A stretch of 64,000 nucleotides of DNA, from NCBI GenBank assembly GCA_017437755.1, contig JAFRXI010000010.1, forward strand, positions 52,464-116,463, in the 5' to 3' direction. Shown piece by piece: positions 1-64,000 of the stretch (within the stretch, counting starts at the first letter, position 1; every line of letters starts with the position of its first letter). This DNA comes from Bacteroidales bacterium (GTDB lineage: Bacteria; Bacteroidota; Bacteroidia; Bacteroidales; UBA932). Both the position numbers and the translations under genes were made by a program. The notes under the pieces were generated by a model. The model worked only from the letters and a program-made list of their open reading frames with translations, ran no database searches and was not told the origin of the DNA.

Positions 1-1
1 A

Positions 2-619
2 AAGGTCCAGAGCGCCCTTCTGGAAGCCATGCAGGAAAGGCAGGTGACAATTGGCGACGATACCTTCGCGCTTCCGGATCCTTTCCTCGTGATGGCAACC
101 CAGAACCCCATCGAACAGGAAGGCACCTATCCTCTTCCCGAGGCCCAGGTGGACCGTTTCATGCTGAAGGTGGTGGTTTCCTATCCCAAGAAGGAGGAGG
201 AGCGCCAGATCATCAGGATGAACAATTCCGGAGAGTTCCCCAAGGCATGCCCGGTAGTCAAGCCCGAGGACATCGTCCGTGCCCGCAAGGTGGTACGCGA
301 CGTCCATATGGACGAAAAGATTGAAAGATACATCGTCGACATAGTTTATGCGACCCGCACCCCCGAGGATTATTCACTCGCCCCTTTGAAGGGCCTCATT
401 TCATTTGGAGCCTCTCCCCGTGCCAGCATTTCGCTGTCCATGGCTGCCAAGGCCTACGCCTTCATCAAGAGAAGGGGTTACGTGATTCCCGAGGACGTGA
501 GGGCCGTGTGCAACGAAGTGCTCCGCCACCGTATCGGGCTCACCTACGAGGCCGAGGCCGAGAACGTCGTCCCGGAAGAAATCATAGAGAAGGTAATCAA
601 CGCAGTGATAGTCCCTTAG
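2..619 (+). CDS. MoxR-family AAA+ ATPase, 5' end outside window
   Basis: C-terminal part (about 205 codons) of a MoxR-type AAA+ ATPase. The reading frame is open from base 2, so the gene starts before the window and the Walker A segment is not visible. What remains includes a sensor-1-type stretch (MATQNPIEQEGTYPLPEAQ) and the family's arginine-finger and sensor-2 regions (EAQVDRF, then GASPRAS). MoxR proteins act as chaperone-like ATPases, usually paired with von Willebrand factor A (VWA) proteins. Here it leads a DUF58-VWA-VWA-TPR-BatD gene row, the usual layout of the Bacteroides aerotolerance operon. The next gene starts 12 bases after the stop, which supports co-transcription. Family assignment is firm; the cellular substrate is unknown. 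Confidence 0.93.
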   Translation, partial: KVQSALLEAMQERQVTIGDDTFALPDPFLVMATQNPIEQEGTYPLPEAQVDRFMLKVVVSYPKKEEERQIIRMNNSGEFPKACPVVKPEDIVRARKVVRDVHMDEKIERYIVDIVYATRTPEDYSLAPLKGLISFGASPRASISLSMAAKAYAFIKRRGYVIPEDVRAVCNEVLRHRIGLTYEAEAENVVPEEIIEKVINAVIVP

Positions 620-624
620 GAGGT
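618..624 (+). promoter_or_regulatory. Shine-Dalgarno-like site before the DUF58 gene
   Basis: AGGAGGT, fully complementary to the usual anti-Shine-Dalgarno core, overlaps the moxR stop codon and sits seven bases before the ATG at 632. Such sites are uncommon in Bacteroidota. Two similar ones occur further along this operon. Confidence 0.6.
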
Positions 625-631
625 ATTTCAG

Positions 632-1522
632 ATGGCCGGTCTTACTGCCGAGGAACTTCTCAGGAAGGTCCGGAAAATAGAGATAAAGACGAGGGCCCTC
701 TCCCACCAGGTCTTTGCCGGAGAGTACCATTCCGCGTTCAAGGGACGCGGAATGACCTTCAGCGAAGTAAGGGAATACCGCTACGGCGACGACGTGAGGA
801 ACATGGACTGGAACGTGACCGCCCGGCTTAGGGCACCTTACGTCAAGGTGTTCGAGGAGGAGAGGGAACTCACCGTGGTCCTGATGATAGACGTGAGCCG
901 CTCCGGGCTGTTCGGCACCAGGGGACGCACCAGGCGTGACCAGATTGCCGAGATAGCCTCCGTGCTGTCGTTCTCCGCCATTCTGAACAACGACAAGGTG
1001 GGCGCCCTCCTGTTCAGCGACCACGTGGAAGAATTCATCCCTCCCAAGAAGGGCAGGAGCCACCTGCTCCATATCATAAGGGAGATACTCCAGTACGAAC
1101 CCAAGTCCGACGGGACCGACATCGGCGAGGCCCTGCGCTTTGTCACGGGCGCCATCAAGAAGAAGTGCACCGTGTTCCTGCTGTCCGACATGCTGGACAC
1201 CACATCGGAAGGCCAGCCCGCCTACGAGGAGGCCCTGAAGATTGCCGCCGGGAGGCACGACATTTCAGTTATACGGGTAACCGACCCGTTGGAGAAGGCG
1301 CTTCCGGATGTCGGTCTTATAAATGTAAAAGATTCGGAATCAGGAGTTTCCGCATGGATCAACACGTCTTCCCGGAAAACGCGGGAAGCCTATTCCAAAT
1401 GGTTCTCCACGGTTTCCGACTCAACCTCAAGGCTTCTGAGCCGCTACCGCGTTGACAACGTGGAGATTTCCACCGACGAGGACTATGTAAAGAGCCTGCT
1501 GGCATTTTTCCATAAAAGATGA
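632..1522 (+). CDS. DUF58 domain protein of the bat operon
   Basis: A 296-residue protein of the DUF58 family, a VWA-like fold found next to MoxR. It carries the family signature REYRYGDDVRNMDWNVTAR near residues 48-66, followed by a VWA-like strand with DVSRSGLFG near residue 88. The latter resembles a metal-ion-dependent adhesion site (MIDAS) DxSxS motif. There is no signal peptide or membrane segment, so it is probably cytoplasmic and may link MoxR to the membrane VWA proteins downstream. The start is supported by a strong ribosome-binding site. The stop overlaps the start of the next gene, suggesting translational coupling. The molecular role of DUF58 proteins in this operon is not established. 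Confidence 0.9.
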   Translation: MAGLTAEELLRKVRKIEIKTRALSHQVFAGEYHSAFKGRGMTFSEVREYRYGDDVRNMDWNVTARLRAPYVKVFEEERELTVVLMIDVSRSGLFGTRGRTRRDQIAEIASVLSFSAILNNDKVGALLFSDHVEEFIPPKKGRSHLLHIIREILQYEPKSDGTDIGEALRFVTGAIKKKCTVFLLSDMLDTTSEGQPAYEEALKIAAGRHDISVIRVTDPLEKALPDVGLINVKDSESGVSAWINTSSRKTREAYSKWFSTVSDSTSRLLSRYRVDNVEISTDEDYVKSLLAFFHKR

Positions 1523-2493
1523 TGATGAAAAGGACAATTCTTTATCTGGCGGCCCTGGCCTCTACGCTCCCCTTCTTCACGGAAGCGGGGGCGCAGTCGT
1601 TCCTTGAGCAGAACCAGAAAAGGGACTCCGTGCTGATTGCCGACCAGCTGAAATACGGTTTCAGCCTTGAGGAAGTGCCCGAAGGGACCAGCATAGTACT
1701 TCCGCAGTTCAAGGACACCCTCATGCAGGGAGTGGAGATAGTGGGACAGTGGAAGATCGACACGCTCAAGGTCTCCGGGAACAGGAAGAAGAACGCAAAG
1801 ATGCTCAAACTCCGTCCTTACCTGACCATAACTTCTTTTGAACAAGGTAATTACATCCTTCCCCCACTGGCCGCCATCAAAGTCAGTCCCGACGGGAAGG
1901 CCGACACCCTGTTCTTCAGCCCGGAGACGCTGGAGGTAAGGGAAATGCCGGTTGACACCGCCACTTTCAAGATACACGACATCAAGGGGCAGATACGTTA
2001 TCCCGTGACCTTCAAGGAAGTGGCCCCGTGGCTTCTGGGGGCCATACTCCTGGCCGTACTGGTATGGGCGGCCGTGGTTCTGCTGCGCCGTCGCCGCCAG
2101 CGCCTCGACGGAAGCATACCCGGGGAGCCGGCCCATATCACGGCCCTGCGCAAACTCGACCGATACCGCGGAGAGAAGTTCTGGGAACCGGAAAAGCAGA
2201 AGGCCTTCTATTCAGGGGTCACCGACGCCCTGAGGGAATACATGGCTGCCAGGTACGGCGTTGGCGCAATGGAAATGACTTCTGCAGAAATATTTGACGC
2301 CCTGAAGGAGACTGACATTCCCAAGGACCTCTACCTTGAGATGAAGGATCTTTTCGAGCGTTCCGACATGGTCAAGTTCGCAAAGTTCACACTTCCGCGC
2401 GAGGAGAACGCAGGCGTGCTTCCTTCGGCGGTCCGCTTTGTGACCTCAACCTACCAGAGTGACATAGACGAGGAGGTGAAAGATGTTCTTTGA
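1519..2493 (+). CDS. Membrane protein of the bat operon (DUF4381-like position)
   Basis: A 324-residue protein with an N-terminal signal peptide (cleavage near AGAQS, residue 25), a predicted extracytoplasmic domain of about 150 residues, one transmembrane helix near residues 174-192 (LLGAILLAVLVWAAVVLL) followed by an RRRRQR stop-transfer patch, and a cytoplasmic C-terminal domain of about 120 residues. It lies between the DUF58 gene and batA, where many Bacteroidota carry a poorly characterised membrane component. The gene overlaps its neighbours on both sides (4 and 11 bases), so it is clearly part of the operon. Three tandem ATG codons at 1519, 1522 and 1525 make the exact start uncertain. 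Its function is not known. Confidence 0.8.
   Translation: MMMKRTILYLAALASTLPFFTEAGAQSFLEQNQKRDSVLIADQLKYGFSLEEVPEGTSIVLPQFKDTLMQGVEIVGQWKIDTLKVSGNRKKNAKMLKLRPYLTITSFEQGNYILPPLAAIKVSPDGKADTLFFSPETLEVREMPVDTATFKIHDIKGQIRYPVTFKEVAPWLLGAILLAVLVWAAVVLLRRRRQRLDGSIPGEPAHITALRKLDRYRGEKFWEPEKQKAFYSGVTDALREYMAARYGVGAMEMTSAEIFDALKETDIPKDLYLEMKDLFERSDMVKFAKFTLPREENAGVLPSAVRFVTSTYQSDIDEEVKDVL
2471..2478 (+). promoter_or_regulatory. Shine-Dalgarno-like site before batA
   Basis: AGGAGGTG lies inside the end of the preceding gene, four bases before the batA ATG at 2483. It supports that start and the 11-base gene overlap. Confidence 0.55.
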
Positions 2494-3469
2494 GTATCCG
2501 AAACTGCTCTGGCTGCTCGCCATACCCGTGCTCATGGTTGTCCACTACATCTACCTTGAGCTCAGGGGGCGGAGGGTCCACATGAGGGTGTCCACCCTCG
2601 ATGCCTGGAAAGCCGGCGGAAAAAGCGTACTGGGAGTTCTGAGGCACATTCCTTTCATATTGAGGATCGCTGCCCTGACCCTCATTGCAATCTGCATCGC
2701 CCGTCCAAGGTCGTCCTCTCAGATGGAGAAAAGGGATACGGAGGGGATCGACATCGTCCTGGCCATGGATGTATCCACCAGTATGCTGGCCCGGGATTTC
2801 AAGCCCGACAGGATAAGCGCCGCCAAGGACATAGCCATTGAATTCATATCCCAGAGGCCGTCGGACCGTATGGGAATAGTGGTATTTGCGGGCGAAAGCT
2901 ACACCCAGTGCCCCCTTACCACCGACAGGGCCACCCTCATAAACCTTATGAAGGATGTTCAGACCGACCTTATCGAAGACGGTACCGCCATCGGCAACGG
3001 TCTTGCCACCGCAGTTGCCAGGATGAAGGACAGCGACGCCCCAAGCCGGGTGATAATCCTCCTGACCGACGGCGTGAACAACTGCGGAGAGATTACCCCG
3101 GAGATGGCATCGGAAATCGCAAAGAACTACGGGATAAGGGTTTACACCATCGGAGTGGGTGCCAATGGCGAGGCGCCATACCCCGTCATGACCCCGTGGG
3201 GCGTTGACATCCAGAACGTAAAGGTGGAGATTGACGAGCCCCTTCTCCGGAAGATAGCATCCGATACCGGAGGCGCCTATTTCAGGGCGACCGACAACAC
3301 CAAGCTCTCGGAAATCTACAGCCAGATAAACAAGATGGAGAAGACCCGCACCACCATCGACAGCTTCCCCGTCTACAAGGACCTGTTCCCGGGATATGCG
3401 GTTGCCGCCCTGGTGTGCCTGCTGCTGGAGGCACTTCTGTCATTGCTTTTATTCAGGAAACTGCCATAG
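2483..3469 (+). CDS. batA: VWA-domain membrane protein BatA
   Basis: A 328-residue inner-membrane protein with two N-terminal hydrophobic segments (near residues 6-22 and 55-73), a VWA domain and a C-terminal transmembrane helix (near 305-323). The MIDAS motif DVSTSML (near residue 96), the TDGVNNCGE segment and a conserved threonine region around TTDRATL are all visible. VWA domains bind divalent metal and mediate protein contacts; in this operon BatA and BatB are thought to form a membrane complex with the TPR proteins. It is followed 12 bases later by batB. The family is certain. The name follows gene order in Bacteroides, where the operon was linked to aerotolerance, a role not demonstrated for this organism. 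Confidence 0.92.
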   Translation: MFFEYPKLLWLLAIPVLMVVHYIYLELRGRRVHMRVSTLDAWKAGGKSVLGVLRHIPFILRIAALTLIAICIARPRSSSQMEKRDTEGIDIVLAMDVSTSMLARDFKPDRISAAKDIAIEFISQRPSDRMGIVVFAGESYTQCPLTTDRATLINLMKDVQTDLIEDGTAIGNGLATAVARMKDSDAPSRVIILLTDGVNNCGEITPEMASEIAKNYGIRVYTIGVGANGEAPYPVMTPWGVDIQNVKVEIDEPLLRKIASDTGGAYFRATDNTKLSEIYSQINKMEKTRTTIDSFPVYKDLFPGYAVAALVCLLLEALLSLLLFRKLP

Positions 3470-3471
3470 GG

Positions 3472-3477
3472 AGGAGG
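3472..3477 (+). promoter_or_regulatory. Shine-Dalgarno-like site before batB
   Basis: AGGAGG within a purine-rich run, four bases before the ATG at 3482. It is the third strong site of this kind in the operon. Confidence 0.55.
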
Positions 3478-3481
3478 AGAG

Positions 3482-4489
3482 ATGATACTATTTGCAAACG
3501 AAAGATTCCTGATACTGCTCTTTTTCCTGCCGCTGGTCCCCGCGGTCTACGGCCTGCTGAGGTACCTCCGCAAACGCAGGATCCTCAAGCTTGGGGATCC
3601 CGCCCTGGTAAAGGAACTGATGCCGTCGTGGTCCGCGTCAAAGGGATGGGTAAGGATAATCCTGTATACCCTCGCCATGATGTTCTTCGTGATTGGTCTG
3701 GCGAGGCCCCAGATAGGCGCAAAGCTGTCGGAACACAAGAGCCGCGGGGCTGAAATAATGATAGCGCTTGACGTATCCAACTCCATGCTGGCCGAGGACT
3801 ACTCCCCCAACCGGCTGGAAAGGGCCAAGCTGGCCATCTCACGCATCACCGACCGCCTCAAGGACGACAGGATAGGACTGATAATCTTTGCGGGCAACAC
3901 GTTTGTACAGCTTCCGATAACCACCGACTACGTTTCGGCCAAGATGTTCCTCGGGAGCATCTCCACCGAATCCGTCCCCGTCCAGGGCACCGCGATGGCC
4001 GACGCCATAGCCACCGCAATGCGCTCGTTCAGCATCCAGAGTGAGAAGAGCAGGGTGATAATCCTCATCTCCGACGGCGAGAACCACGAGGACGACCCGG
4101 TGGAAATGGCCAGGCAGGCCGCCGAGGCCGGCATCAAGGTCTATACCATCGGCGTGGGCTCGGCACAGGGGCAGCCGATTCCCCTGAACGGGGAACTCCT
4201 CCGCGACAGGGACGGCAACATAGTGGTGACCAAACTTGACGAGAATACCCTCAGGCAGGTGGCCTCGGCCGGAGGCGGAGCCTACATCCACGCAGGCAAC
4301 GACGAATTCGGACTGAATCCCATAATCAACGACATACGCGCCCTTGAAGAGGAGGAATTCGCATCCACCATCTTCGAGGAATACGACGAACAGTACATGT
4401 ACTTCTTTGCCATGGCACTTGCCCTCCTTGTGATCGAGATGCTAATCGGGGAGCGCAAAGCACGCGTACATCTTTTCAAAAGGTCCTGA
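3482..4489 (+). CDS. batB: VWA-domain membrane protein BatB
   Basis: A 335-residue paralogue of the preceding protein. It has hydrophobic segments near residues 9-25 and 57-75, a VWA domain with MIDAS motif DVSNSML (near residue 98) and SDGENHEDD, and a C-terminal membrane helix near residues 303-319. The topology places the VWA domain on one face of the inner membrane between the two anchors. The two VWA genes probably arose by duplication and stay adjacent in most Bacteroidota. The next gene begins two bases after the stop, indicating a single transcript. Confidence 0.92.
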   Translation: MILFANERFLILLFFLPLVPAVYGLLRYLRKRRILKLGDPALVKELMPSWSASKGWVRIILYTLAMMFFVIGLARPQIGAKLSEHKSRGAEIMIALDVSNSMLAEDYSPNRLERAKLAISRITDRLKDDRIGLIIFAGNTFVQLPITTDYVSAKMFLGSISTESVPVQGTAMADAIATAMRSFSIQSEKSRVIILISDGENHEDDPVEMARQAAEAGIKVYTIGVGSAQGQPIPLNGELLRDRDGNIVVTKLDENTLRQVASAGGGAYIHAGNDEFGLNPIINDIRALEEEEFASTIFEEYDEQYMYFFAMALALLVIEMLIGERKARVHLFKRS

Positions 4490-4491
4490 AA

Positions 4492-5202
4492 ATGAGAAAA
4501 TTGCAATATATCCTGATACTTTTGCTCATTGCGTTCGCAGGGAATGACGCCCTTGCCCAGGCCGACCGTTCCCAGGTCCGCGCGGGCAACCGCCAGTTCA
4601 AGCGCAGCGAATGGCGGAAGGCCGACGTCAGCTACCGCAAGGCCCTCGTGGCCGACTCCACGTCGATAGCCGCCAACTACGACCTGGCATCCAACCTTTA
4701 TCGCCAGGAGAATTACGAGGAGGCCGGCAAATACCTCGAGGCCATAAAGAAGACCGCCGAGGCAACTCCGCACGCGGCAGACCGCTGGTACAACGAGGGA
4801 GACGTCGCCCTGCAGAAGAAGGACTACAAGGCTGCGATGGAGGCTTTCAGGCAGTCGCTGCTGAGAAACCCTTCGGACCTGGATGCAAAGGAGAACTACC
4901 TGTATGCCAAGAAGATGCTCCAGAACCAGGAGAACGGCGGAGGCGGTGACCAGAATCAGGATCAGCAGCAGAACCAGGACCAGAACCAGGACCAGAACCA
5001 GGACCAGAACCAGGATCAGGATCAGGATCAGAATCAGGATCAGCAGCAGGATCAGCAGCAGGATAACCGTCAGGACCTTTCAAAAGAACAGGTCCAGCAG
5101 CTTCTCCAGGCTATTCAGGCCAAGGAGAAAGAGACTCAGGACAAGGTGAACAAGGAGAAGGCCGCCGCCCTGAAGTCCAGGCAGAAAGAAAAGAATTGGT
5201 AG
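4492..5202 (+). CDS. batC: TPR protein BatC with Gln/Asp-rich tract
   Basis: A 236-residue exported protein: signal peptide ending near ALAQA (residue 24), then TPR-like helical repeats to about residue 140 (motifs such as WRKADVSYRKAL and YKAAMEAFRQSL). A low-complexity tract of repeated Gln-Asp-Gln-Asn units covers about residues 150-195. The C-terminus is Lys/Glu-rich and probably helical (KEQVQQLLQAIQAKEKETQ). TPR domains bind peptides and would serve as the periplasmic scaffold for the VWA proteins. The tract is encoded by imperfect CAG/CAGGAC/CAGAAC repeats, so its length may vary between strains. The stop overlaps the upstream end of the next reading frame by codon context only; batD is taken to start at 5205. 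Confidence 0.88.
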   Translation: MRKLQYILILLLIAFAGNDALAQADRSQVRAGNRQFKRSEWRKADVSYRKALVADSTSIAANYDLASNLYRQENYEEAGKYLEAIKKTAEATPHAADRWYNEGDVALQKKDYKAAMEAFRQSLLRNPSDLDAKENYLYAKKMLQNQENGGGGDQNQDQQQNQDQNQDQNQDQNQDQDQDQNQDQQQDQQQDNRQDLSKEQVQQLLQAIQAKEKETQDKVNKEKAAALKSRQKEKNW

Positions 5203-5204
5203 GC

Positions 5205-12781
<7,577 letters not shown>

Positions 12782-12807
12782 AAAAAAGACCCGTTTAGTT
12801 ATTCCTC

Positions 12808-12815
12808 CAAAAATA
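12808..12815 (-). promoter_or_regulatory. Bacteroides -7 promoter element for the short GH2 gene
   Basis: On the minus strand TATTTTTG matches TAnnTTTG, 26 bases before the start codon. A clear -33 TTG was not seen at the expected distance. Confidence 0.5.
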
Positions 12816-12945
12816 GCAATAATTCATTGAAATCACAACCCGGCAATGACTGTGTCAAAGTCAGAATCGGGATGCAGGGAAAGCTTGTGAAGGTTATAGT
12901 GGTAGGAGTAGACGGTTGTCACAGAAAGGTTCAGGACAAGATGTT

Positions 12946-13083
12946 AAGGTATCTGTTTCCGGCTATGTCCACAGCCTAACCTTCGACAGGACCGCCGGCT
13001 CCCTCGGCATCACCTCCCTCCCCCTCTGGGACGCCCCCGTCATGATTATCGACCGCTCCGCCGTTCCCATGACAACAAAGTAA
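12946..13083 (+). pseudogene. Remnant of the 3' end of an exported-protein gene
   Basis: An open frame without a start codon ends at TAA 13081-13083. Its last 45 or so codons read like a folded C-terminal beta-sandwich (VSGYVHSLTFDRTAGSLG, then LPLWDAPVMIIDRSAVPM), a pattern seen at the ends of secreted carbohydrate-active proteins. The frame is closed upstream by a TGA at 12847-12849. No beginning, promoter or partner is visible, so it is best read as a leftover from a deletion. The parent family cannot be named. The rest of the gap between the GH2 gene and hipB holds only promoter sequence. Confidence 0.4.
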
Positions 13084-13102
13084 CCAGGACTACATTAGGG
13101 TA

Positions 13103-13133
13103 TTGTTCGTTTGTAAATCTTTGACTATATTTG
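13103..13133 (+). promoter_or_regulatory. Promoter of the hipBA-type pair
   Basis: TTG at 13103-13105 and TATATTTG at 13126-13133 are separated by 20 bases, a good match to the Bacteroides sigma-ABfr consensus. The -7 element overlaps the first operator-like box. Confidence 0.65.
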
Positions 13134-13190
13134 CATATCATATTATGTAAAACCATACTATATTACCTCAAATTGCATATTATGTTATGG
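13131..13190 (+). promoter_or_regulatory. Pair of operator-like repeats for HipB autoregulation
   Basis: TTGCATAT followed closely by TATTATG occurs at 13131-13147 and, shortened to TTGCATATTATG, at 13173-13184. The two boxes start 42 bases apart, four helical turns, so they face the same side of the DNA. The first covers the end of the -7 element and the second lies just before the hipB start codon. Antitoxins of this class usually repress their own promoter through repeated sites, so these are plausible binding sites. Inference only. Confidence 0.45.
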
Positions 13191-13498
13191 AATACAGACT
13201 CGATAATTACTCACGGCAACCGGGCATTCTGACCATGCGGCTCGCAGGTAACTGCCGCTCAAGAAGAATTGAAAAAGGGTATAGCCGGAGAAAACTCTCC
13301 GACCTGACCGGGATTCCCGCCCCTACCATCGAAAGATTCGAGAGAACCGGAAAGATTTCCCTTGAATCTTTCTGCAAACTGGCTATCGAGTTTGATTATT
13401 TTGAGGAACTCGGCTCAGTCCTTGGCCGGACAAAGTATTCCACATCCGAGGAACTAGCCCGCATCACCAGAAACAAAACACGTCAAAAAGGAAGATAA
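13187..13498 (+). CDS. HipB-like XRE antitoxin
   Basis: A 103-residue helix-turn-helix protein of the XRE/Cro type. The HTH lies near residues 26-65 (RRIEKGYSRRKLSDLTG, then PAPTIERFERTGKISLESF). It precedes a HipA-like kinase directly: its TAA is followed at once by the partner's ATG. In HipBA systems the antitoxin binds DNA, represses the operon and neutralises the kinase. Its N-terminal 20 residues (LDNYSRQPGILTM) precede the HTH and are not typical of E. coli HipB. The assignment rests on the HTH and the gene pair; the name hipB is used only descriptively. Confidence 0.82.
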   Translation: MEYRLDNYSRQPGILTMRLAGNCRSRRIEKGYSRRKLSDLTGIPAPTIERFERTGKISLESFCKLAIEFDYFEELGSVLGRTKYSTSEELARITRNKTRQKGR

Positions 13499-14641
13499 AT
13501 GCTGCCGGATATCAACTTCATACGTGTTTTCTATCGGAAGGATACCCTTGTGGGAACCGTCCAGACGGATCCCAATACCCATTGCTGCGTATTTGAGTAT
13601 GATACAGCCAGGGTACGGGACGGTTTTTCCCTGTCCCCAACCGAACTACCGCTCCAAAAAGGGATTTTCCATGCCGATCCGGACCTATATGGCGGAGCAT
13701 TCGCCATATTTGAAGACAGCATTCCGGACGGATATGGGCTCCTGCTTCTGGACCGTATCCTTCGGAACCAGGGAATGACAATCAAGGACCTGTCACCGCT
13801 GCAACGGCTTGCAATCGTGGGGAAATCCGGCATGGGGGCACTCTCTTATGTTCCGGTTATGACAGGATTCCAGAAACATGCTGAAATCCTGGGTACCGGC
13901 CCCCTGGACGCCATACAGGACGAGGCTCTCGCCATCCTTTCCGAGAAATCCACAGGTGACCCCGGTCTTCTCTACTACAACAGCGCCAACTCAGGAGGAG
14001 CCAGGCCAAAGGCTGTGATGCGTCTTGAGGACGGCTCGCACTGGATTGTAAAATTCCGTCACACCTATGACTCTCCTGATATCGGCAGAAACGAACTCCT
14101 ATACATGAAAACGGCCCTCGAATGCGGTATCAACATCCCACGTATCGGACTCGTCAAGGATAAATACTTCGCCATCGAACGGTTTGATATCGGAGCAGAT
14201 GGCAAACGTATCCATACGGCAACTGCCGCTGCCCTGCTGAAGACGGATTTCCGCAAGTGCGACGTTGATTACACAAACCTCCTGGCCCTTACCGGTTATC
14301 TCACGCAGGATCCTGCTGCCGTCGAGGAGATGTTCCGCCGGATGGTATTCAATATTGTCGCAATAAACAAAGACGACCACTCAAAGAATTTCACCTTCCT
14401 TTGCATGGACGGCAAATGGGAACTTGCCCCGGCATACGACATTACATATTCCCCGGAAGGGACCCGCGGCGAACATGCAACGTCAGTTTTTTATAACGGT
14501 AATCCAGGAATCGACCTCGTATTGAAGGCGGGAACAGAAATCCGCATTCCTGAAAAGCGCTGTATGGAGATAATCAACAGAATTGAATCAGTCTGCAGGA
14601 AGAATCTGCCCAAATGCAATTTCCTGACGCCACAATTATAG
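13499..14641 (+). CDS. HipA-like serine/threonine kinase toxin
   Basis: A 380-residue kinase of the HipA family, somewhat shorter than E. coli HipA (about 440). An N-terminal HipA domain is followed by the kinase core with the flexible Gly/Ser loop NSGGARPKA (near residue 163), the ATP-binding lysine segment WIVKFRH, the catalytic loop NKDDHSKNF (near residue 290) and the metal-binding LAPAYDITYSP. HipA kinases phosphorylate translation factors such as glutamyl-tRNA synthetase and cause growth arrest. All catalytic motifs look intact, so the toxin is probably active. The target in this organism is unknown. Confidence 0.85.
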   Translation: MLPDINFIRVFYRKDTLVGTVQTDPNTHCCVFEYDTARVRDGFSLSPTELPLQKGIFHADPDLYGGAFAIFEDSIPDGYGLLLLDRILRNQGMTIKDLSPLQRLAIVGKSGMGALSYVPVMTGFQKHAEILGTGPLDAIQDEALAILSEKSTGDPGLLYYNSANSGGARPKAVMRLEDGSHWIVKFRHTYDSPDIGRNELLYMKTALECGINIPRIGLVKDKYFAIERFDIGADGKRIHTATAAALLKTDFRKCDVDYTNLLALTGYLTQDPAAVEEMFRRMVFNIVAINKDDHSKNFTFLCMDGKWELAPAYDITYSPEGTRGEHATSVFYNGNPGIDLVLKAGTEIRIPEKRCMEIINRIESVCRKNLPKCNFLTPQL

Positions 14642-14669
14642 ACATAATATAACTTCAAAGACCATTAAT

Positions 14670-16937
14670 ATGAAATTTTGTAAAAGAATTGTCTCAGCCG
14701 CTCTGGCGGTTTCGCTTGCGTCATGCGCTTCAAACGTTATTACCACAGAGCCCCATGACGGATATACCCTTGTTTATCAGAGCAAGGGACCCACTCTGGG
14801 CTACAGTCCGGACTCAGGCGTGGAAATAATTGAGCATCAAGGATATGCCTTCAAGGACCTGAACAAGGATGGCAAACTTGACGTCTTTGAGGACTGGAGA
14901 AAGGACGTGAAAAGGAGGGCTGCGGACCTAGCCTCCCAACTGACGGAGGAAGAGATTTGCGGACTGATTTTCTATGCCAGCGCAGTGGACATCAATTCAA
15001 CCGACCTCACCAAGGGGCAGCTTTCGCTGCTGGAAAAGGACAATATCCGGCATCTGCTTATCCGGAACGTCTCCTCTCCCGCCACGGCCGCGGCATGGAC
15101 GAATACGCTGCAGGCCTGGTGCGAAGCCCAGCGCATGGGAATACCCGCCAACAACAGTACAGATCCCCGTAACTACACAAGCGGCTCCGCCAACATCAAT
15201 GCGAACAAACCGGAATTGGACGGGGAGTTCGATCCGGCGGGCCAGAACGACATCTCCAAATGGCCCAGGGAAATGGGTCTGGCAGCCACCTTCGACATGG
15301 ACGTTATCCGGTCCCACGGAGAGGTTGCATCAAAGGAATACCGCGCCCTCGGGATTACAACGGCCCTGTCGCCGGAGATCGACATAGCCACCGATCCCCG
15401 CTGGAGGCGCTTCCACGGCACTTTCAGCGAAGATCCCGCCCTTTGCAGGGACATTGCAATAGCCTATTGCGAGGCCTTCCAGAACACGCCGGGGAGCAAG
15501 GATGGATGGGGATCGGAATCTGTCAACTGCATGGTCAAGCACTGGCCCGGCGGCGGATCCGGCGAAGGCGGCAGGGATGCTCATTTCGGGATGGGAAAGT
15601 ATGCCGTATATCCCGGAAGCAACTTCGATGCAGGACTCATCCCCTTTGTGGACGGGGCCTTCAGGCTTCCCGGCAAGACCCGTACGGCCACGGCCGTGAT
15701 GCCGTATTATACCATTTCCTACAACCAGGACCCTTCCGGCGAGAATGTGGGCAACGGCTTCTCCCACTACATCATACAGGACCTCCTGAGGGGGAAATAC
15801 CACTTTGACGGAGTGGTTTGCACCGACTGGGGAATCGTCCGGGACTATGATGTCCCGTGGGTTCACAGCGGGAAGCCATGGGGCGTGGAGAAACTCTCCG
15901 TCGCCGAGCGCAGGCTCCGCTGCTTTGAGGCCGGCGTGGACCAGCTGGGTGGCACCAAGGACAATTCCATCAACATGGAAGCCTGGCGGCTATGGGCTGA
16001 GAAATATGGGGAGAAAAGCGCCCGCGAGCACTTTGAACTCTCCGCGAGGCGTATCCTCGTGAACACTTTCCGGGTGGGCCTGTTCGAGAACCCGTATCTG
16101 GATCCGGACTATGCCGCCGTCACAGTTGGCTGCAAGGAGTTCGTTGCAGCCGGTTACGACGCCCAGCTCAAGAGCATAGTCATGCTGAAGAATACCGGTG
16201 GGGCACTTCCCGCGAGAGGCCCCCTCAAGGTTTATGAGCCCCTCCGCCACGTTGACGACGGAGTCACACACTGGCAGAAGCCGGCGCCAGCCTATGACGA
16301 GTATCCAATCTCCAAAGAGCTGCTGGGCAGGTATTTCCAGGTGGTGGAAACGCCCGGAGAGGCCGACTTTGCCATTGTCACCGTCAAGAGTCCTGCTGGT
16401 CACTGGGGGTATATTACGCCAAACGAAGAGTATCCTCAGGGTCACTACTGCCCCATCAGCCTGCAATGGGGACCGTATAAGGCCACAACGGCAAGAGAGC
16501 ACAGCATTGCAGCAGACCCGGATGACGGCATGCCCGACCGCAGTTACCGTGACATAGAGGAGATCTCCTCCAATGCCCGTGACGCCATCATGGTCAGGGA
16601 AACCAAAGAGGCGATGGGCGGAAAGCCGGTGATAGTGGTTGTTGCCGCAGAGCGGCCCTTCGTCCCGGCCGAAATCGAGCCCTGGGCCGACGCCCTCCTA
16701 TTCTGCTGCGGTGTATCCAACAATGCCGTCCTGGATATCGTGTGCGGTGCCGCCGAGCCTTACGGCCTCCTCCCCTGCCAGCTTCCCGCCAATATGGAAA
16801 CGGTTGAGGCTCAGTGCGAAGACGTCCCCCGTGACATGGACTGCTACAAGGACTCCGAAGGGAACCTTTACGACTTTGCCTTCGGTCTCAACTGGAACGG
16901 TGTGATCAACGATGCCCGTGTGGAACGATACAAATGA
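14670..16937 (+). CDS. GH3 family lipoprotein (beta-glucosidase-like)
   Basis: A 755-residue exported glycoside hydrolase family 3 enzyme. The lipoprotein signal ends at LASCASN (Cys near residue 19). A short EF-hand-like loop, DLNKDGKLDVFED, precedes the catalytic barrel. The substrate-binding KHWPGGG and the nucleophile motif VVCTDWGI (Asp about residue 386) are present, followed by the second alpha/beta sandwich domain and a C-terminal FAFGLNW segment. It would cleave terminal beta-linked glucose or xylose from oligosaccharides at the outer membrane or in the periplasm; the exact linkage is not predictable. It stands alone 28 bases after the HipA gene. A diverged copy of 133 bases of this gene lies just downstream. 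Confidence 0.9.
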   Translation: MKFCKRIVSAALAVSLASCASNVITTEPHDGYTLVYQSKGPTLGYSPDSGVEIIEHQGYAFKDLNKDGKLDVFEDWRKDVKRRAADLASQLTEEEICGLIFYASAVDINSTDLTKGQLSLLEKDNIRHLLIRNVSSPATAAAWTNTLQAWCEAQRMGIPANNSTDPRNYTSGSANINANKPELDGEFDPAGQNDISKWPREMGLAATFDMDVIRSHGEVASKEYRALGITTALSPEIDIATDPRWRRFHGTFSEDPALCRDIAIAYCEAFQNTPGSKDGWGSESVNCMVKHWPGGGSGEGGRDAHFGMGKYAVYPGSNFDAGLIPFVDGAFRLPGKTRTATAVMPYYTISYNQDPSGENVGNGFSHYIIQDLLRGKYHFDGVVCTDWGIVRDYDVPWVHSGKPWGVEKLSVAERRLRCFEAGVDQLGGTKDNSINMEAWRLWAEKYGEKSAREHFELSARRILVNTFRVGLFENPYLDPDYAAVTVGCKEFVAAGYDAQLKSIVMLKNTGGALPARGPLKVYEPLRHVDDGVTHWQKPAPAYDEYPISKELLGRYFQVVETPGEADFAIVTVKSPAGHWGYITPNEEYPQGHYCPISLQWGPYKATTAREHSIAADPDDGMPDRSYRDIEEISSNARDAIMVRETKEAMGGKPVIVVVAAERPFVPAEIEPWADALLFCCGVSNNAVLDIVCGAAEPYGLLPCQLPANMETVEAQCEDVPRDMDCYKDSEGNLYDFAFGLNWNGVINDARVERYK

Positions 16938-17004
16938 AATACCTCAGGGGGGCTGACTGAAAAGATTTCGCCATCCTCGTAGGGGAAGCCTTTGACCGGA
17001 GCCG

Positions 17005-17137
17005 CCGGTTACGACGCCCAGCTCAAGAGCATAGTCATGCTGAAAAATGCAGGAGGTGCGCTGCCCGTTAAAGGCCCCCTCAAGGTTTACGAGCCCCTCC
17101 GCCACGTTGACGACGGAGTCACACACTGGCAAAAGCC
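17005..17137 (+). pseudogene. Decayed fragment of a second GH3 gene
   Basis: These 133 bases align without gaps to 16150-16282 of the intact GH3 gene (constant offset 855), differing by scattered substitutions. They keep the same frame (GYDAQLKSIVMLKNAGGALP, then KVYEPLRHVDDGVTHWQKP). Similarity stops sharply on both sides and no other GH3 parts are found, so this is the relic of a paralogous gene or of a partial duplication that has since diverged. Not expected to be functional. Confidence 0.75.
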
Positions 17138-17199
17138 CCTGGTGAATAGAAATGAACCGAATCAGTCTGTTATTCGCTTCAAATTTTGAATCGAATCTC

Positions 17200-17229
17200 T
17201 TGCTTTTTCGCTTCATCCTGCTAATTTTG
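17200..17229 (+). promoter_or_regulatory. Promoter of the Fic gene
   Basis: TTG at 17200-17202 and TAATTTTG at 17222-17229 with an exact 19-base spacer, an excellent Bacteroides-type promoter, ending 17 bases before the start codon. Confidence 0.7.
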
Positions 17230-17246
17230 CACAAAAATGTAGACTT

Positions 17247-18356
17247 ATGAGACCGCACTATATATGGCAGTTTCCTCAGTGGCCCAACTTCAAATGGGAC
17301 ACTGACATCATCCTTAATCTCCTTACAGAGGTCAGGATGCTGGAGGGGCGTATCGCTGGCATGATGGGAGGACTCGGTTTTGAGATCCAATCCAAAACTT
17401 CTCTGGACGTGATGACAGAGGACGTTATCCGGTCCAACGAGATTGAAGGCATTCTCCTCAACGCCGATAAGGTCCGTTCCTCCGTGGCCCGCCACCTTGG
17501 TCTACCCACAGAAGGACTTCCTGAGCCGGACCATTACACGGAAGGTGTCGTCCAAGTTATGATTGATGCCGTCAGGAACAACTCCTTGCCACTCAGCGAA
17601 GAACGCCTTTTCAACTGGCATGCAGCCCTGTTTCCGACAGGCCGCAGCGGTATGATTCCTATTACTGTTGCTCTCTGGAGAGTGGGCGAGGAACCCATGC
17701 AGGTTGTTTCCGGCGCCTACGGCAAAGAGAAAGTCCACTATGAAGCGCCTCCGTCCTCTGCAGTACCGGAAGAAATGAAGCGCTTCATCGACTGGTTCAA
17801 CACCGAGGAAAGAACAGACCCGGTACTCAAGGCCGCGATTGCCCATCTCTGGTTTGTGGCTATCCACCCCTTCGACGATGGCAACGGCCGCCTTACCCGC
17901 ACCCTTACCGATATGCTATTGGCCAGGGCTGATGGTATGCCGTACCGTTTCTACAGCATGTCTGCAGAGATTCTGCTGAATCGGAACGAGTACTACACGG
18001 CCTTGGAGAATACCACTACCAAAGATGTAGATATAACGCTTTGGCTCGAGTGGTTCCTCCGGACGCTCCGCGACGCCATGAATCGCAGCGAGAAAGTGGT
18101 CAAGCGTGTCGTTGCCAAGGCTTTGTTCTGGCAGGAGCACCGCGAGGTTGCTATGAACGAACGTCAGGTAAAGGTCGTGAACAAACTGTGGGACGGCTTT
18201 GAAGGAAAACTCACGACCGCCAAGTGGGCAAAGATCTGCAATACCTCTCAACCAACAGCTCTCCGTGACATCAATGACCTGGTAGAAAAAGGCATTCTGG
18301 TCCGCTCGTACGAAGGAAGCAAGAATACCAACTACGTGCTGGCGACAGAAAACTAA
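17247..18356 (+). CDS. Class II Fic protein with DUF4172 and winged-helix domains
   Basis: A 369-residue Fic family enzyme. The N-terminus (HYIWQFPQWPNFKWD) is a DUF4172 domain. The active-site motif HPFDDGNGRLTR is complete (His about residue 207). An inhibitory (S/T)xxxE(G/N) motif, SNEIEG near residues 63-68, lies before the Fic core, defining a class II, self-inhibited protein. The C-terminus is a winged-helix-like domain (AKICNTSQPTALRDINDLVEKG). Fic enzymes transfer AMP, or sometimes another group, to hydroxyl side chains of target proteins. It is a single gene with its own promoter; no separate antitoxin is adjacent, in keeping with internal inhibition. Target unknown. Confidence 0.9.
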   Translation: MRPHYIWQFPQWPNFKWDTDIILNLLTEVRMLEGRIAGMMGGLGFEIQSKTSLDVMTEDVIRSNEIEGILLNADKVRSSVARHLGLPTEGLPEPDHYTEGVVQVMIDAVRNNSLPLSEERLFNWHAALFPTGRSGMIPITVALWRVGEEPMQVVSGAYGKEKVHYEAPPSSAVPEEMKRFIDWFNTEERTDPVLKAAIAHLWFVAIHPFDDGNGRLTRTLTDMLLARADGMPYRFYSMSAEILLNRNEYYTALENTTTKDVDITLWLEWFLRTLRDAMNRSEKVVKRVVAKALFWQEHREVAMNERQVKVVNKLWDGFEGKLTTAKWAKICNTSQPTALRDINDLVEKGILVRSYEGSKNTNYVLATEN

Positions 18357-18405
18357 AGAGTTTTTTACTATTTCCGCCTACACCCTGCAAAACCCTCCGG
18401 GATAC

Positions 18406-19266
18406 TTACTTCTTCCTGTACTGGTTCAGCAACTGCTCCAGAGCAGAAGAGCCCTGGTCGATCTTTTCGCGCAAATCGTCGCGGGAGCCATCGTTATTTT
18501 TCCCTTCCAGCCTCTGGTAGCTGTCCTTCATCTGCTGCTCATACTTCTTGTAAGCATCCAGGCCGGAAGACAGGTCCTGAACCACAAACCTGTAACCTGC
18601 AGGAAGCTCGAACACCTCGGGATACGGCACGCCCAGGTGGATGTTCCGCATATAGGTCTCGATGCCGTCGGTATCTTCGAAGAGGGTGATGCCGGTCTCC
18701 GGATCGATAAAGCTGGTCCGGTAATGCTCGTCGGTATGGGAACCATATGGGCCGTCGAAGGTCTCCGTTGTTACAATAGTCTTCATATAGCACCAGCGGT
18801 CGCAGGAATAGGCCATTTCCTCCTCCGTCATCTGCTCGGATTTGGTCTTGACGTCCATGTTGTTCAGGGCCTGCATCCCCTCTCCGGGCAGTTTGGTGAT
18901 GGTGCGGGTGGCGTCGTCAATCCTGTAGACGGCCAGGCTGTCAGGAATCGAAAGCGTCTTGATGACCTGGTTCTCGCCGGTGGCCGGGTTTATGCCGGAA
19001 GAAACGCTGAAATGGCGCTTGCTGGCGGCATTATAAAACACTTTGGCCGGGGTCCCGTGGGTACTGATACGGTAGGCACAGAAGGAAACCTGGGGCCGGG
19101 GCTTCTGCATTTCCGGCTGCGCATCCTCGTCATGGGCCGGGAGTCCCAGCGGCACATCCAGCGCAACGTCGGGGACATCGTTGTAAGTATAAGGATTGGG
19201 GACTTGCGCCAAGGTGGCAAGGCCGAAAGACAGCGACGCTGCCGTCAAGAGTATTCTCTTTTTCAT
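18406..19266 (-). CDS. Exported protein of unknown function
   Basis: A 286-residue protein with a clear signal peptide (GLATLAQVP, cleavage near residue 21) and no membrane helix afterwards. The mature part is mixed alpha/beta, with a C-terminal helical stretch rich in Lys and Glu (YEQQMKDSYQRLEGKNND). I do not recognise the family. It lies five bases after the preceding lipoprotein gene on the same strand, downstream of a small HTH regulator, so the three genes probably form one operon. Confidence 0.7.
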   Translation of the reverse strand: MKKRILLTAASLSFGLATLAQVPNPYTYNDVPDVALDVPLGLPAHDEDAQPEMQKPRPQVSFCAYRISTHGTPAKVFYNAASKRHFSVSSGINPATGENQVIKTLSIPDSLAVYRIDDATRTITKLPGEGMQALNNMDVKTKSEQMTEEEMAYSCDRWCYMKTIVTTETFDGPYGSHTDEHYRTSFIDPETGITLFEDTDGIETYMRNIHLGVPYPEVFELPAGYRFVVQDLSSGLDAYKKYEQQMKDSYQRLEGKNNDGSRDDLREKIDQGSSALEQLLNQYRKK

Positions 19267-19271
19267 ATCAT

Positions 19272-19991
19272 TTATTCTTTGACCGGACGGATGGGCATCC
19301 CGTTCTCACGGTAAACGGCATAGCAGTCCGTGTGGCCGAAACGCATTGCATCCGCCCTTCTGCGGTCATGCCATTCCAGTGCATCTTCACTGCCTACCGG
19401 AGTGCCCACCTGAAGGGCCATGGAAGCGGTCCATAGCCAGGTATAGCGCTCCTCCTCCTGTTTTGTCCCATAATAATATCCGGTTGCCTTGGGAAAATCA
19501 ATGCTGTTGCCGTTGGGACCGGTTACGGTGATTACGCCGGGCTTGTCATAGCTGAACTTGCACCGGGTGAAGAGTTCCATGGCTTCCGCACGGGTGGGCA
19601 TACGCCAGCCCTTTCCAAGGGCAGCAGTGGCAGCATCATCTCCCGGCTCCAGGATAATCAGTTTGTCGGCCGTGCCGCTGCTGGCCTCGCTGTCCTCCAC
19701 AGTGTATTTCCTGAACTTGGTTCCATCCTTGAACGCATAGGTTGCCGCGACGAAATCTTTCTTCGGCCTGGTCTCGCCCCATGCGTAATAGTTGCCGGGC
19801 TCAGATGCGTCCCTGGCTCCCAGATTGGTCTTTGCCCACTTGACGCTGAGGCCCAGGTCCACAGCATCGGCTTCCGCCACGGATGTCTTTGTTTCCGAAG
19901 CCCTACCCTGGCCCTTGTTGTTGGAATTGCCGCCGCAGGATACCATTGCGAGAGCGGCCACGCACATTAGGATGAGAGATAACTTTTTCAT
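19272..19991 (-). CDS. Lipoprotein with DUF1566/FISUMP-like domain
   Basis: A 239-residue lipoprotein: signal ending at MVSCGGN (Cys near residue 19), a short Asn/Lys-rich linker, then a domain opening with VDLGLSVKWAKTNLGA and YYAWGETRPKKDF. This arrangement is common in Bacteroidota surface proteins and resembles the Fibrobacter major paralogous (FISUMP) and DUF1566 families. Further conserved parts are WRMPTRAEAMELF and an R-rich end (MRFGHTDCYAVYRENGMPIRPVK). The function of these domains is unknown; a binding role at the cell surface is often supposed. It sits between the HTH gene (24-base gap) and the exported protein (5-base gap). Confidence 0.75.
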   Translation of the reverse strand: MKKLSLILMCVAALAMVSCGGNSNNKGQGRASETKTSVAEADAVDLGLSVKWAKTNLGARDASEPGNYYAWGETRPKKDFVAATYAFKDGTKFRKYTVEDSEASSGTADKLIILEPGDDAATAALGKGWRMPTRAEAMELFTRCKFSYDKPGVITVTGPNGNSIDFPKATGYYYGTKQEEERYTWLWTASMALQVGTPVGSEDALEWHDRRRADAMRFGHTDCYAVYRENGMPIRPVKE

Positions 19992-20015
19992 GATGGATAT
20001 GTAAATAATTATGCT

Positions 20016-20231
20016 TTATAGGATTTTCCGCGCCACCGCTTTCATCAACATCTCTCCCGTGGTGGCCGCATTGAACTTGGACTTGAGCCTTTGCCTATAC
20101 CATTTGATGGCCGGCAGGCTGAGATGCAGAGCCTCCGCTATCTCGGTACTTTTCTTTCCTGCCGCCAGCATCTTCAAAACCTTTTCCTCCGTGGCGGTCA
20201 GAACGATTTCGTTATTGAATAAGTCTTCCAT
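20016..20231 (-). CDS. Small stand-alone LuxR-type HTH protein
   Basis: A 71-residue protein that is little more than a LuxR/GerE helix-turn-helix (TATEEKVLKMLAAGKKSTEI, AEALHLSLPAIKWYRQRLKS). It resembles the C-terminal DNA-binding domain of the divergent TPR regulator at 20376-21617: both have the unusual IKW-RQRL recognition helix followed by KFnA. There is no receiver or sensor domain. It may be a free DNA-binding partner, a competitor, or a regulator of the two exported proteins that follow it on the same strand. Confidence 0.78.
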   Translation of the reverse strand: MEDLFNNEIVLTATEEKVLKMLAAGKKSTEIAEALHLSLPAIKWYRQRLKSKFNAATTGEMLMKAVARKIL

Positions 20232-20233
20232 TC

Positions 20234-20276
20234 GCTTGGGATTAGTTTCCGATTACAAAGTTCGTCAATCCCAAGC
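20234..20276. repeat. Inverted repeat between divergent HTH genes
   Basis: GCTTGGGATT (20234-20243) and AATCCCAAGC (20267-20276) are perfect 10-base inverted arms, 23 bases apart. They lie just upstream of the small HTH gene's start. Either a pair of half-sites for a LuxR-type dimer, with centres about three helical turns apart, or a hairpin in the leader of the minus-strand transcript. Confidence 0.6.
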
Positions 20277-20290
20277 ACTTGAGAATTATA

Positions 20291-20298
20291 CAAAAGTA
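20291..20298 (-). promoter_or_regulatory. Possible -7 element of the small HTH operon
   Basis: TACTTTTG on the minus strand matches TAnnTTTG, 60 bases before the start. No -33 TTG is visible at the expected spacing, so an activator may be needed. Confidence 0.4.
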
Positions 20299-20360
20299 TA
20301 AAAATGAGTTGCGGTTGTCGGTTTTTCACCCTGTTAATCCCTTAATTGCCGCGGTTTTGC

Positions 20361-20368
20361 TAACTTTG
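20361..20368 (+). promoter_or_regulatory. Possible -7 element of the TPR-HTH regulator gene
   Basis: TAACTTTG matches TAnnTTTG and ends seven bases before the ATG at 20376, which would give a very short leader or none. No good -33 element. Confidence 0.45.
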
Positions 20369-20375
20369 TTATACT

Positions 20376-21617
20376 ATGAAGCGACTCCTTTTCACACTCT
20401 TTTTCATACCCGTTTTCGCAGGCACAGTCAGCGCGCAGTACAATGACCACCGGTATCGGAAACTCGATTCCCTCGAGAATGTAGTGGCCGGATGGACCCC
20501 CGAACGCCTGGCCCGGGCCACGTATGAAACCAAGGCCGGCGTGTGCCTTGCTTTCTCACAGCTGATGAGCGGATATGAGCGAGTCAACCCTGACCGCTCG
20601 ATGTATGCGGCAAGAAGGGCCTATGACCTTGGCAACGAACTCAAGTCCCTTTACCAGCCCTACCTGGCAGCCAAATTCATCGGCCAGTTGTTCTACAACA
20701 AAGAGCAGTACGACAGTACCATCTTCTATTACCGCGTAGCGCTGGGCTACCTCGACCGCATGTCGGCCGGAGAGGCAGGACCAGTCACGCCGGAAGGCTA
20801 CCCCCAGGAAAAGATAGACGATGCCGCTTCCAGCCTGTATGGCAATATCGGGAACCTCTATTATGAGCTTGACTCCCTGCCTCAGGCGATGACATACTAC
20901 GCCAAGGCCGGCGAAATCTTTAAAAAATACGGCTGGAAAATCAGCAGTTCCATCCTGGAGCGCAATATGGGTGACATCTGGGCCGATGAAGGCGACGACG
21001 CAAAAGCCATCGAGTGCTACAACAACGCCATCCTTCACGCCCGGGAAGCCGGGGACTCACTCTGGGAAGCATCGCCCAAACTTGGACTCGGGGCACTGTA
21101 TATGCGTCAGGGTAAAGTTACCAATGCGCTTAAGTATCTGCAAGAGGCCGATGAATACTACTCCAAACACCAGGACCAGGAGTATTACGACAGAATTGCC
21201 ACACTGGATATCATGGGCCAGGCCTACAAGACGCAGAAACGGCAGCGGACGATGCTCGCGACGGCATTTGCGGTGCTGACCCTCGCACTCCTGTCCATAC
21301 TGGTCATCACGCGCCGGGCACTGAGGCTGAAGAAAGAGAACGCCGCGGCGGACGAAGCCATCGGCGAAGCCCTGAACGAGATAGAGATGAATGACACTCT
21401 CTCCAGCATTGGGAAAAGCCAAAAGGTTGGATTGAGCCGTGGCGAGATGGAAATTCTCCCGATGCTTGCCGAAGGCCTCACCAGCAAGGACATAGCCAAG
21501 CGCCTGTTCCTCACGGAGCAGACCATAAAATGGCGCCGCCAGAGGCTTATTGCCAAATTCGACGCAAAGAACACCGTCGAAATGATCTCCAGGGCACGCG
21601 AGCAGGGAATTGTTTGA
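20376..21617 (+). CDS. TPR-transmembrane-LuxR HTH regulator
   Basis: A 413-residue protein with a signal peptide or first membrane anchor (FFIPVFAGTVSAQ), a periplasmic region of TPR repeats (about residues 60-280, e.g. DSLPQAMTYYAKAGEIFKKYG and KAIECYNNAIL, the best scoring ones), a transmembrane helix near residues 292-310 (MLATAFAVLTLALLSILVI), a short coiled region, and a cytoplasmic LuxR-type HTH (LSRGEMEILPMLAEGLTSKD). This architecture joins an outside TPR sensor to a DNA-binding domain in one chain and is a Bacteroidota speciality. It is divergent from a small protein bearing a similar HTH, suggesting a shared regulatory circuit. Confidence 0.85.
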   Translation: MKRLLFTLFFIPVFAGTVSAQYNDHRYRKLDSLENVVAGWTPERLARATYETKAGVCLAFSQLMSGYERVNPDRSMYAARRAYDLGNELKSLYQPYLAAKFIGQLFYNKEQYDSTIFYYRVALGYLDRMSAGEAGPVTPEGYPQEKIDDAASSLYGNIGNLYYELDSLPQAMTYYAKAGEIFKKYGWKISSSILERNMGDIWADEGDDAKAIECYNNAILHAREAGDSLWEASPKLGLGALYMRQGKVTNALKYLQEADEYYSKHQDQEYYDRIATLDIMGQAYKTQKRQRTMLATAFAVLTLALLSILVITRRALRLKKENAAADEAIGEALNEIEMNDTLSSIGKSQKVGLSRGEMEILPMLAEGLTSKDIAKRLFLTEQTIKWRRQRLIAKFDAKNTVEMISRAREQGIV

Positions 21618-21648
21618 CAATTACCAAAAGAATTCAAAATATTTTTCC

Positions 21649-21656
21649 TACCTTTG
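21649..21656 (+). promoter_or_regulatory. -7 element of the kdgK-eda operon
   Basis: TACCTTTG matches TAnnTTTG, about 40 bases before the kdgK start. The palindrome that follows at 21661 would lie at the transcription start. Confidence 0.55.
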
Positions 21657-21660
21657 TATC

Positions 21661-21674
21661 CGTGCACGTGCACG
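21661..21674. promoter_or_regulatory. Perfect 14-base palindrome, likely kdgK-eda operator
   Basis: CGTGCACGTGCACG is its own reverse complement. It begins five bases after the -7 element, so it would cover the transcription start, a usual position for a repressor site. No regulator gene is next to the operon. Confidence 0.55.
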
Positions 21675-21696
21675 ACAATACCAACAACTTCACAAT

Positions 21697-22737
21697 ATGA
21701 GCAAAAAGATCGTAACCTTCGGAGAAGTAATGCTCCGCCTTTCCACCCCCGGTTATCTCAGGTTTTCACAGGCCCGTTCGTTCGACGCCACTTTCGGCGG
21801 CGGTGAAGCCAACGTGGCGGTATCCCTCGCCGGATACGGCATGGACGCATCATTCGTGACCCGCCTTCCCAAGAACGACATCTCCGCAGAATGCATCGCG
21901 GAACTACGCAGCCTCCGCGTAAACACCGATGACATCGTCTTCGGCGGCGACAGGATGGGAATCTACTTCCTGGAAACCGGCGCGGTAGCCCGTGGCAGCA
22001 AAGTGGTCTATGACCGTAGCCACACAGCCATCTCCGAGATACAGCCGGGCATGATCGACTGGGAAGCCGTTCTCAAGGATGCCGACTGGTTCCACTGGAC
22101 CGGAATCACCCCTGCGCTGAGCCAGGGTGCCGCAGACGTGTGCCTGGAAGCTATCAAAACAGCCAACCGGCTTGGCGTGAAGGTCTCCTGCGACCTCAAC
22201 TACCGCAAGAAACTCTGGAAGTACGGAAAGACTGCAGCCGAGGTCATGCCTGCCCTGGTTGAAGGCTGCGACCTGATCCTCGGAAACGAGGAGGATGCCG
22301 AGAAGGAATTCGGAATCAAGCCGGAAGGTTTTGACGCCGAGAGCACCGGTGGAGAGGTGGACCAGGCCAAGTTCGAGAGCGTGTGCCGCCAGCTGATGGA
22401 AAGGTTCCCTCACTGCAAGAAGGTGGCCATCACCCTCCGCGGCTCCATCAACGCCAACCACAACACCTGGGGTGGCGTCCTCTTTGACGGAAAGACCCTT
22501 CACCAGTCCCGCCGTTATGACATCACCCATATAGTTGACCGCGTGGGCGGAGGCGACTCCTTCATGGGCGGTCTCATCTACGGCCTCCTCGCCTATGACG
22601 ACGACCGGAAGGCCATTGAATTCGCTGCTGCTGCATCCTGCCTCAAGCACACCATCTTCGGCGACTACAACAGGGTCACCGTGGCCGAGGTGGAGGCACT
22701 GATGAGCGGCAGTGGAAGCGGAAGGGTTTCAAGGTAA
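21697..22737 (+). CDS. kdgK: 2-dehydro-3-deoxygluconokinase (PfkB family)
   Basis: A 346-residue PfkB-type sugar kinase that should phosphorylate 2-keto-3-deoxygluconate (KDG) to KDPG. It opens with FGEVMLRLSTPGYLRF, as in KdgK proteins, has the Gly-rich FGGGEANVAVSLAGYG near residue 34 and the catalytic DRVGGGDSFMGG near residue 287. The start is set at ATG 21697 rather than an upstream in-frame codon because the promoter and palindrome lie between them. It is followed 18 bases later by the KDPG aldolase gene, which supports the substrate. Together they convert KDG from hexuronates to pyruvate and glyceraldehyde 3-phosphate. Confidence 0.9.
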   Translation: MSKKIVTFGEVMLRLSTPGYLRFSQARSFDATFGGGEANVAVSLAGYGMDASFVTRLPKNDISAECIAELRSLRVNTDDIVFGGDRMGIYFLETGAVARGSKVVYDRSHTAISEIQPGMIDWEAVLKDADWFHWTGITPALSQGAADVCLEAIKTANRLGVKVSCDLNYRKKLWKYGKTAAEVMPALVEGCDLILGNEEDAEKEFGIKPEGFDAESTGGEVDQAKFESVCRQLMERFPHCKKVAITLRGSINANHNTWGGVLFDGKTLHQSRRYDITHIVDRVGGGDSFMGGLIYGLLAYDDDRKAIEFAAAASCLKHTIFGDYNRVTVAEVEALMSGSGSGRVSR

Positions 22738-22755
22738 CCGAAAACTATCGTTATT

Positions 22756-23427
22756 ATGGCAAAATATACCAAACTCCAGACTCTAACGGCAATCAAGGAA
22801 ACCGGAATGGTTCCCGTATTCTACAATGCCGACGTTGAAATCGCAAAACAGGTGGTCCGCGCATGCTGGGAAGGCGGCGTAAGGGCCTTCGAATTCACCA
22901 ACAGGGGCGATTTTGCCCAGCAGGTGTTCTCCGAACTGTCCAAGTTCGTGGTAAAGGAATGCCCGGGGATGATACTCGGTGCCGGAACCATCATCGATCC
23001 GGCAACGGCTGCCATCTATATCCAGCTGGGTGCCAACTTCATCGTGGGCCCTTACCTCAATCCCGACGTGGCCAGGCTGTGCAACCGCCGCGGTATCCCA
23101 TACTCCCCCGGCTGCGGAAGCGTGACCGAGATAGGTACGGCCCAGGAACTTGGCTGCGACCTCTGCAAGGTATTCCCTGCCGGCAGCGTGGGCGGTCCCG
23201 GCTTTGTAAAGGGCGTACTCGCTCCCCTGCCCTGGTCCATGATAATGGTTACCGGAGGCGTGGAACCTGAGGAAGAGAATCTTACCAAATGGATGAAATC
23301 AGGCGTCACCGCCGTGGGGATGGGTTCCAAGCTGTTCCCCAAGGAAATGATATCCGCCGGTAACTGGGAGGCTATTTCCCAAAAGTGCCGCGAGGCGCTG
23401 GGATGGATCGCCGCCGCAAGGGGCTGA
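22756..23427 (+). CDS. eda: KDPG/KHG aldolase
   Basis: A 223-residue class I aldolase of the Eda family, cleaving 2-keto-3-deoxy-6-phosphogluconate to pyruvate and glyceraldehyde 3-phosphate. The catalytic lysine lies in [14 protein letters not shown] (near residue 139). The phosphate-binding and substrate segments [19 protein letters not shown] and [12 protein letters not shown] are present. It is the second gene of the kdgK-eda operon and ends before a strong terminator. No hexuronate isomerase or dehydratase gene is in the window, so upstream steps must be encoded elsewhere. Confidence 0.93.
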
Positions 23428-23442
23428 TTCACACGTTATTCA

Positions 23443-23476
23443 AAAAGGGCTGCCCGGTCATCCAGGCAGCCCTTTT
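23443..23476. terminator. Bidirectional rho-independent terminator
   Basis: AAAAGGGCTGCC and GGCAGCCCTTTT form a perfect 12-base-pair stem with a 10-base loop. The A and T runs at its base let it serve both eda (plus) and the convergent lipoprotein gene (minus). Confidence 0.88.
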
Positions 23477-23496
23477 GCTTTTCAAGCCAAACCCGG

Positions 23497-26253
23497 TTAC
23501 TCTGTTTCCAGGTCCACGAGGCCGTAAAGGACAGGCATATCACCTGAAGTATCCCATATAGCGCTGCTCCATCCGATGGTATTTGCCTGGGTGGAAGCGG
23601 TGGCATTTGTAGCCACACCGTGATAGGGCTGATAATAGGTTGCGCTCAGATCCCATGTCAGCGGAGAGGATCCCCATACATAGGGGCCCGGCTGGTCGAA
23701 GGTCGCCGTAGTGCGGTCTGCGACGCTCTCGGCACCGTCGGTAAAGACGAGCGACGAACTGTGGAAATTGTTGGAAAGCGTATAGCCCTGGCCGTCGATT
23801 TCTCCGATGATTGCACCCGAACTGCGGGTAGCGTTGTAGTCACGGTCCCTGGTGGCCGTAATAGCCGGGGAATAAACCAGATTGTCCTTGAGGGTAAAAG
23901 AATGGCCGCTTACATCCGTGACACTCATCCTGCCGCCTATTCCGCCCACTCCGGCAACTCCGATGACGTCACCCTTGACAAGGTTCCCGGACACCACCTT
24001 TGCGCCCACGCTGTTGTTGACAAGCCCGAAGACACCTCCGACATTGGTAGCGCCCTTCACATCGGAAGAAACGACGTTGTCAGTGACTTTGGTTCCCAGG
24101 GTCAAGGCAGCGGCTATTCCGCCCACGCTGCCCGCAAGGTTGTTCTGGAAGGTACCGCGGAATTCACATCCGGTAATGGTGGAAGCCGATGCATAGGCTG
24201 TTATTCCGCCGTGATGGGTCTGACGTTCAGAGGCGGTCAGCGTCCCCATATTGATGCAGTTCCTGATGGTTCCGTTGTAGATGACACCAACTATGCCGCC
24301 GTAGTAAACGGACTTGTTGGATTCCGGGACATCACCCACGGTTGATATGGTTCCCTTGAATACACAGCGGTCCACGACGTTGTCGATGCACGCGTCATCC
24401 GAGCCGCTGGGGAAACTTCCGACGATTCCTCCGGCACGGCTGTCATCCGGCCTGGCAAAGATATCCATGTAGGAAGTACAGCCCTGAACCATGATATTGG
24501 AGGCCTTATGGCTGGCCACGTCGGCACCGCCCAGGATTCCGCCTATATGCTTGCCGGTATGGATGATTATGCTGCCCCGGGACTCGCATGTGGAGATTGT
24601 CATGGGGAACCTCGTGGCACCCACGATTCCGCCGGCGAAGGTGTTGGCGTCAATCTCTCCGATGAAGGAACAGCTGTCCACCAGCGGAGGGGTAGCATCG
24701 TTGACATATCCAACCACGCCGCCGATGAAGCCATGGCCCTTCAGCTTGGTATTCCTGACACTCACATATTCAATGGTAACAGCCTTGGACAGGATTCGTC
24801 CCACTGCACCTCCCATTATGTTGCACAGCCGCGAACCGTCGCAATTGATGGTGAATCCGTCAACCCGGCAGTGGGATATCTTTCCGTATACTCCGGAACC
24901 GGCTATGGCGCCGAATCCCACACCGCCGGTCTGGAGGATGGTGCTTGTGGTAATTGAAGAATTGCGGACCTCCACATTCTCAATCAGGGCGGGATAGTCC
25001 TTACCGCTGGCACCATAACCTGCGAAAGCGGTGACAATACCCGTATCATTGTTGTCTCCGGTATAGCCGTTGGTTATCTTTGCGTTTTCAAAGATGACGT
25101 TCCTTACGGTTCCGTTCAGGATGGAGACAAAGCCGCAGTGCTGGTAGCTGCCCTCTATGGTAAGATTCTTGATGACATGGCCGTCGCCGTTGAAATCGAT
25201 GGCCTTGTCATAGGTGCTGACGCTGTTGAGGGGATCCCACTTTCCGGCTACCGAAGGCTCCATATCCACGTCGGAAATCATCTTGAACCATATCTTCTGG
25301 CCATTGGAAAGGGCGGAAGCGATGCTGTTCATGTGGATATAGTTGGCAATGAGGAAAGGCTTCTGCTCAGTTCCGTCGCCGCCGGCGAACGAAGAGTCGC
25401 TGGCCCAGGACGAACGGTCAAGCGTAATGGTGTACATCTTGCCTCCGGTCAGCGTCATCTGGGAAGGCTTGAACGTCTTCATGAACGAGCCGATGTCGGT
25501 GGTTACCGATACGGTCAGTATGGACGATCCAGAAATGACCGCACCCTGCCAGCTGAGGTCGAAGTAACAGACAAGGGGGTCGCCGTTTGCAGGGACGTCG
25601 AAGTTCTTGAGAGTCAGCTCCATGGCCCTTCCGGCCGAGTTCTCGGCATTGGTGGCATAGAAAGACTTGTCGCTGGAAGAAATCGCTACCTTGGTCGCTG
25701 TCTTGGCCCCGAGGGGAATGCTCATTACAAGCTTCAGGGTACCGTTTTCCTTGAAAGTGGCACCGTTTGCCTGAGCCCATTCCGGAGTGAAAGAAACACT
25801 CTTGTAATCCTTTACACCCGTGAGCATGGCGTTATATCTCAAGTGGGCCGTGGATCCGTTCCCCGTCTGGGTCTGGGAAGCATAACTGCGGGCGTTCACA
25901 GCCTCCTCGCTTGCGTAACTGCCGGGAAGTATAACGGTATATGGGCCTTCCTTGACCTCCTTGCCTTCAAAGGTGGCCTGCTTCTCGGTGAAATCCTTTA
26001 TGGAATAAACGGCATCCTTGCCGCCGCCGATCACACGGAGATTGTCGGATTTCTCCCAGGACAGTCTTATCGCGGTCTCGCCGTCGGCAAATGCCACCTT
26101 TGATTCCGGACCTTCCTGAAGTTCCCCGGACGGGAAAGATGCCGTCATGGTCACAACGTCACCATCGAGGCCGATTTCCGGGTTCTCCCTCATGCAACCG
26201 GTAATAACAGCCGTGACCGAAACCACGGCGGCAAAGATAAATAACCTTTTCAT
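23497..26253 (-). CDS. Large surface lipoprotein, fimbrillin-like start and GLUG-type beta-helix
   Basis: A 918-residue lipoprotein (signal ending VITGCMREN, Cys near residue 20). The first 270 residues resemble the N-terminal domain of fimbrillin-like proteins (MTASFPSG, KVAFADGETAIRLSWEKSDN). From about residue 300 comes a long run of repeats with GG-I-G cores (FAGGIVGATRF, HIGGILGGADV, YYGGIVGVIYNG), typical of GLUG-motif right-handed beta-helices. It is probably displayed at the cell surface as an adhesin or glycan-binding protein. A related repeat segment occurs at the end of the divergent lipoprotein at 26369. No catalytic motif was seen. Confidence 0.82.
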   Translation of the reverse strand: MKRLFIFAAVVSVTAVITGCMRENPEIGLDGDVVTMTASFPSGELQEGPESKVAFADGETAIRLSWEKSDNLRVIGGGKDAVYSIKDFTEKQATFEGKEVKEGPYTVILPGSYASEEAVNARSYASQTQTGNGSTAHLRYNAMLTGVKDYKSVSFTPEWAQANGATFKENGTLKLVMSIPLGAKTATKVAISSSDKSFYATNAENSAGRAMELTLKNFDVPANGDPLVCYFDLSWQGAVISGSSILTVSVTTDIGSFMKTFKPSQMTLTGGKMYTITLDRSSWASDSSFAGGDGTEQKPFLIANYIHMNSIASALSNGQKIWFKMISDVDMEPSVAGKWDPLNSVSTYDKAIDFNGDGHVIKNLTIEGSYQHCGFVSILNGTVRNVIFENAKITNGYTGDNNDTGIVTAFAGYGASGKDYPALIENVEVRNSSITTSTILQTGGVGFGAIAGSGVYGKISHCRVDGFTINCDGSRLCNIMGGAVGRILSKAVTIEYVSVRNTKLKGHGFIGGVVGYVNDATPPLVDSCSFIGEIDANTFAGGIVGATRFPMTISTCESRGSIIIHTGKHIGGILGGADVASHKASNIMVQGCTSYMDIFARPDDSRAGGIVGSFPSGSDDACIDNVVDRCVFKGTISTVGDVPESNKSVYYGGIVGVIYNGTIRNCINMGTLTASERQTHHGGITAYASASTITGCEFRGTFQNNLAGSVGGIAAALTLGTKVTDNVVSSDVKGATNVGGVFGLVNNSVGAKVVSGNLVKGDVIGVAGVGGIGGRMSVTDVSGHSFTLKDNLVYSPAITATRDRDYNATRSSGAIIGEIDGQGYTLSNNFHSSSLVFTDGAESVADRTTATFDQPGPYVWGSSPLTWDLSATYYQPYHGVATNATASTQANTIGWSSAIWDTSGDMPVLYGLVDLETE

Positions 26254-26281
26254 TATATATAAGTTTTCATTCCTTTGAGCA

Positions 26282-26289
26282 CAAATATA
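26282..26289 (-). promoter_or_regulatory. -7 promoter element of the large lipoprotein gene
   Basis: TATATTTG on the minus strand, matching TAnnTTTG, 28 bases before the start codon. Confidence 0.55.
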
Positions 26290-26312
26290 AAAATAAATTA
26301 TTATATTCGCGC

Positions 26313-26324
26313 TATCAATTGATA
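26313..26324. promoter_or_regulatory. Perfect palindrome between divergent lipoprotein genes
   Basis: TATCAATTGATA is a perfect 12-base palindrome in the 115-base divergent spacer, in the region expected for the minus-strand -33. It could be a shared operator. AT-rich palindromes also arise by chance, so confidence is modest. Confidence 0.35.
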
Positions 26325-26368
26325 ATAATCAATAGCCATTTCGATATTTATTCGATTTTTTATCGCAT

Positions 26369-27895
26369 ATGAAACGACTCTTTTCAGCTTTCCTGATTGC
26401 ATCCCTCCTTATCACCGGATGCGGCAAGCCCAAGCCGGAAACGCCTGGTAACCAGGAACAGACAGATCCCCAGAATCCCGACCAGCCCGGGCAGCCTGAA
26501 GATCCTTCCGTCAACGCAACCGCCGGTCTGACCGACCATAACGGTGAATCCCTCTATGACGATGCCAATGGCGGAGGTACGACTGGTCCGCTGCTCAAGG
26601 TCCTTTTCATAGGCAACAGTTTCACCCAGGATGCCGTATGGCATCTCCCCGACGTGTTGAGGAATTCCGGTATAAACAATATCAAGATGATAGACGTGTA
26701 TATCGGAGGACGGCTCCTGTCACAGTACAATGACGAATTCTCCACCGGCACTGCCAACAACGCCTATACGTCGGAACCCGGCAGCGTGGCATGGCGCAAC
26801 GTCACCGGCAAGACCCTCCAGCAGATATGCGAGAGCGACAAGTGGGATGTCATCACCCTTCAGGAGCACACCGGAAACGTTGCCGCATGGGGCTGGACAG
26901 ATGCCAAGAAGACTGTGATTAAGAGCCTCTTGGACAAGATCAAGGCCACCCAGAAGGACAACAAGCCCAAGTTCTACTACCTGATGAGCCAGTCGTACTA
27001 TGATTTTGCCAAGATGTCGGGCCAGAAGGCAAACTGGATATTCAACAGCCAGACTTCCATGTATGACGTATGCGTGGCTTTTGCAAAGAGCGCAGTTGAG
27101 GAGCTTGGCTTTGACGGGATTGTTCCCTCGGGAACCTACATGCAGAATATCCGCACATCTTCCGTCAACTCCGCAATGGACATGACTCGTGACGGTTACC
27201 ACATGGACTATGGCCTTGCCCGTTACGGCGGCGCCTGCACCGTGTATGAGGCATGCATGAAACCTTACCTCGGACTCTCCCTTGGCGAGAACTACACCTA
27301 TGCCCAGAACGAAACCGCATCCACCGGTCACTCCACTCCCGTCAACAAGGAGAACGGGGCGGTGGCCAGAAGGGCGGCCCAGCTTGCCGTAGCCTCACCG
27401 TGGGCCATCACCGACATGGGCGGACGTACGACCAAGGCAGGAATCTCCGACGCATGGGGCATGGTGGACCTGGCCCTTACGGTCAACAACGGCGAGTCCA
27501 TCCAGCGTTTCTGCAACAGCGAAGGCAAGATAGTCCTGCTCAACGACATCGACATGAGCAAATTGCGCATATGGCTGCCTATCGGACTGGTGACCCTTTC
27601 AGGGAGCGCACCCAACCAGACCCTCAACATCGGCCACGCCTTCACCGGTCATTTTGACGGTCAGGGCCACAAGATTACGGGGCTCAACCTCCTCTGCGAC
27701 AACGCTATTGCCAACCGCCCGTGGGGCCTGTTCGGCTGCGTGGGCGAAGGCGGCAAGGTCGAGAACCTCATTCTGGACTCCTCCTGCACAGTCACTGACA
27801 AGTCAACCGCCACCACTTTCCTGAGCCCCGTCGCGGGCGTCGTCCTGAAAGGCGGCAGCGTGACAAACGTCACGGACAATTCAACGAGGAAATAG
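26369..27895 (+). CDS. DUF4886 SGNH-like lipoprotein with GLUG-like tail
   Basis: A 508-residue lipoprotein (signal ending LLITGCGKP, Cys near residue 18) with a Pro/Gln/Asp-rich linker to about residue 50. The main domain is DUF4886: LFIGNSFTQDAVWHLPDVL carries the Gly-Asn-Ser block of SGNH hydrolases, and DGYHMDYGLARYGGAC carries the Asp-x-x-His block. This suggests an esterase acting on acylated glycans or another ester. After about residue 330 comes a helical part and then a beta-rich segment (HFDGQGHKITGLNLLCDN) like the repeats of the divergent lipoprotein. The ester substrate is unknown. Confidence 0.82.
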   Translation: MKRLFSAFLIASLLITGCGKPKPETPGNQEQTDPQNPDQPGQPEDPSVNATAGLTDHNGESLYDDANGGGTTGPLLKVLFIGNSFTQDAVWHLPDVLRNSGINNIKMIDVYIGGRLLSQYNDEFSTGTANNAYTSEPGSVAWRNVTGKTLQQICESDKWDVITLQEHTGNVAAWGWTDAKKTVIKSLLDKIKATQKDNKPKFYYLMSQSYYDFAKMSGQKANWIFNSQTSMYDVCVAFAKSAVEELGFDGIVPSGTYMQNIRTSSVNSAMDMTRDGYHMDYGLARYGGACTVYEACMKPYLGLSLGENYTYAQNETASTGHSTPVNKENGAVARRAAQLAVASPWAITDMGGRTTKAGISDAWGMVDLALTVNNGESIQRFCNSEGKIVLLNDIDMSKLRIWLPIGLVTLSGSAPNQTLNIGHAFTGHFDGQGHKITGLNLLCDNAIANRPWGLFGCVGEGGKVENLILDSSCTVTDKSTATTFLSPVAGVVLKGGSVTNVTDNSTRK

Positions 27896-27916
27896 CCCAA
27901 TCCAAGCTAACGTAAC

Positions 27917-27940
27917 GGCCGGGGTTTTTCCCCGGCCTTT
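27917..27940 (+). terminator. Rho-independent terminator after the DUF4886 gene
   Basis: GGCCGGGG and CCCCGGCC form an 8-base-pair GC stem with a TTTTT loop, followed by TTTATTT. Confidence 0.88.
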
Positions 27941-27964
27941 ATTTATATACGCCACATATCCCTA

Positions 27965-27995
27965 TTGCTTGTTTAAACGATTTAGCATATATTTG
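27965..27995 (+). promoter_or_regulatory. Promoter with LacI-type operator (site 1) before the FG-GAP gene
   Basis: TTG at 27965-27967, a 20-base spacer and TATATTTG at 27988-27995. The operator TGTTTAAACGATTTAGCA (27970-27987) fills the spacer and abuts the -7 element, so a bound repressor would block polymerase. It shares TAAATCGTTT (reverse strand) with sites at 41871, 46307 and 47410. Confidence 0.75.
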
Positions 27996-28020
27996 CATTA
28001 ATTGGATAAACCACAATGAT

Positions 28021-29976
28021 ATGAACAAGCCCGGATCTTTTTTGACAGTATTTACGGCGTTGGCAATGCTCCCGTCAATTGGAGTACACGCAAAGGGCAA
28101 AGAGCTCCCTGAAGCTATTCCGATTGAATATGGTACCGATGCCACGGTAGCGCTGGGTGTCGGCCTTTGGGGTATTCCCCTCCCTACCGACTTTGATGGT
28201 GACGGGATTAACGACCTACTTGTATCATGCCCTGACAAACCGTATAATGGCATTTATTTCTTCCGCAACATAGGGACAAATTCCGATCCATTATTCGACA
28301 AGGCCGTAAAAGTCTATAAAAAAGGGCCCAACAATATCCGTGTCTGCACTTATGGCGATAAACAGCATGTCCTTGCAAAAGAAACGGAGTATCGTGGCTT
28401 TTTCGCCGGAAAGTTCCTAGGTGAACCGATCCCGATCCAATATGATGGAGAACGGCTCGGCGCCACGTATAACAGGTCCAGATCAAACATGTGGAATTAC
28501 ACCGACTGGGACGGCGACGGCGATGCTGACATCATTGTCGGGATTGACACCTGGGATGACTACGGCTGGGACAATGCATACAATGCAGAAGGCAAGTGGA
28601 CCAACGGTCCACTGCATGGATATGTCTATTTACTTGAGAATGTTAACGGCCAGTACATAAACAAGGGTAGGATAAAAGCAGGAGGCAAGGATATCGATAC
28701 ATTCGGAGCACCATGCCCATGCCTGGCAGACTTTGACGGAGACGGGCTTCAAGACATTATCTGCGGTGAATTCCTGGACGGACTGACATGGTTCAAAAAC
28801 GCCGGTACCTCCACTCAACCTGAATTCAAAGAGGGAAAGAGGCTGGCCAACAAAAATGGAGAAATACGTTTTCATATCGAGATGATAGTCCCGGTACCAT
28901 TCGACTTTGACAAGGACGGGCATATAGACCTTGTTGTCGGGGATGAAGACGGAACGGTTTCCTGGGTCCGTAATACAGGAAAGACGTGGAAAGGGATGCC
29001 TCTTTTCAACAACCCGGTCAGATTCAAGCAGAAAGCTGACCTGGTCAAATTCGGGGCCCTGGCCACACCATGCAGTTACGACTGGGACGGGGATGGAGAA
29101 GAAGACTTAATAACCGGGAACTCTGCCGGAGAAATCGCCTATATCCGCAACCTCGGCGGCGGAAAGTGGGACACTCCCGAATTGTTTACCGTCAAATGCA
29201 AGCCTTTCAGGATTATGGCTGGAGAAAACGGATCGATCCAGGGCCCTGCAGAACGCAAGTGGGGTTATACCGTCCTCAGCGTTGCTGACTGGGACGGAGA
29301 CGGGAAAGCAGACATCATCTTCAATTCCATCTGGGGAAAAGTCCAGTGGATGAAAGGGCTTGGCGGGACCAGACTTTCCTGGCCGAAGGATGTCAAGGTT
29401 GCCTGGGAGAGTGAAACACCCAAGGTGAAGTGGAACTGGTGGATTCCGGAAAAGGGAACCCTGGCCACACAATGGAGGACCACTCCGGTTGCAGTTGACT
29501 GGAATAAGGATGGCATGTGCGACCTAGTTACACTTGACCAGGAGGGATGGCTTTGCCTTTATGAGCGCCGGAAGGACGGGCTACTGAATCCGGGGAAACG
29601 GATTTTCTTCGGCACGAACGGATCGGTATACAATAATCGGAAAGGAATAACTGACACAACCCCGGGGCCTCTTCGGCTTAATGACATGGAAGCAGGCAAG
29701 TCCGGTCGAAGGAAGATTTGTTTTGCAGACTGGGACAATGACGGATATCAGGACCTGATCGTCGATGGTCCTTCAGCCGTATGGTGGCAGGGGAAGCCGG
29801 CTGCTGATGGACTGTACCTGCTTACTTATAAGGGAGACATGTCCAGTACGATACTGGAGGGACATACCACCTGCCCTACACCCGTAGACTGGAATCATGA
29901 CGGAACAGTTGATATTCTGCTTGGTGCCGAGGACGGCCATTTCTATCTGATAAAAAACATTAATCTGTCAGAATAA
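28021..29976 (+). CDS. Secreted FG-GAP/VCBS repeat protein of the PUL
   Basis: A 651-residue exported protein (signal ending SIGVHAKGK near residue 23) built from FG-GAP/VCBS-type beta-propeller repeats. Calcium-loop motifs of the DxDxDG type recur: DFDGDGINDL, DWDGDGDADI, DFDGDGLQDI, DFDKDGHIDL, DWDGDGEEDL, DWDGDGKADI, DWNKDGMCDL, DWDNDGYQDL and DWNHDGTVDI. That is about nine, enough for one or two propellers. Such proteins bind glycans, and some enzymes use the same scaffold; no catalytic signature is obvious here. It is on the opposite strand from the main PUL operon but carries the same LacI-type operator, so it is almost certainly co-regulated. Confidence 0.85.
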   Translation: MNKPGSFLTVFTALAMLPSIGVHAKGKELPEAIPIEYGTDATVALGVGLWGIPLPTDFDGDGINDLLVSCPDKPYNGIYFFRNIGTNSDPLFDKAVKVYKKGPNNIRVCTYGDKQHVLAKETEYRGFFAGKFLGEPIPIQYDGERLGATYNRSRSNMWNYTDWDGDGDADIIVGIDTWDDYGWDNAYNAEGKWTNGPLHGYVYLLENVNGQYINKGRIKAGGKDIDTFGAPCPCLADFDGDGLQDIICGEFLDGLTWFKNAGTSTQPEFKEGKRLANKNGEIRFHIEMIVPVPFDFDKDGHIDLVVGDEDGTVSWVRNTGKTWKGMPLFNNPVRFKQKADLVKFGALATPCSYDWDGDGEEDLITGNSAGEIAYIRNLGGGKWDTPELFTVKCKPFRIMAGENGSIQGPAERKWGYTVLSVADWDGDGKADIIFNSIWGKVQWMKGLGGTRLSWPKDVKVAWESETPKVKWNWWIPEKGTLATQWRTTPVAVDWNKDGMCDLVTLDQEGWLCLYERRKDGLLNPGKRIFFGTNGSVYNNRKGITDTTPGPLRLNDMEAGKSGRRKICFADWDNDGYQDLIVDGPSAVWWQGKPAADGLYLLTYKGDMSSTILEGHTTCPTPVDWNHDGTVDILLGAEDGHFYLIKNINLSE

Positions 29977-30050
29977 ATAATTGACAGATATTTGCAAATC
30001 AAAAAGATTTATACCATCTTTGCAATAGCTTTTTAGGAAGTTAGCATGCA

Positions 30051-30575
30051 CTACGGTGCGTTGCCCCGCAGGGAGGAGTTTTCCTCCCTGTTGTTTTTAT
30101 ATAGCAGATGTATTTCCCCTTTATCAAACAGCCAGACTTCACACAGTGGCGCCCTTAAATGCAATCGCGCCTGTACAAGCTTTTTGATATGACGGTCCGC
30201 AGCTCCCTTATTATTGTCAATGATAATATGTGACGACTGCCCCATTCCGTTTGAAAGCATCCTGGACACCTTCTTTTTGTTCCAGGGACGTACATAGCTT
30301 TCATATTCATAAAAGAGGCCGTCAATACTTAGATCAGGGCATTTTCTCCAGCACCTAGTCCCAATTAAATCCCCAAACACCATGTGATACAGTAGATCCT
30401 TATAATGAACAGGAGAAAGCACCTTGACCTCCTGTCCCCTGCATGCAAAGCGACATGCAATGGTCAGTATATCATGATAATCCGGTTTTGTTTTATCAAG
30501 ACCCTTCATCAACAGCACCTTACCTCCATTACCATACTCCCTGTAAATGGAAAAGCATTCATTCCCTACAATCAT
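30051..30575 (-). CDS. Putative CdiA C-terminal-like nuclease domain protein
   Basis: A 174-residue protein with no signal peptide. The second half has an arrangement like the CdiA C-terminal tRNA nuclease domain found on Bacteroidota mobile elements: CPDLSIDGLFYEYESY (an acidic strand pair), then basic KKVSRMLSNGMGQSSHIIID, then IKKLVQARLHLRAPLCEVWL and FDKGEIHLLY. Similarity is judged by eye and is only suggestive. It lies between two convergent PUL genes, looks lower in GC than they do, and has no partner immunity gene of the same strand nearby. It may be a passenger gene. Alternative: an uncharacterised PUL-linked protein. Confidence 0.5.
   Translation of the reverse strand: MIVGNECFSIYREYGNGGKVLLMKGLDKTKPDYHDILTIACRFACRGQEVKVLSPVHYKDLLYHMVFGDLIGTRCWRKCPDLSIDGLFYEYESYVRPWNKKKVSRMLSNGMGQSSHIIIDNNKGAADRHIKKLVQARLHLRAPLCEVWLFDKGEIHLLYKNNREENSSLRGNAP
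30069..30097 (+). terminator. Terminator of the FG-GAP gene, inside the end of a convergent gene
   Basis: CAGGGAGGA (30069-30077) pairs with TCCTCCCTG (30082-30090), then TTGTTTTT. It lies over the last codons of the minus-strand gene at 30051-30575. Confidence 0.7.
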
Positions 30576-30634
30576 TCCGCATCAGTTTGTGGCAAGATAT
30601 GGAAAAAACAGGGGAATTACAACTATGCCTGGAA

Positions 30635-32656
30635 CTATTTATATGGAATCTTGACAACCACCTTCCGGATATCAGAAGGAGCGTCAAAAGAAATACAGGG
30701 AGCGTGGGCGTCGGAAGGGAACAGTATTACCCAATGTCCAGGATCGGCCAGAAGTGAACGGCTGGAAACTGCGGACGCATGGAACTCGATGTCCTTTTTT
30801 GGATTATATGGTTTTATAGGTTCGCGTACTTCCGACAAGGGTGCAACTTTGATCAGTTCTTTTCCGGACAGGACGACCTGGACATCTATGTATTTGCGAT
30901 GGGCCTCATACTTGAATGACTCTTTGGTCACATATTCCTGGACATTTGCATACATACCGGATTCCGAAAGGTTGTAACGCCCCGTAGGAATGCCCATCAA
31001 ATCCTGACGCTGCAGGAATTCAGCCGCCACCTCCCATTCTGCAGGATTGGCCATAATCTGCCGCCTTAGTTGGGCCGTATCAGTCCCCGATGAAACCGGT
31101 AACGAGTCCCACATTTGCAATACCTTTTCAATCAACATGTTACGAAAGTTCTCAATCTTAACGAATGACATCATGTTTGAATCGTGCTGGCGTGTAGGGA
31201 GTCCCCTTGATTCAGGGGCCGCCACCCTTACCACGGCAGCGATATCCTCTCCGTCAAACACCCAGTCCGCATATTGGAAACCATGGAAAAACGGATCCGG
31301 ATCATACAGGACCGTACCAACCTCAATCCACTTGACAAGGTCACTGCTACATACCAAAACCAGGCGGTTGCGGATCAGGGAATGGGACATCCCCTTCACA
31401 TAAATACCCTGATGGGAATAATCACACGTGTCATCCGGATTTGTCAACGCCCAGTACATTTCACTGACGGGATCGAACCTCACTGTATACTTCTTCCCTC
31501 CTCCGGGCATTTCCACCCAATCGCAGGAAGGATCAAAGTAAAGACTGTCAATTCCCTTTACATGGAGCCTGGTGGCAAAACGGCTGGTTTGCGTACTGTT
31601 GGTACGGATCAGGTTGATTACTTCCCCATCCCGGGCCTCAACTATATTGCCTTCAATAAGGGATCCAGTCATCCTGTAGCCCATGATTGACAAAGCACCC
31701 TTTCCTACCGTATTTGTCCTGGTCCAGGAGGATGCTTCCAAAAGGTCGCTTCCAATGGGAGCGGAGACGACAAACGGGCTCTTGTCTTCGTAAGTCTCGC
31801 AGGCCCTCCAGATCCTCCCGCCACTGACAAGCATCGGAACGGGTGCAGTGTGATACACACCTTCCAGAATAAGTCCGGAATGGGCATCAACAGGTGAACT
31901 CCAGGTCATTCCCCCGTCAGACGAGCATGATATCCTCAACCCATTCCGGTCAGGTCCCACGCCCATAAAATAAACCTTGTCGCCAAGGGTAAAAAGGTTG
32001 TGATAATTGGATACCAGATTCTTCTTGACGTCATAGAAGCCGAATCGTTCCCATGTGGCGCCCTTGTCCACAGACCTGAACATCGCCGGTCCCTTGCCAA
32101 TCCCGGTACATGCAGCCAAATAACTCCCGTCAGGAAGCATAGTGATTGTCTGATTGTACGCACCGCCCTTTCTCAATATCGGGACTTTGGCAATCACGGT
32201 CCCGAATTCGGGAACACCGTCAACGGAAATAGAATCTCCGAACACGACAGCACTGTGAGTACACTCATCAGGATAAGGTATATCTGTCCAAACACCCGTC
32301 TTGATTCGGGGATTCTCGTAGACATAATAATCTATTCCAGCGACTTGGAAAACTTCTCCGGTCCGTACCCATGGCTTGGGTAACCTGCCGTCATAATCGA
32401 GGGCTATCCTGCACTTTGCATCCTTTCCGCAACATACCTTTTCCGGGCCACGGTACTCCATAAGGCTGACCGCAAACTTAGTCCCGGCAGGAAGGGCATT
32501 GCCGCATGCCGATTCGTTGTTCTGGGGAAAGAACTCCTTTTTAGGTCCGGCCTCCCTGATATCTATCAAGTCCCCGCGGACCAGTACTTCATCGGAGCGT
32601 TGCGCAACAGCCCCCAATGAAAGAACAAGCAAAACGACAGATAATAGCCAGCGCAT
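30635..32656 (-). CDS. Sialidase-like Asp-box protein fused to a YhcH/NanQ-type domain
   Basis: A 673-residue exported protein (signal ending LGAVAQRS near residue 19). Residues of about 20-500 form a sialidase-like beta-propeller with Asp boxes SVDKGATW (near 193) and SSDGGMTW (near 244). The last 165 or so residues are a YhcH/YjgK/YiaL domain (GRYNLSESGMYANVQEY, YEAHRKYIDVQVVLSGKELI, PSDAHAPCI). That domain is a metal-binding cupin; E. coli YhcH (NanQ) is known to speed anomer exchange of sialic acid. Here it is fused to, and exported with, the glycosidase-like part, which is unusual because YhcH proteins are normally cytoplasmic and separate. It is the last gene of the SusCD operon, five bases after the other Asp-box gene. 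The substrate is probably a 2-keto-3-deoxy sugar acid (inference). Confidence 0.85.
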   Translation of the reverse strand: MRWLLSVVLLVLSLGAVAQRSDEVLVRGDLIDIREAGPKKEFFPQNNESACGNALPAGTKFAVSLMEYRGPEKVCCGKDAKCRIALDYDGRLPKPWVRTGEVFQVAGIDYYVYENPRIKTGVWTDIPYPDECTHSAVVFGDSISVDGVPEFGTVIAKVPILRKGGAYNQTITMLPDGSYLAACTGIGKGPAMFRSVDKGATWERFGFYDVKKNLVSNYHNLFTLGDKVYFMGVGPDRNGLRISCSSDGGMTWSSPVDAHSGLILEGVYHTAPVPMLVSGGRIWRACETYEDKSPFVVSAPIGSDLLEASSWTRTNTVGKGALSIMGYRMTGSLIEGNIVEARDGEVINLIRTNSTQTSRFATRLHVKGIDSLYFDPSCDWVEMPGGGKKYTVRFDPVSEMYWALTNPDDTCDYSHQGIYVKGMSHSLIRNRLVLVCSSDLVKWIEVGTVLYDPDPFFHGFQYADWVFDGEDIAAVVRVAAPESRGLPTRQHDSNMMSFVKIENFRNMLIEKVLQMWDSLPVSSGTDTAQLRRQIMANPAEWEVAAEFLQRQDLMGIPTGRYNLSESGMYANVQEYVTKESFKYEAHRKYIDVQVVLSGKELIKVAPLSEVREPIKPYNPKKDIEFHASAVSSRSLLADPGHWVILFPSDAHAPCISFDAPSDIRKVVVKIPYK

Positions 32657-32661
32657 AGTAA

Positions 32662-34323
32662 CTACTTGTTTCTGAATTGATTTATCCTAATGAAAAGCAT
32701 CCTGTTGGCATCATGCTGACGGATTGGCAACCCATCAGCTTCCGGAATCGCGGTGCGTACGACAGCAATGATGTCATCACCGTCAATCACCCAGTCGGCA
32801 TACTGGAAACCATGGAAGAACGGATCGGGATCATAAAGGATCTTGTCGTCCACAGTTTTCCAATTCCTCAGGTCCGCCGACTTCAGCAGGACAAGCCTGT
32901 TGCGCATGAGACTGTGGCTCAGATTGCTGCCATCCATCCCCGCATGTGTAAGTTTGCCGTTTGCCGGATAGTCGGTGTCGGGATTAGTCAGAGCCCAGTA
33001 GCATTTGCTTACATCGTCATACCGGATAGTGAATTTCTTACCCCCGCCGGGGAAATCCACGCAGTACTTCTCGGGGGCAAATGCAAGCTGAGTGGTCCCG
33101 GTCACTTTCAAAAGGGTTCCAAAACCGCTGTTCTTGGTGCAATTGCTCCTCAGGAAATTGTAAACCGTTCCATCAGGACCGGCCAAAGCATTACCTTCTG
33201 TCAAGCCGGACACATTGACATTGCTTCCGGAAACATAGTATTTGGTGTCCCTGAAAATATTCGTCTGCTGCCAGCTTGACGACTTCAGGAAATCATTGGA
33301 AAGCGAAGCCGACAACATGAACGGGCATTTATCCACGTCGGCCGAGGCATAGAGTTCACAGGCCCTCCAGATCCTTCCCCCGGCAACTGCCACGGGCACG
33401 CTGGCGGAATGGAAGGTTCCTTCGAGTATCAGGCCGCTGTTCTTGTCAGAAGGGACCGACCAGGTCTTCCCATTGTCGGTGGACTTGCATATATATAGGT
33501 TCGCATGGCTCCCTCCAAGTCCCATCATATACAGTACCCCGTCATGGACAAAGAGATTGTACATGTTGGCTATCTTGTTGACAGACAAATTATAGGAACC
33601 GTATCGGGTCCATGTCAATCCCTTGTCGGAAGAGATGAAGAAGCGCGGTGAAGAATCTCCTTCGCTGCCGGTACATGATGCGAGGTAGTCTCCCGAAGGG
33701 GTTATGACCAGCGTGGCATTATTTATTTTAGACGTTGCCCGCGGCCCATCCGACCTGGTAATGACGGTCCCGTATTCCCTTGTTCCGTTTACCTTGACCT
33801 TGGGCCCTATGATCATCGGGGAACAAGTCTGCTTCCCGGGGCGAGGAACTTTGATTCCGGTTCTCTGGTCCCTGCCGGTATACCTGTGAAGATAATACGT
33901 CAGTTCCCCAACGCGGAACTGTCCCCCAGTAGATACCCAGTCGCCATCTTTAAGATCCTGAAACTCAGACGCCATGAAAACCGTAGCGGCCGAACCTGCC
34001 CTTACCCATTCCGGACCGTCCATGTCCACAAGGCCAACAGCGTACTGGGGATTCCCCCCGCACGCCAGCTTGGCATCAGCGCCGAAGGTATAGTTCTCGT
34101 TCTGTGGAAAAACTTGCAGTTCCTTTGTGTTATATACAGTACGGATATCGATCAGGTTTCCCCAAACCTGGATCTCATCGGACGGGAGGGAACCGATCCA
34201 TACGGGCTTTTCATCTGCAGGAACGGCAGGTTCATCATGGCCCCCGGGAACGCCTTCCCCGGAACAACCGGAGAAGGCGATCTGGGCCACAAAGACCAAC
34301 GCAAGGAGGTTAAGTATTCTCAT
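32662..34323 (-). CDS. Sialidase-like Asp-box lipoprotein
   Basis: A 553-residue lipoprotein (signal ending AFSGCSGEG, Cys near residue 19), homologous to the propeller part of the next gene. Asp boxes are SSDKGLTW and STDNGKTW; shared blocks include GGRIWRACE, FPGGGKKFTIRYDDVSKCYW, SHSLMRNRLVLL and DPDPFFHGFQYADWV. The Arg-Ile-Pro motif usual near the start of bacterial GH33 sialidases is not seen, so this is a divergent branch. It is likely a surface-exposed glycosidase or binding protein for the PUL's target glycan. It lies eight bases after the preceding lipoprotein gene. Confidence 0.82.
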   Translation of the reverse strand: MRILNLLALVFVAQIAFSGCSGEGVPGGHDEPAVPADEKPVWIGSLPSDEIQVWGNLIDIRTVYNTKELQVFPQNENYTFGADAKLACGGNPQYAVGLVDMDGPEWVRAGSAATVFMASEFQDLKDGDWVSTGGQFRVGELTYYLHRYTGRDQRTGIKVPRPGKQTCSPMIIGPKVKVNGTREYGTVITRSDGPRATSKINNATLVITPSGDYLASCTGSEGDSSPRFFISSDKGLTWTRYGSYNLSVNKIANMYNLFVHDGVLYMMGLGGSHANLYICKSTDNGKTWSVPSDKNSGLILEGTFHSASVPVAVAGGRIWRACELYASADVDKCPFMLSASLSNDFLKSSSWQQTNIFRDTKYYVSGSNVNVSGLTEGNALAGPDGTVYNFLRSNCTKNSGFGTLLKVTGTTQLAFAPEKYCVDFPGGGKKFTIRYDDVSKCYWALTNPDTDYPANGKLTHAGMDGSNLSHSLMRNRLVLLKSADLRNWKTVDDKILYDPDPFFHGFQYADWVIDGDDIIAVVRTAIPEADGLPIRQHDANRMLFIRINQFRNK

Positions 34324-34330
34324 GACCCCG

Positions 34331-36097
34331 CTATACGACCTCGATCGTGAATTCTGATATTTCTTCCTTCACGCCCGAGACGGAAGTGTACTTGTATACA
34401 AATACAACATGATACGTGCCGGGAGCCGCAAAGGTGTAACTCCAACCTGAAGGGACCTTGCCCTCCGTATCAGTCAGGGCTACGCCGGAATCAGGGCTTA
34501 GGCTCATCGTAGCTCGCTCTATTTCCGGCAACAGAAGGTATGCATTCCTCACGTCCGTAGGCTTGAATGTGGAAGTGAACCGCACATACGATGCACTGAT
34601 GGAAGGCTTCGTCTTATCCTCATCATAAGACACTCCTGGTATCACTGTTACATTATCCTGGGTCTGGGAATAGAGTACTCCGGTGCTCCCGTCAAGGGTG
34701 GATGTAATATTCACACCTGACACATAAGCCTGGGTACGGCCATTATTCAAGCCGCTGTCAAAGGCATCCACATGATAGAAGAAACACAAGTATGCCTTGT
34801 TCCCTTCCCCAAAAATATCAGACACATTCCCTGTACCGGAAGGAGTGAAAGAATCAGTATTGGCAGGAGATACCTGAGGGGAATAATCGGTACAGAATGT
34901 AAACCTATCAGAAATGTCTTTCCAAGTAGCGGCAAGGATCGCAGCCTCAGTTGCTTCGCCGGTAAAATCGGTCGAGGACTTGAGGGATAGCGGAGCAGAC
35001 TGGGCACCTGCCTGGAGATAGGTCAGGAAAGACATTGTCACATCGGCACCGATGCTCCCCCCGTTATTACGGTTTTCATAATCATGTCCTTCCTCTCCCG
35101 ACCAGAATACCACTTCATCCGCATTACCAGTGAAGGTAAACTCCACGGATGACCCGGCTCCGACCTTTGTAGACGATGCATTCACAGCAAAATGATCTGA
35201 AACCACAAATTCATTGATATCCACCATCACCGACTGGACATAATTGTGGTTGGGCTCGAATTTCACCGCCGGAAGCGTAATCGTATTGACGGAATTGTCC
35301 GTGGCTATGACTTCCAACTTTAGTTTTCCTTCCGGATGGGATCCGGGAGCAACCACAAAATAGAACTTCCTTACAGCCGAAGCGGTGACGGATGCGGCAG
35401 TACCAAGGGTCAAGTCTACCTCTTTGGCTCCCTTGACCTTGGAAATACCATCTCCGGATGAAGTCAGGTCAACGGTCCCGTCAACGGCAAGGTCATCACC
35501 TTCCGATACCAGCCTGAGACCTGAAACAGAGACCGTTCCCGATATCATCTTCAACTGAAGTTCTACTATCGAAACGATTCCCTTGAACGAAAGATTGACC
35601 ACATCCTCACCGGTTACGGTCACGGGGGCAGCCTTCATGAAATAATAATCCGAGATATGGGACATATCATTGACGGCATTCTGGTTTTGTACCGAAGGAA
35701 CCGTAATTATTACCGACTCAGGTCCGGCATCCCCTGCATTGGCAGAGAACGGACGGTAGGCATAGTACGAAGCGGCTTTGTCGCTATAGGGGAAAACCCT
35801 GCCTTTCTCCGCAGGGACAAAGGAACATTTGGCGGCATCTCCGTCATCCGGAATTGCATTATAGGCGTAATTACCACCGGAGACATCTCCCTTTCCATAA
35901 ATCCCGACCTGGTCGGAAGAAGTCCATTCCAAGGAATAATTGGATCCTGAAGCGGTAACGGCCACCTTTGCCAATGGCATATCCCCGTTTGAGACGAATC
36001 GGACACCTGCAGGCATATCAACCGTCTCATCGATATTCTTGAAGCATCCTGTTGCCAACGGGAGCAGCAGCACAAGGATATATTTTATATCTTTCAT
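34331..36097 (-). CDS. PUL surface lipoprotein, fimbrillin-like plus DUF5017-like
   Basis: About 588 residues, lipoprotein signal ending PLATGCFKN. The first 300 residues resemble a fimbrillin-like N-terminal domain (SLEWTSSDQVGIYGKGD, FPYSDKAASYYAYRPF). The C-terminal part is related to the preceding lipoprotein (FAVNASSTKVGAGSSVEFTF, VVFWSGEEGHDYENRN) and to DUF5017. Position after susC-susD marks it as a SusE/SusF-like surface glycan-binding protein. The ATG at 36097 is preferred; an upstream TTG is possible. Fusing a fimbrillin-like domain to a DUF5017-like binding domain is uncommon. Confidence 0.78.
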   Translation of the reverse strand: MKDIKYILVLLLPLATGCFKNIDETVDMPAGVRFVSNGDMPLAKVAVTASGSNYSLEWTSSDQVGIYGKGDVSGGNYAYNAIPDDGDAAKCSFVPAEKGRVFPYSDKAASYYAYRPFSANAGDAGPESVIITVPSVQNQNAVNDMSHISDYYFMKAAPVTVTGEDVVNLSFKGIVSIVELQLKMISGTVSVSGLRLVSEGDDLAVDGTVDLTSSGDGISKVKGAKEVDLTLGTAASVTASAVRKFYFVVAPGSHPEGKLKLEVIATDNSVNTITLPAVKFEPNHNYVQSVMVDINEFVVSDHFAVNASSTKVGAGSSVEFTFTGNADEVVFWSGEEGHDYENRNNGGSIGADVTMSFLTYLQAGAQSAPLSLKSSTDFTGEATEAAILAATWKDISDRFTFCTDYSPQVSPANTDSFTPSGTGNVSDIFGEGNKAYLCFFYHVDAFDSGLNNGRTQAYVSGVNITSTLDGSTGVLYSQTQDNVTVIPGVSYDEDKTKPSISASYVRFTSTFKPTDVRNAYLLLPEIERATMSLSPDSGVALTDTEGKVPSGWSYTFAAPGTYHVVFVYKYTSVSGVKEEISEFTIEVV

Positions 36098-36109
36098 GGC
36101 AATTGACAA

Positions 36110-37111
36110 TTATTGTTTCCACTCTCCAGGTTCGGGAGAGACAAGGCTGCCCTCGTCCTGGATGACTTTTACGGTGACGTTCCTGACAATTTCCTCCTTC
36201 CCTTCCTGGTTTGCGTTTATTCCCACGAAGGTTACCACATATTCTCCAGGTTCGTCAAAAGTATATGAATATGATTTCATCTTAGGATCGGAATACGACT
36301 TGATGGTCTGCCCCTTATCCCAGCCCACATTCACGCTTGAAGCCGGGTAAATGGGGACTGAGACCAGTGCATACTCAATATCCACTGCAGGACGGAACTG
36401 TGTCCTGAGCTGGATGCGGAAATTGGTTGCGGTGGGAAGCTGGGGAAGAGAAGTGTTCTTGTCATAGTTCTCTATGGGAACGACTGTCCATCCACAGGTG
36501 AAAATGTTATACATCTCACTGATTCCCAACTGGGTTCCGCCGTTGATAAAGAGGTTGCGGATATACCATTGTACCCTTCCGCTGGTCTGCTCGGCGTTGA
36601 CGGCCTTGACCTTGAAATCAAAGAGCAGGTAAATGGGAGAAGTCTCGTCCGGGAAAATATCGGCCATATCCACTTCCCCGGACTCAACGGTCTGTCCCTG
36701 ACCCGTCGGCCATGAAAACTTGTTGGAAATATCAGTCCAGGTGGCCGCCTCGATCCCTTCCTTGGTATAATCCCCCTTGAAATCCGTTGATATCTTGAAC
36801 GGGACGCTCTCAGGATTCATTCCAAGAGTTTCCACACTGGATGTCTCGGTCTGGAACGAAATGGTCATCTGTGCAGGATAGAGGATATCCTTGTCGTGGT
36901 TCTCGTACAGATGTCCGAATTCCCCGGAATAAAACGTTATGATATTCGGATCCCCTGACAGGTTGAAGACTACCGGTTCACCAACCTTCGCCGTTACTGG
37001 CGCCGCAACGTCAAAACCGACAGGCGTTTTTAAGGAATAATCCTCCTTGAATCCACAGGCTGCGACCAGAATCGCCGCACCAATGATAATTATTGCATTA
37101 ATCTTTTTCAT
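36110..37111 (-). CDS. SusE-position lipoprotein (DUF5017-like)
   Basis: About 333 residues, lipoprotein signal ending LVAACGFKE (Cys near residue 18 of the chosen start). Blocks such as VGEPVVFNLSGDPNIITFYS and GEFGHLYENHDKDILYPAQ match the DUF5017 family, which occurs right after SusD in many Bacteroidota loci and is thought to bind glycan at the surface. The ATG at 37111 gives a standard lipoprotein signal 14 bases after the susD stop; an in-frame ATG at 37132 would overlap susD and add seven residues. Not recognisable as an enzyme. Confidence 0.8.
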   Translation of the reverse strand: MKKINAIIIIGAAILVAACGFKEDYSLKTPVGFDVAAPVTAKVGEPVVFNLSGDPNIITFYSGEFGHLYENHDKDILYPAQMTISFQTETSSVETLGMNPESVPFKISTDFKGDYTKEGIEAATWTDISNKFSWPTGQGQTVESGEVDMADIFPDETSPIYLLFDFKVKAVNAEQTSGRVQWYIRNLFINGGTQLGISEMYNIFTCGWTVVPIENYDKNTSLPQLPTATNFRIQLRTQFRPAVDIEYALVSVPIYPASSVNVGWDKGQTIKSYSDPKMKSYSYTFDEPGEYVVTFVGINANQEGKEEIVRNVTVKVIQDEGSLVSPEPGEWKQ

Positions 37112-37125
37112 AGCACTTCTCTTAT

Positions 37126-38709
37126 TTACCATCCCTGATTCTGGACAAGGTTACGGTTTACACCAATCTCATATGAAGGAATGGGCCACAGATAATCCCT
37201 GTTCTTTACTCCGTCGAAGTATTCCTTTGCGGAGGATGCATAGGCCTCTGAACCGGAAGGAACGGTACTGCGGACATATTGCATCCTGCGGTAGAACTCT
37301 CCCCAACGGACTATGTCGTCCTTCCTGGTAAGCTCATAACCGAACTCCCTCGCCCTCTCGTCCTTGATTACCTCCAGGAGGGCACCCTTTCCGTTATTCT
37401 CAACGTCTATGTCGCTGGGCGAATCAACATCCTTCCCAAAGCCGCGGCGCCTGACCATGTTGACGTATTCATACGCCTTTGTGAGTTCGGAAGCATTGTT
37501 GTTGGATTCATCAGCCGCAACACCCTCGGCATACATCAGCAGTATATCAGAATACCTCAGGATGGGGAAATTCGTGGATGTCTTATCCTTGGACTTGGGG
37601 GTATTGAGTTCATAGGTACGACGGTACTTCCCGCAGCACCTCTCCCATACCGAGGCTGGAGGAGGCAGGACATCTCCGGTTGTATTATCCAACTGGAAAT
37701 CAGCTATGGTCCAGTCCCTTCTGAGGTCTCCCTCTTCAAACAGATCATAGAAATACCCGGTAGCACGTATACAGCCGATAGAGATACCCACTTCCGCATT
37801 ATTGGAATTATTGAAATAGATTCCGTTGTTTCTTCCGACCATTCCCGCCACCGTGGTATATGTTCCCATGTCAGTACCCCAGAATCCGACCTCGAATATG
37901 CTCTCCTTGATATCGTACTTATCCTGAATCAAATTGATGAACACATCCTCATAAGAAGGATTAAGGCGGTGGAATCCCATGTCGATGACCTTACTTGCCG
38001 CCTCCTTGGCCTTGGAATACATTCCCGGCTCGTAAAGAGGATAACCCGCCATGTTGAGGCACACCCTCGCAAGGATACCATAGGCGGCAGATTTGCTCGC
38101 CCTTTCGGCATATACAACCTCGGAAGCGTCGGGAAGAAGTTCGGCTGCGTCTTCCAAATCCCTTATGATCTGCTTGTAAACATCCCTGGAAGGGGTTTGC
38201 TTCACCTGAAGGACCTCTTTGGAGGGACTCCTGGTTGAAGAAAGGACAAGCGGAACATCGCCGTACCTTACCGTAAGCATGAAGTGATAATATGCCCTCA
38301 TGAAAAGCGCCTCACCTTTTATCCTGGCCCGGACCTTTTCGTCCATGCTGGGTTTATTCAGGTTTTCAAGAAGCATATTCGCCCTCCCGATTCCGATGTA
38401 AACGTTTTTCCAGTAGTTGGTTACCTTTACATCCGCGGGAGAAGCGTCATAATATCCGACTCCCGCCTTGTCAGTGTTATAGTGCTCGTAGCCCAAGTCT
38501 GCGTCCAAGCCCATGCGCCCCTGCATGTTGTTGCAGTAGAGCGGACTGGTGGATAGCTCGGCATAGACCCCCAGCATGGCTGTTTCAATCTGGGCCTCAC
38601 TATTATAGTAGCTTTCCGGACTCACATAGTCCTCCGGATAAGTATCAAGGAAATTGCAGGAAGTGATGCAGAACAGCGCTGCTGCAAAAAACAATATAGA
38701 GTTTTTCAT
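37126..38709 (-). CDS. SusD/RagB-family glycan-binding lipoprotein
   Basis: A 527-residue lipoprotein (signal ending FCITSCNFLDTYP) with the SusD start pattern LDTYPEDYVSPESYY, N-terminal TPR-like helices (ARIKGEALFMRAYYHF, the usual RAEAxFLRA-like helix) and the conserved end YLWPIPSYEIGVNRNLVQNQ. SusD proteins sit on the outer face of the outer membrane and form a lid on their SusC transporter, capturing oligosaccharide. It follows susC by 12 bases. Substrate is not predictable from sequence. Confidence 0.93.
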   Translation of the reverse strand: MKNSILFFAAALFCITSCNFLDTYPEDYVSPESYYNSEAQIETAMLGVYAELSTSPLYCNNMQGRMGLDADLGYEHYNTDKAGVGYYDASPADVKVTNYWKNVYIGIGRANMLLENLNKPSMDEKVRARIKGEALFMRAYYHFMLTVRYGDVPLVLSSTRSPSKEVLQVKQTPSRDVYKQIIRDLEDAAELLPDASEVVYAERASKSAAYGILARVCLNMAGYPLYEPGMYSKAKEAASKVIDMGFHRLNPSYEDVFINLIQDKYDIKESIFEVGFWGTDMGTYTTVAGMVGRNNGIYFNNSNNAEVGISIGCIRATGYFYDLFEEGDLRRDWTIADFQLDNTTGDVLPPPASVWERCCGKYRRTYELNTPKSKDKTSTNFPILRYSDILLMYAEGVAADESNNNASELTKAYEYVNMVRRRGFGKDVDSPSDIDVENNGKGALLEVIKDERAREFGYELTRKDDIVRWGEFYRRMQYVRSTVPSGSEAYASSAKEYFDGVKNRDYLWPIPSYEIGVNRNLVQNQGW

Positions 38710-38721
38710 GACGGGATACCT

Positions 38722-41700
38722 TTAGAAAGTGATGTTGATTCCACCTGTAAATATCCTGTTACGTGCATACGAGGAATAATCGAATCCTGGAGTAAGAGCC
38801 GAATGTCTGGTTGAAACCTCGGGATCGAGACCGGAATATGACGTAAGGGTGAATAGATTCTGACCGGAAATGAAAAGCCTCAGAGACTGGATCTTCAGCT
38901 TGGATGTGACAGAATAAGGGAAATTATAACCAAACTGGACAGTCTTCAGACGAAGGAATGAGCCGTCCTCCAAAGTCCTTGTGGAATACATTCCGGTAGG
39001 TCCCTGTCCTCCAATGCGGAAGTTCCTGCTGTCCGGGTTGTCCGGCGACCAGCGGTCGACATAGGACTTGTACTGGTTGATATTGCGGTTGGAGAAGTTA
39101 CCCTCGAACACGATCCTGTTTGCATTCATGATTTTGTTGCCATAGCTCCACTGGAAGAATATGTTCAGGTCGAAATTCTTCCAGGTAAAGGTATTGTTGA
39201 ATCCTCCTATATGGATAGGGGTTCCCCTGCCTATGACAACCATGTCACTCTCGTCTACGGTACCGTTCCCGTCAATATCCACATATTTGATGTCTCCGGG
39301 CTGGACGTTCGTATTCCCGTTGTTAGTAATCCCGTTCTTTAGTTTGTATGTTCCTGCCGGTGATACGTCAAAATCGTCGTACGTATAGACTCCGTCCCAG
39401 ACATAGCCATAGAAGGATGCTATCGGTTTCCCGACCTTTGCTATGTACAGGAATGAATTGTTAAAGTCACCGGTGAAGGTAACCTTGGAGAGCAGGGATT
39501 CTTCCCCCTCGGCCAGTTCAAGGACCTTGTCGCGATTGAAACTGATATTGAAATCACTGGTCCATATGAAGTTACGCGTCCTGACCGGGATGAAACTCAA
39601 GGTAAATTCCATTCCGTCATTCCGCACCTTGCCAACGTTCTTGTAAACGCTGCTATAGCCGCTTGAATACGGTACGTTGGCATTGAGCAACAGATTGCTG
39701 GTGATCTTTCGGTAAATGTCGAATACAAACCTTATTCGGTTGTCAAACAGGTTCAAATCCAGGCCGAGGTCCCATTGGGCAGTACTTTCCCATGTCAGTT
39801 CGTTATTGCCCAGGTTACTTTGCGTTATAGCCTCGGCTATGGAATTGCCCACTGCGTAATAATCTCCGATTACGACCGAGCCGTAGGCCGAGAAATCCTC
39901 CACACGGTTATTTCCCGTGACACCGTAACTGAGGCGCAGCTTGCCTTCGTCTATCCACGACAGTTTCTTCATGAATTCCTCCTCGCCGAATCTCCATGCA
40001 ATGGCAGCCGAAGGGAACAATCCCCAGCGATGGCCCTTGGTGAACTTGGATGATCCGTCCTCCCTGATGGAGGCCGTAAGCAGATAGCGTCCCTTGTACT
40101 GATAATTAGCCCTGGCGAGGAAAGACATCAGCCTGTTTTTCGACAATGTAACCGTTGTCGTTTCAGGCAGACCGTCATCCATTCCGCTGAGCCCCAGGCT
40201 CTCGTCAGGAACCTTGATTACGGTAAAACCATAATTGGAGGTTCCGGTACCCTGCATGGTAAAACCTCCCAGAAGGTCGATCTTGTGGTTCCCGAACTTC
40301 TTGTTCCAGCTGAGGGTATTCTCGTTTACCCAGCTCGTGACTATACGCTCGGAGAAGCCTCCGTTCACATCCTTGCTGTTATTCACCGATGAGTAACCCT
40401 GATAAGTCTTGGAATTGTAGAACGATTCTGAACGGCGTATCTTCTTGGTATACCCTCCCCTGATACTCAACTTGAGGTCCGGCAGGATATTGTATTCAAG
40501 GGTAGCATTCCCGAGGAAGTTGATAAAACGCTTGTTAATGAGTTCATTACTGTTTGAGATAACGGGATTCATGACGGTGTTGGCTATTCCCGCCGTGGCT
40601 ATATCGTCATCAAACAGGTCATCTACGTCCTGGGTGTCCAGAAGGAGCGGTTTGTAAGCCCAGGTCCGGTACATCAGATAAGTTTGATAGGAGTTGCTGG
40701 TGTTCAGCAGGGCCGAGGAGGTCTGACCGTATGTCTTATCTTCCGAGTACGATACGTTAGTCATCAGCCTGGCCCGCTTGGAAAGCTGCTGCTGCAAAGA
40801 CAACCTGGCCGAATACTTCTTGTAACCGGAATTAATGATGACACCCCTCTGGTCTACAAGGGAACCCGAAACCGAGTATTTGGTATCCCTGGTTCCGCCC
40901 AGCACTGAAATATTGTGCATGGTCATAAGGGCATTGCGGAACACACGGTCCTGCCAGTTGATCGTTTCCACATTGCGGTAATCTTCAAGTGTCATCCCGC
41001 GGCTGTCCAGATAAGTGTTGGCGGCTCCGGTATAACGCTGGAGCTGGTAATCCACAAACTCGTAAGCGTTCATCATATCCATCTTCCTGGTCGCTTGCTG
41101 CAGTCCCACCGAGCCTTCATAACTCACTACAGGCTTGCCAAGCTTGCCTTTCTTGGTTTCGATTATGATGACTCCATTGGCACCGCGCGAGCCATAAATC
41201 GCGGTTGATGAGGCATCCTTGAGAATGGTGATGGAAGCAATATCGCCCGTGGTGATGGCCGATGCGGAAAAATCTTCCAACGGGAACCCGTCCACCACAT
41301 AAAGCGGGGAATTGCTTTGGGTAAGGGAATTGGTTCCACGAATGACAATTTCCATATCCTGACCGGGCTGGCCATCGTTTGAAGAAACGGAAACACCGGC
41401 AATCCTACCCTGGAGAGCCTGGTCGAAAGAAACCACAGGAGCCTTGATGATGTCATCCATCTTGACACGGCTGAGCGTACCGGTTACGTCAACTATCCTT
41501 TGTTCTCCGTAACCGACCTCGACAACCGCCTCGTCAAGCATCATGGCATCGTCTTTCAAGATGAAATTTATCACAGTCCTGCCGGTAACCGGCTGCACTT
41601 CCGTTGCATATCCCAGCATGGAAGTTTCAAGAGTGGCATCCTTAGGAGCGTCGATGGTATAGGTTCCGTCTTCCGCGACCATTGCGCCCTTATTCGTTCC

Positions 41701-41859
41701 CTGAATAAAGACTATGGCTCCCGGAACAGGCTCCCCCTTTGCATCGACGACCTTTCCGGACACCTTGAAGTTCTGCGCAAAGGACACTCCCGAAGACAAC
41801 AGGATCGAGAATGTCCATACAAGCAGACAAGTTCCAAATGAAAGGTTGGATTGCTTCAT
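38722..41859 (-). CDS. SusC/RagA-family TonB-dependent outer-membrane transporter
   Basis: About 1045 residues. Signal peptide ending SGVSFAQNF, a carboxypeptidase-D-like regulatory domain (VSGKVVDAKGEPVPGAIVFI), a TonB-box region (LDEAVVEVGYGEQ), a plug with the SusC signature (GVSVSSNDGQPGQDMEIVIR, then IYGSRGANGVIIIETKKG) and a C-terminal beta barrel ending RNRIFTGGINITF. It imports oligosaccharides with energy from TonB/ExbBD. The start is set at 41859 because the upstream in-frame extension would contain the operator and lacks a signal peptide. It has its own operator (site 2) although it runs in the same direction as the catabolic operon before it. Confidence 0.94.
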   Translation of the reverse strand: MKQSNLSFGTCLLVWTFSILLSSGVSFAQNFKVSGKVVDAKGEPVPGAIVFIQGTNKGAMVAEDGTYTIDAPKDATLETSMLGYATEVQPVTGRTVINFILKDDAMMLDEAVVEVGYGEQRIVDVTGTLSRVKMDDIIKAPVVSFDQALQGRIAGVSVSSNDGQPGQDMEIVIRGTNSLTQSNSPLYVVDGFPLEDFSASAITTGDIASITILKDASSTAIYGSRGANGVIIIETKKGKLGKPVVSYEGSVGLQQATRKMDMMNAYEFVDYQLQRYTGAANTYLDSRGMTLEDYRNVETINWQDRVFRNALMTMHNISVLGGTRDTKYSVSGSLVDQRGVIINSGYKKYSARLSLQQQLSKRARLMTNVSYSEDKTYGQTSSALLNTSNSYQTYLMYRTWAYKPLLLDTQDVDDLFDDDIATAGIANTVMNPVISNSNELINKRFINFLGNATLEYNILPDLKLSIRGGYTKKIRRSESFYNSKTYQGYSSVNNSKDVNGGFSERIVTSWVNENTLSWNKKFGNHKIDLLGGFTMQGTGTSNYGFTVIKVPDESLGLSGMDDGLPETTTVTLSKNRLMSFLARANYQYKGRYLLTASIREDGSSKFTKGHRWGLFPSAAIAWRFGEEEFMKKLSWIDEGKLRLSYGVTGNNRVEDFSAYGSVVIGDYYAVGNSIAEAITQSNLGNNELTWESTAQWDLGLDLNLFDNRIRFVFDIYRKITSNLLLNANVPYSSGYSSVYKNVGKVRNDGMEFTLSFIPVRTRNFIWTSDFNISFNRDKVLELAEGEESLLSKVTFTGDFNNSFLYIAKVGKPIASFYGYVWDGVYTYDDFDVSPAGTYKLKNGITNNGNTNVQPGDIKYVDIDGNGTVDESDMVVIGRGTPIHIGGFNNTFTWKNFDLNIFFQWSYGNKIMNANRIVFEGNFSNRNINQYKSYVDRWSPDNPDSRNFRIGGQGPTGMYSTRTLEDGSFLRLKTVQFGYNFPYSVTSKLKIQSLRLFISGQNLFTLTSYSGLDPEVSTRHSALTPGFDYSSYARNRIFTGGINITF

Positions 41860-41870
41860 AATAATACTAT

Positions 41871-41888
41871 TGTTAAATCGTTTTAGCA
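41871..41888. promoter_or_regulatory. LacI-type operator, site 2, before susC
   Basis: TGTTAAATCGTTTTAGCA with central CG, identical at all 18 positions to site 3. It lies 12 bases before the susC start, in the 64-base gap after the mutarotase gene. A clear TAnnTTTG element was not found beside it. Confidence 0.75.
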
Positions 41889-41923
41889 TATAGAAAAACA
41901 ACTGGATTACATTATTAAACAGC

Positions 41924-42331
41924 TTATGCACAACCCACCGTAATAAGAAGGTTGGCGAATGTCCGTTTCTCTCCTGTGGCGATGGCCAGCCGGAGCGAGG
42001 GCTTCACACATTCATCGTAGAACCCGTACCTGTCCAGGCGCTTCAACTGCAGATCGGGAAGCATCGATGAAAATTCAGCGAAAACCTCGGGATCAGGTCC
42101 TTCAGAGGGGCTCATCACAGTTGCCTCCTCCACGTTGATTACCCCAAGGAGGGCATCCAGGACATCCGTTACGGTGGGCAGGCCCGGACTCAGCGAGACC
42201 CAGATCTTTTCCGCACCGGCCGTCTTGCTGACAAGAGGATAATTGCCGTCAGCAATCAGAATCCGGTCACCATGTCCCAGACGGCTTACCGCCGACAAGA
42301 TGCATGGATTTATACATTTACCTTTATTCAT
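41924..42331 (-). CDS. FucU/RbsD-family sugar mutarotase
   Basis: A 135-residue cytoplasmic protein of the RbsD/FucU family, which interconverts ring forms of sugars. It has the FucU-like signature LGHGDRILIADGNYP near residue 18 (catalytic His and Asp), and the conserved C-terminal block KRTFANLLITVG. Of the two family branches it looks closer to the L-fucose type. D-arabinose shares the C2-C4 stereochemistry of L-fucose and is handled by fucose enzymes in E. coli, which would suit a D-arabinose mutarotase here (inference). It overlaps the isomerase gene by four bases. Confidence 0.88.
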   Translation of the reverse strand: MNKGKCINPCILSAVSRLGHGDRILIADGNYPLVSKTAGAEKIWVSLSPGLPTVTDVLDALLGVINVEEATVMSPSEGPDPEVFAEFSSMLPDLQLKRLDRYGFYDECVKPSLRLAIATGEKRTFANLLITVGCA

Positions 42332-42942
42332 TTTTCATTCTCCCTTAATTCACCTAGTTTACCACCCGGATGACAGCGTACATACTTCTCGGGAGTCCAG
42401 TCATTCTGCACCTGAAGCACAACACTAAGAGCCTGAAGGACAAGCATTTCCGCATTCACCGAATTACGTGGCGCACGGTTGAGGGGGCCTCCCTCCTCTT
42501 TTACCGAAGCCAAAAGCGTACATTCCGAGTGCTTCGCCAGCCAGCTTTCAGGATTGCCGGTAACTGCAATCACCTTGCACCCGTTAGCATGCACGGCATT
42601 CACTGTTGCCTTGAGTTCCTGTGTTTCTCCGGAATTGGATATGGCTATCACCACATCTCCTGAAACAAGTTGGCCGCATGAACCGTGCACCGCCTCCGTT
42701 CCATGAAGGAAACAAGCCGGATTACCCGTAGATGACAGCAGCGAAGCCGCGTAAGCCGCCACATGTCCCGGCTTTCCTATGCCGGTAACGTGTATCCTGC
42801 CACAAGCGGCCTGAGACGCAAGGATCAGTTCGGCGGCAGCCCGGCAGGCAGCCGGATCAATGCCGTCAACAGACGAAGAGAAACTCTCTTTCGCCGAAAC
42901 GAGGAAAGCCTCAAGGGCCTTTATGCAACTGTCACGTATCAT
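42328..42942 (-). CDS. SIS-only KdsD-like arabinose-5-phosphate isomerase
   Basis: A 204-residue SIS-domain protein related to KdsD/KpsF/GutQ but lacking their C-terminal CBS pair. Family hallmarks are visible: GIGKPGHVA (Lys near residue 57), EAVHGSCG (His near 84), SNSGETQEL, PLNRAPRNS and the C-terminal HPGGKLGE. The last two match KdsD, which interconverts D-ribulose 5-phosphate and D-arabinose 5-phosphate, and its catalytic His is in the HPGG segment. CBS-free enzymes of this activity are known, including one from Bacteroides fragilis. In this operon it would run in the breakdown direction, arabinose 5-phosphate to ribulose 5-phosphate. It overlaps both neighbours by four bases. Confidence 0.85.
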   Translation of the reverse strand: MIRDSCIKALEAFLVSAKESFSSSVDGIDPAACRAAAELILASQAACGRIHVTGIGKPGHVAAYAASLLSSTGNPACFLHGTEAVHGSCGQLVSGDVVIAISNSGETQELKATVNAVHANGCKVIAVTGNPESWLAKHSECTLLASVKEEGGPLNRAPRNSVNAEMLVLQALSVVLQVQNDWTPEKYVRCHPGGKLGELRENEK

Positions 42943-43925
42943 TTCATTCCTGCGATTATTGTTTTATCCGCCCCTCTCTCCTCAATCAGCCTTTCCACCA
43001 TGTCGAGGGTTGGCAGGGACGGGATGGCGCCGTAACCGCAAACGGTTATCGCGGCAGCGTGCACTGCAAGTCCGATTGCGTTGTCAATGGAAAGGCCTGA
43101 AACGTACCCTGCAGAGAAAGTACCCACGAAGGAGTCGCCGGCAGCCGTGGGATCCTTGACATCAGGCATTCTGACGCAGGGGAACAGTTTGATTCCGTCT
43201 GCCGTACATAAAGCAGCCCCTCTGTCGCCAAGGGTAATTATAACATTATCAACCCCTTTACCCCTGAGGACTGCTGCCGCATCTTCAAGGGATTTGCCTG
43301 AAAGCCGCCCTTGGGCATCCGTCTGGATTCCGGAAAGGAAGGCAGCCTCAGTTTCATTGGGAGTAAGGAATGTGACACATGAAAGGAGCTCATCGGAAAG
43401 GGATGCTGCCGGGGCGGGATTCAGCATTAACGGGACACCGGCGTCACGGGAGAGACGTGCCACATAAAGGATGGTATCCATTCTGAGTTCCAACTGCATC
43501 ATTACCAAGTCGTAATCCCCAATCCCTTCCTCCAGCCATTCAAGGTCCGTTGGAAGAAGGTCATAGTTGGCTCCCGGGACCACTATTATCCGGTTCTGAA
43601 CGCCGGAAGCTCCCGCCTGCACCTCAATATGACCTACGCCGGAAGGATGGTCATGGCTGGTTTTGACATGGCGCGTGTCTGCGCCCGAAGACTCCACAAC
43701 GTAGAGCATCTCCTTTCCGAAAGAGTCGTCGCCCACGCAACCGGCCATGTCCACGGCCACTCCCAGCCTGGCAGCCTGCACGGCCTGGTTGGCTCCTTTT
43801 CCTCCGGGGGCCGTCTTGAAACAGCTTCCTATTACGGTTTCTCCAAGGTCCGGCGCCCTTTCAGCCAAGGCCACAAGGTCCATCACGAAGCTTCCTACTA
43901 CGAGAATTTTTGGTTTTTCATTCAT
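42939..43925 (-). CDS. Ribokinase-like PfkB sugar kinase
   Basis: A 328-residue PfkB kinase close to ribokinase: KILVVGSFVMDLVALAERAP at the start, TAPGGKGANQAVQAARLG near residue 38, NPAPAASLSDELL, TPNETEA and the catalytic DPTAAGDSFVGTFSAGY near residue 256. Ribokinases phosphorylate the terminal hydroxyl of pentoses. With a KdsD-like isomerase next to it the natural substrate could be D-arabinose, giving arabinose 5-phosphate (inference); ribose or a hexose cannot be excluded. It overlaps the symporter gene by eight bases and the isomerase gene by four, so translation is coupled. Confidence 0.88.
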   Translation of the reverse strand: MNEKPKILVVGSFVMDLVALAERAPDLGETVIGSCFKTAPGGKGANQAVQAARLGVAVDMAGCVGDDSFGKEMLYVVESSGADTRHVKTSHDHPSGVGHIEVQAGASGVQNRIIVVPGANYDLLPTDLEWLEEGIGDYDLVMMQLELRMDTILYVARLSRDAGVPLMLNPAPAASLSDELLSCVTFLTPNETEAAFLSGIQTDAQGRLSGKSLEDAAAVLRGKGVDNVIITLGDRGAALCTADGIKLFPCVRMPDVKDPTAAGDSFVGTFSAGYVSGLSIDNAIGLAVHAAAITVCGYGAIPSLPTLDMVERLIEERGADKTIIAGMK

Positions 43926-45372
43926 GTTTCTTGATTAGTTTGGAGAACAGGAAACCCACAAGGAATATGGTTGTGGTTCCAAATACAATGGTAAGATAGG
44001 TGTGGATGGGACTTCCGAAAACAGGAAGACTCATATAAGCAATTACGCAGAGGCCGAGCACGACAGCAATTATCGCCCCGGTACGGTTGGGCTTTTTGCA
44101 AACCAGCGAGAGCAGGAACAAACCCAGCATGCCACCGCTGAAGATGGAAGAGAGCTTCCACCAGGCATCCAGGACACCGTCGATGCTCATCATGGCCAGA
44201 CCGATCAGGATACCCATAACCCCCACCACTGCCGATGCGGTGTATAGCACCGCCATGTGGGATTTGCGCTCATCCACAGGTGAACTGCGGTGTATTTTCT
44301 TATAGAAATCGGTAAACACTATGGTAGCCGAAGAGTTTATGCTGGTAGCTACCGTGCTCATGCCCGCCGAGAACAGCGATGCTATCACAAGGCCGGTAAT
44401 GCCGGTTGGAAGACCGTGTACTATGAAATACGGGAAAACCTTGTCTCCTGTCACCCCTTCGGGCAGAAGTTCAGGACTTGCGGTATAATAGGAATAGAGC
44501 GCCGTTCCTATGTAGACGAATACCAATGACACAGGGATGTAGAGAAGTCCGCCGAACATGGTAGCCTTGACGGCTTCACCTGTGCTCCTGGCCGTCATAT
44601 ACCGTTGCACATAGTTCTGGTCTATGCCGTAGTTCTGCAAATTGATGAAAATGCCATAGATAAGCACCACCCAGACCGTAGGTTCCCTCAGCGTGATCCC
44701 AAGGCTCCCCAGGCTGAACTTGCCGTCCGAGGCGGCAATGCTGAACAGTTGTCCAGGGCCTTCCGGCATGCCGAAGGTCAGTATCAAGGCGCAGATGAGG
44801 GCGCCTGCGATCAGGATAATCCCCTGGATTGCGTCAGTCCAGACTACGGCGGAGATTCCACCGAGCACCGCATATATAAGCGTAAGGGCTCCTGTCACAA
44901 CTATGATGGTGGCTATATCCCAGCCAAACATCGTATTGATGGGAATGGCAAGGAGCAGCAGTATCGACCCAACCCGGCAAACCTGAGTGAGCAAATAGCA
45001 GATGGCTACATAGCAGCGGGCCCAGTAACCGTAGCGGTCTTCCAGGAACTGATAGGCGGAAACGCTGCCGACTCCCCTGTAAAGTGGGATGAACACCTTT
45101 GCTGCCAGCCAAGTGGCTATCGGGATGGTGAAACTGAAAATCAATTGGTTCCAGTTCCCAGCATAAGATCCTCCGGGAAGGCCCAGGAAGGAAATGCTGC
45201 TCACGAAGGTTGCGAAGATGGACATGCCCACCACCCACGCCGGAATGGTACCCTCAGCCTTGGTGAAAGCGTCGGTACCCTTGCTGCTCCTGCGGAAGAA
45301 ACTGCATCCGAAGAACGCCACTCCTCCCACAAAGATGAAGAAAATCAGATAGTCGAGCCAAGTTAGTTCCAT
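43918..45372 (-). CDS. Sodium:solute symporter (SSS family)
   Basis: A 484-residue inner-membrane transporter with about 13 hydrophobic helices. The SSS family features are clear: N-terminal DYLIFFIFVGGVAFFG, the sodium-site region MSIFATFVSSISFLGLPG and the signature-like ASLFSAGMSTVATSINSSAT. Members carry sugars, amino acids or sialic acids; sialic-acid carriers (SiaT type) are in this family. It sits between the aldolase and the kinase and so probably imports the monosaccharide released by the Asp-box enzymes. It overlaps the aldolase stop by one base. Confidence 0.9.
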   Translation of the reverse strand: MELTWLDYLIFFIFVGGVAFFGCSFFRRSSKGTDAFTKAEGTIPAWVVGMSIFATFVSSISFLGLPGGSYAGNWNQLIFSFTIPIATWLAAKVFIPLYRGVGSVSAYQFLEDRYGYWARCYVAICYLLTQVCRVGSILLLLAIPINTMFGWDIATIIVVTGALTLIYAVLGGISAVVWTDAIQGIILIAGALICALILTFGMPEGPGQLFSIAASDGKFSLGSLGITLREPTVWVVLIYGIFINLQNYGIDQNYVQRYMTARSTGEAVKATMFGGLLYIPVSLVFVYIGTALYSYYTASPELLPEGVTGDKVFPYFIVHGLPTGITGLVIASLFSAGMSTVATSINSSATIVFTDFYKKIHRSSPVDERKSHMAVLYTASAVVGVMGILIGLAMMSIDGVLDAWWKLSSIFSGGMLGLFLLSLVCKKPNRTGAIIAVVLGLCVIAYMSLPVFGSPIHTYLTIVFGTTTIFLVGFLFSKLIKKHE

Positions 45373-46277
45373 TATCTGTAATCATTCAGTGTTTCCAGTA
45401 TCGCCTCCACTTTCTTTTCCATTCCGGGGCCGAAAGCCGTATACGGAAGAAGCATATGGGAGGAGCATATTCCTTTCATCTTCAGGGCGCATTTTATCCC
45501 TTTGACGAAACTGGCGTCAGAACCGGGATCAAGCCCGTAGAGTGAACTGGAAAGCCGCATTATCTTTTTCTGGAAATCCCGGGCGGCAACCAAATCGCCT
45601 GCGGATGCCGCTTTGAAAGCTCCCACGAAGAGTTCCGGGAAGAGGTTTGCGCCACCGCTCACACCGCCGTCGGCGCCACATAGGACTGCCGGGACCATCT
45701 GTTCCTCCGGGCCCATGTAGACCGCGAAATCAGTCCCGGCAAAGTGATAGAGCAGGCTCTGGAAATAACCCTGGTTCCCCGACGAATCCTTCACGCCCAC
45801 TATATTGGGATGCCTGGACAGGGCAAGGACTGTATTGGCTTCCAGGAACACCTTTACCTTGGACGGCATATTATAAAGATATACCGGGAGAGGACACTCA
45901 TCAGCCAAAGCAGTGAACCAGTCAATGAGTTCATTCTGAGAAGCCGGGAAATAATAAGGTGCGGCGGCTACCACTCCAAAAGCACTGCATTCCTTTGCAC
46001 ACTGTGCCAGGTCCAGGCTGTCTTCAAGTGAAGTATCGGTTATTCCCACAAGTACCGGTACGCGACCTGCTATATATGAGCACATGTACTTGACAAAATC
46101 ATAGCGCAGCCGCACCGGCATGCTCTGGCTCTCCCCCGTGGTGCCAAGCAGGAAGATACCGGCAACTCCTGCCGCAATCATACGGTCAGCTATGATGCAT
46201 GCCCCTTTTTCGTCCAGGGTCACGGCATCAAGCATCGGGGTTATCATCGGAGGGATTATTCCCTGAATCTTTTTCAT
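45372..46277 (-). CDS. DapA/NanA-family class I aldolase
   Basis: A 301-residue TIM-barrel protein of the dihydrodipicolinate synthase/N-acetylneuraminate lyase family. Visible are the 2-keto-acid carboxylate motif GTTGESQS (near residue 45), the catalytic tyrosine in PVYLYNMPS (near 134) and the Schiff-base lysine in IVGVKDSSG (near 162). Family members split or join pyruvate and an aldehyde. Because it leads a sugar operon with kinase, isomerase and mutarotase, a lyase role on a 3-deoxy-2-keto sugar acid is more likely than lysine synthesis. Cleaving Kdo would give pyruvate and D-arabinose (inference). A LacI-type operator lies 29 bases before its start. Confidence 0.88.
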   Translation of the reverse strand: MKKIQGIIPPMITPMLDAVTLDEKGACIIADRMIAAGVAGIFLLGTTGESQSMPVRLRYDFVKYMCSYIAGRVPVLVGITDTSLEDSLDLAQCAKECSAFGVVAAAPYYFPASQNELIDWFTALADECPLPVYLYNMPSKVKVFLEANTVLALSRHPNIVGVKDSSGNQGYFQSLLYHFAGTDFAVYMGPEEQMVPAVLCGADGGVSGGANLFPELFVGAFKAASAGDLVAARDFQKKIMRLSSSLYGLDPGSDASFVKGIKCALKMKGICSSHMLLPYTAFGPGMEKKVEAILETLNDYR

Positions 46278-46306
46278 ATAGAAGATATTTTATAATTAAT
46301 CATATA

Positions 46307-46324
46307 TGTTAAATCGTTTTAGCA
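46307..46324. promoter_or_regulatory. LacI-type operator, site 3, before the aldolase operon
   Basis: TGTTAAATCGTTTTAGCA, identical to site 2, in the leader of the aldolase-symporter-kinase-isomerase-mutarotase operon and just downstream of the lacI stop. Confidence 0.78.
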
Positions 46325-46362
46325 AGCGTGCGTGCAAAAAAATAAGTTCGATTTTTATGTTT

Positions 46363-47373
46363 CTATCCTGATATTTCCGGAGAGAGCACAATCTGCTCAA
46401 TAGGAACCTTCCGCCCAGGTCCTGACCGGATTCGGGCCATGATGAGTTCCATGGCCCTGGCCGCAAAAGAATCCACCGGCTGCCGGACGAATATGATGCC
46501 CGGAGCATAAATATCATAGAGCGGATTCCGGTCGAAACAGGCCACCTTGAAGTCATCCGGGATGTGATAACCATTCTTGTAGATTTCTGACATCACGAGC
46601 AAGGCCAGGGTATTGGTAGCCATCATAAAGGCATCCACTCCCCTCTCCCTGGCCGAACGGAAGTAGGAAGGGATGCTGTCGTAACTGTTGTGGGTTATCC
46701 TTTCTATATGGGTTTCGAATTCCGGGCCCGCCTCTTTGATTGCATCCAGGTATCCTTGCTCGCGGTCGCGGGTGTTGGAAATGTTCATCGAGTAGGATAC
46801 CATGTCGATGCGGCGGGCTCCACGGTCAAGAAGCTTCCGGGTGATGACACGGGCAGCCTCACGGTTGTCCAGCACCACGCTGCTAACCTGGAGACCAGGA
46901 ACCTCACGGTCCAACAAAACCGTGTCGACTCCGGAACCCACAACCTTTCGGATGGCATCCTCGGAACCGGCGCACGGCACCAGTATAAGACCGTCGACAC
47001 CTTTGTTCAGAAGCACGTCGACAACCCTTCCAAACTTTTCCGGATTCTCGTCCGAACTACCGAAGATCACATTATAACCATATTTGTAGGCCTGGTCTTC
47101 CAGGTCCCTTGCGATCTCGGCGAAGAAAGGATTGGCTATGTCGGAAACAACCACCCCGATGGTGAGGGTCTTTCCGGAACGAAGGGCCCTGGCTGTATTG
47201 TTGGGCTTGTATTGCAGGCGCTCGGCCACTTCCATCACGCGTCTGGCAGTATCTTCACCGACCCGGTACACCGGCTCCCCTGCCACCTGGTTAGACATCA
47301 CAAAGGACACCAAAGTGGTGGAGACTCCAGCCTCTTTTGCTATATCCTTAATTGTAACCGAACTCTTAGCCAT
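46363..47373 (-). CDS. LacI-family regulator of the PUL
   Basis: A 336-residue LacI/GalR-type repressor: N-terminal HTH (VTIKDIAKEAGVSTTLVSFV), hinge helix (NNTARALRSGKT, near residue 57) and a periplasmic-binding-protein-like sensor domain (TIGVVVSDIANPFFAEIARD). It lies directly upstream of the aldolase operon, and its own promoter carries the same type of palindrome, so it probably represses itself, the catabolic operon, susC and the FG-GAP gene. The effector should be the sugar or an early intermediate. LacI control of a SusCD locus is less usual than hybrid two-component or ECF-sigma control. Confidence 0.92.
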   Translation of the reverse strand: MAKSSVTIKDIAKEAGVSTTLVSFVMSNQVAGEPVYRVGEDTARRVMEVAERLQYKPNNTARALRSGKTLTIGVVVSDIANPFFAEIARDLEDQAYKYGYNVIFGSSDENPEKFGRVVDVLLNKGVDGLILVPCAGSEDAIRKVVGSGVDTVLLDREVPGLQVSSVVLDNREAARVITRKLLDRGARRIDMVSYSMNISNTRDREQGYLDAIKEAGPEFETHIERITHNSYDSIPSYFRSARERGVDAFMMATNTLALLVMSEIYKNGYHIPDDFKVACFDRNPLYDIYAPGIIFVRQPVDSFAARAMELIMARIRSGPGRKVPIEQIVLSPEISG

Positions 47374-47402
47374 ATCCGTCCTGTGCCAGAAGTAACTCGA
47401 GA

Positions 47403-47427
47403 CAAATATAGCTAAATCGTTTTAATA
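47403..47427 (-). promoter_or_regulatory. lacI promoter with operator site 4
   Basis: On the minus strand TATATTTG (47403-47410) is preceded at once by the operator core; plus-strand AGCTAAATCGTTTTAATA at 47410-47427. The operator touches the -7 element as at site 1, consistent with autorepression. Confidence 0.72.
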
Positions 47428-47458
47428 AACAAATAATTGAGGGATTATTTATAGAAAA

Positions 47459-48646
47459 TTACTCGTATTTCCCCTCCAGGACGTCCCTTACGGCCTGGAG
47501 GTATTTGTATCCGTTCAGGTGGTCGGGAAGGAGGTAACTGCCCTCTACCCACTCGTTCCAGGCATTGATCATTATCATTGGCGGCTGGGTGTCACGGCGG
47601 GCGTCGGCATACTCCTTTGCAACCTGGAGCCATGTGGCGAAAGCCTCCGGGGTATTATGGAAACGGGTGACGTCCGAGGCTCCCTTGGCCGGGAACCGCG
47701 GGGTGTCGTCCCAGCCTATGGAAACCGTGGGAAAGACTGGGATGTCGTACAGTGAATCGACCTTCTCCCTGATGGCGGCAGCCCTGGCGCAGTGCTCCAT
47801 GTAATCCGGGGTGAAACCGCCCATGTTGTAACAGGCGATGCTGTTGATGCCGAGGGCGGCGATATCGGCCCTCATCTGGCCGGGATCCCTTTTGGCAAGG
47901 CCCGAACCGTCACCGGGAGTGAGTTGCAGCCACAGGTCGGGGAATCCCGCCTTGCGCACCTCCTCGCGGAAGTACTCCATCGCCGCTGCCGCCTCGGCGT
48001 CGGAGGAAAATCCCTGCTTGAAAATCCGGTCGCTGAAAATGGCGAAAACCGGGCAGCCGTTGATTTTCAAATAATTAGGAAGGTGGAAATACTGGGTTAT
48101 AACCCTGTTCACTATTTTCTTCCAGTCCTCCATTCCCACCCTGGGATTGAAGAGCAGGTCTTCACGGTCGCCCCACTTGTGACAGTTCCAGTAGTTGTAT
48201 TTCACGTCGTGGTTGGCATACATCAGGAAGAAGTTCATCTTTCCGTTTGACGGAGCTCCCAGGAATCCCTTGTTGAGCGCATCCTCCAGATAGGGGCCGC
48301 TGTAACCGTCGGGGGCGTTGTACCAGTACCAGTCGTATACGAAGGTGTTAACGCCGTGTTCCAAAGCCAGCTGTATCCACTTTTCCACCACAGCAGGATC
48401 GTCATCCAGGCCGTATCCCAAAAGCGGCCTTCGCGGCTGGTAATGGCCTTCGAAGCGGGGATTACCCTTCCTGATGACCTCCCACTCCCCTTCTCCGTCG
48501 GGCCAGAGCCACTTGCGGGCAAGGGAATCGTCATGGCAGGAAGGCCAGACATAGGCGCATACGATGTAATCTTTCTGCTTGGGGGCTACCGTACAGGCAA
48601 CAGCCATCAATGCGGCTGAGACAACGGCCAGGAAGGTCTTTTTCAT
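47459..48646 (-). CDS. GH99-like (WbsX-type) lipoprotein
   Basis: A 395-residue lipoprotein (signal ending LMAVACTVA) of the family called glycosyltransferase WbsX, whose fold is GH99-like. Typical blocks are FVYDWYWYNAPDGYSGPYLE, FFLMYANHD and the C-terminal MIMINAWNEWVEGSYLLPD. Related proteins include endo-acting hydrolases on mannan or other glycans, so a hydrolytic role in the periplasm is plausible. It is upstream of lacI on the same strand but has no LacI-type operator in front, so it may not be part of the same regulon. Confidence 0.82.
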   Translation of the reverse strand: MKKTFLAVVSAALMAVACTVAPKQKDYIVCAYVWPSCHDDSLARKWLWPDGEGEWEVIRKGNPRFEGHYQPRRPLLGYGLDDDPAVVEKWIQLALEHGVNTFVYDWYWYNAPDGYSGPYLEDALNKGFLGAPSNGKMNFFLMYANHDVKYNYWNCHKWGDREDLLFNPRVGMEDWKKIVNRVITQYFHLPNYLKINGCPVFAIFSDRIFKQGFSSDAEAAAAMEYFREEVRKAGFPDLWLQLTPGDGSGLAKRDPGQMRADIAALGINSIACYNMGGFTPDYMEHCARAAAIREKVDSLYDIPVFPTVSIGWDDTPRFPAKGASDVTRFHNTPEAFATWLQVAKEYADARRDTQPPMIMINAWNEWVEGSYLLPDHLNGYKYLQAVRDVLEGKYE

Positions 48647-48724
48647 ATCATTATTATATAGTATATTGACGTTTCATATATTTGCCTTAAAGATACTACC
48701 ATCTGCTGTCACTACAAAGAACTT

Positions 48725-48755
48725 TTGGAAAAATTCAAAACATAACCTAAATTTG
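48725..48755 (+). promoter_or_regulatory. Promoter of the CstA-type gene
   Basis: TTG at 48725-48727 and TAAATTTG at 48748-48755 with a 20-base spacer, 26 bases before the start codon. The rest of the 135-base divergent gap shows nothing else clear. Confidence 0.68.
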
Positions 48756-48781
48756 CGAGAATAGAACCTTAACCGGACAAA

Positions 48782-50236
48782 ATGTATTCATTCATCATCA
48801 GCCTCGCTGCACTAGTGCTCGGCTACTTCCTCTACGGAGCCTTCGTGGAGAAGGTTTTCGGTCCCGATCCCGCCCGCAAGACACCCGCCTTGGAAAAAGC
48901 TGACGGGGTGGACTTCATCGTGATGCCTACTTGGAAGGTATTTATGATCCAGTTCCTGAACATAGCCGGGACCGGACCCATCTTCGGAGCCATCATGGGC
49001 GCCAAATTCGGGCCTTCGGCATATCTCTGGATCGTTCTCGGCTGCATATTCGCCGGAGCCGTGCACGACTACCTCAGCGGCATGCTGTCGGTCCGCAACG
49101 GGGGCGCAGTCCTTCCTGAACTCGTTGGAAAATATCTGGGGAACGGGACCAAGACAGTCGTCCTGATCTTCTCAGTGATACTCCTCCTTCTGGTTGGAGC
49201 CGTATTCGTATACAGCCCGGCGCTGATCCTCGGCGACATTGCCGGTGACGGAACATCCTCAGCAATAATGATTTGGGTAGTTGTAATCTTTATCTATTAC
49301 ATTATCGCCACCCTTCTTCCTGTAGACAAGATCATAGGCCGGCTCTACCCCGTCTTCGCCGTTGCGCTGCTGTTCATGGCGGTCGCCCTCATGGTTGGAC
49401 TGTTTGTCAAATGGCCCACAATTCCCGAGTTCTGGGACGGTCTTGCCAACAGGGGCCCCTCCGTGGGTCTTAACGGCCAGAGCATCTTCCCCTGCCTTTT
49501 CATAACCATCGCCTGCGGCGCGATAAGCGGTTTCCACGGCACCCAGAGCCCCCTGATGGCCCGGTGCATAAACAACGAGAAACTCGGCCGGCCCATATTC
49601 TACGGGGCCATGATCACCGAGGGCCTCGTAGCCCTGATCTGGGCCGCCGTGGCCTCCTATTTCTTCTTTGACGGAGGAGCCGCCGAAGTTGGCTCCGACA
49701 TCACTGCAGCAGCTCCCACGGTGGTTACCAAGGTATCGCGCAGCTGGCTCGGAATAGCCGGCGGAGTCCTTGCCCTGCTGGGCGTCGTCGCAGCCCCCAT
49801 CACCAGCGGCGACACCGCCCTCCGCAGCTCCCGCCTCATAATCGCCGACTTCATCAAGCTTGACCAGAAGCCCATTGCAAAGAGGCTCATGATAGCCATC
49901 CCGCTATTCCTGACCGCATCGTTGCTGCTCTGGTTCAACATAGCCAAGGAAGACGGATTCAACGTTATCTGGCGCTATTTCGCCTGGGCCAACCAGACCC
50001 TGGCGGTGTTCACACTCTGGACCGCCACGGTTTATCTGGTCAAGGAAAAAGGCCGTTTCCACTACCTTATAGCCCTGATCCCGGCCATCTTCATGACATC
50101 GGTCTGCACCACATACATCTGCACGGCCAAGATCGGGCTCAACCTCCCCGTGAGCTGGAACGCTCCAATCGCCATCGGAGTTGCGGTCATCTCGGCGGCA
50201 CTTTTCTATATCTGGAAATTCACCAAAAAACAATAA
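48782..50236 (+). CDS. CstA-family carbon starvation transporter
   Basis: A 484-residue membrane protein of the CstA family, in the shorter form common outside enterobacteria. The conserved start (GPDPARKTPA, DGVDFIVMPTWKVF), the QFLNIAGTGPIFGAIMG loop and the HGTQSPLMARC segment are present, with about a dozen helices. Members of the family import peptides or pyruvate during carbon limitation. Three bases separate it from the HerA-like gene, so they are likely co-transcribed. The substrate here is not determined. Confidence 0.9.
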   Translation: MYSFIISLAALVLGYFLYGAFVEKVFGPDPARKTPALEKADGVDFIVMPTWKVFMIQFLNIAGTGPIFGAIMGAKFGPSAYLWIVLGCIFAGAVHDYLSGMLSVRNGGAVLPELVGKYLGNGTKTVVLIFSVILLLLVGAVFVYSPALILGDIAGDGTSSAIMIWVVVIFIYYIIATLLPVDKIIGRLYPVFAVALLFMAVALMVGLFVKWPTIPEFWDGLANRGPSVGLNGQSIFPCLFITIACGAISGFHGTQSPLMARCINNEKLGRPIFYGAMITEGLVALIWAAVASYFFFDGGAAEVGSDITAAAPTVVTKVSRSWLGIAGGVLALLGVVAAPITSGDTALRSSRLIIADFIKLDQKPIAKRLMIAIPLFLTASLLLWFNIAKEDGFNVIWRYFAWANQTLAVFTLWTATVYLVKEKGRFHYLIALIPAIFMTSVCTTYICTAKIGLNLPVSWNAPIAIGVAVISAALFYIWKFTKKQ

Positions 50237-50239
50237 CTT

Positions 50240-51832
50240 ATGCTTGATAAAGAAAGAGGCTTGTACGTAGCCCACTCGGAAAACGGTCCCATCAGCATTT
50301 GCGGCAAGATGGCAAACCGCCACGGACTCATCGCCGGCGCCACCGGTACCGGCAAGACCGTAACCCTTCAGGTACTTGCGGAGACCTTCTGCCAGGCCGG
50401 GGTGCCATGCTTCATGGCCGACATGAAAGGCGACCTCTCCGGCATCAGCCAGGTGGGACGCCTGTCGGGTTTCATAGAGAAGAGGCTGCCCGAGTTCGGA
50501 ATCGAAAATCCTGAATTCCAGAGCTGCCCGGTCCGTTTCTTCGATGTTTTCGGAGAGCAGGGACATCCCATGAGGGCAACGGTTTCCCAGATGGGCCCCG
50601 ACCTTCTGGCCCGCCTGATGGAACTCAACGAGACTCAGACCGGAGTCCTTCACATAGTCTTCAGGATCGCCGACGAGCGCGGCCTGCTGCTGCTTGACAT
50701 GAAGGACCTCAGGTCCATGCTCAACTACGTGGCCAACCATGCCGCCGAGTTCACCACAAGCTACGGGAACGTGACTCCGGCCAGCGTAGGAGCCATCCAG
50801 AGGGCGCTTCTCACACTCGAGAACCAGGGTGCCGACAAATTCTTCGGCGAGCCTTCATTCGATATCTACGACCTCCTCCAGTGCGAGGGCGGCAAGGGTG
50901 TGATGAACGTCCTGGCGGCCGACAAGCTCATGCTCCAGCCCAAGGTCTATTCCACCTTCCTGCTCTGGCTGATGTCCGAGCTCTACTCCACCCTTCCCGA
51001 GGTCGGTGACATGGACCTTCCAAAGCTGGTATTCTTCTTCGACGAGGCCCACATGCTCTTTGACGGCACCTCCAAGGCCATGGTCGACAAGATCGAGCAG
51101 GTCATCCGCCTCATCCGTTCCAAGGGAGTCGGAATCTATTTTGTCACCCAGAGTCCCACCGACATACCCGAGAGCATACTGGGGCAGCTTGGAAACAGGG
51201 TACAGCACGCCCTCCGGGCCTATACCCCCAAGGACCAGAAAGCCGTGAGAACGGCGGCCGAGACATTCAGGGCCAACCCTTCCTTCAACACCGCCGACAC
51301 CATTATGAACCTGGAAACCGGCGAGGCGCTGGTCTCGTTCCTGGATGAAAAAGGCGCTCCCGCAATCGTGGAGAGGGCAAAGATACTCTTCCCCCTCAGC
51401 CAGATAGGTGCGATAAGCGAGTCCCAGAGGGACGAAATCATCAAGAGGTCAAGACTTTACGGCCGTTACGACAAGGCCGTGGACCGCGAGAGTGCATTTG
51501 AGGTTCTCCTTGCCCAGACCGAGAAGGAAACCCAGGCAGCCGAGGAAGAGAAGGCCGCCAGGGAGCAGGCCAAGATCGAGGCCGCCGAGGCCAAGCAGAG
51601 GGAAAAGGAAGAGAAGGAAGCCGCAAAGAAAAAGAAGAACAGCCTGGGAAGCAGGATTCTCAAGGGAGTGATCACCGCAGTGACCGGAGCCGTGGCCGTG
51701 AGCGTGGGCAACGCAGTGACCGGAGGCAAGAAGACCTCCGCAAAGAAAACTGCCCAGAACGCCGCAAAGAGGGCTACCACCTCAGCCACCAGGACCATCA
51801 CAAGGGACATCCTGGGCAACCTGATCAAATAA
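50240..51832 (+). CDS. HerA-like ATPase (DUF853 family)
   Basis: A 530-residue P-loop ATPase of the DUF853/YjgR group, related to HerA and FtsK. Walker A is GATGTGKTVTL near residue 34 and Walker B is LVFFFDEAHML near 262; QSPTDIPESILGQLGNRVQH is a family block. A Lys/Glu-rich coiled coil (about residues 415-460) leads to a Gly-rich, basic C-terminal tail (GSRILKGVITAVTGAVAV). The cellular role is unclear; DNA or membrane association has been proposed for relatives. It ends 16 bases from the convergent PHP gene. Confidence 0.87.
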   Translation: MLDKERGLYVAHSENGPISICGKMANRHGLIAGATGTGKTVTLQVLAETFCQAGVPCFMADMKGDLSGISQVGRLSGFIEKRLPEFGIENPEFQSCPVRFFDVFGEQGHPMRATVSQMGPDLLARLMELNETQTGVLHIVFRIADERGLLLLDMKDLRSMLNYVANHAAEFTTSYGNVTPASVGAIQRALLTLENQGADKFFGEPSFDIYDLLQCEGGKGVMNVLAADKLMLQPKVYSTFLLWLMSELYSTLPEVGDMDLPKLVFFFDEAHMLFDGTSKAMVDKIEQVIRLIRSKGVGIYFVTQSPTDIPESILGQLGNRVQHALRAYTPKDQKAVRTAAETFRANPSFNTADTIMNLETGEALVSFLDEKGAPAIVERAKILFPLSQIGAISESQRDEIIKRSRLYGRYDKAVDRESAFEVLLAQTEKETQAAEEEKAAREQAKIEAAEAKQREKEEKEAAKKKKNSLGSRILKGVITAVTGAVAVSVGNAVTGGKKTSAKKTAQNAAKRATTSATRTITRDILGNLIK

Positions 51833-51848
51833 GGAGACCCGGATCCTG

Positions 51849-53051
51849 TCAATAAGACAGGACCACTTCCGGGTGCTTATCCTCTGAACAGAACATATTG
51901 ACCACGACGATGGGTATCTTCCGGCCCTTGGACTTATCCTTGATCAGGATAGTCGAGAATGGGGCCAGATACACCATATTCCCGCCAGCCCTGGAGATAT
52001 GATACTCCAGGGACGTATTGTTGGTGAGCCATATGGTGGCCCTCCCCCTGGAATCCTTCTCGTCAATCACCCTGACGGAAACCGAAGCCTTGAAGAAATC
52101 GGAAAGCAGCTTTTCGCTGCCGCAGATGGTATTGAATGCAACCGCTATGGTACGGTCGGCTACCAGCGCCTCCTTCAAGGATTCCAGCGACTTATCCTTG
52201 GCCAGGATGAGGGTCATGGGCCTTAAGTTGCCTTCAGAGGAATAATCAGAAGCCGTGGTGGCATGGACGTCGCTGTTCGCGGAAATGAAAAGGCCGCGTT
52301 CCTGCACCCGGTCTATCACGCATGGATAGAACTCGTCGGTATTCATCACCTCCACTCCGTCGATGAGGCCCTCCCCATAAGCGACCTTGTCCACTTCGGT
52401 AAGGTTCATGTCGGTTTTTCTCCAGCCGGGATGATTGTGCATCACCAGCGCTCCCTGGGCCTTTGCATTGCGCATCGCCTTGATGGGATCCGGATCGTAA
52501 ATGGTATTGTTGTCCTTGGTAAACAGCGCATTGTAATGGCCTATGGTCGTCCCGTTGCGCGTAATCTCGGTACCCCTTATGATGGTCAGGCCATATCCGG
52601 TTGATTCACACAGCTTTACAGTCCTTTCGTATGAAGAGTTCAAGTCCACCTGTATCCCGTCCTTGTCGGGAGGGGTATCAATGATCCTGTTGTTCTTTAC
52701 GACCTTGCCGGAGCCGTCGATATAGTTCTTCATATAATCGCCCATGGTCTCTTCATGGGGGCGGTACTCCAGATGATCGGTAACGGCCATCACATCCAGG
52801 CCGTCGAGCCAGGCCTCCTTGACCCTGAAATCCGGAAGGACCGCTCCGTCGGAATAGATGGTATGGGTATGAAGGTCAGCCTTGTAGACATTATACCCAT
52901 TCACCTGCGGCAGGATTATTTCCTTGCGGGCAGGCTTGCGCCTGTTCAGATGACGCATCATCTCAGGATTCTTGTAATCCTGATAATGGAACTGTGCACC
53001 GGCCGTCAGACTGACTGCCAGAAACGAAAAAAGAGCAAGAACCCGTTTCAT
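51849..53051 (-). CDS. Exported PHP-domain phosphoesterase
   Basis: A 400-residue protein with a signal peptide (VSLTAGAQFH near residue 21) and an N-terminal PHP domain: DLHTHTIYSDG (near residue 60), AVTDHLEY and MHNHPGW supply the metal-binding His and Asp residues, with NSDVHA later. The C-terminal 120 residues are a beta-rich domain (TIWLTNNTSLEYHISRAGGN). PHP enzymes hydrolyse phosphoesters with a trinuclear metal site. The exported form is common in Bacteroidota; its physiological substrate is unknown. Confidence 0.83.
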   Translation of the reverse strand: MKRVLALFSFLAVSLTAGAQFHYQDYKNPEMMRHLNRRKPARKEIILPQVNGYNVYKADLHTHTIYSDGAVLPDFRVKEAWLDGLDVMAVTDHLEYRPHEETMGDYMKNYIDGSGKVVKNNRIIDTPPDKDGIQVDLNSSYERTVKLCESTGYGLTIIRGTEITRNGTTIGHYNALFTKDNNTIYDPDPIKAMRNAKAQGALVMHNHPGWRKTDMNLTEVDKVAYGEGLIDGVEVMNTDEFYPCVIDRVQERGLFISANSDVHATTASDYSSEGNLRPMTLILAKDKSLESLKEALVADRTIAVAFNTICGSEKLLSDFFKASVSVRVIDEKDSRGRATIWLTNNTSLEYHISRAGGNMVYLAPFSTILIKDKSKGRKIPIVVVNMFCSEDKHPEVVLSY

Positions 53052-53069
53052 ATGCTTATCAATTAATGT

Positions 53070-53540
53070 TCACCGTATATCCCCCCGCATCGCCGCCTCC
53101 ACGGCCGATGCGGCTTCATCGTAGGAATACCCCCGGCCGAGTATGAACTTCAGCATCTTAAGGCGGCACTCGGGGTCGTCCTTAAGGAGGCGGTACTTCT
53201 CAGCGGCAAGGCGGGAAAGCCTGGCTTCCGCCTTTTCCGGTTCTATCTCCCCAAGGGCGGCATCGATGTCGGGGCGGGAAATACCCTTTCCTGAGAGCAT
53301 GAAGCGTATCTTCACCGCTCCCCAACCCTGCAGGGAAGCCTTTTCCCTGGCAAAGGCCGATGCATACCTCAGATCATCCACATATCCGTCCCGCAAAAGC
53401 GAATCCACCACTTCCGAAGCCGCGTCGGAGTCGCCCTCAAGCGCTTTCAGGGCCTTCCTCCGGATATCGGCGGAGCAGTATTCCATCCTGGCGCACTGCC
53501 TCTCCAGGCGGTCCAATACCTTTTTTGCCTTTTCGTCCAT
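53070..53540 (-). CDS. recX: RecX regulatory protein
   Basis: A 156-residue, helix-rich protein of the RecX family with three tandem three-helix repeats; the diagnostic block is YASAFAREKASLQGWGAVKI near residues 58-77. RecX binds RecA filaments and limits their activity. In many bacteria it is next to recA; here it lies 3.5 kb away on the other strand, three bases after the patatin gene in a minus-strand cluster with rlmN. Confidence 0.9.
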   Translation of the reverse strand: MDEKAKKVLDRLERQCARMEYCSADIRRKALKALEGDSDAASEVVDSLLRDGYVDDLRYASAFAREKASLQGWGAVKIRFMLSGKGISRPDIDAALGEIEPEKAEARLSRLAAEKYRLLKDDPECRLKMLKFILGRGYSYDEAASAVEAAMRGDIR

Positions 53541-53543
53541 AGA

Positions 53544-55922
53544 TCAGAAATCAAAGCCCAGAGAAAGATAGAAGCCCGGCCTCTTGGTGAGCGAATTCCA
53601 ATGGAAATTGGCCTTTAGAGGCCCGACTATGGAATTGTAGGCATACTCCACCCCAAAGCCGAGCACGTCGCCTCCGGCGGAGAAGGAGCGGAAGTCGTCA
53701 AAGTCCCTGAGATAGTTTGCAGTTGCGGTTATATAGTTGTTTTTCAAGAACTTCCAACGGAAATCCAGACGCATCAGCATCAGGTAGTTCCTCATGTAGG
53801 CAGCATTGTTGAGGCCGATGAAGGCAACCTGCTGGTCTATATAACGTCCGTCCATCACGCCGCCCACCACATTGGCAAAGGGAACCGGGATATTGTCGCC
53901 GAATATGAACCTGGTATTGAACGAGGGCAGGAGGGCAAAGACGTTGCCTGCCGGAATAGCCATCTTGCCATGCAGGGAGACTGACCCGAAGGGGGAACGG
54001 CTCACGTCCGAAGGCTCGGTGGACACGTCGGCCATTACGGAGAAAGAGTACCCTGCCGAAGGGAAATAGCTGTTGTCAAAGGTCTCCACCCCGGATTCGG
54101 CAAAGAGGGAAAGGAAGTCGCTTCCGCCCCTTGAGACGTCGTAGTCACCTTTCACCTGGTCCGCCAGGATGTGCCGGACATTGAAATACCGGTTCCGGAT
54201 ACCAAAGCGGAAATCGGTGTTGTAGAGGTTTATATTGGACATGTAAGCCTCCTGGACCAGGTCCAGGAATGCTATGTTATAGCGGTTCTCGCCAAGGTTC
54301 AGGCTGTTGCGGTCCACCCAGCGGAAAGCCGCGTCCACATTGAATGTCGGGGCCCTCGGGGTATCGTGGGTGAAATGGAAGCGGGCATAGGGGTTTGCGC
54401 CTATCTTTGCCGTGAAGTCCAGTGCCGAGCCCTGAATTGCATTGGTATTTATACCAAGGTTGAGAAGCACCGACACAAGTTCCTCGGTATCCATCCTCGC
54501 CCCTACCCCGAGCATGTTCACCGGGGCCCTCTTGCACAGCAGGACCAGCGTAAAGGGCTCTTTGGTACCCCTCAGTTCGTAGTTCACATAGTCAAAGGCG
54601 TTGGTCCCATAGAGGTTGAAAACCACATCCTCCAGCTCGTTGCGGGTAACCCACTGGCCGGGATGGATCTTCATGCGGCTGAGTATATACTCCTTTTCTC
54701 GCTCGTTGACTCCCTTGACCTCGATGTCTCCCAGAAGGACCGGAGTTATGTTCACGTCGATAGCCGGAGGGGCCTGGCGGGTAAGGGTATCGCTGCCGAC
54801 CCATTCCTTGATAATCTCGAATTCCTCCCTGCGTGCCTCTGCAGCGGCCATTCCCCTGTTGATCATGGTATCGATGGCTTCCGCATTGAAGCTGAGCATG
54901 TCATACTCCGGCAGGCTCGGCTTGACCTTCAGGTCGATTATCCTCAGGTTGCGGCGGAACGAATCGTTCCCCAGCATGTCGATGCCCTGGTTGATGACAT
55001 CCAGTATGTTATGGACCTGGTCATAGTCCTTGACTGCCTGCGAAAGGTCAACCCCGATAATAAGGTCGGCCCCCATGGCGACGGCCAGGTCGGCCGGGAA
55101 GTTGTTCCTCATTCCACCGTCCACCAGTACCATTCCGCCGGTGCGGATGGGTTTGAAAAGGCCCGGGATGGACATTGTGGAACGCATGGCGGTATTTATG
55201 TCACCGCTGTGCCATATCTTTGCCCTGCCGGAAACCAGGTCGGTGGCAACGCATGCGTACGGGATGGAGAACTTGAAGAAATCGGTGGAATCCGACACCC
55301 CCACGGTCTTGCTGGAAATTATAGAATTTACGTTCTGGCCGGGAGCAAAGCCGGACGGAAGGCTCCTCATCAGGTTCTCCCTCACGAAACTGGTCCCCTT
55401 GGAGGCCGAAAGATGCAGCTGTCCGTCACCGTCCATGGAGCCGTCACCGGTGTCCACCATGTCCTTGTTGCTATAGTAAAACGGGAAGGAAAGCACGTAT
55501 TTCTCCTTGTACTTGAGCCTCTGCAGGGGGATGTGGCGGCGGTCAAGCCTGTCGTAAAGGGCCTTGTCCCAATCGATGCTCCTGATCAGCGAATCCAGGT
55601 AATCCGGACTGTAGCCGATTGCGTACAAGCCGCCGAGCAGGCCGCCGACGCTTGTGCCGACCACCATGTCGACAGGGATTCCCAGCTCCTCCACCATTTT
55701 CATGGTACCTATCTGTGCGGCTCCCTTAGCTCCGCCGCCGCTCAGGACCAGGGCGACGGTGGGCCTGTGCGCCCGGATGCTGTCCATCCTGGCATTGATT
55801 GCCTTCAGCGCAGCCTTGTCCGACGGGTCCAGCCCGAAGCCTGCGGCGAACTCATCCTGCGCAAAAGCCGCAGGGGCACAAATGAGGATCACCCACAATA
55901 CTATGAATATCTTTCTCATCAT
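53544..55922 (-). CDS. Patatin-like phospholipase with BamA-type barrel
   Basis: A 792-residue exported protein (signal ending PAAFAQDEF). The patatin domain has the oxyanion GGGAKGAAQIG (near residue 61), the nucleophile GTSVGGLLGG (near 90) and the catalytic Asp in LVDGGMRNN. A POTRA-like region (VLLGDIEVKGVNEREKEYIL) follows, and the C-terminal half is a BamA-like outer-membrane barrel ending in a Phe (LSLGFDF). This is the layout of PlpD-type (type Vd) autotransporter lipases. The stop of rlmN overlaps its start (ATGA). Confidence 0.9.
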   Translation of the reverse strand: MMRKIFIVLWVILICAPAAFAQDEFAAGFGLDPSDKAALKAINARMDSIRAHRPTVALVLSGGGAKGAAQIGTMKMVEELGIPVDMVVGTSVGGLLGGLYAIGYSPDYLDSLIRSIDWDKALYDRLDRRHIPLQRLKYKEKYVLSFPFYYSNKDMVDTGDGSMDGDGQLHLSASKGTSFVRENLMRSLPSGFAPGQNVNSIISSKTVGVSDSTDFFKFSIPYACVATDLVSGRAKIWHSGDINTAMRSTMSIPGLFKPIRTGGMVLVDGGMRNNFPADLAVAMGADLIIGVDLSQAVKDYDQVHNILDVINQGIDMLGNDSFRRNLRIIDLKVKPSLPEYDMLSFNAEAIDTMINRGMAAAEARREEFEIIKEWVGSDTLTRQAPPAIDVNITPVLLGDIEVKGVNEREKEYILSRMKIHPGQWVTRNELEDVVFNLYGTNAFDYVNYELRGTKEPFTLVLLCKRAPVNMLGVGARMDTEELVSVLLNLGINTNAIQGSALDFTAKIGANPYARFHFTHDTPRAPTFNVDAAFRWVDRNSLNLGENRYNIAFLDLVQEAYMSNINLYNTDFRFGIRNRYFNVRHILADQVKGDYDVSRGGSDFLSLFAESGVETFDNSYFPSAGYSFSVMADVSTEPSDVSRSPFGSVSLHGKMAIPAGNVFALLPSFNTRFIFGDNIPVPFANVVGGVMDGRYIDQQVAFIGLNNAAYMRNYLMLMRLDFRWKFLKNNYITATANYLRDFDDFRSFSAGGDVLGFGVEYAYNSIVGPLKANFHWNSLTKRPGFYLSLGFDF

Positions 55923-56953
55923 CTTTCTTCCGGAAGTTTATTGCGGCTGCCGGCCAGAAGCCCGCAAGCCGCCAGGATATCCTCTCCTCGGGAGGCCCTT
56001 ATCGTTACTGTAATACCCTGATGTTCAAGTCTTTCCTTGAACGCTTCCATACGTTCAGGGGCCGATGTCGACCACGGGAAATCGGGAATCTTGTGAAAAC
56101 GTATCAGGTTCACCCGGCACTCTAGCCCCTTCAGGAGGGAGGCAAGGGCGTCGGCATGACGGGGGCTGTCATTAAGGCCGGAGAACATCGTGTACTCGAA
56201 ACTCACCCGGCGCTGCCCCGTGAAATCGTACGACTTCACAAGGTCCAGCACATCGTTCAGCGGCCAGGCCTTCTGCATCGGCATGATGGATGCCCTTTCA
56301 TCAGCGAACGGACTGTGAAGGCTCACGGCGAGGTGGCATCGGGAGCCGTCAAGGAAATTCTTGAGCGACGGGATTACGCCTATAGTGCTAACGGTTATGC
56401 GCTTGGGGCTCCAGCCGAAGCCCCAGTCCGAGGTAAGCACCTCCAGTGCGGCATTGACATTATCCCAGTTGTCCAGAGGCTCGCCCATGCCCATGAAAAC
56501 GGCATTGGTAAGTTCTCCGGCCTCCTCCACGGCCAGGAACTGGGAAAGTATGTCGGCCACCTGGAGCTGTCCGTGATAACCGCCGCGCCCCGTCATGCAG
56601 AAGCGGCAGCCCATGCGGCAGCCGTTCTGCGACGACACGCACAGCGTCTTCCTGTCCCCGTCGGGAATCATCACCGCCTCAACCGCCCTGTCGGAACCGG
56701 GAACCGGGAAAAGATACTTCCTGGTACCGTCCCGGGAAGTCTGGACCTCGGACGGCCCCGCTATCCCCACCTCATAGTTCTCTGCCAGGCGTGCCCTCCC
56801 CTCCTTGGAGATATTGGTCATGTCATCTATGCTACGCGCTCTCCCCTTGTACATCCAGCGTGCAATCTGGTTGCCCGTGAAGGACGGCAGACCGTTCTCC
56901 AGGGCAATCTCCTTAAGCCGGGCGGGCGACATTCCGAGCAGGCGTGTTCTCAT
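55919..56953 (-). CDS. rlmN: 23S rRNA (adenine-C2)-methyltransferase RlmN
   Basis: About 344 residues, a radical-SAM enzyme that methylates C2 of A2503 in 23S rRNA and of A37 in some tRNAs. The cluster motif CRMGCRFC lies near residue 108; the N-terminal accessory domain (GLPSFTGNQIARWMYKGRAR) and the downstream GMGEPLDNWDN and VSLHSPFADERASIMP blocks are typical. ATG at 56953 is preferred to a TTG at 56971. It overlaps the patatin gene by four bases and is divergent from recA. Confidence 0.94.
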   Translation of the reverse strand: MRTRLLGMSPARLKEIALENGLPSFTGNQIARWMYKGRARSIDDMTNISKEGRARLAENYEVGIAGPSEVQTSRDGTRKYLFPVPGSDRAVEAVMIPDGDRKTLCVSSQNGCRMGCRFCMTGRGGYHGQLQVADILSQFLAVEEAGELTNAVFMGMGEPLDNWDNVNAALEVLTSDWGFGWSPKRITVSTIGVIPSLKNFLDGSRCHLAVSLHSPFADERASIMPMQKAWPLNDVLDLVKSYDFTGQRRVSFEYTMFSGLNDSPRHADALASLLKGLECRVNLIRFHKIPDFPWSTSAPERMEAFKERLEHQGITVTIRASRGEDILAACGLLAGSRNKLPEER

Positions 56954-57011
56954 TGCATTTATTTTCCACAAAAATAGTTAAAATTTATGTCAGATTTACG
57001 GCATATTTTCA

Positions 57012-57019
57012 TAACTTTG
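57012..57019 (+). promoter_or_regulatory. -7 promoter element of recA
   Basis: TAACTTTG matches TAnnTTTG, 60 bases before the recA start. No LexA-like site was recognised in this region. Confidence 0.5.
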
Positions 57020-57079
57020 TTTGCTTCGTCAATAAAAGACGGACTATTAACAACTAACAAACACTCAAACCACAGTATC

Positions 57080-58111
57080 ATGGCTAAAGAAGTAGAGAAG
57101 ACCGGGGCCGACATCAATGCAGCTAAGCTGAAAGCGCTGCAGGCCACCATCGACAAGATCGAGAAGGACTACGGCAAGGGCACCATCATGAAGCTGGGAG
57201 ATCAGCCGGAGTGGGACGAGAAGCAGGTTATTCCAAGCGGCAGCATCGCCCTGGACCATGCGCTCGGCATCGGTGGTTATCCCAAGGGAAGGATCATTGA
57301 GATCTATGGTCCAGAATCCAGCGGCAAGACCACCCTCGCCATCCATGCAATCGCAGAGGCGCAGAAAAGCGGAGGGATAGCCGCGATGATCGACGCGGAA
57401 CACGCGTTTGACAGGACCTATGCAAAGGCTCTGGGCGTTGACCTGGAGACCCTCCTGATTTCACAGCCCGACAACGGCGAGCAGGCCCTTGAGATTGCCG
57501 ACAACCTCATCCGCAGCGGCGCCATCGACATCGTCGTCATCGACTCGGTCGCCGCCCTTACCCCCAAGGCGGAAATCGAGGGCGAGATGGGCGACAACAA
57601 AGTCGGGCTCCAGGCCAGGCTGATGAGCCAGGCTCTCCGTAAGCTCACCGCAAACATTTCAAAGACAGGCACTTGCTGCATCTTCATCAACCAGCTCCGC
57701 GAGAAGATCGGCATAATGTTCGGCAACCCTGAAACCACCACCGGCGGAAACGCCCTCAAGTTCTACGCCTCGGTCCGCCTGGATGTCCGCAGGACCACCC
57801 AGATCAAGGACGGAGACGAGGCCCTGGGCAACCGCACCAGGGTAAAGGTGGTGAAGAACAAGATGGCTCCGCCATTCAAGAAGGCCGAGTTCGACATCGT
57901 CTTCGGCGAGGGAATCTCCCGCATCGGAGAGATCCTGGACCTTGGCGTGGAATACGGAATCATCGTGAAGAGCGGTTCGTGGTTCAGCTACAACGATTCC
58001 AAGCTGGCCCAGGGCCGTGAAGCCGCCAAGCAGATCATCGCCGACAACCCCGAACTCGCCGAGGAGATCGAGGCAAAGATCCGCCAGTACCTGAAGGGAG
58101 TGAAGGACTAG
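57080..58111 (+). CDS. recA: Recombinase RecA
   Basis: A 343-residue RecA: Walker [10 protein letters not shown] near residue 76, Walker [21 protein letters not shown] near 151, loop L2 region [20 protein letters not shown] near 213. It catalyses strand exchange in homologous recombination and promotes the SOS response where one exists. The start is ATG 57080, giving MAKEVEK; a longer in-frame extension carries the promoter and is not coding. A strong terminator follows. Confidence 0.98.
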
Positions 58112-58134
58112 TCCTCCTGCCCTCCTACATGCAA

Positions 58135-58171
58135 TCAGGTGCACCCTTGACCGGGTGCACCTGAATTTTTG
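58135..58171 (+). terminator. Rho-independent terminator after recA
   Basis: TCAGGTGCACCC and GGGTGCACCTGA form a perfect 12-base-pair stem with a six-base loop, followed by ATTTTT. Confidence 0.92.
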
Positions 58172-58194
58172 GTCACCTGGACAAAACGGATTGT

Positions 58195-58764
58195 CTAGTC
58201 TTCCGCCAAAGCCTTGTTGTAGCACTCGCGGCAAAGCGGTTCGTACACGTCCTTTTCACCAAGGACCACGAGTTTCTTGCTCTGACTGAGACGATGGGAA
58301 TGGTTGGCCAGGTTACCGCAGCGGACGCAGATGGCATGGACCTTCTGCACATCCTCGGCAATTGCAAGCAGGCCGGGAATGGGGCCGAAAGGCTTGCCTA
58401 GATAGTCCGTATCCAATCCGGCCACAATGACGCGGACGCCGCGGTTAGCCAGGGTCTGGGCCACTTCAACGAGGCTTTCGTCAAAGAACTGGGCCTCGTC
58501 TATTCCCACCACCTGTACATCGGGATCGATCTGAAGCATCCTCGCAGGGTTCTTGATGGGAGTGCAGGAAATGCTGTGGGAATCATGTGAAACCACATCC
58601 AGGTCAGAGTAGCGCTTGTCGATGGTGGGCTTGAAGGTTGCTATCTTCTGCTTTGCGAACTGGGCCCTCTTGAGCCTGCGGATGAGTTCCTCGGTCTTGC
58701 CCGAGAACATCGAGCCGCAAATAACTTCGATGCAGCCCGATTTTTTTGTATTTTCTGAAAACAT
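58195..58764 (-). CDS. tdk: Thymidine kinase
   Basis: About 189 residues, a type II thymidine kinase that phosphorylates thymidine to dTMP. The P-loop is [14 protein letters not shown], the Walker B region is [21 protein letters not shown], and the zinc ribbon has CVRCGN and CRECY. The start MFSENTK at 58764 is chosen over an extension of 13 codons because the extension runs through the divergent promoter. It is convergent with recA across the terminator. Confidence 0.93.
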
Positions 58765-58769
58765 TTCCC

Positions 58770-58777
58770 TACTTTTG
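58770..58777 (+). promoter_or_regulatory. -7 element of the acidic coiled-coil protein gene
   Basis: TACTTTTG, with TTG at 58746-58748 (21-base spacer). It lies between the tdk start and the divergent gene. Confidence 0.5.
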
Positions 58778-58790
58778 TGGTTGACGAATG

Positions 58791-58798
58791 CAAATATA
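58791..58798 (-). promoter_or_regulatory. -7 element of tdk
   Basis: TATATTTG on the minus strand. It overlaps the region downstream of the plus-strand promoter, so the two promoters cross. Confidence 0.55.
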
Positions 58799-58805
58799 GT
58801 CAAAT

Positions 58806-59489
58806 ATGGAGAATAACTGCAAAGAAATCCTCGCGGAAATTCGCACCTCGATAGACAATCTCAAGGAAAGGCTCGCCGAACTGGAGGCCAAGCTGGCCGC
58901 GCTCGAAAGCCAGGCCCAGGCGGAGCCGGTTGAAGCCCAAGGCCCGGTAGACATCAGCGACGCCGACATCGACATTACCGATGACATCCCCCAGGAATTC
59001 GTCCAGGAGGCGCCCTCCGCACCGGAAGAGCCTGTGACGGAAGAAGTTCCGGTGATAGAGGAAGTTCCCGTCGTAGAGGAACCCGTGGTTGAGCCTGTCC
59101 CGGTGGTTGAAGAAGCCCCGGCGGTTCAGGAGGCTCCTGCGGCACCGGAAGAGCCCGTGGCGGAACCCGCTCCCCAGCCCAAGCCAAGGGCCCGGAAGCC
59201 CAAGGTCTCCGACGAGGGCCATGCCGCCGTTCCCGCCTGGAAGACCGACAAGCCCGGGGCACCGGTCAAGAACATCCGCAGCGCCATATCCCTCTACGAC
59301 AGGGCCCTGTTCATCAACACCCTGTTCAAGGAGGACTACAGCCAGTACGACAAAACCATAGCTGACCTCAACGCCATGACGGACATGGATGAGGCCGAGG
59401 CCTATCTGGCCGAACGGTTTCCGGACTGGCCCGCCTCATCCGACGTCGTCTACCGTTTCATGATGTCGGTCAGGAAAAAGCTCGGCTGA
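58806..59489 (+). CDS. Hypothetical coiled-coil protein with acidic Pro/Val/Glu repeat
   Basis: A 227-residue cytoplasmic-looking protein. Residues 7-38 form a coiled coil ([20 protein letters not shown]); residues of about 60-125 are a Glu/Pro/Val repeat ([19 protein letters not shown]) with no fixed fold expected. A short basic patch (KPRARKPK) follows, and the C-terminal 80 residues are a helical domain ([33 protein letters not shown]). The domain resembles C-terminal segments found in unnamed Bacteroidota proteins located before rsmI. Its ORF ends on the first base of rsmI (overlap of one). Function unknown. Confidence 0.75.
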
Positions 59490-60232
59490 TGGCCGGAAAG
59501 CTCTATATCGTCCCAACCCCGGTGGGCAACCTGGAAGACATGACTTTCAGGGCGGTTAGGATATTGAAGGAAGCGGACCTGATACTTGCGGAAGACACCA
59601 GGACCACCTCGGTCCTGCTCCAGAAGTACGACATCCACGTTCCCCTAAAATCGCACCACAAATTCAACGAACACCAGACGGTTTCCCTCGTGAAGGACAG
59701 GATAGTTGGAGGGCTGGACGTGGCGCTCGTAAGCGACGCCGGCACTCCCGGAATCTCCGACCCAGGCTTCCTCCTGGTAAGGACCTGTGCCGAGGAAGGC
59801 ATTGAGGTTCAGACACTTCCCGGTCCCACTGCATGCATTCCGGCGCTGGTTTCGTCCGGACTTCCCTGCGACCGGTTCTGCTTTGAAGGATTCCTTCCTG
59901 TGAAGAAAGGACGCCAGACCCTCCTGGAGGAACTCTCCACGGAGAAGAGGACGATGGTCTTCTACGAATCCCCCTACCGCCTGGCAAAGACACTTACCCA
60001 GATGGCGGAACATTGGGGTGCAGACCGCAGGGCTTCGGTAGCGAGGGAGATTTCCAAGATCCATGAGCAGCATCACAGGGGAACGCTCGGGGAACTTGCC
60101 GCATGGTTCACGGAGAATGAACCAAAAGGAGAAATAGTAATAATTGTAGCCGGTGCCCCGGAGAGGGAGCGCGGGTCAAAGAAGAGAAGGTATGAAGATG
60201 TTGAGACGGCCCGCACCCAAGGCGGGCAATGA
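59489..60232 (+). CDS. rsmI: 16S rRNA (cytidine1402-2'-O)-methyltransferase
   Basis: A 247-residue methyltransferase of the tetrapyrrole-methylase fold. Family blocks are YIVPTPVGNLEDMTFRAV at the start, LAEDTRTT, SDAGTPGISDPGF and PGPTACIPALVSSGLP. RsmI adds the 2'-O-methyl group to C1402 in the decoding centre of 16S rRNA. Its 3' end overlaps the following helix-hairpin-helix gene by about 40 bases. Confidence 0.95.
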   Translation: MAGKLYIVPTPVGNLEDMTFRAVRILKEADLILAEDTRTTSVLLQKYDIHVPLKSHHKFNEHQTVSLVKDRIVGGLDVALVSDAGTPGISDPGFLLVRTCAEEGIEVQTLPGPTACIPALVSSGLPCDRFCFEGFLPVKKGRQTLLEELSTEKRTMVFYESPYRLAKTLTQMAEHWGADRRASVAREISKIHEQHHRGTLGELAAWFTENEPKGEIVIIVAGAPERERGSKKRRYEDVETARTQGGQ

Positions 60233-61100
60233 CCCGGAACAGACCGGGGGCGGACTGAAAGGCTCGTTCGCCATCGGGGCAATCGCCCTTGTATTCCTTG
60301 TAACAGGCTATCAGACAGCCCTTTTTGTAAACAGGGCGGCAGTGATGCATGCCGTTGCCGCAGCAGCCCGGCCCGACACCGTTTTCATCCGGGCCGACAG
60401 CATGGATGTCCCTGCGGCTGCCACCCCCGCCCCGGACATCCCCCGCAGGAGTTCCCGGCGGAGCACTGAAGCAAAGGAAGCTGTAAGGAAGTTCATCCCC
60501 CGGAAAGTGGAGAGTTTCCGGTTCGACCCCAACACCGTGTCGGTCGACGACCTGGTCCGGCTGGGGTTCTCCCCCCGTCAGGCCCAGGCCATAGACAATT
60601 ACCGGAAAAAGGGAGGCCGGTTCCGCCGCAAGTCCGACTTTGCAAAGTCCTATGTAGTAGCCGATTCCGTCTATGAGCGGCTTGAAAGATGGATTACCAT
60701 ACCAAGGCTTGACCTCAACTCGGCCGACTCCGCTGCTTTCGAGGCCCTCCCCGGGATAGGTCCCTGGTTCGCATCGGCGATGGTTTCTTTCCGGGAGAGG
60801 CTGGGAGGCTATTCCGGGACGTGGCAGCTACTGGATATCAAGAACTTCGGCGAGGACAGGTACAATTCCCTTAAGGACCTCGTAGAGGTGAGGAAGACAA
60901 GGCCCTTCCCACTTTGGACCGCTCCTGAAGACGTGCTGTCATCCCATCCGTACATCGGGCGCCACGGGGCAAAGGGTATAATCCTTTTCAGGGACAACAA
61001 TCCCTCCCGGGAATGGACGGTCGGGAACATTATGAAAGCGGGCATCCTTCCGGAGGAGGACGCCCGCAAACTCGCAAGGTGCATCATCGAAGCTCCCTAA
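60192..61100 (+). CDS. ComEA-like helix-hairpin-helix protein
   Basis: About 302 residues: one N-terminal membrane helix (FAIGAIALVFLVTGYQTALF near residue 30), a Ser/Arg/Ala-rich linker, then repeated helix-hairpin-helix units (VSVDDLVRLGFSPRQAQAID; LNSADSAAFEALPGIGPWFA; FGEDRYNSLKD). This is the layout of ComEA-type DNA-binding proteins. The DNA would be bound in the periplasm. Start is uncertain between 60192 and 60198; either way it overlaps rsmI. Its 3' end overlaps the convergent xerD-like gene by four bases. Confidence 0.82.
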   Translation: MKMLRRPAPKAGNDPEQTGGGLKGSFAIGAIALVFLVTGYQTALFVNRAAVMHAVAAAARPDTVFIRADSMDVPAAATPAPDIPRRSSRRSTEAKEAVRKFIPRKVESFRFDPNTVSVDDLVRLGFSPRQAQAIDNYRKKGGRFRRKSDFAKSYVVADSVYERLERWITIPRLDLNSADSAAFEALPGIGPWFASAMVSFRERLGGYSGTWQLLDIKNFGEDRYNSLKDLVEVRKTRPFPLWTAPEDVLSSHPYIGRHGAKGIILFRDNNPSREWTVGNIMKAGILPEEDARKLARCIIEAP

Positions 61101-61972
61101 GGCCTTGGATGATGGGACCTTATGTCTCCCTGCCAGGTCTTTGAATCCATGTGGGTATAGATCTCCGTGGTAAGGATGCTCTCATGCCCCAGCATTTCCT
61201 GGACCGCCCTGAGGTCGGCTCCGTTCTCAACCAGATGGGTGGCAAACGAATGACGGAAGGTATGGGGCGATATCTCCTTTTGGACTCCCGCCGCCATCGC
61301 ATACCGCTTGACCATGTTGAAAACCGAAACCCGGCTGAGAGGCCTCCCGTAACGGTTCAGGAAAAGGATGTCGGAATACTCACCGGAAACTCCGTCAATC
61401 CGTCCCCCGGCAAGATAGCCGCTAACCGCCGTCGCTGCCGCTTCCCCCAGGGGAACGATCCGCTGCTTGTTCCCCTTGCCGATCACCTTGACAAACCCCT
61501 CGTCGAGGTATACCATGGATATCCGAAGGGATACGACCTCCGAAACCCTGAGGCCGCAGCCGTAGAGTACTTCCAGGATTGCCCTGTCCCTGAGACCCTG
61601 CGGAGAGGAGGTGTCAACCACCTCTATTATAGCCGTAACTTCCTCTACCGAAAGCACTTCCGGGAGGTATCGGCCAAGTTTGGGCGAAGCTATTCCGTCG
61701 CAGGGATTCTCAGTGCGCATACCCTCCATCACCGTCCAGGTGAAGAAGGAGCGGATTCCGCTCAGCATCCTGGCCTGGGACCGTTTTGAAAGTCCGTCGT
61801 CCAGGGCGACGAGATAATCCTCGACGTCGGCGGCCTCAATTTCTTCAGGCCTGCGGCCGCAATGATCCAGGAAAGCCGCGACATCGGAGACGTATGAAGC
61901 CACCGTATTGCCGGAGAGCCCCTTTTCAAGCGAAAGATAATATTTGTAATCCTTCAGGACCCTGTCCATCAC
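61097..61972 (-). CDS. xerD: Tyrosine recombinase, XerD type
   Basis: A 291-residue tyrosine recombinase. An N-terminal SAM-like core-binding domain (YYLSLEKGLSGNTVASYVSD) precedes the catalytic domain with Arg in YGCGLRVSE (near residue 143), HTFRHSFATHL (near 237), GHESILTT and the nucleophile Tyr in EIYTHM (near 275). It is full length for XerC/XerD and has no integrase-specific features, so a chromosome-dimer role is likely. The D assignment follows from overall resemblance and is not certain. It overlaps the M49 peptidase gene by four bases. Confidence 0.85.
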   Translation of the reverse strand: MMDRVLKDYKYYLSLEKGLSGNTVASYVSDVAAFLDHCGRRPEEIEAADVEDYLVALDDGLSKRSQARMLSGIRSFFTWTVMEGMRTENPCDGIASPKLGRYLPEVLSVEEVTAIIEVVDTSSPQGLRDRAILEVLYGCGLRVSEVVSLRISMVYLDEGFVKVIGKGNKQRIVPLGEAAATAVSGYLAGGRIDGVSGEYSDILFLNRYGRPLSRVSVFNMVKRYAMAAGVQKEISPHTFRHSFATHLVENGADLRAVQEMLGHESILTTEIYTHMDSKTWQGDIRSHHPRP

Positions 61973-63972
61973 AAAGTGGAGTACTTCTTCCCGTAGGAAA
62001 GCATCTGGCCCAGGTAATCGGAAGTGTAAACCACATCGTAATCAACGACTTTACCCTTCTTGACCACAGGGACGATATCGGGATTCACAAAGCCTCCGTA
62101 GGGTTTTAGTCCAAGTGCGTCGTAACGTTCCTTCACCTCCTTGTGGAGCACGGGGTCGATGTTGACCGCATATTTCTCCACCAGTGCCTTTCCGGCCTTG
62201 TAGTCGCCTTCCGACTTTATCCTCTGGATTTCACCCAGCAGACGTCCGAAAAGTCCCCTCAGGGCCTGGTAATCATTTACCACGAAATACGTTTTCCCGT
62301 CCCGCACCTTCTTCTCTATCACATTGTCCGCGGCACCCTGCTCATAGCACCATTCGGCAATGAGTTTACGGTTCTGCATATGCGCCTCGGTGTTCTGGCG
62401 TCCAAGCTCAACCCTGTTGAACTGAACCATCATCCCGTTGCGTATATAATTGGAATACTGGGCTTTATAAGCCTCTGGAGAAGGCATTATACCAAGTTCC
62501 ACCATCTTGGGATCGGCACAGTAATAGAGTCCGAAAAGGTCGGCCCTGGCTTCTTCCAGGGCTGAGGCGTATTCCCCCATGGCCGTTGAGGATACCCCGG
62601 GAAGAAGCTGTCCGGAGCCATGTCCCAGGCACTCGTGAAGGTCGGTATGGATCTCGTCGGCCACGGTGCCCCACTCACGGTAGAGCGCCTTCTCCTCGTC
62701 GGACCACGCGAATTCGTCCAGGACGTTCCTGGGCAATTCCCGCGCCGCATAGTCGTAGGCATGTGTTATATTTGCGATGGTCACCGACTTGGAACCGTGC
62801 TCCTTCCTTATCCAGTCGGCATTGGGGAGGTTGATACCGATGGGGGTTGAAGGATAGCTGTCCCCGGCGAGGCAAACGGCATTCACCACCTTGGCCGATA
62901 TCCCCTTGACGGTCTTCTTGCGGAACCTGGAGTCCACCGGCGAGTGGTCCTCAAACCACTGCGCCTCGCGGCTGAGTATCTCCGTCCTTGCGGAAGCTAC
63001 TGAATCCTTGATGTTTACATATCCTTCCCAGGAGCCTTTCCGGCCCAGGGGATCATTGTAATCCTCAACGAACCCGTTTATGAAATCAACCTTTCCAAGG
63101 GTGTCCTTCACCCACTCGATGTTGAACTCGTCCCAGATCCTCAGGTCGCCGGTACGGTAATACTCCTGGAGAAGAGAGATTGCGCGGACCTGTATGTCGT
63201 TCTCGGCAACAGCCTTGGCCTTCTCAAGTTCCCCGCAGATCTTTTCCAGGGCAGGACCATAGATCCCGCCCACCTTCCAGGGCTCCTCGTGCACGGCTCC
63301 GTCAGGGCCCTTCACGACCTTGGTGTTAAGGCCATAGGACACCGGTTCGGGGTCGGAAGGGTCGGCCAGCGAGGCATAATACGCCTCTACCTCCTCCCTT
63401 GTCACACCTTCGTAAAAATTTACCGACGAGAGACTTACGATGTCGCCGGTCTTGGATGTGGAACGCCTCTGGAGGTACTTTTCCTTATCATATATCACAT
63501 CCAGCAGCGCCTCGGAGTCCCGGACACCGGAAGCAGCCATCAGCGATGCAAAGTACTCCCTGTCGCACTCGGGGAAGAACTTGTCCTCGGCATAGTGATG
63601 GTGGATCCCGTTGGAGAAGAAAAGCCGCTTGGCGTAGACGGTGAACTGGGCGAAGCTGTCGGAACCGCGGTCGCCCTTGTAGTTCTGGAATATGGCTTCC
63701 ACCGCCTTCCGTATAGGGAGGTTCCAGCGGCAGTTCTGGTCCCAGAGGATGTCCCTTCCGTATTTTGCCGCCTCGGCCAGATGATAGGCGTACTCCTTCT
63801 GCTGCAGCGTCAGGTCCTCCCATCCGGGGATGGTATAGCGCATGACCTTGAGGTCGGCAAACTGGTCTATCTGATACTTGAAATCCTCCGCACCCTCTTT
63901 TTCCCTTGTGCCGCAGGCGGAAATTGCGGTGGCCATTGAAACGGCAACCATGATTTTGAATAACTTGTCCAT
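61969..63972 (-). CDS. Dipeptidyl peptidase III-like (M49) lipoprotein
   Basis: A 667-residue exported zinc peptidase with a lipoprotein signal (TAISACGTR, Cys near residue 20). The M49 motifs are HECLGH (near residue 446), a HExxxH-like site with the extra residue typical of the family, and EEARAD (near 475) for the third zinc ligand. M49 enzymes remove dipeptides from the N-terminus of short peptides. Bacteroidota versions are often exported as here. It starts close to the window edge and has its own promoter. Confidence 0.9.
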   Translation of the reverse strand: MDKLFKIMVAVSMATAISACGTREKEGAEDFKYQIDQFADLKVMRYTIPGWEDLTLQQKEYAYHLAEAAKYGRDILWDQNCRWNLPIRKAVEAIFQNYKGDRGSDSFAQFTVYAKRLFFSNGIHHHYAEDKFFPECDREYFASLMAASGVRDSEALLDVIYDKEKYLQRRSTSKTGDIVSLSSVNFYEGVTREEVEAYYASLADPSDPEPVSYGLNTKVVKGPDGAVHEEPWKVGGIYGPALEKICGELEKAKAVAENDIQVRAISLLQEYYRTGDLRIWDEFNIEWVKDTLGKVDFINGFVEDYNDPLGRKGSWEGYVNIKDSVASARTEILSREAQWFEDHSPVDSRFRKKTVKGISAKVVNAVCLAGDSYPSTPIGINLPNADWIRKEHGSKSVTIANITHAYDYAARELPRNVLDEFAWSDEEKALYREWGTVADEIHTDLHECLGHGSGQLLPGVSSTAMGEYASALEEARADLFGLYYCADPKMVELGIMPSPEAYKAQYSNYIRNGMMVQFNRVELGRQNTEAHMQNRKLIAEWCYEQGAADNVIEKKVRDGKTYFVVNDYQALRGLFGRLLGEIQRIKSEGDYKAGKALVEKYAVNIDPVLHKEVKERYDALGLKPYGGFVNPDIVPVVKKGKVVDYDVVYTSDYLGQMLSYGKKYSTL

Positions 63973-63986
63973 TATCCTTGTTTTTA

Positions 63987-63994
63987 CAAATATA
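63987..63994 (-). promoter_or_regulatory. -7 element of the M49 peptidase gene
   Basis: TATATTTG on the minus strand, 14 bases before the start codon; the -33 region runs to or past the end of the window. Confidence 0.5.
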
Positions 63995-64000
63995 TGAAAA

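Follow-up and report, generated by a model that had tools for sequence, protein, structure and literature searches.

Gene content and organisation of the locus

We analysed a 64-kb stretch of 64,000 nucleotides (the window) from a Bacteroidales bacterium. An earlier note had read part of it as a locus for the use of 3-deoxy-D-manno-octulosonate (Kdo), with a five-gene cassette, susC-susD, two lipoproteins and two Asp-box proteins, and every gene that it named was found. The aldolase, SSS symporter, kinase, SIS and RbsD/FucU genes form a tight minus-strand operon in which each gene overlaps the next, by 1, 8, 4 and 4 bases in order from aldolase to rbsD according to the gene coordinates; behind them come SusC/D, a pair of DUF5017 lipoproteins and a pair of Asp-box proteins. 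The adjacent susC-susD pair makes the region a polysaccharide utilisation locus. To the earlier gene list we add a LacI-family gene (46363-47373), a DUF386 domain on the Asp-box protein at 30635..32656 and a plus-strand FG-GAP gene (28021-29976). The features are:

27973..27985, minus strand: operator-like site upstream of the FG-GAP gene, exact match to YTAAATCGTTTWA
28021..29976, plus strand: FG-GAP repeat protein with a signal-like N-terminus (PF13517, E 9.8e-32)
30635..32656, minus strand: Asp-box protein with a C-terminal YhcH/NanQ (DUF386) domain (PF04074, 2.9e-34; BNR_2 weak, below cut-off)
32662..34323, minus strand: Asp-box protein (BNR_2 5.8e-5, below cut-off)
34331..36109, minus strand: DUF5017 lipoprotein, surface glycan-binding candidate (PF16409, 1.1e-31)
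36110..37132, minus strand: DUF5017 lipoprotein (PF16409, 1.2e-33)
37126..38709, minus strand: SusD (PF14322, PF07980)
38722..41931, minus strand: SusC (translation, homology to SusC genes of related loci); the true start is probably the ATG at 41859
41873..41885, plus strand: operator-like site between rbsD and susC, exact match
41924..42331, minus strand: RbsD/FucU mutarotase (PF05025, 7e-30)
42328..42942, minus strand: SIS-only KdsD-like isomerase (PF01380, weaker SIS_2)
42939..43925, minus strand: ribokinase-like PfkB kinase (PF00294)
43918..45372, minus strand: SSS sodium:solute symporter, predicted Kdo importer (PF00474)
45372..46277, minus strand: NanA/DapA-fold aldolase, predicted Kdo aldolase (PF00701, active-site comparison)
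46309..46321, plus strand: operator-like site upstream of the aldolase gene, exact match
46363..47373, minus strand: LacI-family regulator (PF00356, PF00532)
47412..47424, plus strand: operator-like site upstream of lacI, exact match
47459..48646, minus strand: WbsX-family protein, possible member (PF14307)

The 13-base operator-like motif has four exact sites in the 64-kb window, with 0.21 expected, and all of them lie within the locus. The LacI protein may control a regulon through these four sites. One of them precedes the FG-GAP gene at 28021, which is therefore joined to the locus, and the motif is absent upstream of the WbsX-family gene. A locus from another genus (L161), with an aldolase 78% identical to that of the window, repeats the order LacI, aldolase, SSS, kinase, SIS, RbsD, SusC, SusD, DUF5017, DUF5017. 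Because this order is repeated and the motif is confined to the locus, the arrangement is, judged from the sequences compared, beyond chance. A search of other genomes for the cassette had been suggested; its whole order recurs in L161, though the aldolase and the SIS-kinase pair occur together in only three genomes (the window's, G1038 and G1137, in the last about 20 kb apart).

The aldolase

The aldolase belongs to the DHDPS family (PF00701, 187 bits), with the N-acetylneuraminate lyase/DHDPS fold. The Schiff-base lysine and the catalytic tyrosine (Lys163 and Tyr135 in the window protein) were conserved in 100 of 100 aligned aldolases, and the GxEE motif is NanA-like. The protein scored far below the NanA equivalog models (87.7 bits against a cut-off of 382, and 101.6 against 281) and also under that of DapA (179.6 against 206.15). 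The arginine after YNVP, which we take to be a DapA hallmark residue, is a lysine here; it was present in four and absent in 96 of the 100 aligned aldolases. The best PDB match was 4xky (E 5.8e-79), labelled as a dihydrodipicolinate synthase and presumably a B. thetaiotaomicron protein. In 90 of the 100 sequences the residue just before the EcNanA F252 column is aromatic; this position is near EcNanA V251, although the V251 mapping depends on the placement of a gap and MAFFT placed this residue elsewhere. Bulkier residues at V251 favour an eight-carbon substrate, according to PMC4016182. In the tree, the window and L161 proteins fell in a six-row set (SH-aLRT 97) together with the FucI-linked L030 and L031.

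Kinase, isomerase and mutarotase

The PfkB kinase reached 284.4 bits with D_ribokin_bact, narrowly missing the 299.65 cut-off of the ribokinase equivalog TIGR02152, and has a valine at the position of RbsK N14; we predict it to be a D-arabinose 5-kinase. Only SIS models matched the SIS protein, in which a CBS domain was not found. Its K57, H86, E109, E150 and H191 align with K59, H88, E111, E152 and H193 of EcKdsD, which we take to be the catalytic residues, so that all five positions compared with the KpsF/GutQ/KdsD arabinose 5-phosphate isomerases are conserved. The KpsF/GutQ model TIGR00393, which spans beyond the SIS domain, gave 130.7 bits against 203.7. The protein is predicted to convert arabinose 5-phosphate to ribulose 5-phosphate; it differs from KdsD, GutQ and KpsF in lacking CBS, in its place within a degradation operon and in belonging to a genus nearly without kdsA and kdsB. 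The RbsD/FucU protein is a clear member of its family (PF05025, 104.7 bits against a gathering threshold of 25), reached neither the D-ribose pyranase nor the L-fucose mutarotase equivalog cut-off, and is a predicted D-arabinose mutarotase.

A SIS-only orthologue was found in 8 of 396 genomes of the family, a count that takes in the genome of the window; the remaining seven proteins are 71-85% identical to the one here, and the kinase adjoins the SIS gene in all eight. Other KdsD matches in the family and order were about 30-43% identical and mostly longer. No aldolase match was found in five of the eight genomes, and four of these five carry homologues of the D-arabinan hydrolases GH172 and/or GH183. 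These D-arabinan loci (L202, L204-L206) have the same kinase-SIS pair as the window, but their D-arabinose comes from the hydrolysis of D-arabinan by GH172/GH183, and here it would come from the predicted aldolase. A further likeness is to PUL42 of Dysgonomonas gadei (PMC10115798), a D-arabinan locus with D-arabinose degradation and a predicted fucose isomerase, in which D-arabinose likewise stems from D-arabinan through GH172/GH183.

Related aldolase loci and the D-arabinose modules

We compared 99 non-redundant loci with related aldolases (six of the 105 fetched were duplicates of contigs already in the set and were removed; the window was excluded). A homologue of E. coli FucI was present in 23, in 20 of them at about 300 bits or more and weakly in L048, L051 and L077 (77-100 bits); it exceeded its cut-off in L044 and L055. 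AraB- or FGGY-type kinases occurred in 20 loci, 12 of which also have FucI, and representatives exceeded their cut-offs (L041, 700/428, ribulokinase; L091, 691/409, FGGY pentulose kinase). AraA, AraD, XylA, RhaA, RhaB, FucA, FucK and NanE were found in none of the 99 at E 1e-10. In L034, whose LacI, FG-GAP, SusC/D and DUF5017 proteins are homologous to those of the window, FucI sits between SSS and SusC, the slot of kinase-SIS-RbsD in the window. The swap of one D-arabinose module for the other is thus read directly from the sequences, as are gene content, conservation and the shared motif. In L032 the order is LacI, aldolase, SSS, RbsD, and kinase and SIS are absent. FucI is lacking in 76 of the 99 loci and both FucI and such a kinase in 68; many of these are short contigs, but some long ones lack both, so other 3-deoxy-ulosonates may be the substrates of aldolases in the wider family.

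These data bear on the possibility that two unrelated modules lie side by side, kinase-SIS-RbsD acting on external D-arabinose (e.g. from D-arabinan) and aldolase-symporter on, for example, KDG. Such a division is in keeping with the D-arabinan loci that have the kinase-SIS pair but gave no aldolase match, and with the 68 of 99 aldolase loci in which a D-arabinose gene was not seen. However, in two genera kinase-SIS-RbsD lies inside the operon, flanked by SSS and susC and overlapping its neighbours at the ends, the non-homologous FucI route takes the same place in relatives, and relatives of GH172, GH183 and FucP were not found in the window, so we regard it as very unlikely.

Three Dysgonomonas loci (L054-L056) have the aldolase and FucI among GH140, GH78, GH95, GH28 and GH88-family genes. 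The GH140 of L055 matches 3kzs/5msy at 1.4e-221, and the gene beside it encodes a match to 6goc (2.8e-146). In PMC7939467, 6goc is BT1017, a methylesterase of the B. thetaiotaomicron rhamnogalacturonan II (RG-II) loci, whose homologues surround the Dysgonomonas aldolase and FucI, and plant RG-II pectin is stated to contain Kdo. The window differs from these loci: RG-II enzymes taken as probes (GH140, GH78, GH106, GH28, GH95 and GH105) found no relatives in it, and the sources once named as likely, RG-II side chains or bacterial surface polysaccharides, are a weaker part of the earlier reading.

Sialic acid, Kdo and related compounds as candidate substrates

kdsA was above cut-off in one of 61 genomes of the genus, kdsB likewise in one of 61, and neither exceeded it in the window's own genome; this gut-type bacterium apparently does not make Kdo.

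The locus resembles E. coli nanATEKQ (L110) in combining a NanA-fold aldolase, an importer and a YhcH/NanQ-type domain for a 3-deoxy-ulosonic acid, and Asp-box proteins are among the shared features of Bacteroidota nan loci. Its aldolase might thus be an N-acetylneuraminate or Kdn lyase, with kinase and isomerase acting on other substrates. Sialic acid loci share four features with the window: an aldolase with the fold of NanA, a symporter of the SSS family, Asp-box proteins and a NanQ-type domain. The window aldolase is also the likeliest N-acetylneuraminate lyase of the genome, because the other two of its three PF00701 matches read as a housekeeping DapA and a weak hit (32 bits). The fold is promiscuous: E. 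coli NanA cleaves both Neu5Ac and Kdn and has a lower activity on Kdo (PMC13220900). Against sialic acid it had been argued that the window has no ManNAc epimerase, NagA or NagB. Among the 487 reading frames of the window this is true, as no relatives of NanE, NanK, NagA or NagB, or an equivalent ManNAc route, were found; but the genome carries two NanE-type genes elsewhere, which therefore leave sialic acid a possible, if very unlikely, substrate. In place of NanE, NanK, NagA and NagB, the window has a kinase, an arabinose 5-phosphate-type isomerase and a pentose mutarotase; nagA/nagB were found in one and nanE in none of the 99 aldolase loci. The kinase-SIS pair recurs beside D-arabinan hydrolases, and we know of no role of FucI with ribulokinase, or of kinase with SIS, on ManNAc or mannose.

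A relative of Kdo (its C4 epimer, or a methylated or otherwise substituted form) could also give D-arabinose on cleavage, and all the D-arabinose evidence fits it equally. Substituted forms are plausible because some aldolase relatives (L019, L068 and L084) sit among sulfatases. Nevertheless, Kdo is the common natural 3-deoxy-octulosonate and is present in RG-II, the context of L054-L056, so a relative seems an unlikely substrate.

Proposed pathway

We consider it probable that the locus serves to import Kdo and split it to pyruvate and D-arabinose, which continues to ribulose 5-phosphate. Independent comparisons support this: FucI and ribulokinase are a positional substitute, kinase-SIS occurs in D-arabinan loci where no aldolase match was found, relatives have RG-II-type loci, and almost every genome sampled from the genus lacks the genes for making Kdo. 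The same observations favour the earlier proposal of this route from an ulosonic acid. SusC/SusD and the DUF5017 lipoproteins would take up a Kdo-bearing glycan, from which the Asp-box proteins, possibly helped by the FG-GAP protein, would release Kdo. The YhcH/NanQ-type domain would equilibrate its anomers and the SSS symporter (TIGR00813, 222.4 bits, above the 184 cut-off) would import it. The aldolase, judged by its neighbours only, would yield pyruvate and D-arabinose, whose ring forms the RbsD/FucU protein would interconvert before phosphorylation to D-arabinose 5-phosphate by the kinase and isomerisation by the SIS protein to D-ribulose 5-phosphate, feeding the pentose phosphate pathway. 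For each of these activities, as for transport, regulation and the hydrolase step, we infer the role from sequence comparison.

The predicted reaction corresponds to EC 4.1.2.23, Kdo aldolase, rated an orphan activity ('difficult') in a 2007 survey (PMC1940265). Among 5.39 million open papers (no preprints and few subscription papers), phrases such as 'Kdo utilization', 'Kdo degradation', 'Kdo catabolism' and '3-deoxy-D-manno-octulosonate aldolase' were not found. If the pathway is right, this activity, long listed without a gene, gains its first dedicated candidate, arabinose 5-phosphate isomerases gain a degradative role, a function is explained for the DapA-family proteins near FucI in Alistipes, Dysgonomonas and Balneolaceae, and candidates for Kdo-releasing enzymes are supplied. 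Only tentatively do we propose the whole picture, with a gene assigned for the first time to a dedicated Kdo aldolase, D-arabinose used through two interchangeable unrelated modules (FucI with ribulokinase, or kinase with SIS), an undescribed Kdo-releasing machinery of the FG-GAP family and the YhcH-fused Asp-box protein, and Bacteroidales that do not make Kdo eating that of plant RG-II or of other bacteria. Kdo is part of most Gram-negative lipopolysaccharides and, as it also occurs in RG-II, its supply to guts and soils would therefore be constant.

Candidate Kdo-releasing proteins

Sialidases of the GH33 type are Asp-box propellers with an arginine triad, a Tyr/Glu pair and an aspartate. 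Both Asp-box proteins described as sialidase-like are present, but their BNR_2 scores (23.0 and 21.7 bits) are under the Pfam cut-off of 31.4. Besides sialidases, the Asp-box profile picks up sortilins and xyloglucanases, and most of the matches cover short stretches. The Asp-box/DUF386 fusion (30635..32656) is a candidate Kdo-releasing hydrolase plus anomerase, and the FG-GAP protein, with homologues in 17 of the 99 aldolase loci, a candidate partner in the periplasm or outside the cell. Identity between the two Asp-box proteins is 47% in alignment A3.

Gene content of the locus

The window (G000:C37:52464-116463) comes from a genome of 2.88 Mb that is 84.9% complete, and its locus includes the following features (window coordinates):

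46363-47373, minus strand: lacI
45372-46277, minus strand: aldolase gene
43918-45372, minus strand: SSS symporter gene
42939-43925, minus strand: ribokinase-like kinase gene
42328-42942, minus strand: SIS isomerase gene
41924-42331, minus strand: RbsD/FucU gene
same locus, minus strand: susC, susD, genes of two DUF5017 lipoproteins and of two Asp-box proteins
28021-29976, plus strand: FG-GAP protein

From the aldolase gene through rbsD the genes overlap by 1, 8, 4 and 4 bases at the four junctions. The mechanically called GTG start of susC overlaps rbsD; the ATG at 41859 is a better start and leaves a gap that holds an operator-like site. The second Asp-box protein carries a YhcH/NanQ-type domain at its C-terminal end. 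Between the locus genes, a reading frame of 174 codons (window 30051-30575) had no Pfam match. Upstream and outside the locus, the regions 13499-14641 and 17247-18356 of the window code for a HipA-like kinase and a Fic-family protein.

The cassette and the neighbours of the aldolase in other genomes

The five-gene cassette singled out by the earlier note recurs in the same order in another genus of the family, where locus L161 (genome G1038) reads lacI-aldolase-SSS-kinase-SIS-rbsD-susC-susD-DUF5017-DUF5017, and two Asp-box proteins and a SASA esterase are found farther along in this genome (L183). A shorter version, LacI-aldolase-SSS-RbsD without kinase or SIS, is present in L032. In a quick aldolase tree the window grouped with L161 (SH-aLRT 98), within a six-row set (97) that also contains L030 and L031 (both with FucI), L032 and L162. 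L030, the best match (63%) of one aldolase search, is on a contig of a Lentisphaeria MAG that also holds SSS and FucI, a case of either transfer or misbinning. Within the family the aldolase was found in 15 of 398 genomes; FucI lies within the stretch fetched in five of them (G402, G953, G1033, G1097 and G1136), the kinase-SIS pair is present in three (own genome, G1038 and G1137) and neither module was seen in seven.

We collected 105 aldolase loci (80 + 11 + 14), reduced to 99 by removal of six same-contig duplicates, the window not being counted. A match to E. coli FucI was found in 23, at about 300 bits or more in 20 and weakly (77-100 bits) in L048, L051 and L077, and 20 loci contain a sugar kinase, AraB-type in 16 and FGGY-type in four. 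Two FucI representatives score above the FucI cut-off, the representative kinases of L041 and L068 are above the ribulokinase cut-off NF003154 (700 and 685 against 428), and that of L091 is above the one for FGGY pentulose kinases (691 against 409). FucI followed by ribulokinase is a known D-arabinose route. In L034, from Alistipes, FucI sits between SSS and SusC, the position taken by kinase-SIS-RbsD in the window, and the LacI, FG-GAP, SusC, SusD and DUF5017 proteins of both loci are homologous. Other matches (E 1e-10) were scattered: nagA and nagB turned up only in L080, L082 and L092 each have a FucP-like gene, L085 has a kdsB, and RbsK-like kinases are in L161 and L174.

The earlier note had proposed D-arabinose as the product of the aldolase, a prediction well supported by the FucI/ribulokinase neighbours and by the kinase-SIS pairs of D-arabinan loci (see below). 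Joined to pyruvate, D-arabinose gives Kdo or an epimer of it, and Kdo is most likely the substrate of the predicted aldolase. What speaks against the Kdo reading is the lack of any visible D-arabinose gene in the majority of aldolase loci: FucI and kinase occur together in 12, FucI alone in 11, a kinase alone in eight and neither in 68. Such absences carry little weight, since each locus was limited to about 3 to 21 kb and many contigs are short. The co-occurrence counts take no account of how closely the genomes are related.

The kinase-SIS pair and D-arabinan loci

Orthologues of the SIS isomerase were found in eight of 396 family genomes, the own one included, the other seven being 71-85% identical and encoded in frames of 206-214 codons (253 in G1038). 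Identity does not exceed 41% in the other matches listed, most of which have reading frames of 320 to 400 codons. The kinase adjoins the SIS orthologue in all eight genomes. Three of them also carry the aldolase (own genome, G1038 and G1137, in the last with the pair about 20 kb away), an overlap with p = 0.002 by a count that ignores the relatedness of the genomes. In the remaining five genomes, whose completeness is 75 to 96% and which are taken to belong to the searched sample, no aldolase match was obtained at 1e-40.

Several of the loci with this pair contain genes for D-arabinan breakdown: DUF2961/GH172 in L202, L204 and L205 and DUF4185/GH183 in L202, L205 and L206, called by Pfam in L202 and L204 and by homology in the rest. 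FucP, above the TIGR00885 cut-off and below that of NF007524, is found in L204 and L206. None of the three was found in L207. L202, L204, L205 and L206 apparently serve D-arabinan utilisation through arabinose 5-phosphate in uncultured relatives. The D-arabinan utilisation locus of Dysgonomonas gadei (PUL42, PMC10115798) has a predicted fucose isomerase, so both D-arabinose modules, kinase-SIS and FucI with its kinase, are found with both D-arabinose sources. The window has no relative of GH172, GH183 or FucP, and the aldolase is therefore left as its visible source of D-arabinose; FucI is absent from the window's genome. In E. coli CFT073 the SIS-only isomerase adjoins a PTS-type gene set without aldolase. 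DUF6786 proteins recur beside D-arabinose genes (L034:4614-5750, L204:14836-16056 and L206:10287-11498) and possibly have a mutarotase or other D-arabinose function.

The aldolase protein

The Schiff-base Lys163 and Tyr135 are conserved in all 100 aligned aldolases, window included. The G189-x-E191-E192 of the window protein resembles the GYDE motif of NanA (E191 in 99 and E192 in 93 of the 100), and it lacks the GNDDD seen in the DapA of this genome. The Arg after YNxP, present in four aligned members, is missing from the window aldolase. In 90 of the 100 an aromatic residue directly precedes the column of NanA F252, and its assignment to V251 hinges on gap placement. According to PMC4016182, replacing V251 of NanA by bulkier residues reduces Neu5Ac cleavage and increases the ratio for L-Kdo, and NALs form Kdo from D-arabinose; the part of PMC13220900 consulted describes Kdo cleavage by E. 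coli NanA and human NPL. The best PDB match of the window aldolase is 4xky, labelled dihydrodipicolinate synthase. Its score is close to those of the aldolase group itself, and the label may be wrong; no paper describing it was found in our literature search. Neither six phrases for Kdo catabolism nor the name 3-deoxy-D-manno-octulosonate aldolase were found in the open literature, a scope that leaves preprints and most subscription papers outside. The survey PMC1940265 rates Kdo aldolase (EC 4.1.2.23) as an orphan activity.

Alternative substrates

At E 1e-10 none of AraA, AraD, XylA, RhaA, RhaB, FucA, FucK, NanE and NanK was matched in the 99 loci. Sialic acid or Kdn as main substrate was judged improbable on the neighbours, NanE being absent from the window as well; two NanE-type genes elsewhere in the genome leave it some probability. 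The AGE-type epimerase of the genome was not counted in its favour because it adjoins mannan-type genes (by eye) in L190, another locus of this genome. At L190:2127-4135 (G000:C27) a NeuB-like synthase adjoins a CMP-sugar synthetase, both by eye, with a KdsC-like part at 78.9 bits, so that synthesis of a nonulosonic acid by this organism is possible. The presence of FucI suggested L-fucose as product of the aldolase, a reading rejected on the lack of FucA and FucK, the loci having ribulokinase-type kinases instead; we know of no isomerase of the arabinose 5-phosphate type that acts on fucose. L-arabinose, suggested by the AraB-type kinases, was rejected on the lack of AraA and AraD.

Glycan source

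In the Dysgonomonas loci L054-L056 the aldolase and FucI lie beside GH28, GH88-family, GH95, GH140 and GH78 genes, called by family scan in L055 and for one L056 protein and by homology otherwise. The GH140 of L055 matches 3kzs/5msy (1.4e-221) and its neighbour 6goc (2.8e-146), which according to passages of PMC7939467 is BT1017, a methylesterase of rhamnogalacturonan II (RG-II), whose sugars include Kdo and Dha. Among the 99 loci GH106 was found in nine, GH28 in nine and GH140 in five. Sulfatases matched in eight, and other glycans are therefore likely for some relatives. For this organism the window gives no support to RG-II, one of the sources proposed earlier. The Asp-box proteins score below the BNR_2 cut-off and their PDB profile matches rest on short stretches. 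The FG-GAP family profile had no PDB match at 1e-5; homologues occur in 17 of the 99 loci. By eye, in alignment A2 of these proteins, FG-GAP is fused to a BNR-type domain in L083:5685-8633 and to an esterase-like domain in L036:7103-9922 and L044:2079-4874. From co-occurrence, the motif described below and these fusions, our guess is that the FG-GAP protein has a role in the locus.

Kdo biosynthesis

Among 61 genomes of the genus (25 with at least 90% completeness and at most 5% contamination) kdsA and kdsB were each above cut-off in only one, the same genome (G1147), and neither was in the window's genome; a biosynthetic role of the SIS protein was rejected on these counts. At E 0.001 the kdsA model matched 46 of the 61, including the one above cut-off, the next strongest being G1199 with 121 bits. 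These weak matches, most of them encoded in longer frames, resemble related, DAHP-type synthases. As a positive control, kdsA was above cut-off in 14 of 25 aldolase carriers, Alistipes and Dysgonomonas included (two of the 14 with an in-frame stop), and in none of the six from the window's own family. The near-absence of kdsA and kdsB above cut-off from the sampled genomes would imply that the genus has a lipopolysaccharide lacking Kdo, or no lipopolysaccharide.

Operator-like motif

When the 64 kb was searched for YTAAATCGTTTWA at up to one mismatch, four sites were found, every one exact, against a mean of 0.21 in shuffled sequence and no shuffle of 100 reaching four. The count is partly post hoc, the motif having first been noticed on inspection of several upstream regions by eye (the susC site lies outside those inspected). 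The sites precede lacI, the aldolase gene, susC and the FG-GAP gene, the outer two nearly coinciding with the ends of the interval delimited in the earlier note, and as operator-like elements they would tie the locus into one regulon. Further copies precede lacI in L161 and, in L166, L169 and L171, one of lacI, the aldolase gene and the ribulokinase gene, and a palindromic variant is present in all seven Alistipes loci scanned (L034, L036, L040, L041, L042, L047 and L048), a recurrence that is suggestive only, because LacI-type operators have a common core. With up to one mismatch it is absent from L162, L164, L165, L183 and L203. A copy also precedes the kinase gene in two D-arabinan loci, by 38 bases in L202 and by 33 in L205.
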